Source: Flavobacterium aquiphilum (GTDB lineage: Bacteria; Bacteroidota; Bacteroidia; Flavobacteriales; Flavobacteriaceae). From it: a stretch of DNA of 64,000 nt. The position numbers and the translations under genes were made by a program. Below, in pieces: positions 1 through 64,000 of the stretch. The stretch lies in the NCBI RefSeq assembly GCF_027111335.1, contig NZ_CP114288.1, positions 2,914,001 to 2,978,000 of the forward strand. The letters are read 5' to 3'. Under the pieces are notes generated by a model. It ran no database searches. It was not told the DNA's origin and worked only from the letters and a program-made list of their open reading frames with translations. Within the stretch, counting starts at the first letter, position 1, and each line of letters opens with the position of its first letter.

Positions 1-52
1 TGCAAATGGGATTTTTTTATCTTTAGCAAAACCTAATCATAACTATTTTTAA
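1..52 (+). CDS. 3' end of an upstream gene cut by the window edge (partial)
   Basis: The frame starting at base 2 reads through 16 codons to a TAA at 50-52. That stop overlaps the ATG of the next gene in a TAATG arrangement, which suggests translational coupling. Only about 16 residues, ending in AKPNHNYF, are visible, so the product cannot be named. The frame and the coupling are what the sequence shows; that it is a real gene is inference. Confidence 0.4.
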   Translation, partial: ANGIFLSLAKPNHNYF

Positions 53-729
53 TGGCATCTTTAGAAACTTTATTTTTAGAATTAGACGATATAAGAGTTA
101 TTGACCGCACTATCCCCTACTCAGAATATTTTCCTTTTGACTTGTCTGAATCCAATCAGGAATTAAATCAACTTAATCTTTCAGATGCTACTCAATTTGA
201 AGTATATCTTGATAATTATTTAGCTAAAAATAAAGCTCGTGTTGCCTATGGAGGTTATGGAGAAATACGTAATCTGTATAAAAGAAGTACGGTTTTCAAT
301 GATGCAAGTACTGAGGAACGAAATATCCATATTGGTTTGGATTTATGGATTAAAGCAGGGACTTCTGTTTTAGCTGCATTGGATGGGAAAGTGCATAGTT
401 TTCAAAACAATAATAATTTAGGTGATTATGGCCCAACAATTATTTTGGAACACGAATTAAGCGGAACTATTTTCTATACTTTATATGGGCATTTATCTTT
501 AGAGAGCATCACTTCCCTGAAAATTGGTGATTTTTTTGCAAAAGGGCAACAGCTGGCAACTTTGGGAGATTCCACCGTAAATGGTGATTACGCTCCTCAT
601 TTGCATTTTCAAATTATAAAAAATATTGAAGATAATTTTGGAGACTATCCTGGAGTTTGTAGCAAAAGTAATTTGGATTTTTATCTGGAAAATTGCCCTG
701 ATCCTAACCTATTGTTGAAATTAAAATAA
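52..729 (+). CDS. M23 (LytM-fold) metallopeptidase-domain protein without signal peptide
   Basis: 225 residues. The C-terminal half is an M23/LytM domain: HIGLD (about residues 93-97) is the HxxxD zinc motif, followed by DYGPTIILEH, FYTLYGHLS, and HLHF with the second conserved His pair. M23 enzymes normally cut peptidoglycan cross-links outside the cytoplasm, yet there is no signal peptide or lipobox here. The DYGPTIILEH and GDYPGV/DPNLLL wording resembles, from memory, the M23 segment that sits between a kinase-like (APH) domain and a class III aminotransferase in some large bacterial fusion proteins. The real role may therefore be metabolic or structural rather than wall cleavage; that is inference. 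The start overlaps the stop of the preceding partial gene (TAATG), so the two are probably cotranscribed. Confidence 0.8.
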   Translation: MASLETLFLELDDIRVIDRTIPYSEYFPFDLSESNQELNQLNLSDATQFEVYLDNYLAKNKARVAYGGYGEIRNLYKRSTVFNDASTEERNIHIGLDLWIKAGTSVLAALDGKVHSFQNNNNLGDYGPTIILEHELSGTIFYTLYGHLSLESITSLKIGDFFAKGQQLATLGDSTVNGDYAPHLHFQIIKNIEDNFGDYPGVCSKSNLDFYLENCPDPNLLLKLK

Positions 730-899
730 CAACTTGATTTTAAAACCATTGGTGATAAAAATATTTTTAAATCAATTACTACGATTCTTTTAACATTGAT
801 TTTAGAAATATTCAACTTAATTTTAAGCTTGTATTCCCTATTTCGAGCGTTATGATAGTTAAAGAGATATTTTTTATCTATAACTTAAAATAACATATC

Positions 900-2120
900 A
901 TGAAATCCATATGCAAAATAGCAGTTTTCTTCATTGCTTTCAATACGTGGACAATGATATCGCCTCAAAAGGCAACTGCGCAAGTATCAATAAATTTTCA
1001 GGTTTTTTACGATGATTTAAGTCCCTATGGAAGCTGGGTGCTTAATTCACATTATGGATATGTTTGGATCCCAGATGTTGCCGTTGGCTTTATTCCTTAC
1101 GGTACAAATGGTAATTGGATATATACAAATGTTGGTTGGACATGGGTTTCAAATTATCCTTGGGGATGGGCTCCTTTTCATTATGGTCGTTGGTATTTTG
1201 ACTATATGTATGGTTGGGTATGGGTTCCGGATTATGACTGGGGACCAGCTTGGGTTGTTTGGAGAAGATGCGAAGGTTATTATGGATGGGCACCTATAGG
1301 CCCGGGAATCAGTATTAGTGTGGCATACGGGGGTAGCTACAATTTGCCTTCAAATCAATGGATATTGGTAAGAGACCGAGACATGGGAAGAAGAAATATC
1401 AATAATTATTACGTCCGTTCTTCAGACAATGACAGAATCCTTAGAAATTCTACTGTAATTAACAACATCAGAACAGACAACACCAATAGAGTAAGATATG
1501 GTGTTGGGCCAAATAGAAACGAAATAGAAAAAAGAATTGGTTCAGAAATTAGCCCTGTTGCTATTAGAGAGCGAAGTAAACCGGGGCATAATTACGATAA
1601 AAATGATCTTTACATTTATAAACCCAGAGTAGAAAGACAAACTGCTTCGGGTAATAGGCCTATTCCATATAAAGTGGTTCCAATGAAAGATGTAAAATCA
1701 AATAACAGATCAAATGCTTCAGAGCAACGTAATGATCGACCAGATCAAAGGGAACCAAATAATCTAAATCAAGAACAAAATCGTGGTAATCAACACCCCC
1801 AACGTAATGATCAATCTGTTCCTAAACCAAACAAACAAAATCAAGAACCAAATCCTGGGTATCACCCCCCACAACGTAATGAGCAATCTGTTCCTCAACA
1901 ACATAATAATAGACAATATCAACCGCAATATCCTCAGGAATCAAACCGAGGAAATCAACAGCCACAACGTAGCGAGCAATCGGTTCCTCAGCCACAAAAC
2001 AACAGACAATATCAGCCGCAATATCCTCAGGAATCAAACCGTAGTAATCAACAGCCACAACGAAATGCTCAACCGTCTCCTCAGCAAAATGAAAATCGAG
2101 GAGAACATCAAAAACATTAG
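900..2120 (+). CDS. DUF6600-type exported protein with YxWGxW-like repeats and a Gln/Asn/Pro-rich tail
   Basis: 406 residues. A signal peptide (about residues 1-28, ending in ATAQ) is followed by a Tyr/Trp/Gly-rich region (about 30-150). It contains repeated segments of the type YGxWVW.PD, NYPWGWAPFHYGRW and YYGWAPIGPG, which are typical of DUF6600 proteins. The C-terminal 150 residues are low complexity (Gln, Asn, Pro, Arg) with an imperfect 31-residue repeat (QPQYPQESNR...), visible in DNA as a 93-bp period at about 1911 and 2004. The function of the family is not established; an envelope location is likely. The gene stands alone, with about 170 bp upstream and 76 bp downstream. Confidence 0.75.
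   Translation: MKSICKIAVFFIAFNTWTMISPQKATAQVSINFQVFYDDLSPYGSWVLNSHYGYVWIPDVAVGFIPYGTNGNWIYTNVGWTWVSNYPWGWAPFHYGRWYFDYMYGWVWVPDYDWGPAWVVWRRCEGYYGWAPIGPGISISVAYGGSYNLPSNQWILVRDRDMGRRNINNYYVRSSDNDRILRNSTVINNIRTDNTNRVRYGVGPNRNEIEKRIGSEISPVAIRERSKPGHNYDKNDLYIYKPRVERQTASGNRPIPYKVVPMKDVKSNNRSNASEQRNDRPDQREPNNLNQEQNRGNQHPQRNDQSVPKPNKQNQEPNPGYHPPQRNEQSVPQQHNNRQYQPQYPQESNRGNQQPQRSEQSVPQPQNNRQYQPQYPQESNRSNQQPQRNAQPSPQQNENRGEHQKH
1911..2075 (+). repeat. 93-bp coding repeat (two copies) in the Gln-rich tail
   Basis: The sequence starting agacaatatcaaccgcaata at 1911 recurs almost unchanged at 2004, 93 bp (31 codons) later. Shorter degenerate copies precede it from about 1790. The repeat stays in frame, so length changes would keep the protein readable. 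Confidence 0.7.
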
Positions 2121-2229
2121 CAGTGGTGACTTATAGTAAAAAATAATAAAAGTCATTATTTTTACAGTTCTGATTCAAAATCAGGCAGTAAAAATTTTGA
2201 CTTTTTTTGTAAAACTAAAAACATTTGGT

Positions 2230-2691
2230 ATGATGATTGAAACTTTGAAAGAAATATTTAATAGAGACTTGAAAAAATTGAAATTTGAGATTGAATCGTA
2301 TCAGAATGAGGATAAAATTTGGTACATCGAAAAAGAAATTGCCAATTCAGCGGGGAATCTTTGTTTGCACCTTATAGGTAATTTAAACACATATATTGGT
2401 GCTCAAATTGGCAACACCAATTATATAAGAAATAGAGAATTGGAATTTTCCAATAAAAATGTTCCTAAATCAGCTTTAATCATTCAAATAGAAGAAACAA
2501 TTCAGACAATTAATAATTCGCTAAACCTTATGAACGATGAGGATTTAAAAAAAGAACATTCTTTTTCAGTTTTTGAATCCAAAACATCAAAAGGGTTTTT
2601 ATTAACGCATCTGACTACACATTTGGCTTATCATTTGGGACAAATAAATTATCATAGACGTTTACTTGACGATAAAACAGGTAATGGTTAA
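2230..2691 (+). CDS. DinB / DUF1572-like four-helix protein
   Basis: 153 residues if the in-frame ATG at 2230 is the start. The frame is open upstream to a TTG at 2197, but that stretch (TFFVKLKTFG) looks non-coding. The protein is all-helical in pattern. It has a His in LCLHLIGNLN near residue 48 and a C-terminal HLTTHLAYHLGQINYHRR segment, which matches the metal-binding His pattern of the DinB/DUF1572 superfamily. Some members are thiol-dependent transferases, but the substrate cannot be read from sequence. It is a single gene with no informative neighbours. Confidence 0.7.
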   Translation: MMIETLKEIFNRDLKKLKFEIESYQNEDKIWYIEKEIANSAGNLCLHLIGNLNTYIGAQIGNTNYIRNRELEFSNKNVPKSALIIQIEETIQTINNSLNLMNDEDLKKEHSFSVFESKTSKGFLLTHLTTHLAYHLGQINYHRRLLDDKTGNG

Positions 2692-3011
2692 TAGTTTTTT
2701 CGTGTTATACTTACTAAAACTTTTTAATAGGAACTTCTTTTGAGAAGAAATATTGGATAATTATAATTTTTAATAAATAAAATCTTTCAATTTAAACTAA
2801 CAATAAGTTTTCTCGATAACGTAATAGTTTTTAGGAATAATCATTAAAACTATGTAATATTTATACATAAATGTTAATATTACACAATACCTTAAAATTT
2901 ATTTAAAAATCAAATCCTACGTTTATGAGGTTCGTAAAATGGTTAACTTTACTAATGTAAATCAGATTGTTATAATCACAAAAAAAATTAACTACAAACA
3001 ATTTAAACAAA
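2692..3011. other. Intergenic region upstream of pflB
   Basis: 320 bp of AT-rich sequence with no ORF of note. It should hold the promoter of the formate operon. A palindrome resembling a CRP/FNR-type operator lies at 2967-2981. A weak -7-like box (TACGTTTA, about 2918-2925) is visible, but no convincing -33 TTTG accompanies it. Confidence 0.5.
2967..2981. promoter_or_regulatory. Candidate CRP/FNR-family operator upstream of pflB
   Basis: The 15-mer TTGTTATAATCACAA reads TTGTnAT-A-ATnACAA, with 6 of 7 position pairs symmetric. It lies 30 bp before the pflB start. Oxygen- or redox-responsive CRP/FNR-family proteins commonly control pfl genes, so this is a plausible operator. The assignment rests on symmetry and location only. 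Confidence 0.35.
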
Positions 3012-5246
3012 ATGAAAAGTACGACTGAAACATTATGTTTTAAAACAGGGAATTGGAATAATACAATTGATGTCTATGATTTTGTATTGCAAAATGTTAG
3101 CCCTTATGAAGGAGATTCAAAATTTTTATCAGGACCATCAGAAAGAACTAAAAAACTTTGGGATATTTGCAAAGAAAATTTACTTCAGGAAAGAAAAAAC
3201 AATGGATGTTTGGCGATTGATACAAATGTCATTTCAAATTTGACCTCATTTGGCCCAGGGTATATTGACAAAAAAAATGAAGTTATTGTAGGTTTACAAA
3301 CCGACCAACTTTTGAAAAGAGCCATGAAGCCTTTCGGAGGAATTAAATTGGTTCAATCTGCTTTGGCTGAAAGAGGATTGCAAGTATCTGATGAAGTGGT
3401 TAAAATTTTTAATTATGCCAAAGATCACAATCAAGCAGTTTTCAGTGCTTACGATAGTGAAATTAGAGCTTTTCGTTCTAAACACTTATTGACTGGTTTG
3501 CCTGATAATTATGCAAGAGGAAGAATCATTGGTGATTTTAGAAGAATTCCTCTTTATGGTGTAGATCGTTTAATTGAATCCAAAAAAGCAGATTTTGCTG
3601 CTGTTGGGGGTGAAATGACAGACCACAAGGTACGTCTTAGAGAAGAAATCACTTCTCAAATAAGCGCATTGCAGGATATGAAATTAATGGCTCATACTTA
3701 TGGACTTGATATTTCTGTACCAGCGGCCAATGCTCATGAAGCGGTTCAATTCACTTACTTAGCTTATTTAAGTGCAGTAAAAGAACAAGATGGAGCTGCT
3801 ATGTCACTAGGTAACGTTTCTTCTTTCTTAGACATTTATATCCAAAATGATTTAAAATCTGGTCTTATTACCGAAGAGGAAGCACAAGAATTTATCGACC
3901 AATTCGTAATGAAATTGCGTTTAGTTCGTCACTTACGTCCAGGAAGTTATGATGAAATTTTTGGTGGAGACCCAACTTGGGTAACTGAAGCTATCGGAGG
4001 ACAATTCAATGACGGAAGAACGAAAGTAACTAAAACCTCTTTCAGATTCTTACAAACACTTTATAATTTAGGAGCTTCTCCAGAACCAAATTTAACTATT
4101 CTTTGGTCTCAAAAATTACCACAAGGATTTAAAGATTTCTGTGCTCAAGTATCTATTGACACTTCATCTCTTCAATACGAGAATGATGACTTGATGCGTC
4201 CAAATAGAGGTTCTGATGATTATGGAATCGCTTGTTGTGTATCTTACCAAAAAATTGGAAAAAGAATTCAACACTTTGGAGCTCGTGCCAATTTGCCAAA
4301 AGCTTTATTGATGGCTTTAAATGGAGGTCGTGAAGAAGATAAAGGATCTGTAGTTATCAAAAATATTCCTCAAATGAAGGATGGAGTATTAGACTATGAT
4401 TCAGTAATGGATATTTTCAAAACAACTTTGGCTGAAGTAGCAAGAGTTTATGCTAAATCAATGTACATCATTCACTATATGCATGACAAATACTATTATG
4501 AAAGAGCTCAAATGGCTTTGATCGATAGTGACCCAGGAATTGATATTGCATACGGTGCTGCAGGTATTTCTATTATTGCCGATTCTCTTTCTGCAATTAA
4601 ATATGCTAAAGTAACTCCTGTAAGAAATGATATCGGGTTAACTGTAGATTTTAACATTGAAGGTGATTTCCCTAAGTATGGTAATGATGACGACAGAGTT
4701 GACAGTATTGCACAAGAAATAACAAAAATCTTTATTGACGAATTAAGAAAACACAGAGCTTATAAAGATGCTACTCCAACACTATCGCTATTGACAATTA
4801 CTTCAAATGTGATGTACGGAACGAATACAGGTTCTACTCCTGATGGACGTAAAGCAGGTGAAGCTTTTGCTCCGGGAGCAAACCCAATGCACGGTAGAGA
4901 TGTAAATGGTGCTATTGCTTCTTTAAATTCAGTAAGTAAATTGAGTTATGATGATGCTCAAGATGGTATATCAAATACATTTTCAATGGTTCCAAAATCA
5001 TTAGGATCTGACAAAGAAGAACAAGTTTCAAATTTAGTTGGTATCATGGATGGTTATTTCGCAAGAAATGCACATCACTTAAATGTAAATGTTTTGGATA
5101 AGGAAACTTTAATGGATGCTTATGAACACCCTGAGAATTATCCTCAATTAACAATTAGAGTTTCTGGATATGCTGTGAATTTTGTTAGATTATCCAAAGC
5201 ACATCAATTGGAAGTTATCACTAGAACTTTCCACGAAACAATGTAA
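3012..5246 (+). CDS. pflB: Formate C-acetyltransferase (pyruvate formate-lyase)
   Basis: 744 residues, close to the usual size of about 750-760. This glycyl-radical enzyme converts pyruvate and CoA to acetyl-CoA and formate in the cytosol under anoxic conditions. The paired catalytic cysteines are visible in [10 protein letters not shown] (Cys408-Cys409). The radical glycine lies in the C-terminal motif RVSGYAVNF (Gly719). The start ATG follows an A-rich leader. A hairpin terminator follows at 5284-5332. The activating enzyme and a formate/oxalate-type carrier come directly after, forming a complete formate module. A palindrome 30 bp upstream may mediate oxygen control. Confidence 0.97.
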
Positions 5247-5283
5247 ATTTCAAAATAAATCGTATTTTTGATTAGAACCAATT

Positions 5284-5332
5284 AACCTGTCTAAAGAACT
5301 TCAAATAATTGAGTTTTTAGACAGGTTTTTTT
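5284..5332 (+). terminator. Hairpin terminator/attenuator between pflB and pflA
   Basis: The 12-bp arms AACCTGTCTAAA (5284-5295) and TTTAGACAGGTT (5316-5327) are perfectly complementary and run straight into a T-tract. Placed after pflB and before pflA, this would let the abundant lyase be made in excess over its activase. Confidence 0.8.
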
Positions 5333-5346
5333 AAACCCACATACTG

Positions 5347-6129
5347 ATGTATTTTCCTCAACAACAATATACAGACGATTCCATTGACGTACATAACCCC
5401 GACTTGTTACGTATTCATTCCATAGAAACATTAGGAACTCATGATGGTCCTGGAATTCGGATGGTAGTTTTTGTTCAAGGATGCCAATTCAGATGTTTAT
5501 ATTGCCAAAATCCAGATACCATTGATATTCATGGAGGTTCTTTTGTGCCTATAGAGGAATTAGTTGAAAAAGCTTTGCACCAAAAATCATATTTTGGCAA
5601 AAAAGGAGGAGTAACAGTTTCAGGAGGCGAACCTTTGTTGCAGCGCGAAAAATTGATACATTTTTTTGATCGTTTACACGAAAATGGTATTAATACTTGC
5701 CTCGATTCAAATGGGAGAGTTTTGGATTCCAAAACAGAACAGCTATTAGAAAGAACCGATTTATTGCTTTTGGATGTCAAACATATTAATAAAGAGTGGC
5801 ATAAAAAACTAACAGGTCTAAAAAACAAAACTACACTGCGCGTAGCTGAGTATAGAGAAAGTACAGGCAAACCAATGTGGTTACGTTATGTATTAGTTCC
5901 AGGATGGAGTGACCAAGAGGAATATCTACACGAATGGGGAAAACATTTCGCTTCGTATAAAACTATTGAAAAGGTTGAAATTATTCCTTTTCATCAGTTG
6001 GGAAAACACAAATGGGAAGTGATGGGATTGGAATATCAATTAGCCGATACACAACCTCCAACTAAGGAAGAAGTAAATAAAGCAGCCGAAATTTTCAGGC
6101 TTTACTTCAAAAATGTAAAAATTAAATAA
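5347..6129 (+). CDS. pflA: Pyruvate formate-lyase activating enzyme (radical SAM)
   Basis: 260 residues. This radical SAM enzyme uses a 4Fe-4S cluster and S-adenosylmethionine to install the glycyl radical on PflB. The cluster motif CxxxCxxC is Cys46, Cys50 and Cys53 in GCQFRCLYC. The SAM-binding GGEP motif follows in TVSGGEPLLQ, and the DVKH and RYVLVPGWSD segments are also typical. It lies 100 bp downstream of pflB, beyond a hairpin terminator, and 28 bp upstream of the MFS carrier gene. Confidence 0.96.
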   Translation: MYFPQQQYTDDSIDVHNPDLLRIHSIETLGTHDGPGIRMVVFVQGCQFRCLYCQNPDTIDIHGGSFVPIEELVEKALHQKSYFGKKGGVTVSGGEPLLQREKLIHFFDRLHENGINTCLDSNGRVLDSKTEQLLERTDLLLLDVKHINKEWHKKLTGLKNKTTLRVAEYRESTGKPMWLRYVLVPGWSDQEEYLHEWGKHFASYKTIEKVEIIPFHQLGKHKWEVMGLEYQLADTQPPTKEEVNKAAEIFRLYFKNVKIK

Positions 6130-6157
6130 GGTATTTATAAATTACAATTATACAATC

Positions 6158-7327
6158 ATGTCAAAAAATAAATATTTGATCGTATTGGCAGGAATGATTA
6201 TGCAACTGTCAATTGGATCAATTTATGCGTATAGCAAATGGATCGAACCATTAACAAAAGAATTAAACTGGGAAGCTCATGATACCAAAACAGGATTTAG
6301 TTTAGCCATTTGTTTCTTAGGATTAACTGCCGCTTTTATGGGGAAATTTGCCCAAAAAGTAGGTCCAACAAAAGCAGGATTATTAGGAACATTTTTTTTA
6401 ATTATAGGTTTATTGGGCAGTTCACTGGCTGTTAAAATAAATTCAATTTATTTATTCTACTTAACATTTGGTGTTTTGCAGGGAATTGGTTTAGGATTTG
6501 GATATATTGTTCCAGTCTATACCGTTGTAAAATGGTTTCCTGACCGTCCGGGATTGGCTTCAGGAATTATCATTATGTCATTTGCATTGGGATCTTTATT
6601 GGCTTCATTTTTAATCGGGCCATTGTATGCTTCTTTAGGATTGTCCGGAGCATTTTTAACTTTTGCAATAGGCTATGGAATTTGTATGCTATTGAGTGCT
6701 TTATATTTGGAAAACCCATCAAACACATCTCTTAATCAACATGTCCATGTAGATTTAACACCTAAAGAAATTGTTTCAGACAAACGATTTATCGCACTGT
6801 GGTTGTTGTTATTTCTAAATGTTTGTGGTGGTATTGCAATCATTTCAAAGGCAGCAATATTGGGCGAGGAAGTGGTAGGAATGAGCGCTACAGAAGCAAC
6901 TATGTTTGTAGCCATTATTGGTTTATTCAATGGATTAGGACGTTTATTTTGGTCTAGTATTTCAGATAAAATTGGATGTTGGAATACGTTTATGATTTTT
7001 ATCGGAATAAATGCGGTCTGCTTTGCTTTAATACCAACTTTTTCAACTAATCAAGTTTCGTTTCAAACCTTAACATTTGTCATAATTGCTGGTTATGGAG
7101 CTGGATTTGCGACTATGCCTTCTTTTGTAAAAAACATTTTTGGCGCTGAAAAATATGGACAAGTACTTGGTTATACATTAACTGCTTGGTCAGCAGCAGC
7201 ATTTGCGGGGCCATTATTGTTAGGCTTAAGTACAGAAATCACTATTTTCTATCTGTTTGCCATATTGTTAGTCATTGCTTTATTGGTTGGTCTATGGCTA
7301 AAAGGATTGTTATTGAAAGTTGCTTAA
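6158..7327 (+). CDS. MFS transporter, oxalate/formate antiporter (OFA)-like
   Basis: 389 residues with the pattern of about 12 membrane segments. The N-terminus (MIMQLSIGSIYAYSKW) and the GIGLGFGYIVPVYTVVKWFPDRPGLASGI stretch between TM4 and TM5 are characteristic of the OFA family of the major facilitator superfamily. Members exchange oxalate, formate or related monocarboxylates. Directly downstream of pflA (28 bp), it is best read as a formate or other fermentation-acid carrier of the inner membrane; that substrate is inferred from context. A strong bidirectional terminator follows. Confidence 0.85.
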   Translation: MSKNKYLIVLAGMIMQLSIGSIYAYSKWIEPLTKELNWEAHDTKTGFSLAICFLGLTAAFMGKFAQKVGPTKAGLLGTFFLIIGLLGSSLAVKINSIYLFYLTFGVLQGIGLGFGYIVPVYTVVKWFPDRPGLASGIIIMSFALGSLLASFLIGPLYASLGLSGAFLTFAIGYGICMLLSALYLENPSNTSLNQHVHVDLTPKEIVSDKRFIALWLLLFLNVCGGIAIISKAAILGEEVVGMSATEATMFVAIIGLFNGLGRLFWSSISDKIGCWNTFMIFIGINAVCFALIPTFSTNQVSFQTLTFVIIAGYGAGFATMPSFVKNIFGAEKYGQVLGYTLTAWSAAAFAGPLLLGLSTEITIFYLFAILLVIALLVGLWLKGLLLKVA

Positions 7328-7342
7328 AAATATTTTTATTTG

Positions 7343-7385
7343 AAAAACAGAAAAGCAGTCAACTACTGACTGCTTTTCTGTTTTT
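7343..7385. terminator. Bidirectional terminator between the formate operon and ppx
   Basis: A perfect 19-bp inverted repeat (7343-7361 with 7367-7385) has a 5-nt loop, with A-runs on the left and T-runs on the right. It would terminate the plus-strand MFS gene and the convergent minus-strand ppx gene. Confidence 0.9.
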
Positions 7386-7419
7386 AATATCTACAAAAAT
7401 AAAAAACTTATTTAGTTTT

Positions 7420-8310
7420 CTAAATTTTACCGTAATACATTGCTTTTACAATTCCGTCCGAAAGTCCAATTTTAGGTACGAAAATTTGTCTGGCTCCACT
7501 CCATTTCATGGCATTCAGATAAATACGTGTTGCCGGTACAATTACGTCAGCTCGGTCAGGGTTTAATCCTAATTGAGAAATTCTTTGCTCGTACGTCAAC
7601 GAATTCAAATAGGCATATTGAGCGTTCATATAAATGTATGACAACGGCTTTTCCTGAATCTTGCCCGACATTTTGAAGAGTTTATTGATATTTCCTCCCG
7701 AACCTATCAAAGCAATTTCATCGTAATCGGCAGTAATGGTTTTAATCCATTTCTCAATTTCATTCCATACAACATCGCAAACCATCTCGTTCAATAATCG
7801 AACCGTACCCGCTTTGAAGGATCTTGAAGTAATCATTTTTCCATTTGAAAATAATGTAAACTCAGTACTACCACCTCCTACATCAACAAACAGATAAGTT
7901 TCGTCAGTTTTTAATAAATAGTGTAAATCTGTAGAAGCTATAATGGCAGCTTCTTTTTTTCCATCAATAATCTCGATCTTTATATCGGCTTTCTTTTTTA
8001 TTAAAGCGACAACTTCTTTTGCATTATAAGCTTCGCGCATTGCTGATGTAGCAAATGCCATATAACGCTCTATTTTGTGAACTTTCATTAATAAATTGAA
8101 CGCTTTCATGGCGTCAACCATTCGTTCGATATTTTCCTGGGAAATTTCCCCGACAGTAAAAGCATCTTGTCCTAAACGTATAGGTACACGTACCAATGAA
8201 CTTTTATTGAATTGAGTTTCTTTTCCATCTTCTTCTACTATATTGGCAATTAATAGACGCATCGCATTCGATCCAATATCAATAGCGGCATATTTTTTAA
8301 TTTTAATCAT
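7420..8310 (-). CDS. ppx: Exopolyphosphatase / Ppx-GppA family phosphatase
   Basis: 296 residues, the short form without the extra C-terminal domain. It has the actin-like ATPase fold motifs: AAIDIGSNAMRLLI at the N-terminus, YLFVDVGGGSTEFTLF for the second phosphate loop, and ALIGSGGNINKL. It removes terminal phosphate from polyphosphate, or from pppGpp in the GppA branch; sequence alone does not separate the two. It is third in a minus-strand operon, 52 bp after the polyphosphate kinase, so polyphosphate turnover is the likely role. Confidence 0.92.
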   Translation of the reverse strand: MIKIKKYAAIDIGSNAMRLLIANIVEEDGKETQFNKSSLVRVPIRLGQDAFTVGEISQENIERMVDAMKAFNLLMKVHKIERYMAFATSAMREAYNAKEVVALIKKKADIKIEIIDGKKEAAIIASTDLHYLLKTDETYLFVDVGGGSTEFTLFSNGKMITSRSFKAGTVRLLNEMVCDVVWNEIEKWIKTITADYDEIALIGSGGNINKLFKMSGKIQEKPLSYIYMNAQYAYLNSLTYEQRISQLGLNPDRADVIVPATRIYLNAMKWSGARQIFVPKIGLSDGIVKAMYYGKI

Positions 8311-8362
8311 GTTCTCTCGGATACGATTTTATGTTTTAGAACAAATTTTTCTTGCTCTCTTT

Positions 8363-10438
8363 TTATTCTTCTTTTAATATTTCAATCGGTTCAACTTTAC
8401 TTTGGTAGTACTTATACGTTTCTATTTGGGCTCTAAAAATAGGGTTATCTCCTCGGACTCTATACTTATTATCCAATTTATAAGAATGGAATCGTGCTTT
8501 TACATTTCCTTTCCAACCAATATTGAAATTTTCAATTAATTCATTTTTTATGTCTTCATCATAAATTGGACACGTCACTTCTACCCTTGCATCTAAGTTA
8601 CGCGTCATAAAATCAGCGGAAGAAATATAGACTTCAGTAAATCCGGCATTACCGAAGATATAAACTCTAGAATGTTCCAAGAAATTATCGACTATACTTA
8701 TGGCTTGGATATTTTCGCTCAAACCTTTTACTCCAGGTATCAACGAACAGATTCCCCTTACTTGTAATTGAATTTTCACACCAGCATTACTTGCCTCATA
8801 TAATTTGTCAATCATTGGGATGTCTGACAAACTATTCATTTTTAATTTTATGTAGGTCTTTCTTCCCGCCAAAGAATGGGCGATTTCCCTATCAATCATT
8901 TTCACAAAACGATGTCTGGTATGTTGCGGTGAAACGATAAGATGTTTATAACGTTGTATTTTATAATTGATATCAAAAAAATCAAAAACTTTCGAAATGT
9001 CTTTCAAAATTTGTTGATGGTAAGTAAAAAGTGTTACATCTGTGTAAATCTTCGCAGTGCCTTCATTGAAATTTCCTGTGGAAATAAAGCCGTATCGCTT
9101 TACTTTACTTTTCTCCATTCTTTCAATTACACAAACTTTGCTGTGAACCTTCAATCCTTTTATCCCGAAAATAAGTTGGATTCCTTCCATCTGCATTTGT
9201 TCGGAATAAGAAATATTGGAGGCTTCATCGAATCGAGCTTGTAATTCTATTTGAACAATTACTTTCTTTCCATTCTTGGCCGCATTAATCAAAGAACTAA
9301 TGATTTGAGAATTTTTGGCCAACCTGTATAAAGTAATTTTGATAGAGGTTACTTTTGGATCCAAAGCAGCTTCACGTAAAAATTTTATTAGGTAAGCAAA
9401 AGATTGATATGGAGCATTTAATAAATAATCTTTCTTTGCAATTTTTTCTAAAATACTACCTTCAAGACTTAATCCAGGTATTGGAAGAGGATCATTTTTT
9501 TTATACAATAAATCAAATCTGCCAAGGTTTGGAAAATTCATATAATCCCTTCTATTATGATACCTTCCTCCGGGAATTATACTGTCGGTAGAATCAATAT
9601 TCATTTTATCTAAAAAGAATTTGAGGGTATCTTTTTCTATTTCCTGATCATAAATAAAACGAACCGGCTCCCCTATTCTTCTGTCCTTTACGCTTGATGA
9701 AATTTTTTCGAGCATACTTTTGCTCAAATCACTATCAATGTCCAATTGGGCATCTCGTGTAATTTTTATCATATGGGCTGAAACACTTTCGTAACTGAAA
9801 ATATTAAAGATGTTACCCAAATTCATTCTGATGACATCATCAATCAAAATTACATACTGTTTTTCATCACTTGAAGGTAAAACCACAAAACGATTGACCA
9901 TTTTGGGGATCTCAATCATAGCATAACGTACTTCCTGATTTTTTTTCATCACAAGTTTCACAGCCAAATATCCCAAAGAATCTTTTAAAACTGGAAATTC
10001 AGCTAAATCATTTAATATGATGGTAACTAATTCCGGGCTTAATTTTTGTATAAAAAAATCTTTTAGAAAAACTTCTTGTTCAGAATTAACCTCATTTTCA
10101 TGAACTATAAAAATATTTTCGGTTTTTAATTTCTCTTCAATATTATTAAGAATCCTTAAACTTTCGGATTGCTGCTGGATAACAATATCAGTTATATCTT
10201 TAATTAATTGTTGTGCGGAAACCCCACCTAGATATTTCTCTCCCGAAATACCACTCAAACTCAAACGTCTGATAGCTGCAAATCGAACTCTAAAGAATTC
10301 ATCTAAATTATTTGAAAAAATTCCTAAAAACCTTAACCTATCTAATAAAGGCACTGAATCATCACCTGCCTCTTGTAAAACTCGAGCATTAAAAGCCAAC
10401 CAGCTTTTTTCTCTATCAATATATTTATGTTCAAACAC
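8363..10438 (-). CDS. ppk1: Polyphosphate kinase 1
   Basis: 691 residues, the expected length for PPK1. It reversibly polymerises the terminal phosphate of ATP into polyphosphate. The phosphorylated histidine lies in GLKVHSKVCVI (His432), followed by the GYISTGN-like segment YGFISTGNFNEGTAKIYTD. A second phospholipase D-like half follows, with LKMNSLSDIPMIDKLYEAS and GICSLIPGVKGLSENI. The N-terminal domain starts YIDREKSWLAFNARVLQEA. It is in an operon with a SixA-like phosphatase (6 bp upstream) and ppx (52 bp downstream). Confidence 0.96.
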   Translation of the reverse strand: MFEHKYIDREKSWLAFNARVLQEAGDDSVPLLDRLRFLGIFSNNLDEFFRVRFAAIRRLSLSGISGEKYLGGVSAQQLIKDITDIVIQQQSESLRILNNIEEKLKTENIFIVHENEVNSEQEVFLKDFFIQKLSPELVTIILNDLAEFPVLKDSLGYLAVKLVMKKNQEVRYAMIEIPKMVNRFVVLPSSDEKQYVILIDDVIRMNLGNIFNIFSYESVSAHMIKITRDAQLDIDSDLSKSMLEKISSSVKDRRIGEPVRFIYDQEIEKDTLKFFLDKMNIDSTDSIIPGGRYHNRRDYMNFPNLGRFDLLYKKNDPLPIPGLSLEGSILEKIAKKDYLLNAPYQSFAYLIKFLREAALDPKVTSIKITLYRLAKNSQIISSLINAAKNGKKVIVQIELQARFDEASNISYSEQMQMEGIQLIFGIKGLKVHSKVCVIERMEKSKVKRYGFISTGNFNEGTAKIYTDVTLFTYHQQILKDISKVFDFFDINYKIQRYKHLIVSPQHTRHRFVKMIDREIAHSLAGRKTYIKLKMNSLSDIPMIDKLYEASNAGVKIQLQVRGICSLIPGVKGLSENIQAISIVDNFLEHSRVYIFGNAGFTEVYISSADFMTRNLDARVEVTCPIYDEDIKNELIENFNIGWKGNVKARFHSYKLDNKYRVRGDNPIFRAQIETYKYYQSKVEPIEILKEE

Positions 10439-10444
10439 GTTTAT

Positions 10445-10930
10445 CTATTTTAAATCTCTGGGGAATAGCATTTTTTTTGTCTTGCCTTTATGGATATCGT
10501 CCCAACTTTCACAGTCAAATTCTATATGAACAAACCCTGCCGTTGGTACATTATCAATGTAAACATCTCCAAATTTATTAACAAAATTTGTAATAGCCTC
10601 GTTATGCCCAAATATAATTATGCTATCATAACCATTACTGTACGATTTAATAACTTTTTCTAATTTTCTTTCATCGAAAGTATACAGCTCGTCCTTATAT
10701 ATAATACTCTCCAGAGGAAAGTTTATATTCTGCGCAAAAATCAAGGCAGTTTCAACAGCTCTTTCGGCTGTACTGCTCCAAATACTGAAGGTTTTGGGCA
10801 AATATTTAATGGCGGTGGATGAAACCAAATGAGCGCTTTGCATTCCTTGTGAAGTTAATGGTCTGTCTTTATCATGCAAAGGTACTTCCCAACTAGACTT
10901 TGCATGTCGAATTAAAATCAAATTTTTCAT
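10445..10930 (-). CDS. SixA-like histidine phosphatase (phosphoglycerate mutase-like superfamily)
   Basis: 161 residues. The catalytic motif is LIRHAKSSW (His9), typical of small histidine phosphatases such as SixA. A later FGHNEAITNF supplies the second conserved His. The family removes phosphate from phosphohistidine proteins or small molecules, and the substrate here is unknown. It is the first gene of the polyphosphate operon and ends 6 bp before ppk1, so it may act on the phospho-His of Ppk1 or on a related pool; that link is inference from the gene order. Confidence 0.85.
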   Translation of the reverse strand: MKNLILIRHAKSSWEVPLHDKDRPLTSQGMQSAHLVSSTAIKYLPKTFSIWSSTAERAVETALIFAQNINFPLESIIYKDELYTFDERKLEKVIKSYSNGYDSIIIFGHNEAITNFVNKFGDVYIDNVPTAGFVHIEFDCESWDDIHKGKTKKMLFPRDLK

Positions 10931-11594
10931 ACGTCACAACTATTTAATTTTTAAAGTAAACAATCTACAGCAACATAATTACATGAAAACAGCAAATAGG
11001 TAGTTGTATATGGATTAGAATCAATTATGAAATTGAATTACAAAATCATTAAGGGACTTACAATTTACAAAAAAGTTTATAACTTTTATTATATTTTTAG
11101 ATGAGAGGATTATAAATTTTCAATATTCTTTTCAAAGGCCTGATGGTATGTAGTTCATAATTAGATAGTGGTAGGTGAATTATATACAATCAACCATTTT
11201 ATTCAAATCTGTATTTTACATCATGAGCTATCAATAAATTATTGATTTATAGATATTTAATAGTATAGTGTTTTTTCTATATTTAAAAGTATTGGATTTT
11301 TTTATAGTAAAAAGAACTTTATATTAAACTATTCACACATTAATATGCTTTTTCTTAAATACAATTAAATTTAGTTGCCAATTTTACAAAGTTATTCGTT
11401 CCAAAAACGCACAACATATTTCACAAAAAATATATTTTCAAAGGTATTTTACTTATATTTTTAGCTCTTCAACGAGTATTTAGGCTATTCAAAGACAATC
11501 ATATTGTATTATAAACATTCTTTATAAATTTGAACTATAGATAATTTATTTAGTTTTTTGACACCAAACAAAATGACTCAATAATTATTAGTTA
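10931..11594. other. Long AT-rich intergenic region, no gene seen
   Basis: About 660 bp between the polyphosphate operon and the tandem repeats. Only very AT-rich sequence with frequent stops in all frames was seen. It must contain the minus-strand promoter of the SixA-like gene, but no clear TAnnTTTG box was found. Confidence 0.5.
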
Positions 11595-12010
11595 ACCTAC
11601 TCAAGTTCTTTTTATTATATTTTTTTTGATTGTTTCTCAAATCTCAATCAAAATAAAATTTTAGAAAAACCAAGTTCGATTCATTGTCAACTGATAAGAA
11701 TTTCAGTTTACAATTTTTGATAAAAAAAGAATATTAATTTGATATCAAACCCAAATCTGAATCAAATTAAATTATAAACAAACCTACTTTGATCCATTGT
11801 TGACTGATAATAATTTCAGTTAATAATTTTAAACAAAAATGAATTTTAATTTGATTTTAAACCCAAATCTGAATCAAACTAAAAGATTGTCTGTAAGACC
11901 TACTCCGATCCATTGTTAACTGATATTTCAGTTTTCAATTTTAGACAAAAATGAATTTTAATTTGATTTAATCCCAAATCGAATCAAACTAAAAGATTGT
12001 CTGTAAGACC
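11595..12010. repeat. Degenerate tandem repeat of about 113 bp, three full and one partial copy, each with two hairpins
   Basis: Units begin with ACC at 11595 (short, about 74 bp), 11669, 11782 and 11898, and a fourth start is cut off at 12008. Full units are 113, 116 and 110 bp. Each full unit contains an AACTGAt..TCAGTT palindrome and a TTTGATT..AATCAAA stem around a conserved ACCCAAATCTG or CCCAAATC loop. The last two units end with the same AAAAGATTGTCTGTAAGACC. There is no ORF. The array sits 110 bp before the small gene at 12118 and about 530 bp before the giant adhesin. Confidence 0.75.
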
Positions 12011-12117
12011 TAGTGCAAGAATTATTTGTTGAGCTTTATTTAGATTATTCATTTATATAAAAAATTCAGTATGCGGAACTTTTATAAACACTAATCGTTT
12101 AATTAAAATTTAAGATT

Positions 12118-12390
12118 ATGAAGCCTAAAACTACTTTAAACCTATTAAAAGATTTTTTTTCGGATATCATTCAAAAAACAATCCAGTTTTTACTTCCTTT
12201 TTTCGAAAAAAGAACATGGTCGGATACTTTAAAAATATCTAATATACTTTCAGTAGTATCCTATTCTTCTGTCACTTTTGCTAATGCTGTTTTTAAAATC
12301 ACTACAATTAAAACAGATAAAAGCGAGAATATTAAAAGTGCTCCCCCTGAGGAAATGTATTATTATGCATTGCAAATTGCAAACTATTAA
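12118..12390 (+). CDS. Small hypothetical protein upstream of the adhesin
   Basis: 90 residues, family not recognised. The first 40 residues are amphipathic and basic (LLKDFFSDIIQKTIQFLLPFFEKRTW). A hydrophobic stretch follows (ISNILSVVSYSSVTFANAVF) and then a charged tail ending APPEEMYYYALQIANY. It is in the same orientation as the adhesin, 152 bp upstream of it. A helical membrane-associated peptide or a leader gene are possibilities. Coding status rests on the intact frame and location only. Confidence 0.5.
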   Translation: MKPKTTLNLLKDFFSDIIQKTIQFLLPFFEKRTWSDTLKISNILSVVSYSSVTFANAVFKITTIKTDKSENIKSAPPEEMYYYALQIANY

Positions 12391-12542
12391 TTCTTAACGA
12401 CATACTCATTTTTTGAGCTTTCATTATAAATACTTTAAAGCAAGTATACATTTTACATGCTTTAATGTCAGACCCCTATTGAATTAAAATCAATAATACC
12501 GTCTTATAATACCTAGGTTATTAACCTTAAAAAAAATTAAAA

Positions 12543-15500
12543 ATGAAAACAATTTTTACTTATTTAAACAAATTAACTCTATTTTTAATCTTTAGTTATT
12601 TCTGTATTTCAACAGCAGTAGCCCAAACAGCTCCTGTGGTTTTTCCATATAATGGTTTTGATATTGATGGTGATCTCAAAGCAAACACACCTACAACAAA
12701 TGTTGGTGACTGGATACCTGGAACAGGCGGTTCTGGTCAAAATGTATTTAACCTTGATGGGACTGCTATAAATACAGCTACTACTTATAGATTTACTGAT
12801 CTTTATAATTCCACTGGTGATAATACTTTTACCGGTGGTGGAAAATTTAATGATGACCCAAATACTTTGTGGAGTTGGACTAATAGTAAAGCCGGAGGAA
12901 AAGGGGATATTAACAATGTTTTGATTCATTTAGCATCCGACATTAGTAATAATCAATGGTTAATTATTGCAAGTGATAGGTTAGATAATACAGGAACAAG
13001 TTATATTGATTTTGAATTTTTTCAAAATACATTAACTGCCAATGCTGGTGGCAGTTTCACTTTGACGGGAGGAAGAACAGTTGGCGATATTTTGTTGTCA
13101 GTAGAATACTCAAATGGAGGTAGTATTGCAACTGTTAAATTTTATAAATGGAGCGGAACAGACTATGTATTGGTTGTAGATCCTTCTACAAATGCTTTTG
13201 GTCAAACAAATACAAATTTAGTAGATACATTTACTGGTGGTGCCTTTGGTTCTAGTCAATATTCTAATTATCAATTTGTTGAGGCAGCAATTAATATTAG
13301 TGCCTTTTTTGCAATTAATGACCCTTGTGCAGGAGCGCAATTTGGATCGGTTTTGATTAAAACAAAATCTTCAAATGCTTCTTCAGCATCTTTAAATGAT
13401 TTTGCAGGTCCATATCCAGTGAAATTAGTTTTAGGAACTGCGAGCATAAGTTATGGCAACGGTAATTTTTGTAAAAATGAAGGGCTAGTTGATGTTACAT
13501 TTAGCGGAGTTACAGGAGGAACTTATTCTGCCTCATCAAGTGGTTTAAGTATTAATCCAACTACAGGACAAATCAATGTTGCTGCTAGTACAGCAGGAAC
13601 CTACACCGTAACTTATTCTTTCTCTACAGGAGGATGTCCAAAATCTGTTACTACACAAGTAAATATAAATTCTTTGCCAATTGCAAGCATAAATTCAGTG
13701 GTAAATGCTACTTGTAAAGGTGGGGCTTCCGGATCTGCAACAGCTTCTGCTACCGGAGGAACTCCAGGATATACTTATAGTTGGAACACAACTCCAGTTC
13801 AAAATACAGCAACTGCAACTGGATTGGCTGCAGGAACTTATACCGTAACAGTTACTGATTCCAAAGGATGTACTGATACTGAGCAAATCACTATTACTGA
13901 GCCTGCTGTTTTAGCAGCCTCTGTTGCAAAAACTAATGTGACTTGTAATGGAGCTAATGATGGTACAATTACAGTAACTGCTCCTACTGGTGGTTACGGT
14001 ACTTATGAATATCGTCTCGATTCCGGTACCTGGCAAACAAGTGGTAATTTTGCAAATCTTGCTAATGCAACTTATAGCGTTCAAATTCGTGATGCTGCTA
14101 ACGTTACTTGTATAATTACCTTAGGTAACCAAACAATTACTCAGCCAAATGCATTAAGTGCTACAGTTAATAAAACAAATGTAACTTGTAATAGTGCAAG
14201 TAACGGAACAATTACTATAACTAGCCCAACAGGTGGTTACGGAACTTATGAGTATCGTCTTGATTCTGGAGCTTGGCAAGCAAATGGTAACTTTACAGGT
14301 CTTGCTCCTGCTACTTACAGTGTTCAAATTCGTGATGCGGCCAATACTGCCTGTACAATTACTTTAGGAAGTCAAATAATTACTCAACCAGCAGTATTAA
14401 ATGCTACAGTTGCAAAAACAAATGTGACTTGTAGCGGATCCAGCGACGGAACAATTACTGTGACTGTCCCAACAGGAGGCTACGGAACTTATGAATATCG
14501 TTTGGATTCTGGAACTTGGCAAACTAGCGGAAGTTTTATTGGTCTAGCTCCCGCAACTTACAGTGTGCAAATTCGTGATGCAGCAAATGTTACCTGTACA
14601 ATTGCATTGGGTAATCAAACAATTACTCAACCGGCAGTATTAAATGCTACAGTTGCAAAAACAGATGTAACCTGTAATGGAGCCAATAACGGAACAATTA
14701 CTGTGACTGTTCCTACTGGAGGATATGGTACTTATCAATATCGTTTGGATTCAGGAACTTGGCAAACAAGCGGTAATTTCACAGCTCTTGCGCCAGCAAC
14801 TTACAGTGTTCAAATCCGTGATGCGGCCAATACTGCCTGTACAATTACTTTAGGAAGTCAAATAATTACTCAACCAGCAGTATTAAATGCAACAGTAGCA
14901 AAAACCGATGTTACTTGTAACGGAGCTAATAACGGAACAATTACTGTAAGCAGTCCGACTGGAGGATATGGTACTTACGAATATCGTTTGGGTTCTGGAA
15001 CTTGGCAAGCAAGCGGAAGTTTTACAGCTCTTGCTCCTAATACATACAGTGTCCAAATTCGTGATGCGGCCAATACTGCCTGTACAATTACTTTAGGAAG
15101 TCAAATAATTACTCAACCAGCAGTATTAAATGCTACAGTTGCAAAAACAAATGTGACTTGTAGCGGATCCAGCGACGGAACAATTACTGTGACTGTCCCA
15201 ACAGGAGGCTACGGAACTTATGAATATCGTTTGGATTCTGGAACTTGGCAAACTAGCGGAAGTTTTATTGGTCTAGCTCCCGCAACTTACAGTGTGCAAA
15301 TTCGTGATGCAGCAAATGTTACCTGTACAATTGCATTGGGTAATCAAACAATTACTCAACCGGCAGTATTAAATGCTACAGTTGCAAAAACAGATGTAAC
15401 CTGTAATGGAGCCAATAACGGAACAATTACTGTGACTGTTCCTACTGGAGGATATGGTACTTATCAATATCGTTTGGATTCAGGAACTTGGCAAGTCAGT

Positions 15501-18500
15501 GGAAACTTTACTGGCTTAGCTCCTGCAACTTACAGTGTGCAAATTCGTGATGCTGCAAATACTGCTTGTACAATTACTTTAGGTAACCAAACAATTACTC
15601 AACCAGCAGTATTAAATGCTTCAGTAGCAAAAACAGATGTTACTTGTAACGGAGCCAATAACGGAACAATTACAGTAACAAGCCCAACTGGAGGTTACGG
15701 AACTTATCAATATCGTCTAAATTCAGGGACTTGGCAATCAAGTGGTACTTTTACAGGACTTGCTCCAAATATATACAGTGTACAAATTCGTGATGCAGCA
15801 AATACTGCCTGTACAATTACTTTGGGTAACCAAACAATTACTCAACCGGCAGTTTTAAGTGCTACTGTTGCCAAAACAAATGTTACTTGTAATGCTGCTA
15901 ATGATGGTACAATTACAGTAAGCGATCCAACTGGTGGTTATGGCACTTTTGAATACCGTCTTGGTTCAGGGACATGGCAAACAAGTGGAAACTTTACCGG
16001 TCTTGCACCAGCAACTTACAGTGTTCAAATTCGTGATGCTGCAAATGTTACCTGTACAATTGCATTAGGTAACCAGACAATTACTCAACCAGCAGTGTTA
16101 AATGCTTCAGTGGCCAAAACAAATGTTACTTGTAACGAAGCTAATAACGGAACTATTACTGTAACAAGCCCAACTGGAGGTTACGGAACTTATGAATATC
16201 GTTTAGATTCTGGAGCTTGGCAAGCGAGCGGAAGCTTTACAGGTCTTGCACCAGCAACTTACAGTGTTCAGATTCGTGATGCAGCTAATGTTGGCTGTAC
16301 AATTACACTAGGCAGTCAAACAATTACGCAACCAAATGTATTAAGTGCTACAGTCGCTAAAACTGATGTTACTTGCAACGGTGCTAATAACGGAACAATT
16401 ACTGTATCTGCTCCAACTGGAGGTTATGGTACTTATCAATATCGTCTAAATTCAGGAACTTGGCAATCAAGTGGTAATTTTACCGGACTTGCACCAAATA
16501 CTTACAGTGTCCAAATTCGTGATGCAGCTAATGTTGGCTGTACAATTACACTAGGCAGTCAAACAATTACGCAACCAAATGTATTAAGTGCTACAGTCGC
16601 TAAAACTGATGTTACTTGCAACGGTGCTAATAACGGAACAATTACTGTATCTGCTCCAACTGGAGGTTATGGTACTTATCAATATCGTCTAAATTCAGGA
16701 ACTTGGCAATCAAGTGGTAATTTTACCGGACTTGCACCAAATACTTACAGTGTCCAAATTCGTGATGCAGCAAATATCGCCTGTACAATTGTTTTGGGTG
16801 ACCAAATAATAACTCAACCTAATGTACTTGCTGCAACAGTTGCAAAAACAAATGTTACCTGTAATGCTGCTAATGATGGTACAATTACAGTAACTAATCC
16901 AACTGGTGGTTATGGTACTTTTGAATATCGTCTTGGTTCAGGAACTTGGCAAACTAGCGGAAGTTTTACCGGTCTTGCACCAGCAACTTACAGTGTACAA
17001 ATTCGTGATGCTGCAAATGTTACTTGTACAATTACATTAGGTAATCAAGTAATTACTCAACCAAATGTATTAGCTGCAACAGTGTCTAAAACAAATGTTA
17101 CTTGTAACAGTGCCAATGACGGTACAATTACTGTGACAAGCCCTACTGGAGGTTATGGAACTTATGAATACAGACTTGGTTCAGGAGCTTGGCAAACAAG
17201 TGGAAACTTTACCGGTCTTGCACCAGCAACTTACAGTGTTCAAATTCGTGATGCAGCAAATGTTGGCTGCACAATTACTTTAGGAAACCAAATAATTACT
17301 CAACCTAACACTTTAAGCGCTTCAGTTGCAAAAACAGATGTAACTTGTAACGGAGCCAACAATGGAATAATAACTGTATCTGCTCCAATTGGAGGTTATG
17401 GAACTTATGAGTATCGTTTAAATACTGGAACTTGGCAATCAAGTGGTAACTTTATAAGTCTTGCACCTGCAACCTACAGTGTTCAGATTCGTGATGCGGC
17501 AAATATTGCTTGTACAATTACATTGGGTAACCAAATAATCAGCCAACCAGCAGTTTTATCTTGCTCAATAACTCCAAATAAACCAGTTTCTTCTAATGGT
17601 TTGAGTGATGGACAAGCAACAGTTACTCCTGTTGGTGGAAATGGAGGTTATACTTACTTATGGGATAACGGAGAAACTACAGCAAAAGCAGTACAGCTTA
17701 ATGAAGGACTTCATACAGTAACTGTAACCGACTCAAAAGGATGTACTACTACATGCAGCATTACAGTTACACAACCTGAAGTATTATCTTGTAATGTTGT
17801 TCAAGACTCTCCTGTAAAATGTTTTGGTGATAGTAACGGTACCGCTACTGTTACTGCTCATGGAGGTAATTTTGGTTACACTTACTTATGGGATAATGGA
17901 GAAACTACAGCAAAAGCATTAGCTTTAAATGTAGGTTTACACACTGTTACTGTTACCGATGCACTAGGATATAAAACAACTTGTACTGTAACTATTGAAC
18001 AACCAGCAGCAGCTTTAAGCGCTACGGCAGTAATTGTTAATAACAATAATTGTACTTCTTGTCATAATGGTTCTATTAATCTAACAGTAACCGGGGGAAC
18101 AACACCTTACACTTTCCTATGGTCAAATCAAGCAATAACAGAAGATTTATCAAACTTGACAAATGGAACTTATAGCGTGGAGATCACTGACGCCAGAGGT
18201 TGTAAAGCAAATTATACATTTACCATTTCTGAGTCAAGTATAAATGTTACCAAAGATGGTAGTTATGTAGATAATAATCATGATGGAATTACCAATGTAG
18301 GCGATCTTGTTACTTATAATTTTGTTGTAAAAAATACAGGAACTGTAGATCTTACTAACGTAACAATTACAGATAATAATGCCTCGATTACTGGTGGGCC
18401 AATCGCTCTTCTTGCTGCCGGTGCTACAGATTCAAATACATTCTCTGGTTCTCATATTATAACTCAAGCAGATATAAATACCGGATTTGTATATAACTTG

Positions 18501-21500
18501 GCATTAGCTACAGCTAAAGATCCTGAAAATAAAACAGTAACAGATAATTCTTCTGACCCTACTCCTTGTACTACTTGTCCAATTAAAGAGGATTGTCCTG
18601 ATTGCACCATTACGGAACTTAATCAATCTCCAAGTATCAATGTTACTAAAGATGGTACATATGTGGATAGCAATAATGATGGAATTACTAATGTAGGAGA
18701 TGTGGTAACTTATAATTTTGTAGTTAAAAATACCGGAAACGTAACATTAACTAATGTAACAATAACAGATAATAATGCGGTCATCTCTGGTGGACCAATT
18801 GCTACGCTTGCTGTTGGGGCAACTGATTCAACTACATTCAGCGGTTCACACGCAATCACTCAAGATGATATTGATGCTGGGTTAGTATACAACTTGGCGA
18901 CTGTTGTTGCTAAAGACCCTAAAAACAATTCAGTTACAGATACATCTTCAGATCCAACACCTTGTACTACTTGTCCAATCAAACCAGATTGTCCAGATTG
19001 TACAATCACTCCTTTGACCCAAACACCGAAAATTGTTTTAGTTAAAAACAATAACATTACAGTTGGAGAAAATGGATGTGCTACTTTAAAAGTAGGTGAC
19101 ATGGTAACTTATACTTTCACTGTAACTAATCCCGGTAATGTAAGTTTACACAATATAAGTGTTGTCGATCCTCATCTTGGTTTATCCGCAATTGCATTAG
19201 AAAGTGGTGATAGTAATACTAATAATATTTTAGAACTTAACGAAACTTGGGTTTATAAAGCAACCTATACTGTGACTCAATCTGATATTGATAATGGTAA
19301 AATTACCAATCAAGCTTCGGTTAGTGGTACATCGCCTAAAGACATAATAGTAACTGACCAATCCGGAAATACTTCAACTGACAATAATCCTAATGTCATT
19401 ACTATTTGTACTAATTCTGGTATAGCTTTAGTTAAAAACTATAACATTACAGTTGGAGAAAATGGATGTGCTGCTCTAAAAGTAGGCGACGTAGTAACTT
19501 ATACTTTCGCTGTAACTAATCCCGGCAATGTGAGTTTGCACAATATTACTGTAAACGACCCTCATGCAGGCTTATCTGCTATTGCTTTAGAAAGTGGTGA
19601 TAGTAATACTAACAATATTCTTGAAGTTAATGAAACTTGGATTTATAAAGCAACCTATACTGTAGCGCAAGCTGATATTGATGCTGGTAAAATCACTAAT
19701 CAAGCTTCAGCTAATGGTAAAGCTCCTGATGAAAGTATAGTAACAGATCAATCAGGTAATACTTCAACTGACAATAATCCTAATGTCATTACTATTTGTA
19801 CTAATCCTGGTATAGCTTTAGTCAAAACCAATAACATTACAGTTGGAGAAAATGGATGTGCTACTTTAAAAGTTGGAGACGTGGTAACTTATACTTTCAC
19901 TGTAACTAATCCTGGTAATGTGAGTTTGCATAATATAATCCTTGCAGATCCTCATCCTGGCTTATCTGCTATAGCATTAGAAAGTGGTGATAGTAATACT
20001 AACAGTATTTTGGAAGTTGGCGAAACTTGGATTTATAAAGCAACCTACACCGTAACCCAGGCCGATATTGATAATGGCAAAATTACCAATCAAGCTTTGG
20101 TTAATGGAAAAGCTCCTAATGAAACAATAGTAACAGATCAATCTGGTAATACTTCAACTGATAATAATCCTAATGTAATTACTATTTGTACTAATCCTGG
20201 TATAGCTTTAGTTAAAACCAATAACATTACAGTTGGAGAAAATGGATGTGCTACTTTAAAAGTAGGTGACGTGGTAACTTATACTTTCACTGTAACTAAT
20301 CCTGGCAATGTAAGTTTACATAATATAATCCTTACTGACCCTCATCCTGGCTTATCTGCTATAGCATTAGAAAGTGGTGATAGTAATACTAACAGTATTT
20401 TAGAAGTTAGCGAAACTTGGGTTTATAAAGCAACTTACACTGTAACCCAAGCCGATATTGATAACGGAAAAATTATCAATCAAGCTTCAATAAATGGTAA
20501 AGCTCCTAATGAAACAATAGTAAAAGATGAATCGGGTAATACACCAAGTAATAATGATCCTAATGTAATTGTTTTTTGTATTAATCCTGGTTTAACCGTT
20601 GTAAAAACTGCTACCACTAATAGTTTTAGTGTTGTTGGTGATATTATTCATTATACTATAACAGTCAAAAATACTGGAAATACAACGTTGAATCAAATAA
20701 CTGTAAAAGATCCTCTTACTGGATTAAATACTGTTATTGCAACTTTAGCTCCTGGTGGAAGTTCTGATTATACACAAAGTTATACAGTAACTCAAGACGA
20801 CTTGAACAAAGGTTCTGTTACCAATGTTGCTAAAGCCGATGGATTTACACCAGATGGTACTCCAATTAGTGGTACTGATGATGAAATAGTTAATGAAAAA
20901 GCGAATGTAATTGATGCTGTCGATGATAATGCAGGAACTGTTGTAGGTGTAAATGTAATTACTCCAAACGTTATCAATATATTTAAAAATGATACTCTAA
21001 ATGGATTAGCTGTAAACCCAGCAGATCTAATTTTAACAACAGTAACAGCAAATCCTTTCTTGCAGATGAATGCTGACGGTTCAATAGATGTATTACCAAG
21101 TGCTCCTGTAGGAACACAAACTTTGGTGTACCAAATTTGTGAAAAAGCAAACAACACCAATTGTGATTCTGCAACAGTAACAGTAAACATTGAGGCTCCA
21201 AGTATGACAGTAAGTGGACAAGGTATTTGTATCAATGATGTTCCTTACTTCAGTTATACTACAACTGCCAATAACTTTACTCCGCTAAATGGATTAACAA
21301 TTACTTGGAAAGACAAAAATGGTAATGTTGTTGCTACAATGAACAATTTACCACTAAACGGAAAAGTATTGTGGCCAGGAGCTGTGGTAGATCAAAATGG
21401 TAACGGAATCGATTGGCCAGGTTGGTTATTATTGCCAAACGGAAAATGGATAGAAGGTGCTGATGGTTTTGAAGGTCTCCGACCAACAGCTTCGGTAACA

Positions 21501-22760
21501 TTAACAATGAATCCTAGTGAAACACTTGTGATAAATTATCCACCATCTGATCCTTTTTGTACTTCAAGACCAACATTCAAAATTGATGCGGTTGATGATA
21601 CTGCCAGCACACTTGAAGGTCTAAAAGGAGTGAAAAACGTAGTTGATGTGTTTAAAAATGATACTTTAAATACTGTAGCGTTAAACCCTGCAGATGTGAC
21701 TCTAACAGTTTTGACTCCTGATCCAAAAGGTGGAATAACTTTAAATGCTGATGGTACTGTAGATGTAAAAGCGAATACTCCTACCGGAACTTATACTTTG
21801 ACATATCAAATATGTGAAAAAGCAGATGCCGGCAACTGTGATTCTGCGATTGTAACTGTGAATGTTACCAATATTCCTTTACCAATTATTGCTAATCCAG
21901 ACATATATAGTGTAACTCAATGTTCATTTGGTGACGCGATCCGTAATGCATTAAGCAATGACTTATTGAATGGTGTAACACCAAGCTTGGCTGATTTTAA
22001 ATTCAAATTATTATCAGTCGCTGGACAAAACATCCAAGTTGATAATAATGGTAATGTATCATTTTCAAATGGTGTAGCTGCAGGTCAATTTGTTCTTAAT
22101 TATCAAGTTTGTGAAACTGCAAACCCAACAAATTGTTCTACTTCAACGATTACAATCAATATTGCTGGCATTGAACCTGTAACAATAACTGGAGCATCAT
22201 ACTGTAACGCCGATACAACTCCTGTTGATTTGAATAGTTTATTACCTCAAGGAACACCATTAACTGGAACATGGGTAGATACCGAAAATACAGGAGGCTT
22301 GACTGGCAGCACTTTAAATGCTCTAGGTATACCAATTGGAACATACAAATATGAATATAAAATTGCAGGAGATTGTCCAAGAAGTATATTCCTAACATTA
22401 TCTATAAATGATGATTGTAAAGTGTTACCATGTAGAACTATTGTTGTACACAATGCTTTATCTTCTACTGAAGACGGACGTAATGATTACTTCCAAATTG
22501 AAGGAATAGAAGACAATGCTTGTTATAAAAACATCAGAGTTGAAATTTACAATCGTTGGGGAGTTTTAGTTTTCGAAAAAGACAACTATAACAATGAAGG
22601 AAATGCATTTAGAGGAAAATCTGAAGGTAGAACAACAATCAATAAAAATGAAGGTTTACCAACAGGAACATACTTCTATATATTAAGCTATGATTCTGAT
22701 GATAATCTTGGTAATAAAGTTAGAATCAAAAAAGATGGTTTCCTCTATTTAGTAAAATAG
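12543..22760 (+). CDS. Giant SprB-repeat surface adhesin, T9SS type B substrate
   Basis: 3405 residues. Signal peptide at about 1-28 (ending STAVAQ), then a unique N-terminal domain to about residue 300. A short SprB-type repeat lies at about 383-457. Next come fifteen long SprB repeats of exactly 81 residues (458-1672; TNVTCNGANDGTITV...GGYGTYEYRLDSG...YSVQIRDAAN) and three short SprB repeats (1673-1898; YTYLWDNGETT). Two DUF11/DUF7507-like domains follow (about 1899-2163), then four 130-residue copies (about 2164-2683; VGDVVTYTFTVTNPGNVSLHNI) and a fifth divergent one. Three Asp-rich DDNA/FKND domains (about 2790-3290) precede a gliding-motility-type C-terminal domain (about 3297-3405) with VEIYNRWGVLVFE and PTGTYFYIL. 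That domain marks export by the type IX system and surface anchoring. The protein resembles SprB of Flavobacterium johnsoniae in repeats but is shorter. A PorP/SprF-like gene follows, the usual partner of such adhesins. Confidence 0.93.
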   Translation: MKTIFTYLNKLTLFLIFSYFCISTAVAQTAPVVFPYNGFDIDGDLKANTPTTNVGDWIPGTGGSGQNVFNLDGTAINTATTYRFTDLYNSTGDNTFTGGGKFNDDPNTLWSWTNSKAGGKGDINNVLIHLASDISNNQWLIIASDRLDNTGTSYIDFEFFQNTLTANAGGSFTLTGGRTVGDILLSVEYSNGGSIATVKFYKWSGTDYVLVVDPSTNAFGQTNTNLVDTFTGGAFGSSQYSNYQFVEAAINISAFFAINDPCAGAQFGSVLIKTKSSNASSASLNDFAGPYPVKLVLGTASISYGNGNFCKNEGLVDVTFSGVTGGTYSASSSGLSINPTTGQINVAASTAGTYTVTYSFSTGGCPKSVTTQVNINSLPIASINSVVNATCKGGASGSATASATGGTPGYTYSWNTTPVQNTATATGLAAGTYTVTVTDSKGCTDTEQITITEPAVLAASVAKTNVTCNGANDGTITVTAPTGGYGTYEYRLDSGTWQTSGNFANLANATYSVQIRDAANVTCIITLGNQTITQPNALSATVNKTNVTCNSASNGTITITSPTGGYGTYEYRLDSGAWQANGNFTGLAPATYSVQIRDAANTACTITLGSQIITQPAVLNATVAKTNVTCSGSSDGTITVTVPTGGYGTYEYRLDSGTWQTSGSFIGLAPATYSVQIRDAANVTCTIALGNQTITQPAVLNATVAKTDVTCNGANNGTITVTVPTGGYGTYQYRLDSGTWQTSGNFTALAPATYSVQIRDAANTACTITLGSQIITQPAVLNATVAKTDVTCNGANNGTITVSSPTGGYGTYEYRLGSGTWQASGSFTALAPNTYSVQIRDAANTACTITLGSQIITQPAVLNATVAKTNVTCSGSSDGTITVTVPTGGYGTYEYRLDSGTWQTSGSFIGLAPATYSVQIRDAANVTCTIALGNQTITQPAVLNATVAKTDVTCNGANNGTITVTVPTGGYGTYQYRLDSGTWQVSGNFTGLAPATYSVQIRDAANTACTITLGNQTITQPAVLNASVAKTDVTCNGANNGTITVTSPTGGYGTYQYRLNSGTWQSSGTFTGLAPNIYSVQIRDAANTACTITLGNQTITQPAVLSATVAKTNVTCNAANDGTITVSDPTGGYGTFEYRLGSGTWQTSGNFTGLAPATYSVQIRDAANVTCTIALGNQTITQPAVLNASVAKTNVTCNEANNGTITVTSPTGGYGTYEYRLDSGAWQASGSFTGLAPATYSVQIRDAANVGCTITLGSQTITQPNVLSATVAKTDVTCNGANNGTITVSAPTGGYGTYQYRLNSGTWQSSGNFTGLAPNTYSVQIRDAANVGCTITLGSQTITQPNVLSATVAKTDVTCNGANNGTITVSAPTGGYGTYQYRLNSGTWQSSGNFTGLAPNTYSVQIRDAANIACTIVLGDQIITQPNVLAATVAKTNVTCNAANDGTITVTNPTGGYGTFEYRLGSGTWQTSGSFTGLAPATYSVQIRDAANVTCTITLGNQVITQPNVLAATVSKTNVTCNSANDGTITVTSPTGGYGTYEYRLGSGAWQTSGNFTGLAPATYSVQIRDAANVGCTITLGNQIITQPNTLSASVAKTDVTCNGANNGIITVSAPIGGYGTYEYRLNTGTWQSSGNFISLAPATYSVQIRDAANIACTITLGNQIISQPAVLSCSITPNKPVSSNGLSDGQATVTPVGGNGGYTYLWDNGETTAKAVQLNEGLHTVTVTDSKGCTTTCSITVTQPEVLSCNVVQDSPVKCFGDSNGTATVTAHGGNFGYTYLWDNGETTAKALALNVGLHTVTVTDALGYKTTCTVTIEQPAAALSATAVIVNNNNCTSCHNGSINLTVTGGTTPYTFLWSNQAITEDLSNLTNGTYSVEITDARGCKANYTFTISESSINVTKDGSYVDNNHDGITNVGDLVTYNFVVKNTGTVDLTNVTITDNNASITGGPIALLAAGATDSNTFSGSHIITQADINTGFVYNLALATAKDPENKTVTDNSSDPTPCTTCPIKEDCPDCTITELNQSPSINVTKDGTYVDSNNDGITNVGDVVTYNFVVKNTGNVTLTNVTITDNNAVISGGPIATLAVGATDSTTFSGSHAITQDDIDAGLVYNLATVVAKDPKNNSVTDTSSDPTPCTTCPIKPDCPDCTITPLTQTPKIVLVKNNNITVGENGCATLKVGDMVTYTFTVTNPGNVSLHNISVVDPHLGLSAIALESGDSNTNNILELNETWVYKATYTVTQSDIDNGKITNQASVSGTSPKDIIVTDQSGNTSTDNNPNVITICTNSGIALVKNYNITVGENGCAALKVGDVVTYTFAVTNPGNVSLHNITVNDPHAGLSAIALESGDSNTNNILEVNETWIYKATYTVAQADIDAGKITNQASANGKAPDESIVTDQSGNTSTDNNPNVITICTNPGIALVKTNNITVGENGCATLKVGDVVTYTFTVTNPGNVSLHNIILADPHPGLSAIALESGDSNTNSILEVGETWIYKATYTVTQADIDNGKITNQALVNGKAPNETIVTDQSGNTSTDNNPNVITICTNPGIALVKTNNITVGENGCATLKVGDVVTYTFTVTNPGNVSLHNIILTDPHPGLSAIALESGDSNTNSILEVSETWVYKATYTVTQADIDNGKIINQASINGKAPNETIVKDESGNTPSNNDPNVIVFCINPGLTVVKTATTNSFSVVGDIIHYTITVKNTGNTTLNQITVKDPLTGLNTVIATLAPGGSSDYTQSYTVTQDDLNKGSVTNVAKADGFTPDGTPISGTDDEIVNEKANVIDAVDDNAGTVVGVNVITPNVINIFKNDTLNGLAVNPADLILTTVTANPFLQMNADGSIDVLPSAPVGTQTLVYQICEKANNTNCDSATVTVNIEAPSMTVSGQGICINDVPYFSYTTTANNFTPLNGLTITWKDKNGNVVATMNNLPLNGKVLWPGAVVDQNGNGIDWPGWLLLPNGKWIEGADGFEGLRPTASVTLTMNPSETLVINYPPSDPFCTSRPTFKIDAVDDTASTLEGLKGVKNVVDVFKNDTLNTVALNPADVTLTVLTPDPKGGITLNADGTVDVKANTPTGTYTLTYQICEKADAGNCDSAIVTVNVTNIPLPIIANPDIYSVTQCSFGDAIRNALSNDLLNGVTPSLADFKFKLLSVAGQNIQVDNNGNVSFSNGVAAGQFVLNYQVCETANPTNCSTSTITINIAGIEPVTITGASYCNADTTPVDLNSLLPQGTPLTGTWVDTENTGGLTGSTLNALGIPIGTYKYEYKIAGDCPRSIFLTLSINDDCKVLPCRTIVVHNALSSTEDGRNDYFQIEGIEDNACYKNIRVEIYNRWGVLVFEKDNYNNEGNAFRGKSEGRTTINKNEGLPTGTYFYILSYDSDDNLGNKVRIKKDGFLYLVK
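13914..17558 (+). repeat. Fifteen in-frame 243-bp tandem repeats (long SprB repeats)
   Basis: Fifteen units of exactly 243 bp (81 codons) run without any indel from 13914 to 17558. Some copies are identical at DNA level: 14325-14765 equals 15054-15494 (441 bp, three units apart), and 16272-16528 equals 16515-16771 (257 bp, adjacent units). Others differ at many silent sites. The identical blocks point to recent duplication or gene conversion within the array. Confidence 0.95.
19032..20591 (+). repeat. Four in-frame 390-bp repeats (DUF11/DUF7507-like domains)
   Basis: The segment beginning around TTAGTTAAAA recurs with a 390-bp spacing (anchors near 19037, 19427, 19817 and 20207), giving four 130-residue domains. 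Long stretches such as the one encoding SGDSNTNNILE are nearly unchanged between copies. Confidence 0.85.
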
Positions 22761-22776
22761 AATTAGTCCAAAAAAT

Positions 22777-22806
22777 ACTCTGAGGAAAAGTCCTCAGAGT
22801 GTTTTA
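22777..22806 (+). terminator. Hairpin terminator after the adhesin gene
   Basis: Perfect 10-bp arms ACTCTGAGGA (22777-22786) and TCCTCAGAGT (22791-22800) with an AAAG loop are followed by GTTTT. The T-tract is short, so it may act as an attenuator that lowers expression of the downstream PorP/SprF-like gene relative to the adhesin. Confidence 0.7.
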
Positions 22807-22900
22807 CGGTCTTTGATTGAAAACTAAACATTAGTAAAAATAAATCCTCAAACCTTATGCTATTTACAAATAGCCAATTTAAACCAACAAATCGCACACT

Positions 22901-23812
22901 ATGAAAACAAAATTATTTTCACTCGTTTTGATGTTGACAGTTATTGTAGGTTATGCGCAACAAGATGCGCAATATACCCAATATATGTACAACACAATAA
23001 ATGTAAACCCTGCGTATGCCGGTTCGAGAGGTGCTCTAAGCTTATTTGCTTTGCACCGTGCACAATGGGTTGGCCTTGATGGCGCTCCTGTGACGAACTC
23101 ATTCTCAGTAAATACACCTTTTAATAACAGTAATTTAGGATTGGGTGTTTCGATTGTAAACGATGAAATTGGCCCGTCTACCTCTAATTCACTATCTGCT
23201 GATATATCGTACACTATTCCAATGTCGGAAACATTGAAATTGTCCTTTGGGGTCAAAGGAACTGCTAATCTGTTCAATATTGACGTAACTAAATTAAATC
23301 CTGGTGATCAAACAGATCCTCAATTTCAAAATTTCAAGAATGAATTCAATCCAAATATCGGAGCTGGTCTTTACTTGCATTCTGATAAAGGTTATGTTGG
23401 ACTTTCTGTTCCAAATTTTTTAGAAATGAATGCATATAATGACAATGAAGTAGCCATTTATAAAGAAAAAATGAATTTCTATTTGATTGGAGGTTATGTG
23501 TTTGATTTAAGTCCAAGCGTAAGATTCAAACCTGCATTTATGACCAAAGCGGTAGAAGGATCTCCTCTGCAAGTCGATGTTTCAGCAAATTTCCTTCTTA
23601 TTGATAAGCTAGTTTTAGGACTTGCTTACAGATGGAGTGCATCGGTTAGTGCCATGGCCGGTTTCCAAATTTCAGATGCTTTCTATGTAGGTTATAGTTA
23701 TGATTTTGAAACTACTGAGCTAGACAAATATAATTCAGGTTCACATGAGATATTCTTACGCTATGAAATATTCAAGAAAAATAACAAAATGATAACACCT
23801 AGATTCTTCTAA
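22901..23812 (+). CDS. PorP/SprF family type IX secretion outer-membrane protein
   Basis: 303 residues. A signal peptide ends at GYAQ (about residue 19). The family-defining start of the mature protein, QDAQYTQYMYNTINVNPAYAGSRG, comes next, followed by FALHRAQWVGLDGAP. The rest is beta-barrel-like up to a C-terminal aromatic end (MITPRFF). PorP/SprF proteins are needed for secretion or surface attachment of their cognate T9SS type B adhesin. Its location 140 bp after the adhesin gene makes that the obvious client. It is followed by two TPR-containing genes in the same direction. Confidence 0.93.
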   Translation: MKTKLFSLVLMLTVIVGYAQQDAQYTQYMYNTINVNPAYAGSRGALSLFALHRAQWVGLDGAPVTNSFSVNTPFNNSNLGLGVSIVNDEIGPSTSNSLSADISYTIPMSETLKLSFGVKGTANLFNIDVTKLNPGDQTDPQFQNFKNEFNPNIGAGLYLHSDKGYVGLSVPNFLEMNAYNDNEVAIYKEKMNFYLIGGYVFDLSPSVRFKPAFMTKAVEGSPLQVDVSANFLLIDKLVLGLAYRWSASVSAMAGFQISDAFYVGYSYDFETTELDKYNSGSHEIFLRYEIFKKNNKMITPRFF

Positions 23813-23914
23813 TGGTATTTTAATAAAAAATATCTGTGTTTTAACAAATTTGAGGAATTAAATCTATTTTTATGTATATGAAAAAAGCTTTTAGAACTTT
23901 TAAAAATAAATATC

Positions 23915-24601
23915 ATGAAAAATTCGATATTCCTACATATAACAATTATCTGTTTCTTTTCTTTTGCAGCTTGGAGCCAAAAAAAGACTATTGTTTCGAA
24001 TGAAAAGAAATCGGATAAATCAAAAACTGACACAGCTATTGCAAATAGTCGAATTGTAAATACAACACGAAAAGTAAAGTATTATCATGTAGAAGAAATC
24101 ACTCCTTTAAAATTTGGTGGTTACAGAACGATTTATGATGTTAAAGATGCCAAATTAATCAGGACTTATGATTTAGGACCTAATAATAGAAGAATTGTTA
24201 CACCTGTATACGAAGATGAAGTACAAGTCGAACAACAAGTTCCAAGCTTAAAAGCAGATACCTTGAAGAAGATTCCTTCGGCTGAAATATCGATTTCTGA
24301 TAAAGCCAAAAGAACAAATTCTGTTGCCTACATTGATATTATAAAAACTTATGAAAGAGTTTCAGACAAAGGTTTTGAATCTGTAGATATGTTAAAGAAA
24401 GTAGCTGATTCATATTTTTTTAGTGACGAACTAGAAAAAGCTGAAAAATGTTATACGAAATTGTTCAATTTGACATCCGACTTACCACCGGAATATTACT
24501 ATCGCTATTCAATTTCTTTAAGAGCGATGGGGAAAAAAGAACAGGCCGATGAATTTTTGAAAAAATTCAATCAATTATCTACTAACAAGACTAGTAAATA
24601 A
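23915..24601 (+). CDS. Exported protein with a TPR-like C-terminal domain, paralogue of the next gene's N-terminus
   Basis: 228 residues. Signal peptide at about 1-21 (ending AAWSQ), then a Lys/Thr-rich linker and a region of unknown fold (KVKYYHVEEITPLKFGGYRTIYDV). The C-terminal 90 residues (AYIDIIKTYERVSDKGFES...YYYRYSISLRAMGKKEQADEF) align closely with the TPR segment of the downstream OmpA protein (AYIDAIKTYERIAEKGYQS...YYYRYAYCLRSTGDIKKADEM). It looks like a partial duplication of that gene fused to a new N-terminus. A periplasmic accessory role in the adhesin/T9SS cluster is inferred from position. Confidence 0.7.
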   Translation: MKNSIFLHITIICFFSFAAWSQKKTIVSNEKKSDKSKTDTAIANSRIVNTTRKVKYYHVEEITPLKFGGYRTIYDVKDAKLIRTYDLGPNNRRIVTPVYEDEVQVEQQVPSLKADTLKKIPSAEISISDKAKRTNSVAYIDIIKTYERVSDKGFESVDMLKKVADSYFFSDELEKAEKCYTKLFNLTSDLPPEYYYRYSISLRAMGKKEQADEFLKKFNQLSTNKTSK

Positions 24602-24649
24602 TGCCAATATGATCAAAACGAAAATTATGGATATCTAAAAATAATTATT

Positions 24650-26599
24650 ATGAAAAACATTACAGTACTTTACCTAACGATACTTAATCTTTTTTCATTG
24701 TGCATTTATGCGCAACAAGCAAAAGTATCGAGAGCTGATAAAAAATATGACAATTACGCCTATATTGATGCTATTAAAACCTACGAAAGAATAGCCGAAA
24801 AAGGGTATCAATCACCTGAAATGTTTCAAAAATTAGGGAATGCATATTTTTTTAATTCTGAATTAGATAAGGCGGCAAAATGGTACGACCAATTATTTGC
24901 TTTAACAACAGATGTTGACCCAGTCTACTATTATAGATATGCCTACTGCCTTAGATCTACCGGTGATATTAAAAAAGCAGATGAAATGCTCAAAACATAT
25001 AATGAAAAAACTGGAAACACCGGAAAAGGAATACAATATTCCAAAGAAGTGAATTATATGGATAAAATTAAAGCCAATTCGGGAAGATATAAAATAAAAA
25101 ACGCGGGTATTAATTCTAAATATTCTGATTACGGAAGCTCCTTCTACAATGATAAACTTGTTTTTACATCAGCCAGAGATACTGGAAGCTTGGGGCAAAG
25201 AAAACATTCCTGGACCAATCAATATTTTACAAACTTATATCAAGCAAATTTATCCAGCGATTCATTAATTCCAGCGATGCCTGTTAAATTTTCAAAAAGT
25301 GTACGGTCAAAATTTCATGAAGCTAGTGCCATTTTTACAAAAGATGGTAAAACGATGTATTTTACGAGAAATAATTATTTGGAAGGAAAAAAAGGAAAAG
25401 ATGGTGATAGAGTTACTTTAGTTAAAATATACAAAGCTACTTTTGGAAAAGAAGATTGGGAAAATGTAACCGAATTGCCATTTAACAGTAATAATTATAG
25501 TACTGCACATCCAGCGCTTAGCCCTGATGAAAAAACATTATATTTTGTTTCTGATATGCCAGGAACTTTGGGTGAGTCTGATATTTTCAAAGTAAATATC
25601 AACGCAGATGGCACTTACGGAAATCCTCAAAATTTAGGAAGTCTGATCAATACACCAGGAAAAGAAACATTCCCATTTGTTAGTGATGATAATGAACTGT
25701 ATTTTTCTTCCGATACACAACCTGGAATTGGTGGCCTAGATATATTTGTTTCTAAAATTAATGAGGACGGAACTATTGACGAAGTCCAAAACGTAGGAAC
25801 TGATGCCAATTCACCACAAGATGATTTTGCATATATAATAAATTCCAAAAATCGAATCGGGTTTCTTTCATCCAATAGACCCGGAGGAAAAGGTTATGAT
25901 GATGTTTACCAATTTTTGGAAACCAAAAGACTGATTCCTAAATGTAAAGCTGAATTAAGTGGTACTGTTTCAGAATTAGCTACTGGAGAAAATTTACCAA
26001 ATTCGAAAATAACCCTTTTTGATGAAATGCATAAAGAAATTAAAAGTACTGAAACAGACGATAAGGGAAATTATATGTTTAAAGGTTTGGAAATTGATAA
26101 AACATACAGCGTAAGAGCTGAAAAAGAAGATTATTCCACTACCGAAAAAACAATCTCAATAGGTCCTGAAGATTGTAAAAATGATTTGGATCTTGGTTTT
26201 GAAAAAAAATTGTGTAAAGTTGCTGTGGGTGACGATTTAGGTAAATGCTTCGGAATTAAATGGATATACTTTGATTTTGACAAAGCTATTATCAGAGATG
26301 TTGCAACTTTAGATTTAGCAAAAATATTAGATGTTATGGGGCAATATCCAAATATGAAAATTGATATCCGTTCTCATACCGATAGCCGAGGTTCTTATAA
26401 ATACAATGAAGGATTATCTGGCAGAAGAGCAAAAGCGACTAAAGACTGGTTGATCAAAAATGGTATTGCTCCAGACAGATTATTAAGCAAAGGGTATGGA
26501 GAGACAAAATTAGTCAACCGTTGTTCTGATGGAGTACAATGTACAGAAGATGAACATCAACAAAATAGACGAAGCGAATTTATCATAACCGCTCTATAA
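24650..26599 (+). CDS. TPR / beta-propeller (PD40) / CnaB-like / OmpA family protein
   Basis: 649 residues in four parts. Signal peptide ending IYAQ (about residue 21). TPR repeats lie at about 28-120. PD40-type propeller blades lie at about 160-425 (KTMYFTRNN, KTLYFVSDMPGTLGESDIF, NELYFSSDTQPGIGGLDIF, RIGFLSSNRPGGKGYDDVY). A carboxypeptidase-regulatory/CnaB-like domain lies at about 440-520. The C-terminal OmpA peptidoglycan-binding domain lies at about 545-649 (YFDFDKAIIRDVA, IDIRSHTDSRGS, LSGRRAKATKDWL). This architecture matches the OmpA proteins that accompany PorP/SprF genes in Bacteroidota and resembles PorE-type T9SS components. It probably anchors the adhesin machinery to peptidoglycan. 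A bidirectional terminator follows. Confidence 0.9.
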   Translation: MKNITVLYLTILNLFSLCIYAQQAKVSRADKKYDNYAYIDAIKTYERIAEKGYQSPEMFQKLGNAYFFNSELDKAAKWYDQLFALTTDVDPVYYYRYAYCLRSTGDIKKADEMLKTYNEKTGNTGKGIQYSKEVNYMDKIKANSGRYKIKNAGINSKYSDYGSSFYNDKLVFTSARDTGSLGQRKHSWTNQYFTNLYQANLSSDSLIPAMPVKFSKSVRSKFHEASAIFTKDGKTMYFTRNNYLEGKKGKDGDRVTLVKIYKATFGKEDWENVTELPFNSNNYSTAHPALSPDEKTLYFVSDMPGTLGESDIFKVNINADGTYGNPQNLGSLINTPGKETFPFVSDDNELYFSSDTQPGIGGLDIFVSKINEDGTIDEVQNVGTDANSPQDDFAYIINSKNRIGFLSSNRPGGKGYDDVYQFLETKRLIPKCKAELSGTVSELATGENLPNSKITLFDEMHKEIKSTETDDKGNYMFKGLEIDKTYSVRAEKEDYSTTEKTISIGPEDCKNDLDLGFEKKLCKVAVGDDLGKCFGIKWIYFDFDKAIIRDVATLDLAKILDVMGQYPNMKIDIRSHTDSRGSYKYNEGLSGRRAKATKDWLIKNGIAPDRLLSKGYGETKLVNRCSDGVQCTEDEHQQNRRSEFIITAL

Positions 26600-26619
26600 A
26601 TTAAAAATCATATTTAATT

Positions 26620-26660
26620 AAAACAAAAAAAACTACCGTAACGGTAGTTTTTTTGTTTTG
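26620..26660. terminator. Bidirectional terminator after the OmpA gene and the CAP gene
   Basis: A near-perfect palindrome with core AACTACCGT-A-ACGGTAGTT is flanked by A- and T-rich arms (AAAACAAAAAA and TTTTTTGTTTT). It separates the convergent genes ending at 26599 (plus) and 26676 (minus). Confidence 0.88.
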
Positions 26661-26675
26661 ATCTATTTTTTGAGT

Positions 26676-27176
26676 TTATATCTTCACAAAGATATTGGTA
26701 TAATATTTTTTACCGGTAGTTGGATTTTCTCTGACAGAAATACCAAAATGTGTATAATCACCTTCAATATTTTTTCTATGGCTATCGCTAAGCAACCAAG
26801 CATCAAAAGCACCTTTGGCACTATTGTAGTTGTAAGCAATGTTCTCACTTACGGTTTTTGCTTTTAGAACTCTCATGATATTAGTTGAACGTGCTTCAAA
26901 ATCATCATGGTTTACAACATTATTGGCAATCATATAATTATCGTGCTCTTCTGATTTATAAGATATGTGGTTAATTCTTTCCAAAGCCTTTAAACCTTTA
27001 CTTACTCGATAATCATTAATCAAAGTCATTGTTTCCAATTCAACAGGACTATATTCGTAGTTCGTAACAAGTGCCTGATCACTATTAGTTTCTTGAGATG
27101 CATCCTCGGCGGTACACGAAACCATAAAACTCAAAATTGCCACAAAGAAAGACAAACGAAGTAATTTCGATTTCAT
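26676..27176 (-). CDS. CAP/SCP-domain lipoprotein
   Basis: 166 residues. An N-terminal lipoprotein signal has the lipobox SFMVSC (Cys21). A CAP (SCP/PR-1) domain fills the rest: NDYRVSKGLKAL, HDNYMIANNVVNHDDF, SENIAYNYNSAKGAFDAWLLSDSHRKNI and HFGISV. The conserved His and Glu positions of the family appear to be present. Bacterial CAP proteins are exported and poorly characterised. It is probably a single gene: 164 bp separate it from pdxH upstream and a terminator follows. Confidence 0.88.
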   Translation of the reverse strand: MKSKLLRLSFFVAILSFMVSCTAEDASQETNSDQALVTNYEYSPVELETMTLINDYRVSKGLKALERINHISYKSEEHDNYMIANNVVNHDDFEARSTNIMRVLKAKTVSENIAYNYNSAKGAFDAWLLSDSHRKNIEGDYTHFGISVRENPTTGKKYYTNIFVKI

Positions 27177-27340
27177 AATATTTAGTAGTTTAAATTTAAA
27201 GTAGAATGTGGGGCAAACTGCTTTAATGTTAATGGTTTAGCTCATTAATCTATATTCAAATAAACATACTAAACTTTAAACTACCAAAAAAAATCGACGA
27301 ACTACATAAAATTTATAAAATCAAATGATTAATTCCTACA

Positions 27341-27985
27341 TTATGGCGCAAGACGAGAAATGCCCCAAGAATAGTCCTCCAGTAGCTTATAACGAATCCT
27401 GTCATGCAAACGGTTAGGTCTTCCTTGCCAAAACTCTACCTCTAAAGGAGTTACCAAAAAACCACCCCAATGCTTTGGTCGAGGAATTTCTTTTCCTTCA
27501 AAATCTTTTTCCAATTGTTTCAAATTTTCTTCAAGATAATTTCGCGATGGAATAACTTCACTTTGGTTGGAAACAACAGCGCCTAATTTACTTCCGTCCG
27601 GTCTTGAGTCAAAATAACCATCAGATATGTTCTCAGAAGTTTTTTGAGCAATTCCTTTTATAATTACTTGTCGTTCCAAACTTTCCCAAAAAAAAGAAAG
27701 ACAAACATTTGGATTATTAGCTATAGCCCTACCCTTTTCAGAATTATAGTTAGTATAAAAAATGAAACCTTCTTCATTAAACCTTTTTAATAACACAACA
27801 CGTGACTTTGGAAAACCATCCAATCCGATAGTTGAAACTGTCATTGCATTCACCTCTCCCGTTTCATCAAAATCTTCTACTTCATGAAACCATCTGTTAA
27901 AAAGATTTATCGGATCCTCAGGAATCGAAGTTTCTAGTAATTCACTTTTTTCGTATGACTTTCTATAATTGCTTAAATCACTCAT
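27341..27985 (-). CDS. pdxH: Pyridoxamine/pyridoxine 5'-phosphate oxidase
   Basis: 214 residues, standard length. This FMN enzyme oxidises pyridoxamine or pyridoxine phosphate to pyridoxal 5'-phosphate. Typical segments are DPINLFNRWFHEV near the N-terminus, AMTVSTIGLDGFPKSRVVLLKRFNEEGFIFYTNY, and a C-terminal PLEVEFWQGRPNRLHDRIRY with the substrate-binding RxH. It follows rnz on the same strand with a 27-bp gap. Confidence 0.96.
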   Translation of the reverse strand: MSDLSNYRKSYEKSELLETSIPEDPINLFNRWFHEVEDFDETGEVNAMTVSTIGLDGFPKSRVVLLKRFNEEGFIFYTNYNSEKGRAIANNPNVCLSFFWESLERQVIIKGIAQKTSENISDGYFDSRPDGSKLGAVVSNQSEVIPSRNYLEENLKQLEKDFEGKEIPRPKHWGGFLVTPLEVEFWQGRPNRLHDRIRYKLLEDYSWGISRLAP

Positions 27986-28012
27986 TTTATAATCTTTTAA
28001 ATTGTCAAGGAA

Positions 28013-28921
28013 TTATTCAAATTCAAAACTTTTGCCATCATCGGCCAACTCAACTTCCTTAAAAATTGTTTCAGCTTCTTTTTTGAACAAATCGATACTG
28101 TCGTAACGGGTTGAATAATGTCCTAAAATTAATTGCTTCGCATTGGCTTTCAAAGCAATTTTGGCAGCTTCTTTGGCTGTGGAATGCATTGTTTTTGAGG
28201 CCAATGATTCTTCCGATTGCAAAAATGTAGATTCGTGATACAAAACACTCACATTTTCTATCAATGGAACTACATCTTCGTAATATTTAGTATCGGAACA
28301 AAAAGCATAACTCAAAGGAGGGACCGGATCAAAAGATAATTTATGGTTGTCAATAATTCGGCCATCATCAAGAGTGATGTCTTTTCCGTTTTTTATATTC
28401 TGAAAATAACAAGTCTCAATTTCATAATCCTTAACGGAATTAAAATCAAGTCTTCGTTCCCCTATTTTTTCCTGAAACAAAAAACCGTTGGTATAAACAC
28501 GATGTTTTAGTGGGATTGTTTTTACGATCACTTTATCATCTTCAAAAATAATTTCACTTTCATTTGATTCCAATTCATGAAAAATCAATTGATAATTCGT
28601 CCAGGAATTCGATAATCGCAACTGTAAATTAATTATTTCTTTTATTCCCTTTGGGGCATAAATATGTAAATCAGTAGTTCTACCCAAAAGAGAAAAAGTG
28701 GATATCAAACCAATTAACCCAAAAAAATGATCGCCATGCAAATGGGAAATAAAAACATTATTGATTTTTGAAAATTTCAATTTGTTTTTGCGCAACTGTA
28801 CTTGAGTGCCCTCACCACAGTCAATCAAAAACAATCGGTTCTTAATTTCTAAAACCTGAGAAGTTGGATTGGTTAAAGTACGTGGCGTAGCGGCATAACA
28901 GCCTAAAATCGTGAGTTTCAA
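28013..28921 (-). CDS. rnz: Ribonuclease Z (tRNA 3' endonuclease)
   Basis: 302 residues. This metallo-beta-lactamase-fold endonuclease removes tRNA 3' trailers. The zinc motif HLHGDH (His60, His62, Asp64, His65) is intact. FLIDCGEGTQVQLRK precedes it, and the family-specific FCSDTKYYEDVVPLIENVSVLYHESTF and LGHYSTRY segments follow. It precedes pdxH in the same direction. The 128-bp gap to the gene upstream carries several GTTTAA words but no recognisable site. Confidence 0.95.
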   Translation of the reverse strand: MKLTILGCYAATPRTLTNPTSQVLEIKNRLFLIDCGEGTQVQLRKNKLKFSKINNVFISHLHGDHFFGLIGLISTFSLLGRTTDLHIYAPKGIKEIINLQLRLSNSWTNYQLIFHELESNESEIIFEDDKVIVKTIPLKHRVYTNGFLFQEKIGERRLDFNSVKDYEIETCYFQNIKNGKDITLDDGRIIDNHKLSFDPVPPLSYAFCSDTKYYEDVVPLIENVSVLYHESTFLQSEESLASKTMHSTAKEAAKIALKANAKQLILGHYSTRYDSIDLFKKEAETIFKEVELADDGKSFEFE

Positions 28922-29049
28922 TTTTATATTTTGTTTAATATTGTTTAAAAATAGTTTAATAGAATTTAAAATTGTTCAACGAAGAATCGATAAAGTTTAA
29001 TCATCTATAGCTTTTAACGTTTAAACAACATTACACTTTTAAACAATTT

Positions 29050-29388
29050 TTAGAAACCTAAGTCCCTTTCAATCTCGTCCATTTCAATTAAATCATTCGC
29101 TTCCAAATGAGTAGGAACCACCGTAATCGATACCGGAACTTTGTTGTAATCAATATCGGGAACAACAAAAACCAATGACTTTTTCGCTTTTTTATATTTT
29201 TTGGCTAATTCGGCAAAAATCTTAATAGATTTTACATCCACCGATTTATCTTGTGATATATCCAAGATGAGATTGTGCTCTTTAAAACTATTGTATTGAT
29301 TGTTTACCTTATCCAAAAACTCAATAATATTCCCTTCGGTATCTTTGATTGTAATAGTATGTCCTTTTGTAGTAACTTTCATAGGCAT
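29050..29388 (-). CDS. Small conserved protein between pyrB and rnz, possibly STAS-like
   Basis: 112 residues, cytoplasmic, no signal. The alternation of strands and helices (TITIKDTEGNIIEFLDKV, NLILDISQDKSVDVKSIKIFAELAKKYKKAKKSLVFVV) and the LILDxS stretch recall STAS/anti-sigma-antagonist folds, but no phosphorylatable Ser motif is clear. The gene is tightly linked to pyrB (3-bp gap) and upstream of rnz. It may be cotranscribed with both. Its function is unknown. Confidence 0.6.
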   Translation of the reverse strand: MPMKVTTKGHTITIKDTEGNIIEFLDKVNNQYNSFKEHNLILDISQDKSVDVKSIKIFAELAKKYKKAKKSLVFVVPDIDYNKVPVSITVVPTHLEANDLIEMDEIERDLGF

Positions 29389-29391
29389 TGC

Positions 29392-30318
29392 TTATTGGAT
29401 TTTTGACGCTAAAAGATAGATAACTGCCATTCGGATGGCAACTCCATTCTCTACTTGATTTAAAATGACCGATTGCTGAGAATCGGCTACATCACTTGTA
29501 ATTTCGACTCCACGATTTATAGGTCCAGGGTGCATAATTACAATCTCTTTATTGAGTGAATCCAATAAAGTTTTATCTACTCCATACTGCTGGGCATACT
29601 CTCTGGTTGATGGGAAAAAGTTGACGTCCATTCGTTCATTTTGAACCCTTAACATGTTTGCTACATCGCACCATTCCAATGCTTTACGTAAATCCGATTC
29701 AACTGTTACTCCAAGTGACTCAATATACCTTGGAATTAGCGTTTTAGGTCCGCAAACTTTAACTTCGGCACCTTGCATTTGCAAAGCATATATATTGGAA
29801 AGCGCAACTCTTGAATGTAAAATATCACCAACAATCACTACTTTTTTTCCTCCAACATTACCTAATTTTTCTCTGATAGAATAACTGTCCAATAAGGCTT
29901 GTGTAGGGTGTTCATGAGCTCCGTCACCGGCATTTACAATACTTGCCTTTACATTTTTGGACAAAAAATAAGCGGCACCCGGATTTGAATGTCGCATTAC
30001 TACCATATCTACTTTCATAGAAAGAATATTGTTCACTGTATCAATTAAGGTCTCCCCTTTCTTTACCGAAGACTGTGCTGCCGAAAAACTGATAACATCG
30101 GCGGACAAACGTTTTTGAGCTAATTCGAATGATAATTTTGTCCGAGTACTGTTTTCAAAGAATATATTAGCAATGGTAATATCCCGAAGTGAAGGCACTT
30201 TCTTTATTGGGCGATTAATAACTTCTTTAAAATGATCGGCAGTTTCAAAAATCAGGTTAATATCATTTTCATTAATGTATTTAATTCCTAATAAATGATT
30301 TACACTTAATTCGCTCAT
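29392..30318 (-). CDS. pyrB: Aspartate carbamoyltransferase catalytic subunit
   Basis: 308 residues. It condenses carbamoyl phosphate with aspartate in pyrimidine synthesis. The carbamoyl-phosphate loop is NSTRTKLSFE (STRT near residues 54-58). GDGAHEHPTQALLD, KVVIVGDILHSRVALSN and IMHPGPINRGVEI are all diagnostic. No regulatory-subunit gene (pyrI) is adjacent. It lies 102 bp downstream of pyrR on the same strand, across an inverted repeat. Confidence 0.96.
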   Translation of the reverse strand: MSELSVNHLLGIKYINENDINLIFETADHFKEVINRPIKKVPSLRDITIANIFFENSTRTKLSFELAQKRLSADVISFSAAQSSVKKGETLIDTVNNILSMKVDMVVMRHSNPGAAYFLSKNVKASIVNAGDGAHEHPTQALLDSYSIREKLGNVGGKKVVIVGDILHSRVALSNIYALQMQGAEVKVCGPKTLIPRYIESLGVTVESDLRKALEWCDVANMLRVQNERMDVNFFPSTREYAQQYGVDKTLLDSLNKEIVIMHPGPINRGVEITSDVADSQQSVILNQVENGVAIRMAVIYLLASKIQ

Positions 30319-30351
30319 TGTTTTTTTATGTTTTTTTGTTTGTGGTTTATG

Positions 30352-30390
30352 GTTTGTTGTTTATTGTTGCTCTGCGTGTGAACAACAAAC
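30352..30390. repeat. Inverted repeat in the pyrR-pyrB gap
   Basis: The arms GTTTGTTGTT (30352-30361) and AACAACAAAC (30381-30390) are perfectly complementary around a 19-nt spacer. An alternative inner pairing (TTGTTG with CAACAA) is also possible. It lies in the leader of pyrB on the minus strand, so an attenuator-like role is conceivable. No PyrR-binding consensus is seen. Confidence 0.5.
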
Positions 30391-30420
30391 TATGAACAAT
30401 TAACCATAATCATTTTTATC

Positions 30421-30960
30421 TTAATTAGTAACCAGGTAAACACCATCTTCCCCATCTTGCTCAACCCAGCAAACTTTCACTTTTTCACCATTAATTGCAT
30501 CGACCTGACGACCGCGATAATCCGGCTGAATTGGCAAATCCCTGCTAAAACGACGATCAATCAACGTCAATAATTCAATTCCTGAAGGTCTCCCAAAAGA
30601 CTGAATGGCTGTCAAAGCCGCACGTATGCTTCGCCCTGTGTACAACACATCGTCAATGAAGATTACCTTTTTATCTTCGACCAAAAAATCGATTTGGGTT
30701 TTATTGGCTTCCAAAGGTTTATTGGTTCTACGGAAATCATCCCTGAAAAAAGTGATATCCAAATACCCCAAAGAAACATTCGAAATATGATATTCGTTTT
30801 CTAATAATTCCTTTAATCGCTCAGCCAAAAATGTCCCTCTAGGTTGAATGCCAATCAAAACAGTTTCTGAAAAATCAAGATGTTTTTCAATTAACTGACA
30901 GGCCAAACGATGCAGAATGATATTGACTTCTTTTGAAGTGAGCAATACTTTTTGACTCAT
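30421..30960 (-). CDS. pyrR: Bifunctional pyrimidine regulator PyrR / uracil phosphoribosyltransferase
   Basis: 179 residues. It belongs to the type I phosphoribosyltransferase fold, with the PRPP motif VIFIDDVLYTGRSIRAAL. The N-terminal IILHRLACQLIEKH and the GIQPRGTFLAERL and LIDRRFSRDLPIQPDYRGR segments are typical of PyrR. It regulates pyrimidine genes and has weak uracil phosphoribosyltransferase activity. It is the first gene of the pyrR-pyrB segment, with a TAnnTTTG -7 box 25 bp before the start. Confidence 0.95.
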   Translation of the reverse strand: MSQKVLLTSKEVNIILHRLACQLIEKHLDFSETVLIGIQPRGTFLAERLKELLENEYHISNVSLGYLDITFFRDDFRRTNKPLEANKTQIDFLVEDKKVIFIDDVLYTGRSIRAALTAIQSFGRPSGIELLTLIDRRFSRDLPIQPDYRGRQVDAINGEKVKVCWVEQDGEDGVYLVTN

Positions 30961-30985
30961 AATGAAGTGTTGTGTATTTGAGATA

Positions 30986-30993
30986 CAAATATA
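30986..30993 (-). promoter_or_regulatory. Bacteroidota -7 promoter box for pyrR
   Basis: Read on the minus strand this is TATATTTG, an exact match to TAnnTTTG, 25 bp before the pyrR ATG. No TTTG at the expected -33 spacing was found, so only half of the promoter is supported. Confidence 0.45.
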
Positions 30994-31238
30994 GGAATTA
31001 TGAATTTATTTGTTGAGGAATTGGAGTTACAAATATTTTTTTTTGAAATGAAAGACGATTTTGGTTGTTTCAATTGTGCAATCTTTGTATTTAGTACAAG
31101 CTTACAGAGAGTATACTTATACCTAATTATAACGATATTTAATCAATAATTAATTCTACATTTTTAAATAAAATATACTACAAATAATAATTTTCGAAAG
31201 ATATATCTTTATAAATTAACCTTAATACCATTAAAATT

Positions 31239-32459
31239 ATGAAAAAATCAATTGGTTTTATTATTTTTATTGTCCTGTTGGGGATGTTTGCCTGTACTAG
31301 AGATACAGACGGAGAAACGCACGGGGACATTGCGCAAAACAATACAAAAGATTGGTTTAACAACACCTTCAAGAAGTCGGAAGAGTGGAAACAAAACCCT
31401 GAAAGTACAAATAAAATACCTGATTGGAGCAAAGGTACTTATCTAGAAAATGACAGTATTGAAATTTTTGAATGTCCTCTGCAAGAAGAGTCCGTCAAAA
31501 TCTTTATGCCCCCAAAAAAATCCTCAACAAACACGGATGTACAAAAAATTATCGATGCTATCCAATTGAGATTGGTAATTATCAGAACAGACAGCAGTAA
31601 AATGATAGTAAGAAAACTGTATTACATTCCCGACAATCAATATCTTTTAGCCAAAGGTGGAAACATTGACAACGTGATGTTAAATAAAATGGGGGATGAT
31701 TTTACAGGACTTTTAATAACCAAAAATTGGAATGATAAAGTTTTATCCTGTCACAATATAAATAATGGTAAAGTAGAAAGTGTACTTGTAAAAGGAAACA
31801 AAAACAACACTACAGCAAGGAACGTAAACGAACTTGATGAGGTTATAGTAATGAATAGATATAGCCAGACTAGACCATATGACTACACAGGTTGGTATGT
31901 TCCATATAACCCACCTTCACCAGTTAGTAACCCTAACCTACCTTATAGTATGCCTGCTCCTGGAGGTGGTGGTAGTGGTGGAAGTTATAATGATACTGAT
32001 GCTTCGAACTCTTCAATAGGAGTTCCTCCAAGTTGCCAAAGTTTTGATTTTAAAAATAAAACAGGTTCACTTTGGCAAGAAGCAGCAGTTAGAAATGTTC
32101 ATTTCAATATAGTTGTTGTTACTCCTGAGGGATACCACTATAGTCAAATTATTAATTATCCAACTGCAATATTGTTTGGAACACCAACAAATATAAGTAT
32201 TGGAAATACAGATATTAGTCCTGGACTTGCAGCGACTTTATCTGCAAAAGCCCTTGAAATATCTATGAGCGAAACTGTCAGAATGTATGGTAATAAGCCA
32301 GTAACAGAATTAACTGTACGATTATATTTTGAAGAAAGATTAAAGCATAACTACCCTTTATTTATACCAGGGGGTAGAGTAAATTTTAATGCATCAACTT
32401 TTAGAGGTATGCCAACTGAGTATCAAACAAATTTATTTAACACAGGAAATTGTAGCTAA
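31239..32459 (+). CDS. Orphan lipoprotein with a linker and a distinct C-terminal domain
   Basis: 406 residues, family not recognised. The lipobox GMFAC (Cys19) shows a lipoprotein. Residues 20-200 form one unit (WFNNTFKKSEEWKQ, IQLRLVIIRTDSSKMIVRKLYYIP). A NELDEVIVMNRY stretch follows and then a Pro/Gly-rich linker (about 220-258; PPSPVSNPNLPYSMPAPGGGGSGG). The last 140 residues form a separate domain with two Cys (PSCQSFDF and GNCS at the end). Conserved anchor, flexible linker, variable C-terminal domain and small orphan genes immediately downstream recall polymorphic toxin/immunity cassettes; that is inference, and no toxin motif was identified. It is cotranscribed with the next gene (2-bp gap). 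Confidence 0.65.
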   Translation: MKKSIGFIIFIVLLGMFACTRDTDGETHGDIAQNNTKDWFNNTFKKSEEWKQNPESTNKIPDWSKGTYLENDSIEIFECPLQEESVKIFMPPKKSSTNTDVQKIIDAIQLRLVIIRTDSSKMIVRKLYYIPDNQYLLAKGGNIDNVMLNKMGDDFTGLLITKNWNDKVLSCHNINNGKVESVLVKGNKNNTTARNVNELDEVIVMNRYSQTRPYDYTGWYVPYNPPSPVSNPNLPYSMPAPGGGGSGGSYNDTDASNSSIGVPPSCQSFDFKNKTGSLWQEAAVRNVHFNIVVVTPEGYHYSQIINYPTAILFGTPTNISIGNTDISPGLAATLSAKALEISMSETVRMYGNKPVTELTVRLYFEERLKHNYPLFIPGGRVNFNASTFRGMPTEYQTNLFNTGNCS

Positions 32460-32461
32460 TT

Positions 32462-33055
32462 ATGGTAAAAAGCACCTTAATAAACTTAGCATATTTATTT
32501 TATCCAAGAAAAATATGCTTTCAAAAAGAAGAAGAAAAATATTTTAATTCAGTCGAATACAAAAGACTAATAGAAAGAATTGGATATTTTAACAAGGATG
32601 AGAATAGATATTTTTGTGATATATTAAAAAAGGACTTTGAAAATGATAAAGTCCTTAGAAATTTCAAAGATGTATCTTTATTGGATTGGCAGGATAGAGC
32701 AATTAGCTTTAATTTGCAAATAGTTCAAGAAAGCGAACTGCATACTATATCATTGTTCTTAAGTATCTTAATACCATTTTATACAATTAGAGTTCAAAAA
32801 AACAAAATTGAATACTTTTTTTCAAGTTTAGAAATTGAACAAATGAAAAATGACAATTCAGATTCAAGAGAAATAAAAGATTTAATTTCTGAAATTAGTA
32901 CACGTGTTGAAAACAAGATGTTATATAGAATGTTTCCAAATGAATTAATTAATATGATAATTGAAGATATTAATTTTCAAGAAATTCCATTTGGTAAATT
33001 CACTATGTTTAATGCCTTTTTTAATAATTCAATAACAACGGATAATGAGAACTAA
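32462..33055 (+). CDS. Hypothetical cytoplasmic protein, candidate partner of the preceding lipoprotein
   Basis: 197 residues without a signal peptide; not assigned to a family. It is charged and helical, with notable segments LAYLFYPRKICFQKEE, NSVEYKRLIERIGYF, a hydrophobic HTISLFLSILIPFYTI, and IPFGKFTMFNAFFNNS near the end. It starts 2 bp after the lipoprotein stop and overlaps the next gene by 11 bp, so the three are one transcription unit. A self-protection (immunity) role would fit the layout but is unproven. Confidence 0.6.
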   Translation: MVKSTLINLAYLFYPRKICFQKEEEKYFNSVEYKRLIERIGYFNKDENRYFCDILKKDFENDKVLRNFKDVSLLDWQDRAISFNLQIVQESELHTISLFLSILIPFYTIRVQKNKIEYFFSSLEIEQMKNDNSDSREIKDLISEISTRVENKMLYRMFPNELINMIIEDINFQEIPFGKFTMFNAFFNNSITTDNEN

Positions 33056-33233
33056 AATTTCAATATTTTTATTAATTTCCATTATATTGCTTATTTATTT
33101 ATTCTTTTCAGAATACTTTTTTACCATATGTATATATGACACATATTATCTAATAAGTTATTTTTATATTATCTTGTTAGCTATTTTTATCGGTTGTATT
33201 TATTACTTAAAACACAAAGAGAAACTAAAATAA
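33045..33233 (+). CDS. Small two-helix membrane protein
   Basis: 62 residues with two hydrophobic segments (ISIFLLISIILLIYLFF and LISYFYIILLAIFIGCIYYL) and a basic C-terminus (KHKEKLK). It overlaps the preceding gene by 11 bp and closes the orphan cassette. The function is unknown. The very AT-rich composition is shared with the preceding gene. Confidence 0.5.
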   Translation: MRTKISIFLLISIILLIYLFFSEYFFTICIYDTYYLISYFYIILLAIFIGCIYYLKHKEKLK

Positions 33234-33307
33234 TAGTAAGTTTGAGTATGTCTGAAATAAACCAAAAACAATACCACAACACAATTATAAATAATTCTAA
33301 AAATTGC

Positions 33308-33328
33308 AAAAGCCCTTAAAGGGCTTTT
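33308..33328 (+). terminator. Terminator of the orphan lipoprotein cassette
   Basis: The arms AAAAGCCCTT (33308-33317) and AAGGGCTTTT (33319-33328) are perfectly complementary. The built-in T-run at the right arm gives the usual terminator form, about 75 bp after the last gene. Confidence 0.7.
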
Positions 33329-33561
33329 ACTTATTTTATACTTAGCACTGTTTGATTAGATAAATGTGGTTTACTTTGCAAGTATTATATAAAAATCAGC
33401 AATAAACAGTTTTTTTTACATAAAAGGAAAAAGTAATCATACTAAATTTAAAAAGCAGAAAAGATGTATTTAGCTTCATTTTATTTATTAATCTTTTCTC
33501 ATAAAAATTTCAAAATAGCCCTAAAATTATAAATCAAGAAACTGCTTTTGTATATTCAACA

Positions 33562-33595
33562 CAACAAAAAAACTCCCACTTTCGCTGGGAGTTTT
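33562..33595 (-). terminator. Terminator of the ABC-F gene
   Basis: The stem AAAACTCCCA (33569-33578) pairs with TGGGAGTTTT (33586-33595). Read on the minus strand it is followed by a T-run, 26 bp after the ABC-F stop. Confidence 0.85.
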
Positions 33596-33620
33596 CTTTT
33601 ATAATTTTATCTCAAAACAA

Positions 33621-35648
<2,028 letters not shown>

Positions 35649-37910
35649 TTACTTTTCAACCGAATATGGACGGTCGTTCACAGCGGTTCCCCACGATTTA
35701 GAAGGAGTTGCACCCATAGTAAAAATCAAATCTCCGCCTTTCATAATTTCCGAATGAAGAATATAACTTTTTGTATATGGTTTTCCGTTTAAAGTGGCGC
35801 TTTGAATGTAAATATTCTTAGGGCTATTGTTAATTGCTTTTACAGTGAAACTTTTTCCATTCGTCAAATTCAACACAGATTCATCCATAGATGGACTTCC
35901 AAAAACATAGATTCCATTGAAAGGATTTACAGAGTACATTCCTAACGAACTCCAAACATACCAAGCCGACATTTGTCCAACATCCTCATTTCCGCACAAA
36001 CCGTCAGGCTTATCTGTGTATAAATTATCAACGATGTAACGTACTTTCTCTGCAGTTTTCCATGGCTGTCCCACAAAATTGAACAAATACGAAATATGGT
36101 GACTTGGTTCGTTTCCATGTGCGTATTGCCCAATCAAACCTGTAATATCATTGGATGCTTCTTTTCCCATATCACCAGTAACAGTAAACAAATTGTCTAG
36201 TTTTTTGGTAAACGGTTTTTCACCTCCCAGCATCGCAATCAATCCTTCGACATCATGAGGTACCAACCAAGTATATTGCCACGCATTCCCTTCGGCAAAA
36301 TCATCTTTCATGTGTGCCGATTTAAACGGGTCAAATGGAGTTCTCCATTCCGTATCGCTCACTTTTCCTCGAACAAAAGTCACTGAAGGATCGTAATATT
36401 TTTGATAAGCTTTGGAACGTTTGAAGAAATATTTATAATCTTCTATTTTCCCCATTTTTTTTGCCATCATCGCAATAGCACCGTCGGCAATTGCATATTC
36501 CATCCCTATTGCTACCGATTCTCTTAAATTATCGGCAGGAATGTAGCCTAATGTTTTCACATAATTCAATCCACGGTCGTCCTGCATAGCAGTTGCTTTT
36601 ACGGCTTCGAAAGCCAATTCACCGTCAATTCCTTTAATCCCTTTCAAATAGGCATCGGCTACAATTTGAATCGCACTATTTCCTGGCATGCAATATGTTT
36701 CATTCCCCATCAAATGCCAAACTGGAAGATGCCCTGATTCTTGATAAATCGCCAGCATCGAATTGACCATATCCGAAACTCTTTCAGGTTGCGTCAATGT
36801 AAACAACGGATTTGCACCACGATATGTGTCCCATAAAGAGAAAGTCGTCAAATTTGTAAATCCTGCCGCTCTGTGTACTTGTTTGTCGGTACCGTAATAA
36901 TCGCCATTAACGTCATTATAAATAGAAGGCGCAATCATTGTGTGGTATAGAGCTGTGTAGAACGTTTTCATTTTGGCATTATCATTCGTTTTTACCGCAA
37001 TTTTGTTCAACTCGTTGTTCCATTTTTCGTCTGCGACGGCCGCAACTTTTTCGAAATTCCAACCAGGGATTTCTCTTTTTATATTCATCAAAGCATTTTC
37101 AGCACTCACCGCAGAGATTCCCACTTTGATTTTGATTGTTTCGTCTTTTGAAGTCAAAAATTGAATCACCGCTTTGGCACTATCTCCCATAACCACTTTG
37201 TTGATCATCTCTTTTGTATTGTCGTACAATTGGATTTTTTTGGCTGGTTTTGACAGAATTGCGGTAAAATAAATTCTTTGATCAGGAGCCCAACCTTTGG
37301 AAAAACGATAACCCTCAATTAAAGTATCATTTTTCACACGAATGTAAGTGTTTGCTGGTCTGTCCCAGCCGATTCCTTCGACCAAATCCAAAATAATATG
37401 CGATTGGTCTGAGGCAGGGAAAGTGTATTTTTGAAAACCTACCCTTTCAGAAGCAGTCATTTCAGCCTTGATTCCGTTTTTCTTCAAAATAACCGAATAA
37501 TAGCCTGGTTTAGCTACTTCATCTTTATGATCATAGGACGAAATATAACCGTTGTCCATGTCCTTAGCCGTCCCTTTTTTCAAATTTATTTTCCCAACAG
37601 CCGGCATAAAAAGAATATCCCCAAGATCGCCAATTCCTGTACCGCTCAAATGCGTATGTGAAAAACCGATTATCGTTGGATCCGAATAATGATAGCCTGA
37701 ACACCAATCCCAACCTTGTGAAATATTCACCGGCCCCAATTGAACACCACCAAAAGGAACATTTGCCCCCATGAAAACATGTCCGTGAAATCCGGTTCCA
37801 ATGTAAGGATCAACATACTGCGTCAAATTTTGTTTAACCGATTGCCCCTGTATTTGCAAGCAACAAAAACCTGCAATTACAAAAAGTACTGATTTTAAAT
37901 TTTTATTCAT
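35649..37910 (-). CDS. GH92 exo-alpha-mannosidase
   Basis: 753 residues. A signal peptide ends at IQGQ (about residue 22). Family GH92 enzymes are calcium-dependent inverting exo-alpha-mannosidases acting on N-glycans and mannans. Typical segments: YVDPYIGTGFHGHVFMGANVPFGGVQLGP, SGYHYSDPTIIGFSHTHLSGTG, FSLWDTYRGANPLFTL, AHGNEPSHHISYLFNFVG and GNEDVGQMSAWYVWSSLGMY. The general acid expected in GNEP is present (Glu601). It is the last gene of the minus-strand glycan operon, 21 bp after the GH3 gene. Export to the periplasm or surface is likely. Confidence 0.95.
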   Translation of the reverse strand: MNKNLKSVLFVIAGFCCLQIQGQSVKQNLTQYVDPYIGTGFHGHVFMGANVPFGGVQLGPVNISQGWDWCSGYHYSDPTIIGFSHTHLSGTGIGDLGDILFMPAVGKINLKKGTAKDMDNGYISSYDHKDEVAKPGYYSVILKKNGIKAEMTASERVGFQKYTFPASDQSHIILDLVEGIGWDRPANTYIRVKNDTLIEGYRFSKGWAPDQRIYFTAILSKPAKKIQLYDNTKEMINKVVMGDSAKAVIQFLTSKDETIKIKVGISAVSAENALMNIKREIPGWNFEKVAAVADEKWNNELNKIAVKTNDNAKMKTFYTALYHTMIAPSIYNDVNGDYYGTDKQVHRAAGFTNLTTFSLWDTYRGANPLFTLTQPERVSDMVNSMLAIYQESGHLPVWHLMGNETYCMPGNSAIQIVADAYLKGIKGIDGELAFEAVKATAMQDDRGLNYVKTLGYIPADNLRESVAIGMEYAIADGAIAMMAKKMGKIEDYKYFFKRSKAYQKYYDPSVTFVRGKVSDTEWRTPFDPFKSAHMKDDFAEGNAWQYTWLVPHDVEGLIAMLGGEKPFTKKLDNLFTVTGDMGKEASNDITGLIGQYAHGNEPSHHISYLFNFVGQPWKTAEKVRYIVDNLYTDKPDGLCGNEDVGQMSAWYVWSSLGMYSVNPFNGIYVFGSPSMDESVLNLTNGKSFTVKAINNSPKNIYIQSATLNGKPYTKSYILHSEIMKGGDLIFTMGATPSKSWGTAVNDRPYSVEK

Positions 37911-37931
37911 GTTATATCTTTTTTCTAAATT

Positions 37932-40112
37932 TTACTTTGCAATCTCAAAACTCGTTTCTAGCTGTACATCTCTTGAATTTGAACCGATTTTCACAGTATA
38001 TTTACCTTCATAGATTCGGAATTGTTTTTTGGATTCATCCCATTTTTGAAGTTCTTCCAATGGAATTTCCAATGTAATATTTTGAGAGCTGCCTTTTTTG
38101 AAGGCAACACGTTTAAAAGCTTTCAATTCTTTCAGCGGCATTCTGTCAATTTTTGGATATTCAATATACACCTGAGCTACTTCATCAGCATCATATTCTC
38201 CTGTATTTTCAATTTTGATTTGCATTGAAATTTTACTCGAAGCCATTTTTATATTCTCTGGTTTTTGAATCCAATTATAACCAAAAGTGGTATAACTCAA
38301 TCCAAATCCGAAAGGATATTGAACTTCTTTGGTGAAATAGCGATAGGTTCTACCACCCATCGCGTAGCTGCTGTAATCTGGTAAATCGCTGAACGATTTG
38401 TAGAAAGTAATTGGCAAATGTCCTGATGGAGACACTTTTCCAAAAATAAGATTAGCCAGTGCAGTTCCTCCTTGTTCTCCTGGATACCAAGCAAAGATTA
38501 TGGCATCTACATATGGCTCGATTGAAGAAACATCGACTGCTCCACCTCCCGTAATCACAGCAATAATTGGTGATTTTGAACCTTTACGCAATGCTTTCAT
38601 GTAGGCAATATGCGAAGCAGGCAATTCCATATTTTTACGGTCTCCTTTTCCATCAGCAAGAAAAGCATCACCTTCTTCGCCTTCATAAACCGGATTGAAC
38701 CCAATCACTGCAACCGTCAAGTCAGACATCGAAGAACCCCACATTCCGTTGAAACGCTGTGTATCATTAAAGTCACAACCCATATCATACTCCACTCTCG
38801 TATCTGGCGAAACCGCTCCGACAATTCCTTCTACAAAATTCACAGCCTTATCACTAATTCCGTGGTAATTACCAACCAAGGCGTCAATTGATGCGGCATT
38901 TGGCCCTACAACCATAATCGCTTTGCATTTCTCTTTATCAAAAGGTAAAATTTTGCTTCCATTTACTAAACCATTCTTTAGCAAAACCATACTTTGTTCC
39001 GCCATTTTTCGGCTTAAACCAATGTGGTAAGAATTTGCAATACTATCGACTCCGTATTTTCGATACGGATTATCTTCTGGTTTATCATAGAATCCTAATT
39101 TGAATTGAGTGCGCAGCGAAGGAGCCAAAGCATTATCAATATCCTTCGTAGTAATTAATTTTTGTTCCAATGCTTTCATCGCATCTTTTTGCAATAAATC
39201 GCTGCAATCCATATTTACACCGCCTTTAATTGCAGCAGCGGCGACAGCAACACTATTTGGTAAGGCTTTGTGTTGATCGTAAATATCCTGTAATGCCCAA
39301 CAGTCGGTTACGACATGTCCTTTGAAATTCCATTCTTTATGCAAAATGTCGGTCAATAACGTTTTTCCCGTACAACAAGGCTCGGAATTCACTCTATTAT
39401 AAGCACACATCACCGATTCTACATTGGCGTCAACCAACTTTTTAAAGGCATACAAATACGTTTCTCTCAAATCTTTTTCATCAACAATCGCATTAAAAGA
39501 ATGACGCGTACTTTCTGGTCCGCTATGTACAGCAAAGTGTTTAGCACAAGCAGCAGTCTTCATATATTTTGGGTTATCGCCTTGCATTCCTTTTACAAAA
39601 GCCGTTCCCATTTTTCCGGTCAGGAATGGATCTTCTCCATACGTTTCCTGCCCTCTTCCCCAACGCGGGTCTCTGAAAATATTGATATTTGGTGACCAAA
39701 AATTTAATCCCATATATTGCAAGCGACGGTCTTTGGCGACAGCCAAATTATTTTTTGCTCTCGCTTCGGTTGAAATTGCGGTTGCAACTTCATGAAACAA
39801 TTCGTCATTAAAAGTCGCTGCCATTCCAATAGCCTGCGGAAAAACGGTCGCACGACCCGCTCTCGCCACACCATGCAAAGCCTCATTCCACCAGTTATAA
39901 GCCGGAATTCCTAATCGCTCTACAGGTCTACTTTGAAAACCAATTAAAGAAATCTTTTCATCGAGAGTAAGTTGTTTCAACAAATCCTCTACCCTTTTAT
40001 CAATCGGTAAATCCTGATTTTTATACGCTGGTGTTTTCTGTTGTGCAATTGCTGTAACAGCCCAAAAACCGATTAAAAGTGCAACAGACAGCTTTCTTAG
40101 ATTCAATTTCAT
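37932..40112 (-). CDS. GH3 beta-glycosidase (beta-glucosidase/xylosidase-type)
   Basis: 726 residues with a signal peptide ending TAIAQ. Three-part GH3 layout: a TIM-barrel domain (GIPAYNWWNEALHGVARAG, FRDPRWGRGQETYGEDP, KHFAVHSGPE), with the nucleophile Asp in VVTDCWAL; an alpha/beta domain (VVGPNAAS, AIIFAWYPGEQGG); and a C-terminal fibronectin III-like domain (YPFGFGLSYTTFGYNW). The family removes terminal beta-linked glucose, xylose, GlcNAc or similar; the exact sugar is not readable. In this locus it may act on beta-linked residues of plant or insect N-glycans. An operator-like 16-mer shared with the PNGase F gene lies 62 bp upstream. Confidence 0.92.
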   Translation of the reverse strand: MKLNLRKLSVALLIGFWAVTAIAQQKTPAYKNQDLPIDKRVEDLLKQLTLDEKISLIGFQSRPVERLGIPAYNWWNEALHGVARAGRATVFPQAIGMAATFNDELFHEVATAISTEARAKNNLAVAKDRRLQYMGLNFWSPNINIFRDPRWGRGQETYGEDPFLTGKMGTAFVKGMQGDNPKYMKTAACAKHFAVHSGPESTRHSFNAIVDEKDLRETYLYAFKKLVDANVESVMCAYNRVNSEPCCTGKTLLTDILHKEWNFKGHVVTDCWALQDIYDQHKALPNSVAVAAAAIKGGVNMDCSDLLQKDAMKALEQKLITTKDIDNALAPSLRTQFKLGFYDKPEDNPYRKYGVDSIANSYHIGLSRKMAEQSMVLLKNGLVNGSKILPFDKEKCKAIMVVGPNAASIDALVGNYHGISDKAVNFVEGIVGAVSPDTRVEYDMGCDFNDTQRFNGMWGSSMSDLTVAVIGFNPVYEGEEGDAFLADGKGDRKNMELPASHIAYMKALRKGSKSPIIAVITGGGAVDVSSIEPYVDAIIFAWYPGEQGGTALANLIFGKVSPSGHLPITFYKSFSDLPDYSSYAMGGRTYRYFTKEVQYPFGFGLSYTTFGYNWIQKPENIKMASSKISMQIKIENTGEYDADEVAQVYIEYPKIDRMPLKELKAFKRVAFKKGSSQNITLEIPLEELQKWDESKKQFRIYEGKYTVKIGSNSRDVQLETSFEIAK

Positions 40113-40174
40113 TGTTTTATTTTTAGTGATTAATTAGCCAAAATGGATTCAATGAACAGCATTTGATTTCAAAA

Positions 40175-40190
40175 ATACTAAATCGTTTTA
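40175..40190 (-). promoter_or_regulatory. Operator-like 16-mer upstream of GH3 (site A)
   Basis: On the minus strand this reads TAAAACGATTTAGTAT, identical over 16 bp to site B at 59276-59291 and in the same orientation relative to its gene. The core TAAAACGATTTA is a near-palindrome centred on CG, the form of LacI-family operators. It lies 62 bp before the GH3 start. Confidence 0.6.
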
Positions 40191-40228
40191 CTATATAACA
40201 ATAAAATTTCAAAAAAGAATAAACAACC

Positions 40229-42130
40229 TTACCAAACTTGCAATTTCTCTATCTTATTTCCTTTGTTTTCAAAGGCTCCTGATGAAGGATTTATAGACGA
40301 CCGTTTATTACCGAAATAATCAATGTCAATTTTTAAGGGTGTTCCATCAGGGTTTTCAAATTTTTCTTTGGAAACAGTAGTTTTACCCAACAAATCAGTA
40401 TCAACACTTTTTGTTTTTAAACCTGAATCATCAGCCAATGTATAGGATATGAAGACTTTATTTCCTTCTTCAATCAATAAGAATTTAGGATCTACTGCTC
40501 TATTTTCAATAAAATTAACCTCTTTAAAATAAGGTATTGAGCCTCCATAATATATATTCCCATCAGCAGTTGCGGACAATTTTGCTTTTTTGTAATCGTT
40601 TAATCCAAAATTCTCATCTAGAGAATAACTTCCATCTTTCAATTCTTTTTTGGTTAAGAATATATTATTATAAAAACGGTCATCACCGGGAACAATTTCG
40701 GAAAGACCTTTAATTTCAGTTGAATGTCCCAAATGATAAGGCGTTGACCGGGTTTGATTTAATCCTAATTCAAAAGTCCCAACAATCAGATTATGAACAA
40801 TCGCACCGCCAGTTGACTGTAAATTAATTGCATTTTCCGAAAGCAAAATATTATTATCAATCAAATAAGGGCCGTGATTAACTTCAGCGAAAATATCCTG
40901 CCAACTATTGTTATACATTAAATTTCTTGAAACTCTCGTTCCTTGTGCCATCCAATCCAACCAAATTCCAGCCCCGTCAACCGAGTGGATTCGGTTATGG
41001 ATTATTTGTGTATCGATTGCTGCATGAAGTTTTATTCCACCCAATTCAGCTCCGCCAAATTGTTTCTTCTGATGGATATTATAAACATGATTATTTTCAA
41101 TTGTACAAAAAACAGCGCCCATGCTTCCGCAAATTCCGGCCTGTTCACAATTAAATATTTTGTTGTTTCTAACGATATGGGAGCCTATATTTTCTTTGTT
41201 CCAGCCATTTTTTAACACTCTAAAAATGACTTCGATATAGTGAATGTTTCCATCATTGAAAATGTTCCCTAAATCCTGTGTCCAAACATTATGACCTGTT
41301 TTTCTTTCCTTTCCCAAACTGATTCCCACGCATTTTGAATCGTGAATCGTATTGTTTTCGATAATCCATCCTTTGTTCCAATGTGTCGCAACCATACCCA
41401 CCTGCTCTGCCGTTGGCGCTCCCCATTGTGTTGCCGCTTGACTAAAATCAAATCCGGTGATAGTAATATAATTGATTCCTGGGGTTTCTGGATAAAAACA
41501 GGTTCTTCGGATGCTGACTTCGGTTAATTCCTTATTGGGGTTACGTTTTTGAAAATTAGCCCAAACTGTTGTTGTTTGGTCGTCACATTCGGTGTACCAC
41601 GTGTAAAGAGTGCTCTCTTTTTCGTTCACTTTTGCGTTAGGCACTGGATTAGTAACCAATTCCATTTTATCCGTTTCAAAAAGCGATTTCCCACCAATAA
41701 AAATATCACAAGTATGAATTTTTACAGGATTACTACACCAATCACCAGCTACGTAGTCTTTGAATGGATTGTAATCTCCAAAAAAAGAATTCGGAATCAC
41801 AATTTTCCAAACACCTTCTTTTACTTTTTTCCAACCTGTTAAAACTTCTGAGCCTTTGATTTCAACTTTTTCTCCATCGGCTGCCTTGTAAATAATTCGG
41901 TTAGAATCGTTTTCTCCACCGTTTTTCGGATTGATTCTTTCCCTATAAGTTCCGGCATGAACAATCACTACATCACCAGCTACAGCTATTTGGGCAGCAT
42001 GATTAATCGTTCTGAAAGGCTTCATTAACGTTCCTTCATTTGTGTCATTTCCTCTAACAGAAACATGTATCTCTTTTGCCGAAAGGCCAAATGTTATTAT
42101 AAGCCAAAATATTAATAATTTATATTTCAT
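40229..42130 (-). CDS. Exported right-handed beta-helix protein (DUF1565 / GH141-like)
   Basis: 633 residues. Signal peptide ends GLSAK (about residue 18). The N-terminus HVSVRGNDTNEGTLMKPFRTINHAAQIAVAGDVVIVHAGTYRE is the DUF1565 pattern that opens many parallel beta-helix carbohydrate enzymes. Later repeats such as IIENNTIHDSKCVGISL, IVRNNKIFNCEQAGICG and VSRNLMYNNSWQDIFAEVN build the helix coils. Such proteins include GH141 and polysaccharide lyases; no catalytic residues can be assigned here. It is in the glycan operon between the DUF4838 and GH3 genes. Confidence 0.75.
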   Translation of the reverse strand: MKYKLLIFWLIITFGLSAKEIHVSVRGNDTNEGTLMKPFRTINHAAQIAVAGDVVIVHAGTYRERINPKNGGENDSNRIIYKAADGEKVEIKGSEVLTGWKKVKEGVWKIVIPNSFFGDYNPFKDYVAGDWCSNPVKIHTCDIFIGGKSLFETDKMELVTNPVPNAKVNEKESTLYTWYTECDDQTTTVWANFQKRNPNKELTEVSIRRTCFYPETPGINYITITGFDFSQAATQWGAPTAEQVGMVATHWNKGWIIENNTIHDSKCVGISLGKERKTGHNVWTQDLGNIFNDGNIHYIEVIFRVLKNGWNKENIGSHIVRNNKIFNCEQAGICGSMGAVFCTIENNHVYNIHQKKQFGGAELGGIKLHAAIDTQIIHNRIHSVDGAGIWLDWMAQGTRVSRNLMYNNSWQDIFAEVNHGPYLIDNNILLSENAINLQSTGGAIVHNLIVGTFELGLNQTRSTPYHLGHSTEIKGLSEIVPGDDRFYNNIFLTKKELKDGSYSLDENFGLNDYKKAKLSATADGNIYYGGSIPYFKEVNFIENRAVDPKFLLIEEGNKVFISYTLADDSGLKTKSVDTDLLGKTTVSKEKFENPDGTPLKIDIDYFGNKRSSINPSSGAFENKGNKIEKLQVW

Positions 42131-42171
42131 TATAACTGATTATTAAAATATTATAAAACTATATTAACTTC

Positions 42172-44421
42172 TTACTTTACTACAATTTCATCAATAAAAA
42201 CCCAGGATTTTGAACCAGCCGAAGGGTGCCATTCCGGTAATTTCTTTGTTCCTGTTATTTCAAATTTGACAAAGCGAATGTTTTTTTCAGGAGCTTTAAA
42301 TGAAAAGACTTTATTCACTTCTGCTTTCTCCTGATTACCTTCTGTCGAAATATTTCCTACTTTGATAAAATCTGTTCCATTTTCTGAAACCAAACAACGA
42401 ATACCTGCCGGATGAAGAATCCAACTTTTGGCATCCCAAAGCGAACTGATTTCGATTGTTTTTGCTTGAACCGGTTTTTCCAGATCGACTGTTAAACTAA
42501 AGTCGACTCCTTCCCAACCCAACCAATGCACTTTGTAATTGCTATCGCCTCGAACACCATTGGTCAAGTAACTTAAATCTCCTTTGCTGTACTGTGGTGA
42601 TGGAGTTTCGCTCGAAGTTACTTTTTTCTTGAAGGAAAGATTACCCTTCACCTGAACATCTATAAATCGTTTGGTGCTTTCGTAATAGGATTTTGGTGTC
42701 AAACCAGATTCGTTCAAATGGTCAATATTAGCCTGTTGGCAAACTGAATAAAAATCTTCAATTAGTTGAACTTTTTCTGGAATCACGGTAAAGTCGCCAT
42801 TTTTCTCAGCGTACCAGCCACGCGGTCCAAACATGTCATTTTTACCAATTTCCATGATGGCAAACTGTAACGGTAATCGCGCCACTTTTACATGAAGCAA
42901 TTGAGTCACATCCCCTTGGGCTTCTTTTTCAGCATTATCGAAAAAGGTATTGTATTCATTAATATTTGTCTGCGACAAAAAAGTATTCTGATGACTTGTC
43001 GGATGCTCGTAAATATCGAGTCTGTCACCGCTTTTCTTCAATTCACTTTCTAATTTATCAATGTATTTTTTTATCCATGGAGCCGCTTTTCCATAATATC
43101 CGTTTAAAAAATCATTCCTTATTTGAGCTGCATCAGCATTTGGATTCCACAACAAACGGGAAATCAAATAGACTTTCAACTCAGAGAATTCCGATCCCAC
43201 CGAAGCATTCGCCTGCTGAAAATGAGCGGAAACGTTGTTCTTTACAAAAAACTGAATATTAGGCTGCAACACATGTAAATTAGGGAAAGGACTCACCGAA
43301 TTGGCAAAATCGATATTATAATCCCAGAGGTAAATATGATTGCAGATTTTTCCCCATTCAATGATATCATTTTTGAACGATTCATTTCCCTTGTCCACTT
43401 CTATTGCTTTGCTACGATTCAATTCGATGGTACATAACATCACCTGAACATTTTTAGCTGGCTTTGTAACGGCTGGCGCTTTTCGCGAATATTCATAAGC
43501 CAAAGTCGAGATAATTTTATCCGGAAATTGTTTCGCCACTTCATTCACGAAACGGATAATCGGACCGGACGGGCTTCCTTCTTCTGCAATTATTTTGCTA
43601 CATTTTTCACATTGGCAATACGAAAAATTATCATTCTGACTCACTGACCAGTATTCTTCATTGGGCTGAAGAGCCATTTCTTTTTTCAGTTTTTCAATCG
43701 TGATTTTTAAAACTTCTGGGTTTGACAGGCACAATTGGTCGATATTTCTTTTTCCATTCATTTCAGAAAAATATTCGGGATGCGTTTTGAAATATTCCTG
43801 CCACGGAACCAATTTTCCAAACGTATGCACATAGTAGCCTTTGGCAAAAATTTCATCAACGGTATTCAATCGATTCCAATCCAAAAATTCTTGCCCTACT
43901 TTGTCAACTATGTAAACAATTCGGCAGTCATTTTTGGGTTCGTCTTTTAAATTAATTTCAGGCAAATTGATGTTTTTTGCTGATGGTATTTCTTTATAAT
44001 TTGACCAATAATAACGGCAGCCCATATACTTTTCCAGCAAGGTCACAATCCCATAAATACAGCCTTTTTTAACTCCTCCATCTATATAAAGGGCATCATT
44101 TTTGGTCTTTATCAAAAACCCGTCCGGATTTTGAATGGCATTCGAAATATTAATATAGATTGCCTTTTTACCTTTTGCCAGTTGGTTTGAAATTTGAAGC
44201 TGATATCCTGAAATTTCGGAAACATACTTTTGCAAAAGCAAAGCAGCCGTTTTTTCCTGTTCCTTTTCATTGGCAGAAATAACAATAACATAATCACTCT
44301 TCCCATTTACTATAAGCGGAATTGTTTTGGCAAAAGAATTAAACTGAAAAGCGAATAATAGCAAACAAAAGAAGGCTTTGAAGCTATTTGAGGAGACGAA
44401 TTGATTACTATTTTTTTTCAT
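42172..44421 (-). CDS. DUF4838 protein with a C-terminal F5/8-type (discoidin-like) domain
   Basis: 749 residues with an N-terminal hydrophobic signal (FFCLLLFAFQFNSFA). The N-terminal part (about 30-150) resembles the accessory domain found before GH20/GH67 catalytic barrels (LLQKYVSEISGYQLQISN...ALYIDGGVKKGCIYGIVTLLEKYMGCRYY). DUF4838 fills about 170-500 (HTFGKLVPWQEYFKTHPEYFSEMNG, SVSQNDNFSYCQCEKC). A sugar-binding-like beta domain ends the protein (about 615-749; GWEGVDFSLTVDLEKPVQAKTIEISS). It is probably a glycosidase or binding protein for N-glycan fragments. The activity is not established. Confidence 0.82.
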   Translation of the reverse strand: MKKNSNQFVSSNSFKAFFCLLLFAFQFNSFAKTIPLIVNGKSDYVIVISANEKEQEKTAALLLQKYVSEISGYQLQISNQLAKGKKAIYINISNAIQNPDGFLIKTKNDALYIDGGVKKGCIYGIVTLLEKYMGCRYYWSNYKEIPSAKNINLPEINLKDEPKNDCRIVYIVDKVGQEFLDWNRLNTVDEIFAKGYYVHTFGKLVPWQEYFKTHPEYFSEMNGKRNIDQLCLSNPEVLKITIEKLKKEMALQPNEEYWSVSQNDNFSYCQCEKCSKIIAEEGSPSGPIIRFVNEVAKQFPDKIISTLAYEYSRKAPAVTKPAKNVQVMLCTIELNRSKAIEVDKGNESFKNDIIEWGKICNHIYLWDYNIDFANSVSPFPNLHVLQPNIQFFVKNNVSAHFQQANASVGSEFSELKVYLISRLLWNPNADAAQIRNDFLNGYYGKAAPWIKKYIDKLESELKKSGDRLDIYEHPTSHQNTFLSQTNINEYNTFFDNAEKEAQGDVTQLLHVKVARLPLQFAIMEIGKNDMFGPRGWYAEKNGDFTVIPEKVQLIEDFYSVCQQANIDHLNESGLTPKSYYESTKRFIDVQVKGNLSFKKKVTSSETPSPQYSKGDLSYLTNGVRGDSNYKVHWLGWEGVDFSLTVDLEKPVQAKTIEISSLWDAKSWILHPAGIRCLVSENGTDFIKVGNISTEGNQEKAEVNKVFSFKAPEKNIRFVKFEITGTKKLPEWHPSAGSKSWVFIDEIVVK

Positions 44422-44493
44422 TTTGTTTTGGTTAGTTTAAGCAAAAAAGATGAAGCTAATTGATATTCAATTCTACTTTATCTTTATTTAATT

Positions 44494-45785
44494 TTATTTA
44501 TTCAGATTTTCGAACATTACGATGGCAGTATATAAAACACCCGCTTCGCCTCTAAAAGTCCCCGAACCTCTTGGCTCATTTTTAATGGAATACCATTCGT
44601 AGAAGCCATTGTTGTCTTTCACGCGTTTCAACATGGGTTGCACTTCTCTGTAGGCTTCTTCCACATAACCGTATTTGATTAATTGCTGAATCGTTCTCGC
44701 TCCAAACCACGTCCAGTCACCTCCATTTTGGTAACTATAAATCGGGTTCATGATTTTATTTACGAAATAACCGTTTGGATAAGGCGGATAAAGCGTCAGA
44801 CCAATCGAAGGAGCACCAGCTTCTTTGACTCTTTTTACCATTTCATCCAATGAAGCTTTTACTTCTTTTTTGCTCAACAATCCCGCTTCCATTGCCACCG
44901 TTGTTCCTCCGAAATAAAAAATATTATTTTCGTCAAAATCAGCAGGAAAAGGGGAACCATTCAAATACAAGTGCGGAATAAATTTTTTCTTTTTGGCATC
45001 CCAAAGATAAGCACGACAGTTTTTGGCAACATCACTTCTGATTCTACCCCATTTTTGTTTACTGGCAGGCATCATTTCCATCAGATTATCCAAAGCGATA
45101 ACAAACATTGCATTATCATAAATATCACAAGCAATATGCGTGTTTCCATCAACATCAACTCCATAACCCGGTTCTGGCTGTACATCTCCCCATCAGCAGT
45201 TGTTGCTCCGGTAATTAATCCGTATTTTTTAGTGTATCGATGTTGCATGAGAAAATCCATTGCCCATTCCAGTCTTGTTGCAACGGTTTTATCACCCACT
45301 TTTTCATTCAAAATAGATTTATCACCTGTCAATTTAATGTATTTATAAACCGCTTGTATCAATGAAGACTCCTGATCGGTTTCTACTGTATTTTTATGTG
45401 CAGCATATCTTGGTTCCAATTTTGAATAGGAAAAATCGGTTTCTTCTTTTCCTATTTTCTCTTTTGGGGTATAACCGTCAATGATGTTTCCGTCCTCACC
45501 CTGCATTCTGAAAAATACCAAAAGATTTTCCTTTATGTCTTCCTTTTTCGTGACTTGTGCAGCCAATTCGATGAAAGTATTATAATCACGAATCCATACT
45601 TCGCGATAGCCATCCCCGGCATTTACTCCCGTTTTCATCACTTCCAACGCCTTATTTTTCACAAAAGGCATATAGGAATCATTTTTGATTTTATCTGCTA
45701 ATTTTTTATCAATAGAAGGCTTTGGCTGCGCTGTAGCTGTCAAAGCAAATGAAAATACTACTATTGAGGTTACTATTTTCTTCAT
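44494..45785 (-). pseudogene. Six-hairpin glycosidase gene broken by a single-base frameshift
   Basis: Two overlapping frames (45785-45081 and 45108-44494) together encode one 430-residue protein. Signal peptide ends TATAQ. The first frame runs well to GATTAD (codon ending at 45192) and then turns to non-homologous VMELMLMETRILLVI. Reading one base differently restores a W at the break and then GDVQPEPGYGVDVDGNTHIACDIYDNAMFVIALD. Adding one T on the minus strand between 45192 and 45191 (giving ATTADWGDVQPE) repairs the frame. VWIRDYNTFIELAA, VETDQESSLIQAVYKY and NGGDWTWFGARTIQQL place it in the (alpha/alpha)6 amylo-1,6-glucosidase-like group. The break is next to a run of four G, so a sequencing error is as likely as a true mutation. 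Flanking operon genes are intact. Confidence 0.85.
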
Positions 45786-45801
45786 ATTATTTCAATTTGA
45801 A

Positions 45802-48183
45802 TTAATTACTTGTACTCATTGATGGAGGCGGAGTTTTTATTCCCCATTTGGTATTAGGATTTACGCCCATATCAAAAATCAAGGTTCCTCCATCAGTTAG
45901 TTTTTTGCGGTCAATCCACACATTTTCATTTTTTTCGCCATTGAAAGAAGCTGATTGGATGTACCTGTTTTTCTTCGAATTATTTTTGGTTACAATTACC
46001 AATTCGTCACCCTTATAATATTTCTTGTCCAATTTGATTGTTACTTTATCAAATAACGGACTTCCGAATTGGAAGGTCGGATGCATCGCTGCGTGACCCT
46101 GAACATCAAACAATCCCATCGAAGCCATTACGTACCAAGCTCCCAATTGCCCTTGATCTTCGTCTTGTCCGTAACCGTAACCATGAAGCGGCTCCGCTCC
46201 GTAAAATTCGTCACAAATTGTACGTGACCATTTTTGCGTTAACCAAGGTTTGCCTGAATAATTGAATAAAAAGGACTGGTGCAAACAAGGCTGATTACCG
46301 TGGTTGTACAACATTTCCAATCCTGAGAAACTGTCGATTCCGTTTCCTCCGCCAAAAGTTGATTTTTGACTTACGTTAAATGTATTTTCCAAACGTTGGT
46401 TGAATAAATCCAAGCCCAAAACTTTTATTAAGCCCGCTGGATCTTGCGGAACATACCAAGTATATTGATAGCCATTTGCTTCCTGAAATCCTCTCCAAGC
46501 CTGCATTGGATCAAAATTTTCAATAAATTTCCCATCTTGGTATCTTGGTCGAATGAATTTGGTTTCGGGATCAAAGATATTTTTCCAATTTCCGGCTTGC
46601 TTCATCAATTTTTCATAATCTGCTTTTTTCCCCAATGCTTTTGCAAATTGCGAAACTCCGTAAGAAGTATAGGCAAATTCGAGTGTATGTGATGCCCCGA
46701 AGTTGAACTTCCATCCATTTGCCAATACAGTGTCTTTCGACGGAATATAACCGTCTTTTACAAAATAGGACAGATCATATTTCCCTGAACCAAATGGGCG
46801 ATTGTTGTAACCGGTTTCATTTTTATAAGCTATTTTATAAGCTTCATCCACGTTAAAATCACGAATGCCACAGTTATAAGTCGCGGCAATCATCAAGCCA
46901 AAACAGTTTGTTTGTACACCGTTCGAATGTGCTCCGGCGGCAACTCCGTCGTGCAACCAACCCGTTTCTTTAGCAAAATCAAGATTAGACTGAATGTATT
47001 GACTCAAATAATCAGGATACGCTAAAGCCCAAAGTTGTCCCAAATTCCAAAATCCGCCCCAAATTCCGTCTGTGTTGTAATGATTGTATTTTGGTTTTCC
47101 GTTTGAATCCAAAGGAATACGACCAATTTTACCGTCGTGTCTAGGATAACTTCCGTTGACATCACTTGCCAATCCACGTCCTAAAAGTGCATGGTACAAA
47201 CCAGTGTAGAATTTTACTTTATTAATGCTGTCTTTAGTTTCAACTTTGATTCGTCCTAATTTCTCATTCCATTTTTCATGTGCCGCAGTTCTTACTGCAT
47301 CAAATGTCTGACCTTCCGATTCGGTTTTCAAATTCAGTTTAGCGTTTTCAATACTTGTATAAGAAAGTCCAACTTGCATTTCGACAACTTCTCCTTTTTT
47401 GGTTGTGAAATTTATATACATTCCATTTCCAATTCCTTTGGTTTCTTTTTGACTATCGAAAGTTTTGTCTTCAATAAATGAACCGTACGATTCTGGCGTT
47501 TTGCTCATCTGAATAACAAAATACATTTTCACTCTTTTTTCTGGGTCGCAGAATTTCAAGTATTCAGGATACGTTTCTATAGTTCCTTCCAAAGTATTCT
47601 TGCCCGAAAGTTTCATTGTGGCTTCCGTCACACCGCTACTTTCACCTTCGCGATGTCCAATATCGAAAATGATGCGTGATTCCTTTGATTTCGGAAAAGT
47701 GTATCGATGAAAACCAACTCTTTCTGTAGCTGTTAATTCGGCTTTAATACCGTACTCTTTTAGAAAAACCGAATAATAACCAGGCTCTGCATGTTCGTCT
47801 TTTTTGTCAAAAGTCGAACGATAACCTGTTTCCGGCTTTTCCAAAGTTCCAGGCGTAGTTTGTAATTTTCCTGTTATCGGCATCGCTACCAATCCACCGA
47901 TTTGAAATTCGTGAAAATGTCCGAAACCTTCAATAGAATTATGACGATTGTCGTAACCACAGGGTTCCCAGCTTCCGCCACTTCCGTAAGCATTAGTGTG
48001 AGGAGCTAATTTAGCCATACCAAAAGGCACAGAAGCCGGTGTGTAAAAAAACCAACGCCCATGTACCGAACCAATTTGTGGATTAACCCAAGAAGCAGCA
48101 TTAAAATCATCTTTTTTCTTCGAACAAGAAAAAATAGAAATGCTCATTAACAGCAGTAAAATTCCTTTTGATATTGTCTTCAT
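45802..48183 (-). CDS. GH92 family lipoprotein with Gln at the general-acid position
   Basis: 793 residues. Lipobox SIFSC (Cys20) shows a lipoprotein. GH92 features: PQIGSVHGRWFFYTPASVPFGMAKLAPH, EGFGHFHEFQIGG, DGIWGGFWNLGQLWALAYP, and QDEDQGQLGAWYVMASMGLF near the C-terminus, which keeps the Asp/Gln base region. In the segment that usually reads GNEP, this protein has HGNQPCLHQ (Gln631), whereas the second GH92 in this operon has GNEP (Glu601). Loss of the acid Glu is known to me from GH92 enzymes that cut mannose-1-phosphate diesters, where no protonation is needed. Substrate here is therefore uncertain. It lies 13 bp after GH38 and 16 bp before the broken glycosidase. Confidence 0.9.
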   Translation of the reverse strand: MKTISKGILLLLMSISIFSCSKKKDDFNAASWVNPQIGSVHGRWFFYTPASVPFGMAKLAPHTNAYGSGGSWEPCGYDNRHNSIEGFGHFHEFQIGGLVAMPITGKLQTTPGTLEKPETGYRSTFDKKDEHAEPGYYSVFLKEYGIKAELTATERVGFHRYTFPKSKESRIIFDIGHREGESSGVTEATMKLSGKNTLEGTIETYPEYLKFCDPEKRVKMYFVIQMSKTPESYGSFIEDKTFDSQKETKGIGNGMYINFTTKKGEVVEMQVGLSYTSIENAKLNLKTESEGQTFDAVRTAAHEKWNEKLGRIKVETKDSINKVKFYTGLYHALLGRGLASDVNGSYPRHDGKIGRIPLDSNGKPKYNHYNTDGIWGGFWNLGQLWALAYPDYLSQYIQSNLDFAKETGWLHDGVAAGAHSNGVQTNCFGLMIAATYNCGIRDFNVDEAYKIAYKNETGYNNRPFGSGKYDLSYFVKDGYIPSKDTVLANGWKFNFGASHTLEFAYTSYGVSQFAKALGKKADYEKLMKQAGNWKNIFDPETKFIRPRYQDGKFIENFDPMQAWRGFQEANGYQYTWYVPQDPAGLIKVLGLDLFNQRLENTFNVSQKSTFGGGNGIDSFSGLEMLYNHGNQPCLHQSFLFNYSGKPWLTQKWSRTICDEFYGAEPLHGYGYGQDEDQGQLGAWYVMASMGLFDVQGHAAMHPTFQFGSPLFDKVTIKLDKKYYKGDELVIVTKNNSKKNRYIQSASFNGEKNENVWIDRKKLTDGGTLIFDMGVNPNTKWGIKTPPPSMSTSN

Positions 48184-48196
48184 ATTTATTCCAATT

Positions 48197-51100
48197 TTAT
48201 TTCTTCAATAAAAATTCTGAAACTCCACTTCCAACGATACTAATTTCGGAGGAACTTGTTTTTTCGTCTCCAGTCGTTACATCAATAATAGATTTTGGTA
48301 CTAATGATTTCCAAATAAATTTGGTTTCTTGAGCAGAGGATTCCGGATTGAACAAACGCATTAATATTGTACCATCTTCGTTCGGAGTTAGACTAGTTAC
48401 CACAATTTTTGAGTTTGTTAATTCAAAAAGATTCGAAGGCAATTTCACGTCGTCTTTAATCATAATTCCAATCAAAGGTTGTGTAAAATCCGCAGCCGCT
48501 TTTTCTATATCTTCTGCGTTTACTGCAGCGTGAGGACGAAGCGCATATCTGAAACTTACGATTCCTTCCTGATCTGCTTTATAATTGGTGTGCCAATAAT
48601 TATTCATCACATAACTGAACCAGGTTGCAGTTGGTTGACCCGTTTTTTTCCATTCTTTGTGATTACCTTCAACGACTTTTCTTTCATCAATCATATTGCT
48701 TGGTTCAACCAAAGGCGATTCTAATAATAACCACTGAATTCCCTTGTCTCCAGCAGAAACATCCACCCATCTTCTTCCGTATAAATAATCCATATTCGAT
48801 CCTGGCAATTGATCTTTTAGGAACTCCATCGAGCCATAACCGGCATCAAGAGTGGTTTTGGTAAATTGCTCATTGAATGGATATCCAAAATGAACACCCT
48901 CTTTGTTTCGGATGGCTTTTTTATCCAAAACATTTTGGATCATTACTTCGTCGCTTCCACTGTAAAGCGAAATAATACGCTCCAATTTATTGGCTCCAGG
49001 AGCATCTGAAGTAATTGAAACTGTTGTAATAACTGGTCCTTTTTCAATAATTTTTATCTGAACATTTCCGTTAGTTTGAGCTTCTTCAGGATTCAATCCC
49101 GGTACATACCAATAACTATTTAATCCTTGTTTTTTGAAATCACCCGCATAATTGAAATCCGAAACGGTTTTCAAATTCGTGATGCTTCCATTGTTTTTGT
49201 CCCAAGAGAATTCAATTTTTCCATTCGATAATGAATTTTCACTCAAAACAAATTTGCTGGACAAAGCAGGCGCTACTTTATTTGTAATTTCATACGAAAC
49301 AGATCCAAAAGCAGGAACGTCTTTAGCGATAAAAGCCTGTTTTCCGTTGTTTAATTTTTGCAAAGGCAAAAGATTTCCATTAGCATCTTTCACTGATTTT
49401 CCGTCAACTGATGATTCAATAATCACTAATCCAGTTCTTTTCCATGAAGAAGTATTGAAAACGGCAATTTTTTTTGATTGTGAATTACTTATATCCTCAA
49501 ACAAATTTTTCTCCAGCTCATTAATCTGCTTGTCGCCATCAAGTAAATACTGTTTTTTAATACACCACTGTTCAGTTACAAAAGGGACATCCGGTTCGGT
49601 TGTACTATTATGTGCTCCCCAGGTATGCTCATGAAACAGGAGAATATTTCTCCAGGCTTCGTAAAATTTTTTTTCGTTATATTTTTTAGAATCTAGCATC
49701 GTATAAAGCGTTGTCAATTGCTGTAAACGCAAACTGTTGATTCTGTTTTTTCCTTCTTCCTCAGCGGTCGAAATAGCTCCGTCTTCCCAATAAGGTGTCA
49801 TATCCCCTTTTACGGTTGGGATTTTATCACCATATTTTTTTTCGAAAGTTTCAAATAGTTTCTCCGTAGTGTTCAGAACCAATTTTGGAGATGCATATTT
49901 CTCATTCCATTTTTTTACAAAATCAGAAATATTAGGTTCAATTGGCCCATTATCAGCAACGATATTAAAGCGCCATTGCACCATGTCATAAGGATAATTA
50001 TTTGCGGTCAGTTCGTTCAAATAATCAGCGATTTTTTTAGAACCTCTTTCGAAAATAGCGCCAGGTTGCATGCCGTGCCACGACGAATATCCTTTGGCTC
50101 CAGCCCAAAACAGAACTTTTTCCTGACCCGAAGGAGAAGTCCACCAAACTGGTTTGTCTCCCCAATTCTTCAAAAAATGACCTGCCCTATCTCCCAAATA
50201 AGGATGGTCTAATCCCATAAAATTAGAACCTATCGAAAAGTATTTCACGCCTCCTTTTGAAAGAGCCGTTACGGTTGACCATGCAAATCCGGGGATATCC
50301 GAAATCATTGCTCCGTTTATTTTAAATCCAAATTCCTTACGCAATTTCGCCGCATAATCCGTGTAATGAAACATCTCTTCGGGTTGACTCATGCCGGTAA
50401 GCATGTTTGCATACAAAGCAGAAAGGAAAATATCGCCATTTTTCACAGCCGCAACAAATCTCTCTTTTTTCGTTGGAGTAGCTACTTTCAGATAATTTTC
50501 AACAGCCCAGATTGATTCAATATTCCATTTGAATTTTGCCTCTTCGGGATATGATTTTGTTTTTTCAATCATTTCGAGGGCATCATCAATATTTTTATTG
50601 TGAATTTTCAAAACTTCAGGCTGTAAATGTGAATAACCAATATCAGTATGCGCATGATGAATCAAATGAAGTTCCCTGTAAATAACAGGTTTTACAACAT
50701 AAGAATCGTTGATATACGTTTTATTCCCAATGGTCGCGAGCACTTTTACTTTTTCTTCTTTACTCACTGCTGCAACCGGAACATCAAAACTGTTCATTCC
50801 ATTTTTAACCGTATAAATGTGATTTTCTTTATCATTAATTTTCACCTTTACAGTTTCTTCTTTTCCAAAATGCAAAACAGTAAGAGCTAAAGATTGTGTT
50901 CCATCTTTTAAAAGAAAAGGCATCGGAACAACTTTTACATTTTCCTCAAAAGGAAATTTGAAAGCCATGAACCAATCCGTGCTGTTTTGTTTCTGACCTA
51001 CAATTTTGATGCGAACGGATTGACCCGGTTTTACTTTATTTACTGGAAGACGCAAAAAAGCATATCCTTGTGAATCACGTGCACCGTCCAACTTTGTTTG

Positions 51101-51547
51101 TTGAAACACTAGTGCCGAACCATCTTCAGCTTTGAAAATCCAATTTGGTTTTTGATTTTTAGGCAAAGTTGTGAAAGTCAAAAGCTTTTTGTCATTGACA
51201 TATAAATCATAATTTCTGTCACCACTACTGGTCCCTGTAGAATGTCCGGCTACAAATCCGAAATAAACATACTCGCCTTTAGTCCCTTTTGGAACTGGAG
51301 CTGTTTCCCATTCAATGACTTTATTACCATCTGTATTTCTGGTCAAAAGCGCTACAGTGGCGTAATCCTGAAAAGCCGAATTATAGCTAATATTTTCTCC
51401 GCTTATTTCTTGAGAGTAACCATTAATCCAATTGATTTTTCCGAAAAAAGGAGCTTCATTTTGTGCAAGGATTGACTGCGTTAAAAAGCCGATAAAAAGA
51501 GCAATAGATAACCGGACAATGTTTCGTTTTTTTAAATTCATATTCAA
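48197..51547 (-). CDS. GH38-family alpha-mannosidase
   Basis: 1116 residues. A signal peptide ends SILAQ (about residue 29). A beta-rich N-terminal part (to about 285) precedes the catalytic domain, which opens with ELHLIHHAHTDIGYSH. His300 and Asp302 match the zinc-binding HxD of GH38. ISDIPGFAWS carries the candidate nucleophile Asp, and LLFHEHTWGAHNS is a further metal/active-site segment. The C-terminal half holds the beta-sandwich domains typical of GH38. Retaining alpha-mannosidases of this family trim N-glycan mannose. It is in an operon with phosphoesterase and GH92 genes. Confidence 0.92.
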   Translation of the reverse strand: MNMNLKKRNIVRLSIALFIGFLTQSILAQNEAPFFGKINWINGYSQEISGENISYNSAFQDYATVALLTRNTDGNKVIEWETAPVPKGTKGEYVYFGFVAGHSTGTSSGDRNYDLYVNDKKLLTFTTLPKNQKPNWIFKAEDGSALVFQQTKLDGARDSQGYAFLRLPVNKVKPGQSVRIKIVGQKQNSTDWFMAFKFPFEENVKVVPMPFLLKDGTQSLALTVLHFGKEETVKVKINDKENHIYTVKNGMNSFDVPVAAVSKEEKVKVLATIGNKTYINDSYVVKPVIYRELHLIHHAHTDIGYSHLQPEVLKIHNKNIDDALEMIEKTKSYPEEAKFKWNIESIWAVENYLKVATPTKKERFVAAVKNGDIFLSALYANMLTGMSQPEEMFHYTDYAAKLRKEFGFKINGAMISDIPGFAWSTVTALSKGGVKYFSIGSNFMGLDHPYLGDRAGHFLKNWGDKPVWWTSPSGQEKVLFWAGAKGYSSWHGMQPGAIFERGSKKIADYLNELTANNYPYDMVQWRFNIVADNGPIEPNISDFVKKWNEKYASPKLVLNTTEKLFETFEKKYGDKIPTVKGDMTPYWEDGAISTAEEEGKNRINSLRLQQLTTLYTMLDSKKYNEKKFYEAWRNILLFHEHTWGAHNSTTEPDVPFVTEQWCIKKQYLLDGDKQINELEKNLFEDISNSQSKKIAVFNTSSWKRTGLVIIESSVDGKSVKDANGNLLPLQKLNNGKQAFIAKDVPAFGSVSYEITNKVAPALSSKFVLSENSLSNGKIEFSWDKNNGSITNLKTVSDFNYAGDFKKQGLNSYWYVPGLNPEEAQTNGNVQIKIIEKGPVITTVSITSDAPGANKLERIISLYSGSDEVMIQNVLDKKAIRNKEGVHFGYPFNEQFTKTTLDAGYGSMEFLKDQLPGSNMDYLYGRRWVDVSAGDKGIQWLLLESPLVEPSNMIDERKVVEGNHKEWKKTGQPTATWFSYVMNNYWHTNYKADQEGIVSFRYALRPHAAVNAEDIEKAAADFTQPLIGIMIKDDVKLPSNLFELTNSKIVVTSLTPNEDGTILMRLFNPESSAQETKFIWKSLVPKSIIDVTTGDEKTSSSEISIVGSGVSEFLLKK

Positions 51548-51599
51548 TATTTTTATAATTCCCTCATTTAATTATAACTAATCTTTGATATTTCAACTT

Positions 51600-54047
51600 T
51601 TAATCATCATCGTCCTTTTTATCGTTCAGACTAACAAAAGCAGCTCGTCTGGGACCTGGAAATGCAACTGCATCCCCTTTAATAGCGTACCAAAGCAATT
51701 CTGTAAATTCCAGATCAGGAATGGCATCAACTTTTGAGAAATCGTAAGTCTCTGATTTTTGCTGCCATTTATTCATTGCTATATTCTTTTCGTTCAAATC
51801 AATATTTGCGGGAACCGACTTGAATGGTGTAAAATCGGGTTTTGATGTAAAGCTATTCCACAAAGGAGTCGAAGCGGCATCATGTTGCGACATTGGCGGT
51901 AATCCCAAAACCAACTCTATCGTACGTAAAAACGAAGTCGAGGAATACATCGTATGATCCACAAAATTCCGTTTTACATACGGTCCTGCTAAAAAAGCGG
52001 TGCTTCTATGTGCATCTACATGATCAGTTCCACTTTGAGCATCATCTTCTACAATTAAAACCAAACATTCGTTCCAAATAGGGCTTTTACTTAAATATTC
52101 GACTAAAAGTCCTGTAGCCAAATCATTGTCTGCAACGTGTGCATTTGGCGTGGGTCTTCCTTTTCTTAAGCCTTCGGTGTGGTCGTTCAGAAAACGGATT
52201 GTATTAAATCGAGGAACTTGCTTAATTGCTACCAACGAATCAAAATCTTTTTTCCATTGTTCGAAACGGTTTACATCTTTTTCTGCCAATTCGACCCAAG
52301 TATTGAAACTTTTGCAATAATGATTTTGCAAAACAGCTATTGTCGGCTTTTTTTCAATAATAAATTCGCCATAAGTTCTGTAACTTACATTGCCACGTTT
52401 GCAAGCATCCCAAATAAACCCTGCTTTATTGTTGGCAATCGGTCTGCGGCCTTCTCCTGGATAATCCCAAGCACGACCGTAGCAGGTAGGCCACATTTTT
52501 TCAAGATAATCTGTTGCATAAGCGCCAAGTGACCAATTATGACCATCAGCACTGACTTCGGCATCAACATAAAAATTATCCAAAAGCACAAAGTCTTTCG
52601 CCAACTTGTGCTGATTGGGTGTTATTTTTTCGCCAAACATAACTAGCGAAGGATCTCCATTTCCTTCTTTTACATCACCCATAACCTGGTCGTAGGTTCG
52701 GTTTTCTTTGATAACATAAAACACATATTTTATTGGGCTTACATCCCCAACTTTCATTGGAACGGGATTTCCAACATCATTATGCGCTTTCAGTTCTTTT
52801 TCTTTTGAATACGGCGAATTTTGATAAACCATTTTAGTATAAGCGCCCAATAAATCTGTAGATGGTTGGTCGATAATGCTTAATGTCCCTTTGAACAATT
52901 CACCAATCGAATGCACCGATTTGGGTTTGGAAGCGTCCTCTGCCCTATATTGTAAATTATATCCTTTTGTATAAGGTGTTGGTGCCTGAAGATTGGTCAT
53001 CGGAACAAATCCTTTTCCGTTGGCTACAAATATTTTCTTGTTCACAATCCTAACATTCGTAGGATACCAGCCAGTAGGAATAAATCCAAGCGATTTGCTT
53101 TTACCAGAATGACTTACATCAAAAACAGCAAGACAATTATTATCAGCATTGGCAATATAAAGTTGTTTTCCATTATCGCTCAAACTCAAAGAATTGGTAG
53201 TTGATCCCGCCGGTGCATCAGGATATAAGGCAGCATTAAGTGTTTCAACGATATTACGTGTTTTTCTATCAATGACTGAAACCGAATTATCATTAGAATT
53301 GGCAACAAATAGAAAATCATTATTTTTTGAAAGTAGAATCTCATTTGGGTGGCTTCCTACAGGAACTGAAGCTATAAATTCTTCTTTTATAGTATCATAA
53401 ACCAATAATTTTTCGCAACCCCAACAACTCACATACAATTCTTTTGAATAGGGAGACAAAACACAGGTAAAGCCTTCACCGCCCAAAGGAAGTTGCTTTT
53501 TAACTTTTTCGGTTTTCAAATCCATCACATAAAGTGAATTATTGTCTTTGGTCACCACATAAAGCAACTGATTTTTGTCGTCAACATCAAAGCCTGCAGG
53601 CGAAATTCTATTTGGCCATTTTTTGCCTAAAGTAATGGTATCGGCAAGTTTGAGTTTATTACCAATCAAATCGATTCGGTAAATAACATTGTCATTCCCT
53701 CCCGAAGCGTACAATTGTTTTTCGTTTGAACTAAACTTCAATCCGTACCAACTCGAAGGAATAATAATACTATCGACTTGTTTTTCCTTTTTAGGGTCAA
53801 TAAGCTGAATATAATGCTTCCCTAAACCGTTATTAGTTACTGCAATCCATTTTTTTGATTTACTAACAGCAATATTCAATGGCAAATCGCCCAAAGGTAA
53901 AGACCTGCCAACATTTGTAATTGACCAGCCATTAGGCAATAAAACGGTTTTGACTTCTTTTTGCAGTTGAGTTTGCGCTATTAAACCATTCCCAAAAAAG
54001 AAAGAAAACAAAGACGCAAAAACTATTTGAACAGAACGATTTTTCAT
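51600..54047 (-). CDS. YncE-like beta-propeller fused to a PF04185-type phosphoesterase
   Basis: 815 residues with a signal peptide ending GLIAQ. Residues about 40-380 form a seven-bladed-propeller-like repeat (DKKNQLLYVVTKDNNSLYVMDLKT, NDFLFVANSNDNSVSVIDRKT, GKQLYIANADNNCLAVFDV). The second half is an alkaline-phosphatase-superfamily phosphoesterase: VIKENRTYDQVMGDVKEG carries the ENRxxD motif with the candidate Thr nucleophile, AEVSADGHNWSLGAYATDYLEK follows, and the metal site VEDDAQSGTDHVDAHRS is near the end. It may release phosphate from phosphorylated sugars or lipids. In this glycan operon a phosphomannan role is attractive but inferred. Confidence 0.9.
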   Translation of the reverse strand: MKNRSVQIVFASLFSFFFGNGLIAQTQLQKEVKTVLLPNGWSITNVGRSLPLGDLPLNIAVSKSKKWIAVTNNGLGKHYIQLIDPKKEKQVDSIIIPSSWYGLKFSSNEKQLYASGGNDNVIYRIDLIGNKLKLADTITLGKKWPNRISPAGFDVDDKNQLLYVVTKDNNSLYVMDLKTEKVKKQLPLGGEGFTCVLSPYSKELYVSCWGCEKLLVYDTIKEEFIASVPVGSHPNEILLSKNNDFLFVANSNDNSVSVIDRKTRNIVETLNAALYPDAPAGSTTNSLSLSDNGKQLYIANADNNCLAVFDVSHSGKSKSLGFIPTGWYPTNVRIVNKKIFVANGKGFVPMTNLQAPTPYTKGYNLQYRAEDASKPKSVHSIGELFKGTLSIIDQPSTDLLGAYTKMVYQNSPYSKEKELKAHNDVGNPVPMKVGDVSPIKYVFYVIKENRTYDQVMGDVKEGNGDPSLVMFGEKITPNQHKLAKDFVLLDNFYVDAEVSADGHNWSLGAYATDYLEKMWPTCYGRAWDYPGEGRRPIANNKAGFIWDACKRGNVSYRTYGEFIIEKKPTIAVLQNHYCKSFNTWVELAEKDVNRFEQWKKDFDSLVAIKQVPRFNTIRFLNDHTEGLRKGRPTPNAHVADNDLATGLLVEYLSKSPIWNECLVLIVEDDAQSGTDHVDAHRSTAFLAGPYVKRNFVDHTMYSSTSFLRTIELVLGLPPMSQHDAASTPLWNSFTSKPDFTPFKSVPANIDLNEKNIAMNKWQQKSETYDFSKVDAIPDLEFTELLWYAIKGDAVAFPGPRRAAFVSLNDKKDDDD

Positions 54048-54068
54048 GGCTTCGTTTTTAATCTACGA

Positions 54069-55508
54069 TTATTCAATTTCTTCTAAAATCTCCATTTTAT
54101 TAATGGATAATTCCTTGCCACTATTCAAATCAGAATTCCATTCTCTTTCAATTTCTTCCAGACTTTTTCCTTTGGTTTCAAACAGTTTCTTTTTAGCATA
54201 TAAAAAAGAAAGAATACAGAAGAAGGAGAAAATAAAAAACGTAGTAGCAATTCCCAATCCGTCTCGCATCACAGGAAACAATAGATTCACTATATAATCG
54301 GAAACCCACATCGTCATAATGCAGACTGATAAAGCGGTTCCTCTTATATGAGTTGGAAAAATTTCTGTCGATATAACAAATTTTAATGGCCCAAGCGAAA
54401 AAGCAAAAAACAACAGGAATAAAATAATACTAAAGAGCATGAACCAACCCGTAACATTCATTAGGAAACAAAAAGCGGTTAATGCCAATGCAAAAGCGGC
54501 ACACAAAGAACCTACAATGTATAATGGTCTGCGACCCCAACTATCCACTTTTGAAATGGCAATAAAAGTAAAAAGCACATTGGCAGATCCCAATATTACC
54601 TGATAAAACAGCGCATCACTGGTAACAATTCCTGCCGATTTCAAAATTGTTGGCCCGTAAAAAATCACGCCATTGATTCCGCTAAATTGTGACAAAGCTG
54701 TAAGTACCATTGCCAAAATCAATAATTTACGAAGTGGCAATTGTAATAACTCTTTAATTCCGCCTGATTTTTGACCAGCCATTTCTTTGATGGAATCCAA
54801 CTCCAAACGAGCCGTTTCTTCGCCATTTATTTTTGTCAAAATATCCAATGCCTTAACGTTTTCCCCGTATTGTACCAACCAGCGTGGGCTTTCGGGAACT
54901 ATTAATAATAACAAACAAAACGCCAAAGCCGGTATAACCCCAACGATGAACATTCCGCGCCAAACATTTTCAACAAACATCCAATGCACCAAACCAGTTC
55001 CTTCTCCAGCATTGGCCGAAGCGTATCGCTGCAAAAATAAATTACTGATATAAGCCGCCAAAACTCCAACGGTTATGGCAAGTTGATAAAAAACAACCAA
55101 CTTTCCTCTCTTTTGCGAAGGCGCCACCTCGGAAATATAAAGCGGTGACACATTCGAAGCCACACCCACACCCATTCCTGCAAGGACACGAAAAGCAATC
55201 AATACTACATAAACTTCCGAAAACGCGAATCCAATAGCACTGATTAAAAACAAAACAGCAGAAACAAACAGTACTTTCCTTCTTCCTATTTTATCGCTCA
55301 TGTAACCCGAAAACGCAACACCTACAATACACCCTAATAAAGCGCAGGACACAAATAATCCTTCCTGACCTGATGATAAGCCATACTGCAATTTCAATGG
55401 TTCAATAATTCCACTTACTACGGCCATATCAAAACCGAATAAAAAGCCTCCTAAAGCTGCAATCAGCGTTATAAGCGATATAAAATAATTAGTTCTTTGT
55501 CTTTTCAT
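54069..55508 (-). CDS. MFS sugar porter (sugar:H+ symporter-like)
   Basis: 479 residues, about 12 membrane segments. Sugar-porter signatures are clear: GFLFGFDMAVVSGIIEPL in TM1, DKIGRRKVLF after TM2, VPESPRWL after TM6, and DSWGRRPLY in the second half. It probably imports mannose or another hexose released by the operon's glycosidases across the inner membrane; the substrate is inferred from context. A site related to the shared operator lies 27 bp upstream, so the gene may have its own promoter inside the operon. Confidence 0.93.
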   Translation of the reverse strand: MKRQRTNYFISLITLIAALGGFLFGFDMAVVSGIIEPLKLQYGLSSGQEGLFVSCALLGCIVGVAFSGYMSDKIGRRKVLFVSAVLFLISAIGFAFSEVYVVLIAFRVLAGMGVGVASNVSPLYISEVAPSQKRGKLVVFYQLAITVGVLAAYISNLFLQRYASANAGEGTGLVHWMFVENVWRGMFIVGVIPALAFCLLLLIVPESPRWLVQYGENVKALDILTKINGEETARLELDSIKEMAGQKSGGIKELLQLPLRKLLILAMVLTALSQFSGINGVIFYGPTILKSAGIVTSDALFYQVILGSANVLFTFIAISKVDSWGRRPLYIVGSLCAAFALALTAFCFLMNVTGWFMLFSIILFLLFFAFSLGPLKFVISTEIFPTHIRGTALSVCIMTMWVSDYIVNLLFPVMRDGLGIATTFFIFSFFCILSFLYAKKKLFETKGKSLEEIEREWNSDLNSGKELSINKMEILEEIE

Positions 55509-55535
55509 AATAGTTTTGGTTCTTGGTTAATAGGT

Positions 55536-55550
55536 TACTAAATCGATTTT
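55536..55550 (-). promoter_or_regulatory. Operator-like site upstream of the sugar porter (site C)
   Basis: On the minus strand this reads AAAATCGATTTAGTA. It shares the 10-bp core CGATTTAGTA with sites A and B and matches them at 13 of 15 positions. Its TAAATCGATTTT core is a CG-centred palindrome with one mismatch. It is 27 bp before the MFS start, in the 92-bp gap after the ROK/isomerase gene. Confidence 0.5.
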
Positions 55551-55600
55551 TTATTTAGCATAAAAAAATGGTTGCTTTATTGTTTCTCGAAAAAATGTAG

Positions 55601-58267
55601 TTAACACCAACTGTCTTTTACATATGAAACCACCACAAAAGCTTTATTATCGCCTTTGCAATTGATTTTGTATTTCGGGACATTCGCCGGAATTACAAAA
55701 GTTTCGGCATATTTAAATGTTTGGGTATTTTCTCCCGCAGATACTTCGGCAATATCTCCTTCGACCAGCATACAAATGTGACACTGACCTAAAGTTTCGA
55801 TTTCGATATCCCCTGTAAACTCATAGCGGTCAATAGCATAAAAATGTTCTTGATGAGTTGATAAATTCATTTTTCGTCCGTTTGGAAATTCCTGAACAGC
55901 AGTTTGTTTTGATATAAATTCATTGGCAACCCTTTCTCCTTTTCTGTCAAAATAAACATTCTTCAACCCATGTTCAACATTGATAGGGCGTGGTTTTCCG
56001 TCCAATCCCGGGCGAACCCAATCGTACATTTTGAAAGTAAAAATGTAAGGCGTACTGCTTATTTCCAGAACCATATTATTAATTCCCGAAGCGTGAATAG
56101 TTCCGTTTGGAATCAGGAATAAGTCGTGTTTTTTGGCTTTGAATTTTTGTACGTATTTTTCAATTTCAATTGGTTGGGCTGTCTCCTGAGACTCGATTAA
56201 AGCTTGCTCAAATTCTTTTGGATTAATATCATCTGTAAAACCTAAATACACATTTGCATCATCTCTACAATCAAGGATGTAATAGGTTTCATCCTGCGTA
56301 AAAGGTTCTCCAAAATTCTCTTTGATATATTCGGGACGAGGATGACATTGCACAGAAAGATTTCCTCCATCGAAAGTATCGAGATAATCAAAACGAATCG
56401 GGAAATCATTTCCAAAACGTTCTGCCGCTTTTCCTAACACTTTTTTGTTGTCACGGAACATCAAAAAATCAAAAGAAACTTCCAATAAATGATTGTTTCC
56501 TTCCAAAACAATTCCGTTTTCCGGAGTAATTAATTCAAAAGACCAAGCATAATTCACTTCTTCCTGATTCAAATCATCAATGTGATTTTTCATCCAATGA
56601 CCACCCCAAACCCCAGCTTCAAACCATGGTCTAGCGCGTAACGGTGATTCCAACATTTTGTCCAACGCTTTTCTAAAATCACTTCCCTGCATCCAAGTAA
56701 TTTCATCAATACGTTGTTCATCAACGATTAAATCAATTTTTGGAAGTAAACGTTCTTTGTGCGCATTCAAAACCGGCCATTCAATAAAATACAGTCGTTT
56801 GTAAATTTGCGAATACGCCAAAGTATCAGTGGAGCCAATATTTTTAACCGAGCAAGCTCTCATTCGGTATTGGATTTCATTTTTAGGCACATCCACATAA
56901 ATCAATTGCCCTTCCCAATTAGCCAAAGAAGCGCCAGTCCCATAAACAATACATATATCAGCCGCTGAATCGGGCTGCAACATTTTTAGTTTTTCAGCAT
57001 CAAAGAAATCGGAAAGTTCACCTTCATATCGTTTTCCGAAAACCAAATCATCACCATTCATATTCGGTTTAATCATTTCGTCAATCTCGGCAGATGATTT
57101 CAAACAAGCATCAATATCATACCAAAGCACATTTATCTTTTTTTCGGTCAAAGCCGAATTCAAATGGTTTCTAAAATTCTCCCAAAGCACACCTCCAAAT
57201 CCGTCAATAATTACCTTTTTTTGTTTTGAAATGGCATTCGCTAAAGAATCAAATCCTACAAAAACGTCTGAATTGGTGTGAAAAGACGGAAAAATATTGT
57301 AATCTGAATTGCTTTTTACCACCTCATTTACCGGCAATAAAGCTTGTGTGGTTTTTCTTTTGGACTGAATAGTGTTTTCCATTTGTAATCTATTTTTCTT
57401 GTCTGCAATAATCGTAGCTCCTGTCAAAATGCTTTGTTCCGCATCATCACAGAAAAGGATATTAATTTTTGTTTTTAATGATTTTAATTTTTCTTCCAAT
57501 ACCGGTAAAAACAAAGCTTTAGCTTTCGAAATATTTCCGCCAATAACAAGTTCTTCACAGCTAAATTTTTCGAACCAAGGAAAAAGAAAAGTTCCCATAT
57601 TGGCTCCAAAATTTCTGAAAACTATCTTCGAAACATCCGTATTTAAAGCTGCTAAAGCTTTCACCGATTTAATTATCTGACCTGAAAGTCGTTCATATTC
57701 AGCCAAAATCCAACGAGTTGAAAAACATTCATCAGCAATAGTTCCTAGGAAAGGTTTATCATAAAACACTCCATTTTTTGGTACGTCAGGATGATTTTCA
57801 ACCAAATCACCATCGACCATAAAAGCGGAACCAAAACCTGTCCCAAGAGTTAAAAAAACGGTTCGTTTGCTTTTTAATTGATGTCTATGATAAGCTCCTA
57901 CGGCAAAACAATGTGCATCATTTCCAAATGCAAAAAAAGCAGTATCTAAACCTGTGAAATTTTTTAATGCCTGTTGTATATGAACTCCAAAAGTTGTTTC
58001 AAATTTACCTCCGACCCCTTTTATTTCACTCACCCCTTTTGCATAATTAAATGGTCCGGGAAAAGCGATTCCAATAGTAGCTACTCCATTTTGGTGATCT
58101 AAAGCTTCTTTTATTGAGTTACCAATAGCTGAAATGATGGCTGTTGGATTTTCATTTGTATTGATTTCCTTTCTAAAAAATGTTTGCTTTTGGTTATCTG
58201 TAGCATTGTGTTCGATAACACTTACAGTAACATGGCTTCCTCCTACATCAACTCCTACTTTTTTCAT
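55601..58267 (-). CDS. ROK-type sugar kinase fused to a kinase-like domain and class I mannose-6-phosphate isomerase
   Basis: 888 residues, far longer than either family alone. Residues about 1-300 are a ROK-like hexokinase: KKVGVDVGGSHVTVSV, IAFPGPFNYAKG and FLTLGTGFGSAFMVDGDL, but without the usual Cys-rich zinc motif. About 330-560 looks like a nucleoside-kinase-like P-loop domain (KKVIIDGFGGVLWENFRNHL, VLWYDIDACLK), yet the Walker A lysine is missing (GFGGVLWE). About 575-888 is a class I phosphomannose isomerase with all four zinc ligands visible: Gln640 and His642 (VQCHPRP), Glu660 (QDETYY) and His725 (GTIHASG). It would phosphorylate mannose and turn it into fructose-6-phosphate in one polypeptide. 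It starts 4 bp after the GntR gene. Confidence 0.92.
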   Translation of the reverse strand: MKKVGVDVGGSHVTVSVIEHNATDNQKQTFFRKEINTNENPTAIISAIGNSIKEALDHQNGVATIGIAFPGPFNYAKGVSEIKGVGGKFETTFGVHIQQALKNFTGLDTAFFAFGNDAHCFAVGAYHRHQLKSKRTVFLTLGTGFGSAFMVDGDLVENHPDVPKNGVFYDKPFLGTIADECFSTRWILAEYERLSGQIIKSVKALAALNTDVSKIVFRNFGANMGTFLFPWFEKFSCEELVIGGNISKAKALFLPVLEEKLKSLKTKINILFCDDAEQSILTGATIIADKKNRLQMENTIQSKRKTTQALLPVNEVVKSNSDYNIFPSFHTNSDVFVGFDSLANAISKQKKVIIDGFGGVLWENFRNHLNSALTEKKINVLWYDIDACLKSSAEIDEMIKPNMNGDDLVFGKRYEGELSDFFDAEKLKMLQPDSAADICIVYGTGASLANWEGQLIYVDVPKNEIQYRMRACSVKNIGSTDTLAYSQIYKRLYFIEWPVLNAHKERLLPKIDLIVDEQRIDEITWMQGSDFRKALDKMLESPLRARPWFEAGVWGGHWMKNHIDDLNQEEVNYAWSFELITPENGIVLEGNNHLLEVSFDFLMFRDNKKVLGKAAERFGNDFPIRFDYLDTFDGGNLSVQCHPRPEYIKENFGEPFTQDETYYILDCRDDANVYLGFTDDINPKEFEQALIESQETAQPIEIEKYVQKFKAKKHDLFLIPNGTIHASGINNMVLEISSTPYIFTFKMYDWVRPGLDGKPRPINVEHGLKNVYFDRKGERVANEFISKQTAVQEFPNGRKMNLSTHQEHFYAIDRYEFTGDIEIETLGQCHICMLVEGDIAEVSAGENTQTFKYAETFVIPANVPKYKINCKGDNKAFVVVSYVKDSWC

Positions 58268-58271
58268 TTTT

Positions 58272-59024
58272 CTAAATCGTACGTTTAATTTCTATTGTAT
58301 AGGTAAACCAATCATTTCTATAATAACAGATATTATATTCGATTGGTTTTCTGGCCGTGTCGAGTACTACACGCTTTCTTTCAAGAACAGGCTGATCTTT
58401 TTCAATTTTCAAATTACTAGCAATTTTCTTACTGGCAGCAATGGCTTTGAGCTCTTCCTGTGAATACACGGGAACCACATTGTATTTATTATCCAATATT
58501 TCATATAGTGGGGTTTCAAAATTTTCATCAAGAGAAAGACCTATTCGAGGATGAAAATAGGATTCAAAATAAACCATTGGACTATCGTCAATGCTTCGGA
58601 TTCGTTGTAAAAACATGACTTCGTCTCCTTCGTTTATTTGCAAATGTTTAGCAACTTTGGCACTTGCAGGAACAATTTCAGCATGCAATGAAAGATTTTT
58701 GAATTCCAAGCCCAAATCCTCCATCTCGTGGGTGAAACTCATCCAATTATTAAGATTGGTGCTTATCCGATTTTGAGTAACCCTTGTTCCAGAACCTTTT
58801 TTTCTTTCCAACAATTTTTCATTCACCAAAATAGCAATAGCCTGACGAAGCGTATTGCGGGAAATTCCCCAACGTTTTGCCAAATCGACTTCTTTTGGAA
58901 ATAATTCACCTCCTTTAAATTCCGGAAGTTTAATAAGTTCACGTAATTGTTCTTCCGCTTGTTTATGCAAAGGAATTTTACTGTCATGATCTAGTAACGG
59001 TATATTTTTTAAATGTTCATACAT
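58272..59024 (-). CDS. GntR/HutC-family regulator with UTRA domain
   Basis: 250 residues. An N-terminal winged helix (about 20-85; PLHKQAEEQLRELI, PKEVDLAKRWGISRNTLRQAIAIL, GSGTRV) is followed by a UTRA effector domain (about 95-245; AEIVPASAKVAKHLQINEGDEVMFLQRIR, MVYFESYFHPRIG). Such proteins bind a sugar or sugar phosphate and usually repress. It is first in the minus-strand glycan operon, divergent from the PNGase F gene, so it likely controls both. A TAnnTTTG-like box (CAAATGTA on the plus strand, 59029-59036) ends only 5 bp before the ATG, which would mean an almost leaderless transcript. Confidence 0.92.
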   Translation of the reverse strand: MYEHLKNIPLLDHDSKIPLHKQAEEQLRELIKLPEFKGGELFPKEVDLAKRWGISRNTLRQAIAILVNEKLLERKKGSGTRVTQNRISTNLNNWMSFTHEMEDLGLEFKNLSLHAEIVPASAKVAKHLQINEGDEVMFLQRIRSIDDSPMVYFESYFHPRIGLSLDENFETPLYEILDNKYNVVPVYSQEELKAIAASKKIASNLKIEKDQPVLERKRVVLDTARKPIEYNICYYRNDWFTYTIEIKRTI

Positions 59025-59119
59025 ATGACAAATGTAACATTTTTATTTTATCAAAAAAATTATTTTAAGTAAATATAAATAATTGATATATAGCATATTT
59101 TAGTAATACATTTATTTCC

Positions 59120-59131
59120 TAAAACGTTATA
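59120..59131 (+). promoter_or_regulatory. Weak operator-like site in the divergent region (site D)
   Basis: TAAAACGTTATA differs at one position from the CG-centred palindrome TAAAACGTTTTA. It matches site B at the first seven bases but poorly beyond. Confidence 0.3.
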
Positions 59132-59259
59132 GAGAAATAGTTGATTTTCAGAAAATAAAAATCAAAAAACTCCTTTTCAAGTCATTTTAAAATGATATGT
59201 TCATATTAAAACTTGAATAATTATATACCTTTCTCCTACTATCATATGCACTTATTTAA

Positions 59260-59267
59260 TATATTTG
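59260..59267 (+). promoter_or_regulatory. -7 promoter box of the PNGase F gene
   Basis: TATATTTG matches TAnnTTTG exactly. It lies 78 bp before the ATG and 8 bp before operator-like site B, so the start point would fall next to the site. The -33 element is not obvious. Confidence 0.5.
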
Positions 59268-59275
59268 TTTTTTAA

Positions 59276-59291
59276 TAAAACGATTTAGTAT
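59276..59291 (+). promoter_or_regulatory. Operator-like 16-mer upstream of the PNGase F gene (site B)
   Basis: TAAAACGATTTAGTAT is identical to site A upstream of GH3 and sits 54 bp before the ATG, just downstream of a -7 box. A bound protein here would block initiation. Its CG-centred core suggests a LacI-family rather than GntR-family binder; no LacI gene is in the window. Confidence 0.6.
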
Positions 59292-59345
59292 CTAAGTCAT
59301 AAATATTAGGATACCTCTATCTAACTCACCAAAAAAAAAGAATAG

Positions 59346-61019
59346 ATGAAAAAAAAAGTATTAACCCTGTTGACCGTTTGTGTAATTACTTTGTCATTTG
59401 CACAAAAAATACCGACAGCAATTAAAGTCACCTACCTAAGAACATCGAACGGAAAAGTGACTGAAAATCAAGACCCGATGTTTTTGTTTGCTTCGAAGGA
59501 TTTAAGTTTAATAACAACTGACAAAATCCTGCAGCAAAATGCAAACTTCCCATTTGAACAAACTTTTATCGATTTTAACACCCAAACGATTTCACAATGG
59601 GCACAATTGAAAGGAGGCAAATCTATTCTCAGTAATGATAATGAAGCTTTAGGTAAACAAAAATTTGAATTCAGCTCCGAAACCAAAAAAATCCTGAATT
59701 ATACTTGCAAAAAGGCAACAACCTTTGTCAACTCAAATAAAATTGAAATTTGGTACACCACTGAATTTGGATTGAAAGGAGGGCCTAGTGTTTTGGGACA
59801 AAATTTAGGTTTGGTTCTGGAAACCATTCGTAACGGAAATTCGACTTTGACAGCTACAAAAATTGAAATTTTAAAGACCACTCCTACCCTTCTTGTAATT
59901 CCACAGGTACAAGCTGTTGATCAATTGACTTACAAAGATTTATTATGGAAAAGTCGCTTTGTAAATATTCCGGTTTTTACCAAAGAACAAATTCATTTTG
60001 TTTCGGATGCCAAATCAAATGACAGCATTTATAGATTTGCAAACGGAACTGTAATTGTTCGAAAAATTAAATTCCCTGAAATCAAAAGAGGAAGTTCCAT
60101 TTATGCAGATGTAACCGAGCAATCAAATGGTGATGCTTATGACAGAACCGGTTCGGTTTTTATGATTCCGATGGACAAACAAAAATCTTTTCTTGACGGA
60201 TTAAAAAATGGTATAAAAACCTTACCTGTTTATGAAAATGGAAATGGCAAGAAATACCAAGGCGTTGTTTCTACCAACGAATACACCTCATTATTAGAAA
60301 TGATGCGCTTTTTCACTCCTTTTGGAGTAAAGCATTTCAACTATTTACAACTAAAAAACAAAGTTTGGCAGGATAGTGTTATCTATCGTCAAGACATTTC
60401 ATTATTACAGCCAAAACTAAGTGATCAAGAGGTTTATATTGGAATGTTTATCGGTAATTATGATGCAGGCGGGCACAAAGCGAGTTTAAACATTACGATT
60501 CATGAAGGTGAAGACAACAATACCAAAGCTGATTTTATTTTGCCTCTTTTCAATACGCTGAATGTAATGGAAATGGCGGGACAAGAATATTCAACAATGT
60601 TTGATAACGAAAAAGGGCTCGAAATGACATTTGAAGTGCCTGATGGTTATAGAAATTTCAAATTGAGTTACACTACAACCGGTCACGGAGGTTGGGAAAA
60701 TGGTGATGAGTTTTTGCAGAAAAAAAACACCATTTTGATTGATGGAAAAGAAATTTTTGGATTCACTCCTTGGCGCACCGACTGTGGTTCATACCGATTG
60801 AGTAATCCTGCTTCGGGTAATTTTGGTAACGGATTGTCATCTTCTGACGAAAGCCGATCCAACTGGTGCCCGGGAACAACGACGAATCCAAATTTGATTG
60901 ATTTAGGAAATCTTTCTCCTGGAAAACATACCATCAAAGTATCTATTCCGCTTGGAAAACCTGAAGGGAGTAGCTCAAGTGCGTGGAATGTTTCGGGATT
61001 TTTGATTGGGGAGAAATAA
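59346..61019 (+). CDS. PNGase F-like peptide:N-glycosidase with a GLPGLI-like N-terminus
   Basis: 557 residues with a signal peptide ending LSFAQ (residue 19). Residues 20-200 resemble the GLPGLI family (IDFNTQTISQWAQLKGGKSILS, ILNYTCKKATTFVNSNKIEIWYTTEFGLKGGPSVLGQ). The C-terminal half resembles PNGase F: IGMFIGNYDAGGHKASLNITI, TTTGHGGWENGDEF, FTPWRTDCGSYRL and SRSNWCPGTTTNPNLIDLGNLSPGKH. The WCPG segment matches the one I recall from the Elizabethkingia enzyme. The enzyme would cut the amide between Asn and the first GlcNAc, freeing whole N-glycans for the mannosidases. It is the first gene of the plus-strand side of the locus. Confidence 0.87.
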   Translation: MKKKVLTLLTVCVITLSFAQKIPTAIKVTYLRTSNGKVTENQDPMFLFASKDLSLITTDKILQQNANFPFEQTFIDFNTQTISQWAQLKGGKSILSNDNEALGKQKFEFSSETKKILNYTCKKATTFVNSNKIEIWYTTEFGLKGGPSVLGQNLGLVLETIRNGNSTLTATKIEILKTTPTLLVIPQVQAVDQLTYKDLLWKSRFVNIPVFTKEQIHFVSDAKSNDSIYRFANGTVIVRKIKFPEIKRGSSIYADVTEQSNGDAYDRTGSVFMIPMDKQKSFLDGLKNGIKTLPVYENGNGKKYQGVVSTNEYTSLLEMMRFFTPFGVKHFNYLQLKNKVWQDSVIYRQDISLLQPKLSDQEVYIGMFIGNYDAGGHKASLNITIHEGEDNNTKADFILPLFNTLNVMEMAGQEYSTMFDNEKGLEMTFEVPDGYRNFKLSYTTTGHGGWENGDEFLQKKNTILIDGKEIFGFTPWRTDCGSYRLSNPASGNFGNGLSSSDESRSNWCPGTTTNPNLIDLGNLSPGKHTIKVSIPLGKPEGSSSSAWNVSGFLIGEK

Positions 61020-61020
61020 T

Positions 61021-61055
61021 CCTCTCCCCCAACCCCTCTCCGAAGGAAAGGGGAG
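61021..61055. repeat. CCCCTCTCC / GGAAAGGGG palindromic element
   Basis: CCCCAACCCCTCTCCGAAGG is followed by AAAGGGGAG, giving a G/C-rich hairpin directly after the PNGase F stop. A related shorter form (CCCCTCTCCAAAGGAAATGG) follows the M28 peptidase at about 63814-63834. Confidence 0.5.
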
Positions 61056-61133
61056 CGATGCGGATTCTCGATACAATTTGAAAAGCTAATGTATTTCAAA
61101 TTTACTACCAATGACGTTTTTGTTTGGATAGGG

Positions 61134-61156
61134 CTTCGACTGCGCTCAGCCTGACA
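61134..61156. repeat. CTTCGACTGCGCTCAGCCTG repeat word
   Basis: This G/C-rich word in an AT-rich gap is one I remember as an interspersed intergenic sequence in many Bacteroidota genomes. Only one copy is in the window, so its repeat status rests on recollection. Confidence 0.35.
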
Positions 61157-61254
61157 AAACAAACTTCATTTATATTGCTTTTTTTAGAATAAAAATGATA
61201 TCTAGAACTGACGATAAAAAAAATGATTACTAGAGAAACAAAATGTTGCCTTTC

Positions 61255-61322
61255 AGCCCCGATAGAAACGAAAATCCTTGTGGGCTGGGGTTCAGCCCGC
61301 AAGATTGTAGTGAATAGCGGGA
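61255..61322 (-). repeat. 68-bp REP-like palindromic element, copy 2
   Basis: On the minus strand it opens TCCCGCTATTCACTACAATC, has arms CTTGCGGGCTG and CAGCCCACAAG around the loop AACCC, and ends ATCGGGGCT. Compared with copy 1 at 35362-35429, length, ends and loop are the same. The seven inner stem positions differ on both arms yet still pair, with one G-U. The two copies are in opposite orientation. Confidence 0.8.
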
Positions 61323-61390
61323 ACCATGCTGGCAAAAAAGCCAATTGTTTCTGCTTCAAAAAAATTTAAACTAACTAAACTCTAAATAGA

Positions 61391-62722
61391 ATGAAAAAAA
61401 CAGCACTTTGTTTACTATTCCTATCAATGAATTGGATGGGAATTCTGGCGCAAACATACGCGCCTACTGAGGGGAATTTGAAAAATAGAGCCGCTTTTCA
61501 AGACGATAAATTCGGAATGTTTATTCACTTTGGACCTTACAGTGTTTTGGGTAACGGCGAATGGGTGATGAATAACCAAAACATCAAGGTTACTGAATAC
61601 GGAAGACTTATTAATGTGTTCAATCCGCAAGATTTTGATGCTAAAAAATGGGTAGGAATTGCAAAATCGGCGGGAATGAAATACATCACTTTCACGACAC
61701 GTCACCACGATGGTTTTAGCAATTTTGACACCAAATTATCCGATTGGAAAATTACCAATACGCATTTTAAAAGAGATTTATTAAAAGAATTGGCTGACGA
61801 ATGCCACAAACAAGGCATCAAATTATTTTGCTATTATTCGCTTTTAGACTGGACAAGAACCGATTATCAATACGAAACCGGAAAAACTGGAAAAGGAACA
61901 GGCAGAACCCAAAAAAGTGACTGGGACAGCTACATTCGCTTTATGAAAGGACAATTAACTGAATTATTGAGCAATTACGGTGAAATTAGCGGAATTTGGT
62001 TTGACGGGCATTGGGACCAATTGGATAATGACACAGACAAAACATTACTCTCAAAAGTGAATTGGCATTATGATGAAATCTACAAATTGATTCACTCGTT
62101 GCAACCCAACTGCATGATTTCGAATAATCATCACCTCACTCCCCTTCCTGGAGAAGATTTTCAGGCATTTGAAAAAGACTTGCCAGGTGGAAACACATCT
62201 GGTTTTGGAGGGCAATCGGTTTCTCAATTACCACTGGAAACCTGCGAAACAATGAACAATTCCTGGGGGTTTAATATCAACGACCGGAAATACAAGTCGA
62301 CGAAGGATCTACTGCATTATATGATAAATGCTGCCAGTATGAATGCAAATTTCCTTTTGAATGTTGGTCCTATGGCTGACGGGACAATTCAACCTGAATT
62401 TGTGACTACTCTGAAAGAAATGGGAACTTGGATGGAGAAAAACGGAAATAGCATTTACGGAACCAGAGGCGGCATAATGAAAACCCAAGATTGGGGAGTA
62501 TTTACTGCCAAAGACAAAAATTGGTTTGCGCACATCATCAACGCTCCAAAACAAAATGGTTATATTTTTATCCCGGAAATGAAACAAAAAATCAAAAAAT
62601 GCTATTTGATGGACGGAAAAAAAGAACTGAAATTCAAACAACAACCGGAAGGAACTTTTGTGTATTTGGATGGTGCAAAAATTGACCCGATTGATACGAT
62701 TATCGAAATGGAAATGCAATAG
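61391..62722 (+). CDS. GH29 alpha-L-fucosidase
   Basis: 443 residues with a signal peptide ending GILAQ. GH29 retaining alpha-fucosidases remove fucose from N-glycan cores and antennae. Visible active-site segments: FGMFIHFGPYSVLGNGEWV (His46), FTTRHHDGFSNFDTK (His105-His106), and GEISGIWFDGHWD with the nucleophile Asp205. A C-terminal beta domain follows but is short. It is second on the plus-strand side, after PNGase F, fitting removal of core or antenna fucose from released glycans. Confidence 0.94.
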   Translation: MKKTALCLLFLSMNWMGILAQTYAPTEGNLKNRAAFQDDKFGMFIHFGPYSVLGNGEWVMNNQNIKVTEYGRLINVFNPQDFDAKKWVGIAKSAGMKYITFTTRHHDGFSNFDTKLSDWKITNTHFKRDLLKELADECHKQGIKLFCYYSLLDWTRTDYQYETGKTGKGTGRTQKSDWDSYIRFMKGQLTELLSNYGEISGIWFDGHWDQLDNDTDKTLLSKVNWHYDEIYKLIHSLQPNCMISNNHHLTPLPGEDFQAFEKDLPGGNTSGFGGQSVSQLPLETCETMNNSWGFNINDRKYKSTKDLLHYMINAASMNANFLLNVGPMADGTIQPEFVTTLKEMGTWMEKNGNSIYGTRGGIMKTQDWGVFTAKDKNWFAHIINAPKQNGYIFIPEMKQKIKKCYLMDGKKELKFKQQPEGTFVYLDGAKIDPIDTIIEMEMQ

Positions 62723-62736
62723 TCTTTTATTTTTAA

Positions 62737-62796
62737 ACCATTAAGATATTAAAGAAATTTAAGTTTGCTTCTTTATAAACTTAATATCTTAATGGT
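62737..62796. repeat. 60-bp inverted repeat between fucosidase and peptidase
   Basis: Perfect 16-bp arms ACCATTAAGATATTAA (62737-62752) and TTAATATCTTAATGGT (62781-62796) surround a spacer with further pairing (AAAGAA with TTCTTT). An A-run follows, so on the minus strand it could also end transcripts. Similar ATTAAGA-type palindromes are, from memory, common between flavobacterial genes. Confidence 0.65.
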
Positions 62797-62837
62797 AAAA
62801 AAAAACATAACGGTTAAAACATAACAAATCTCAAATC

Positions 62838-63806
62838 ATGCTTAAAAAAATTCTTTTCTTTTCAGTGATAGCGCTATTAGCAACTGAAAAAGGAACTGCG
62901 CAATCGACATTTTCTGCGGAAAAATTCATGAAACACGATACCTATCTGGCTTCGGATAAACTGGAAGGCCGTCTTGTTGGAACAAAAGGTAACAATGAAG
63001 CAGCAGCTTACATCAAAAAACACTTTAAGAAATTCGGGTTGAAAAAATTAAACAACGATTATTATCAGCCATTCAAGGTTTTTATAAAACCGAATATCAA
63101 TAAGATGAAATCGGATAGCGTAGCTACGCAAAATGTGGTAGGTTTTATCGAAGGTTCGGATGAAAACCTAAAAAAGGAATTCATCGTCATTGGTGCGCAT
63201 TATGATCACTGGGGTTGGGGCGGAACAGGTTCTGGCAGCAAGAAAAAAGACACTCTGGCCATTCATAACGGTGCCGATGACAATGCTTCGGGAGTTTCGG
63301 CATTGCTGTCGATTTTGGAGGAATTCCATAATAAAAAGATTACTACCAAAAGAAGCATTATTTTTATTTCGTTTAGTGGTGAAGAAGAAGGATTATTAGG
63401 ATCCAAATATTTTGTAAATCATCTACCAGTTGATAAAAATTCAGTAAAAGTAATGATCAACATGGATATGGTTGGCCGATTGAACGACAAAAAAGAACTC
63501 TATATGGGAGGTGCTGGTACCTTTCCCGGAGGAGTTGAACTGATGAAAAAACTAGGTGAAGGCAGTGGATTGAATCCTATTGTTTTTGCTGGTGATGTTG
63601 GAGGATCAGATCATGTTACTTTCTATAAAAATGACATTTCGGCAGTTGGGTTACATACAGGCGGACATCCGCAATACCACACGCCCGAAGACGATTCTAC
63701 TTTAATTAACAGTAAAGGAGCTGTTTTAGTTTGTCAATATATTTGCAATGCTTTGATTGCGATTGCTAACTATGAGCAACCATTGACTTTTATAAAGCAA
63801 AATTAA
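62838..63806 (+). CDS. M28-family zinc aminopeptidase
   Basis: 322 residues with a signal peptide ending GTAQ (residue 22). The co-catalytic zinc residues of M28 are visible: His and Asp in IGAHYDHWG and NGADDNASG, the catalytic Glu pair in SGEEEGLLGS, Asp in NMDMVGR, and the last His in GHPQYHTPEDD. It would trim peptides from the protein part of deglycosylated glycoproteins, fitting the neighbouring PNGase F. It lies 115 bp after the fucosidase across an inverted repeat. Confidence 0.94.
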   Translation: MLKKILFFSVIALLATEKGTAQSTFSAEKFMKHDTYLASDKLEGRLVGTKGNNEAAAYIKKHFKKFGLKKLNNDYYQPFKVFIKPNINKMKSDSVATQNVVGFIEGSDENLKKEFIVIGAHYDHWGWGGTGSGSKKKDTLAIHNGADDNASGVSALLSILEEFHNKKITTKRSIIFISFSGEEEGLLGSKYFVNHLPVDKNSVKVMINMDMVGRLNDKKELYMGGAGTFPGGVELMKKLGEGSGLNPIVFAGDVGGSDHVTFYKNDISAVGLHTGGHPQYHTPEDDSTLINSKGAVLVCQYICNALIAIANYEQPLTFIKQN

Positions 63807-63862
63807 ATCCTCACACCGCCCCTCTCCAAAGGAAATGGAAACAGAATGGTTACTGTACTAAA

Positions 63863-63892
63863 AAAAGCGCAAGAAATAAATCTCGCGCTTTT
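63863..63892. terminator. Bidirectional terminator after the M28 peptidase
   Basis: AAAAGCGC..AAGA pairs with TCT..GCGCTTTT around a short loop, with one bulge. A-runs on the left and T-runs on the right suit both the plus-strand peptidase gene and the minus-strand gene entering from the right edge. Confidence 0.7.
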
Positions 63893-63909
63893 CCTTCCAA
63901 CTTTAAGAC

Positions 63910-64000
63910 TTATTTCTTAAACGAAACCGACCATTTTACATCTTTGGAGGTTGGATTTTCCAGAACTAAAACTTTCAATACATCGCTGTCGGGATGGTTT
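63910..64000 (-). CDS. C-terminal end of a minus-strand gene cut by the window edge (partial)
   Basis: A frame open from the window edge reads NHPDSDVLKVLVLENPTS and DVKWSVSFKK, then a TAA at 63910-63912. The regular alternation of hydrophobic and polar residues looks like the last strands of a beta domain. A terminator lies 18 bp beyond the stop. The product cannot be identified from 29 residues. Confidence 0.5.
   Translation of the reverse strand, partial: NHPDSDVLKVLVLENPTSKDVKWSVSFKK

Follow-up and report, generated by a model that had tools for sequence, protein, structure and literature searches.

A predicted LacI-type operator shared by genes of an N-glycan utilisation superlocus in Flavobacterium aquiphilum, and a candidate regulator encoded within it

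Described regulators of comparable systems

In the portion of a LacI-family survey considered here, operators are described as even palindromes of 16-22 nt with a central CG, lying mostly 30-140 bp upstream of gene starts, and autoregulation is common; that text deals with one Bacteroidetes group (named Bacteroides), and the word start 'Flavobacter' is absent from it (PMC4052901). The system reported below resembles those of the survey in its CG-centred even palindrome, its association with sugar catabolism genes and a candidate regulator that joins a LacI helix-turn-helix (HTH) to a periplasmic-binding-protein-like sensor, but its regulon would differ from theirs in covering PNGase F, N-glycan glycosidases and susCD. 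Alpha-mannoside and N-glycan loci with alpha-mannosidases and SusCD are likewise regulated in Bacteroides thetaiotaomicron, although the proteins concerned, ManR (BT2103) and HTCS_Man, belong to the GntR and hybrid two-component families; in the sections of that paper used here, an HTCS_Man motif is built of two directly repeated 16-bp sites, 5 bp apart, and has no CG-centred palindrome (PMC3878776). According to the relevant excerpt of a further report, AlfR2 of Lactobacillus casei represses a core-fucosyl GlcNAc-Asn cluster for use of the N-glycan core, which encodes a fucosidase, a glycosylasparaginase, an MFS permease and a ROK protein (PMC6960285). AlfR2 is a local regulator, as the LacI protein would be here, but it belongs to the GntR family, controls a small cluster and is nearer to the GntR protein of our locus.

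No title among the best-ranked open papers describes a regulon of this kind, in a search whose coverage lies outside most subscription journals. For N-glycan use of the PNGase F type, the analysis names a regulator candidate in Flavobacterium, a genus related to the organism that supplies a standard glycobiology enzyme. LacI control of this locus would differ from control in Bacteroides, for which GntR and hybrid two-component regulators are described.

Sites in the window and across the genome

We analysed a 64-kb stretch of the genome (the window), in which the 16-mer TAAAACGATTTAGTAT occurs without mismatch at 40175-40190 (minus strand) and 59276-59291 (plus strand) and nowhere else. The former is 62 bp from the start, at 40112, of a gene encoding a GH3 glycosidase (37932..40112, minus strand; PF00933/PF01915), which is followed by a GH92 alpha-mannosidase-type gene (35649..37910, minus strand; PF07971). 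The latter is 54 bp from the start, at 59346, of the gene for the peptide:N-glycosidase PNGase F-II (59346..61019, plus strand; PF22252, PF09112, PF09113), after which come a GH29 fucosidase (61391-62722; PF01120) and an M28 peptidase (62838-63806; PF04389). The corresponding predicted LacI-type operators are 20-mers at 40175..40194 (minus strand) and 59272..59291 (plus strand), with scores of 21.0 and 22.5 in a matrix built from other genomes only. A match in 13 of 15 positions at 55536-55550 (minus strand) lies 27 bp before the start, at 55508, of an MFS sugar porter gene (54069..55508, minus strand; PF00083). Judging from strand and spacing, this gene presumably leads a transcription unit that would continue through 51600-54047, 48197-51547 (GH38-type) and 45802-48183 (GH92) and onward (PF01074, PF07971). 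The operator predicted there, at 55535..55554 (minus strand), has a weaker core with one mismatch (matrix score 20.0; 15.8 bits in model R1). Finally, the segment 59120-59131 reads TAAAACGTTATA, with one mismatch to the core, and forms part of a weak predicted operator (59116..59135, minus strand; matrix score 16.8) upstream of a gene for a GntR/UTRA protein (58272..59024, minus strand; PF00392, PF07702), which is probably a second regulator and possibly itself a target of LacI.

All coordinates given for these sites in the first-pass annotation hold, as do its distances of the two exact 16-mers from the GH3 and PNGase F genes, which we confirmed from open reading frames and sequence. Both its 13/15 porter match and its weaker 59120 site were also recovered, the case for the porter site being weaker than it had stated. 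The GH3 and PNGase F-II distances fall within the usual LacI range, and that of the porter just outside it.

With up to three mismatches, the 16-mer has 12 matches in the window, compared with a shuffle mean of 2.67 (0 of 100 shuffles reached 12), and its 12-mer core has 7 with up to one mismatch, compared with 3.04 (2 of 100 shuffles reached 7); three of these seven cores lie outside N-glycan genes. The window alone argues only moderately against chance. The strength of the motif is in its clustering in the genome and its conservation beside lacI genes, both beyond the window.

The exact core TAAAWCGWTTTA occurs at 10 places in 5.05 Mb, six of them within 66 kb (2,954,179-3,020,624; binomial p 1.0e-9). 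Without the two sites from which the motif was taken, 4 of 8 exact cores still fall in the 43 kb that follow the window directly (p 3.6e-7). There is no genome-wide excess of the exact core (10 places, compared with 17 for a reversed control pattern), and what is non-random is the location of the places, not their number. The genome scan proposed in the first-pass annotation, which we ran with exact cores, thus gave a cluster in the N-glycan superlocus.

A matrix was derived from 80 of 87 distinct lacI-flanking operators, all from other genomes (alignment A1); sites that looked secondary or weak were left out by eye (L067:8582, L069:9823, L088:9886, L093:9890, L114:11065, L119:9890 and L124:11081). 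At a threshold of at least 8 bits it gives 18 hits in the 79.1-kb superlocus, where 1.6 are expected from the 8 hits in 400 kb of evenly spaced DNA of the same genome. At least 14 bits are reached by 11 hits in the superlocus, compared with 3 in the 400 kb, and 10 of the 11 are intergenic; the site at 106609 (counted, like all such positions past 64,000, from the first letter of the window) has a good score yet lies within a GH20 gene. In the genome scan with model R1, the lacI operator ranks first, PNGase F-II second, GH3 third and the porter ninth among the 150 candidates scored from 8463 first-look candidates, after both strands of one place were merged by hand. Our genome-level counts are based on exact patterns, model R1 and the local matrix. 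Exact CTAAAWCGWTTTAG is absent from this genome, and all of its sites therefore differ a little from the consensus. The proposal that the motif is common to three transcription units survives in its substance, as several units share it, but not in its extent, since the predicted regulon has eleven sites of at least 14 bits in the superlocus.

A lacI gene in the superlocus and conservation of the operator

A lacI gene is located at 2,983,637-2,984,650 of the genome (minus strand, 337 aa), 5.6-6.7 kb past the end of the window. Its product combines a LacI HTH (PF00356, 1.9e-15) with a periplasmic-binding-protein-like sensor (PF13377, 5.3e-27; L052:13637-14650). The gene is found beside susCD, between susC and GH20/PNGase F genes, inside the same ~80-kb N-glycan superlocus. 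Cores flank it on both sides, including its own promoter side, where the operators form a pair with cores 13 bp apart. The earlier suggestion of an operator of the LacI kind agrees with these data, whereas the unlinked second regulator that had been postulated gives way to a linked gene just past the window edge. This LacI-family regulator very probably has the motif as its operator, a site of ~20 bp (TTACTAAAWCGWTTTAGTAA); for LacI, operator and N-glycan regulon taken jointly, we put the probability at about 0.88.

The recognition segment of this LacI is SVTTVSFVLN. The 10 other LacI proteins of the genome have R or K at the position where LacIs of the SVTTVSFVLN type have F, and no exact core is present within their ~3-kb loci. 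The strain has one LacI of this operator type; clade B, one of three related branches (A, N-glycan/PNGase; B, mannosidase PUL; group C), is absent from it.

We retained 80 lacI loci from 108 relatives, which are close kin and not independent: L070 and L071 are on one contig, and six genomes contribute two loci each, one of A and one of B. By their lengths, the contigs L313 and L315 are apparently those of L059 and L062 again and thus not independent of them. In 80 of 80 loci a core with up to one mismatch lies after lacI and before susC, within 350 bp. Of 79 loci, 78 likewise have a core in the 200 bp preceding lacI, the exception (L128) having an over-extended start. By comparison, 1.8% of random 190-bp stretches from the same loci hold a core, a rate that would be roughly double for the wider susC-side interval. 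The even palindrome keeps its central C in 91 and its central G in 89 of 91 susC-side sites from these loci.

Across the genus, 42 of the 49 exact CTAAAWCGWTTTAG occurrences in genomes bearing such a LacI are located within 6 kb of one. Presence of the 14-mer also follows LacI in 150 genomes (28 of 31 with LacI, 14 of 119 without; p 9e-17), but the difference lacks significance once the comparison is confined to the 28 genomes of at least 5 Mb (20 of 22 and 4 of 6; p 0.19), which indicates that genome size confounds the comparison; we dropped presence or absence of the 14-mer as stand-alone proof. Group C LacIs, at 41-45% identity, retain SVTTVSFVLN, and the operator is present in 5 of the 6 stretches examined. 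Computation shows that recognition helix and operator go together.

Upstream of genes in the window, conservation was as the first-pass annotation anticipated for GH3, PNGase F-II and the 59120 site, and failed for the porter. In the nearest relative (G096), an exact core is found at the matching place upstream of the GH3 orthologue and the weak site (there at 32891) is kept in position upstream of the gntR orthologue, while the porter orthologue has no upstream core with up to one mismatch. Among clade-A genomes that have PNGase F-II and its upstream DNA, 7 of 7 show the core 51-97 bp ahead of the gene, namely 5 of 5 named loci, the genome of the window and G096. Not counted were L056 (truncated) and L064, with just 14-15 bp upstream, and L060, rejected as an informative case as the gene runs off the sampled DNA and the site is not upstream of it; the sampled stretches of L059, L062 and L084 contain no PNGase F-II. 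In genomes without a clade-A LacI, the core was upstream of PNGase F-II homologues in 0 of 28 cases, and these homologues are also more diverged (59-70% identity).

Predicted control and competing readings

In the scheme that we infer, a LacI dimer would read the CG-centred palindrome through SVTTVSFVLN and act as the local, autoregulated master switch of an N-glycan utilisation regulon of ~80 kb. Predicted operators serve its own gene (the pair), susCD, PNGase F-II, the GH3-GH92 unit and a GH20 gene; the sugar-porter unit is a probable further target, and a long gene run from 88436, including GH35, beta-mannosidase-type GH2 and GH92, is also predicted to be one. A sugar freed from N-glycans, perhaps a mannose derivative to judge by the neighbouring genes, would bind the sensor domain and release the operators, and the genes for cutting, uptake and digestion would be switched on together.

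Chance matches in AT-rich DNA would account for the modest enrichment of the core in the window, but this reading is extremely improbable given the clustering in the genome, the hits of an independent matrix relative to 400 kb of own DNA and the conservation in all 80 loci. Chance is refuted for the set of sites; it may still account for individual weaker ones, for example 55535 or 106609, the latter intragenic. Reading of the operators by the GntR/UTRA protein of 58272-59024 is only slightly less improbable. It is the sole regulator recognised where the locus falls within the window, has a weak site upstream of its gene and belongs to a family that, in the parts of the reports considered, governs mannose (ManR, PMC3878776) and core-fucosyl N-glycan use (AlfR2, PMC6960285). 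G096 does carry a gntR orthologue, but the open reading frames of the 80 operator-bearing lacI loci contain no homologue at E<=1e-15, and even palindromes centred on CG are characteristic of LacI regulators in the survey portion cited above (PMC4052901). We rejected GntR as the reader of the motif, in line with the doubt already raised in the first-pass annotation.

With LacI as the reader, the sign of control is likely to be repression. At the lacI promoter, the sequence TAnnTTTG, which we take to be a -7-type promoter box, begins 27-29 or 17-19 bp beyond the start of the core (81 occurrences in 78 loci), and at GH3 an exact copy starts one base past the end of the operator core. An operator just upstream of this strongly conserved box at lacI, where polymerase would need to sit, makes repression the most likely mode. 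The same LacI could instead act on the same operators as an activator or dual regulator, which these promoter arrangements render unlikely. In its favour, the box is almost absent near susC-side operators (4 occurrences in 80 loci), and these operators lie farther out, at 205-239 bp from the susC start in the 11 clade-A loci, with an additional one at 39 bp in L055, unlike simple promoter occlusion; repression thus suits lacI and GH3 better than susC. Moreover, the part of a report used here describes CcpA, a sequence relative with solved structures, as repressor or activator (PMC2697999).

A further reading, compatible with LacI as the reader and put forward tentatively, is that LacI paralogues with like helices share operators, so that genomes with two of them obey both sensors. 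The same operator also flanks the LacIs of clade B and group C, SVTTVSFVLN occurs in group C as in A and SISTVSFV[IL]N in most B proteins, and A and B occur together in six named genomes and G096, possibly in more, as 80 of 108 relatives were kept. Against this, the HTH also distinguishes A from B (74% identity over residues 4-29, compared with 61% in the sensor domain), and with one such LacI the question is moot in the window's strain. One operator code with several sensors, in which branches A, B and C keep an identical or closely similar helix and the palindrome while the proteins diverge, is accordingly a conjecture that we hold at less than even odds. If it is true, genomes with A and B would sense different pieces of one glycan by different proteins over a shared operator set. 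In the window's strain, A-type operators at 88168 and 88353 precede a same-strand run that holds beta-mannosidase-type GH2 and GH92 genes, and the relatives of these genes in G096 are behind the susCD of B; under a common operator code, the strain would show a regulon merger that this code had eased.

Exact cores and matrix also point to distant candidate members of the regulon, a GH18 gene and an FAA-hydrolase/amidohydrolase unit. The idea that the unlinked GH18 is an N-glycan-type endo-glycosidase was dropped, its best solved relatives being chitinases and an N-acetylglucosaminidase. The FAA-hydrolase/amidohydrolase unit resembles oxidative fucose catabolism.

The LacI gene and its probable operators in the N-glycan superlocus

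The first-pass annotation had implied an unlinked regulator for the LacI-type operators of this region, but a LacI gene is in fact linked to them. One of the 11 LacI-family genes in the genome (a single contig of 5,054,800 bp, in which the window spans 2,914,001-2,978,000) encodes a 337-aa protein at genome positions 2,983,637-2,984,650, between susC and GH20 within the N-glycan superlocus of about 80 kb, and is flanked by copies of the short CG-centred core TAAAWCGWTTTA. On the susC side an exact core lies ~27 bp past the lacI stop codon, with a one-mismatch core farther on, and upstream of lacI two cores stand at 55 bp (exact) and 68 bp (one mismatch). The two upstream operators overlap (L052:14701-14733), their cores being 13 bp apart. 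A sequence check reproduced the sites reported earlier in the window, in both position and distance: the exact 16-mers before GH3 (40175-40190, 62 bp) and PNGase F-II (59276-59291, 54 bp), the porter site (55536-55550, 27 bp) and the weak site (59120-59131).

Domain searches of the window identified GH92, GH3, GH120-like, DUF4838, a further GH92, GH38-type, MFS sugar porter, ROK-domain, GntR/UTRA, PNGase F-II, GH29 and M28 genes. Beyond the window edge, the scanned ORFs of the superlocus include SusD, SusC, the LacI-family gene, GH20, a second, short PNGase F adjoining GH20 (396 aa, L052:17358-18548), GH29, GH2 and GH110-type genes, and farther on another GH29, altronate-dehydratase-type, GH35, beta-mannosidase-type GH2, GH92, GH20 and ROK genes, together with an asparaginase-2 family gene that is presumably of the glycosylasparaginase type. 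In the left part of the window, positions 12543-22760 form a single very long ORF (3405 aa). At 44494-45785, two overlapping ORFs of 204 and 234 aa match opposite ends of a single 430-aa ORF of the nearest relative's genome, G096 (89% and 84% identity), so a frameshift, or else an error in the sequencing, appears to have divided the gene; the G096 protein matched no Pfam family at E<=1e-6.

Conservation of the operators among relatives

A search with the superlocus LacI found 108 relatives, and 80 loci were kept: 11 in clade A (75-83% identity) and 69 in clade B (61-66%). Their carriers are named Flavobacterium, except for one [Flexibacter] strain with two loci and one Flavobacteriaceae bacterium. 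With up to one mismatch allowed, a core stands in the 200 bp upstream of lacI in 11/11 clade A and 67/68 clade B loci; in the single locus without one, L128, the lacI start is erroneously over-extended. The 350 bp following lacI, ahead of susC, contain a core in 11/11 and 69/69. By comparison, 1.8% of random 190-bp stretches from the same loci contain one. These loci are related to each other and are not independent samples. In the aligned flanks the operator and a lacI-side box, TATATTTG, are among the best-kept blocks, and T- and A-rich runs are kept too. The overlapping operator pair is present in 10 of the 11 clade A loci, L063 being the exception, and because the operators overlap, independent binding by two dimers seems unlikely.

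Among 150 genomes of the genus, GH3 and the porter have close orthologues in G096 alone (82% and 89%, respectively); the runners-up reach 50% and about 40%. In G096 the operators are kept before GH3 and PNGase F-II (exact cores), gntR and susC (one mismatch each) and as the lacI pair (one exact, one with a mismatch); no operator was found upstream of its porter orthologue. The core precedes PNGase F-II by 51-97 bp in all seven clade A genomes in which both the gene and its upstream DNA are present (L055, L057, L058, L061, L063, G096 and our own). It was found upstream of none of 28 homologues from genomes lacking a clade A LacI, two of which have a clade B LacI, these homologues also being more diverged (59-70% identity). 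Nor was a core with up to one mismatch present within 250 bp upstream of the short PNGase F in its three clade A orthologues (L055, L056, L064).

Further clade A operators precede a GH29 gene in L061 and, in L060 and L063, a gene of 115 aa. Others stand before an AraC-type gene, which Pfam identifies in L058 (2300-3166); in L060, L061, L063 and G096 it was assigned from its size and position, and the gene at L252:18142-19008 was assigned on that basis too. The L252 protein had no match among the ORFs of the joined 116-kb region of our strain, hinting that this region may lack the AraC-type regulatory layer.

Genome-wide and genus-wide distribution

The exact core occurs at 10 places in the genome compared with 17 for a reversed control, and thus shows no overall enrichment. 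Six of the 10 fall in 66 kb of the N-glycan locus (binomial 1.0e-9), and without the two motif-defining sites, four of the remaining eight lie within the next 43 kb (3.6e-7). For a test independent of our genome, we aligned 80 of 87 distinct lacI-flanking operators from other genomes and made the resulting matrix symmetric. At 8 bits or more it matched 18 sites (14 intergenic) in the 79.1-kb superlocus whereas 400 kb of control sequence, sampled at even intervals from the same genome, yielded 8 (3 intergenic); at 14 bits or more the numbers were 11 (10 intergenic) and 3 (1 intergenic). When 150 of 8463 candidates were scored with R1, a sequence-only operator model, lacI ranked first among distinct places, PNGase F-II second, GH3 third and the porter ninth, the superlocus holding six of the top nine.

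Of the 150 genomes of the genus, 31, ours included, encode LacIs matching at E<=1e-60. The exact 14-mer CTAAAWCGWTTTAG, which is absent from our own genome, occurs in 42: 28 of the 31 with LacI against 14 of the 119 without (p 9e-17). A reversed control 14-mer showed no association with LacI (p 0.69). Genome size confounds this presence, since among the 28 genomes of at least 5 Mb the contrast is 20/22 with LacI against 4/6 without (p 0.19). Placement, unlike presence, is not confounded by size, and 42 of the 49 14-mers in LacI genomes are no more than 6 kb from the LacI gene.

Four exact cores lie outside the superlocus. One is 32 bp upstream of a GH18 gene 1.9 Mb away, where there is a good operator (L258:6043-6062); among solved structures, chitinases are nearest to this protein. 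The others are 79 bp upstream of an FAA-hydrolase gene with an amidohydrolase gene next to it downstream, 20 bp upstream of an M28 gene that follows GH97, and one base ahead of an ATG that is a possible true start for an endonuclease/phosphatase-family gene. The edge of the G096 N-glycan locus carries an FAA-hydrolase gene and three genes size-matched to the lactate-utilisation genes of our strain; no core with up to one mismatch was found there, and regulon membership of these genes is only suggestive.

Probable recognition, mechanism and signal

Judged by sequence, the motif is best read as a real operator within a known LacI kind, with an interesting twist in its shared code. Regulons in which an autoregulated LacI protein reads CG-centred palindromes are well known (PMC4052901). 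GntR-type ManR and HTCS regulators are described at Bacteroides mannoside and alpha-mannan loci (PMC3878776), and in L. casei a GntR repressor controls the use of core-fucosyl GlcNAc-Asn (PMC6960285). The F. akiainvivens PNGase paper (PMC12381499), when searched by term, has "regulat" once and no word beginning with "laci", "locus" or "pul". Among the best-ranked open papers of our literature search, no title concerned this regulon.

The recognition helix reads VSVTTVSFVLN in clade A (VSITTVSFVLN in some) and VSISTVSFV[IL]N in most of clade B. The two clades agree at 74% over residues 4-29 and 61% in the sensor domain, making the HTH no more than somewhat better conserved. In group C, whose members share 41-45% identity with the query, the proteins have [IV]SVTTVSFVLNGK, and an operator of at least 12 bits is found in the same stretch in five of six stretches examined, including a 14.9-bit site about 1.9 kb beyond LacI in L311; in the exception, L312, the DNA ends shortly past the gene. 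The other ten LacIs of our genome have R or K where superlocus-type LacIs have F, and their ~3-kb loci contain no exact core and, in two cases, a one-mismatch core.

On the lacI side, TAnnTTTG, which we take to be the Bacteroidota -7 consensus, begins 27-29 or 17-19 bp past the core start (81 occurrences, 78 loci), a spacing that places the operator over the upstream promoter region. Before GH3 an exact TAnnTTTG begins one base after the core, and at both genes the arrangement would fit repression by occlusion. On the susC side a box of this kind is hardly ever close by, with 4 occurrences among 80 loci, and the occlusion model would suit susC less well than lacI and GH3. The one clade B locus scanned combines LacI with mannose-6-phosphate-isomerase-type, GH97, SusCD, beta-mannosidase-type GH2 and GH92 genes, which points to a mannose-related signal; any effector of the clade A LacI is a guess. 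Within the GH20 coding region, ~0.7 kb past its start, lies another high-scoring operator (L054:10609-10628), with two more before the gene; the intragenic site may be a roadblock, a looping site or a chance match.
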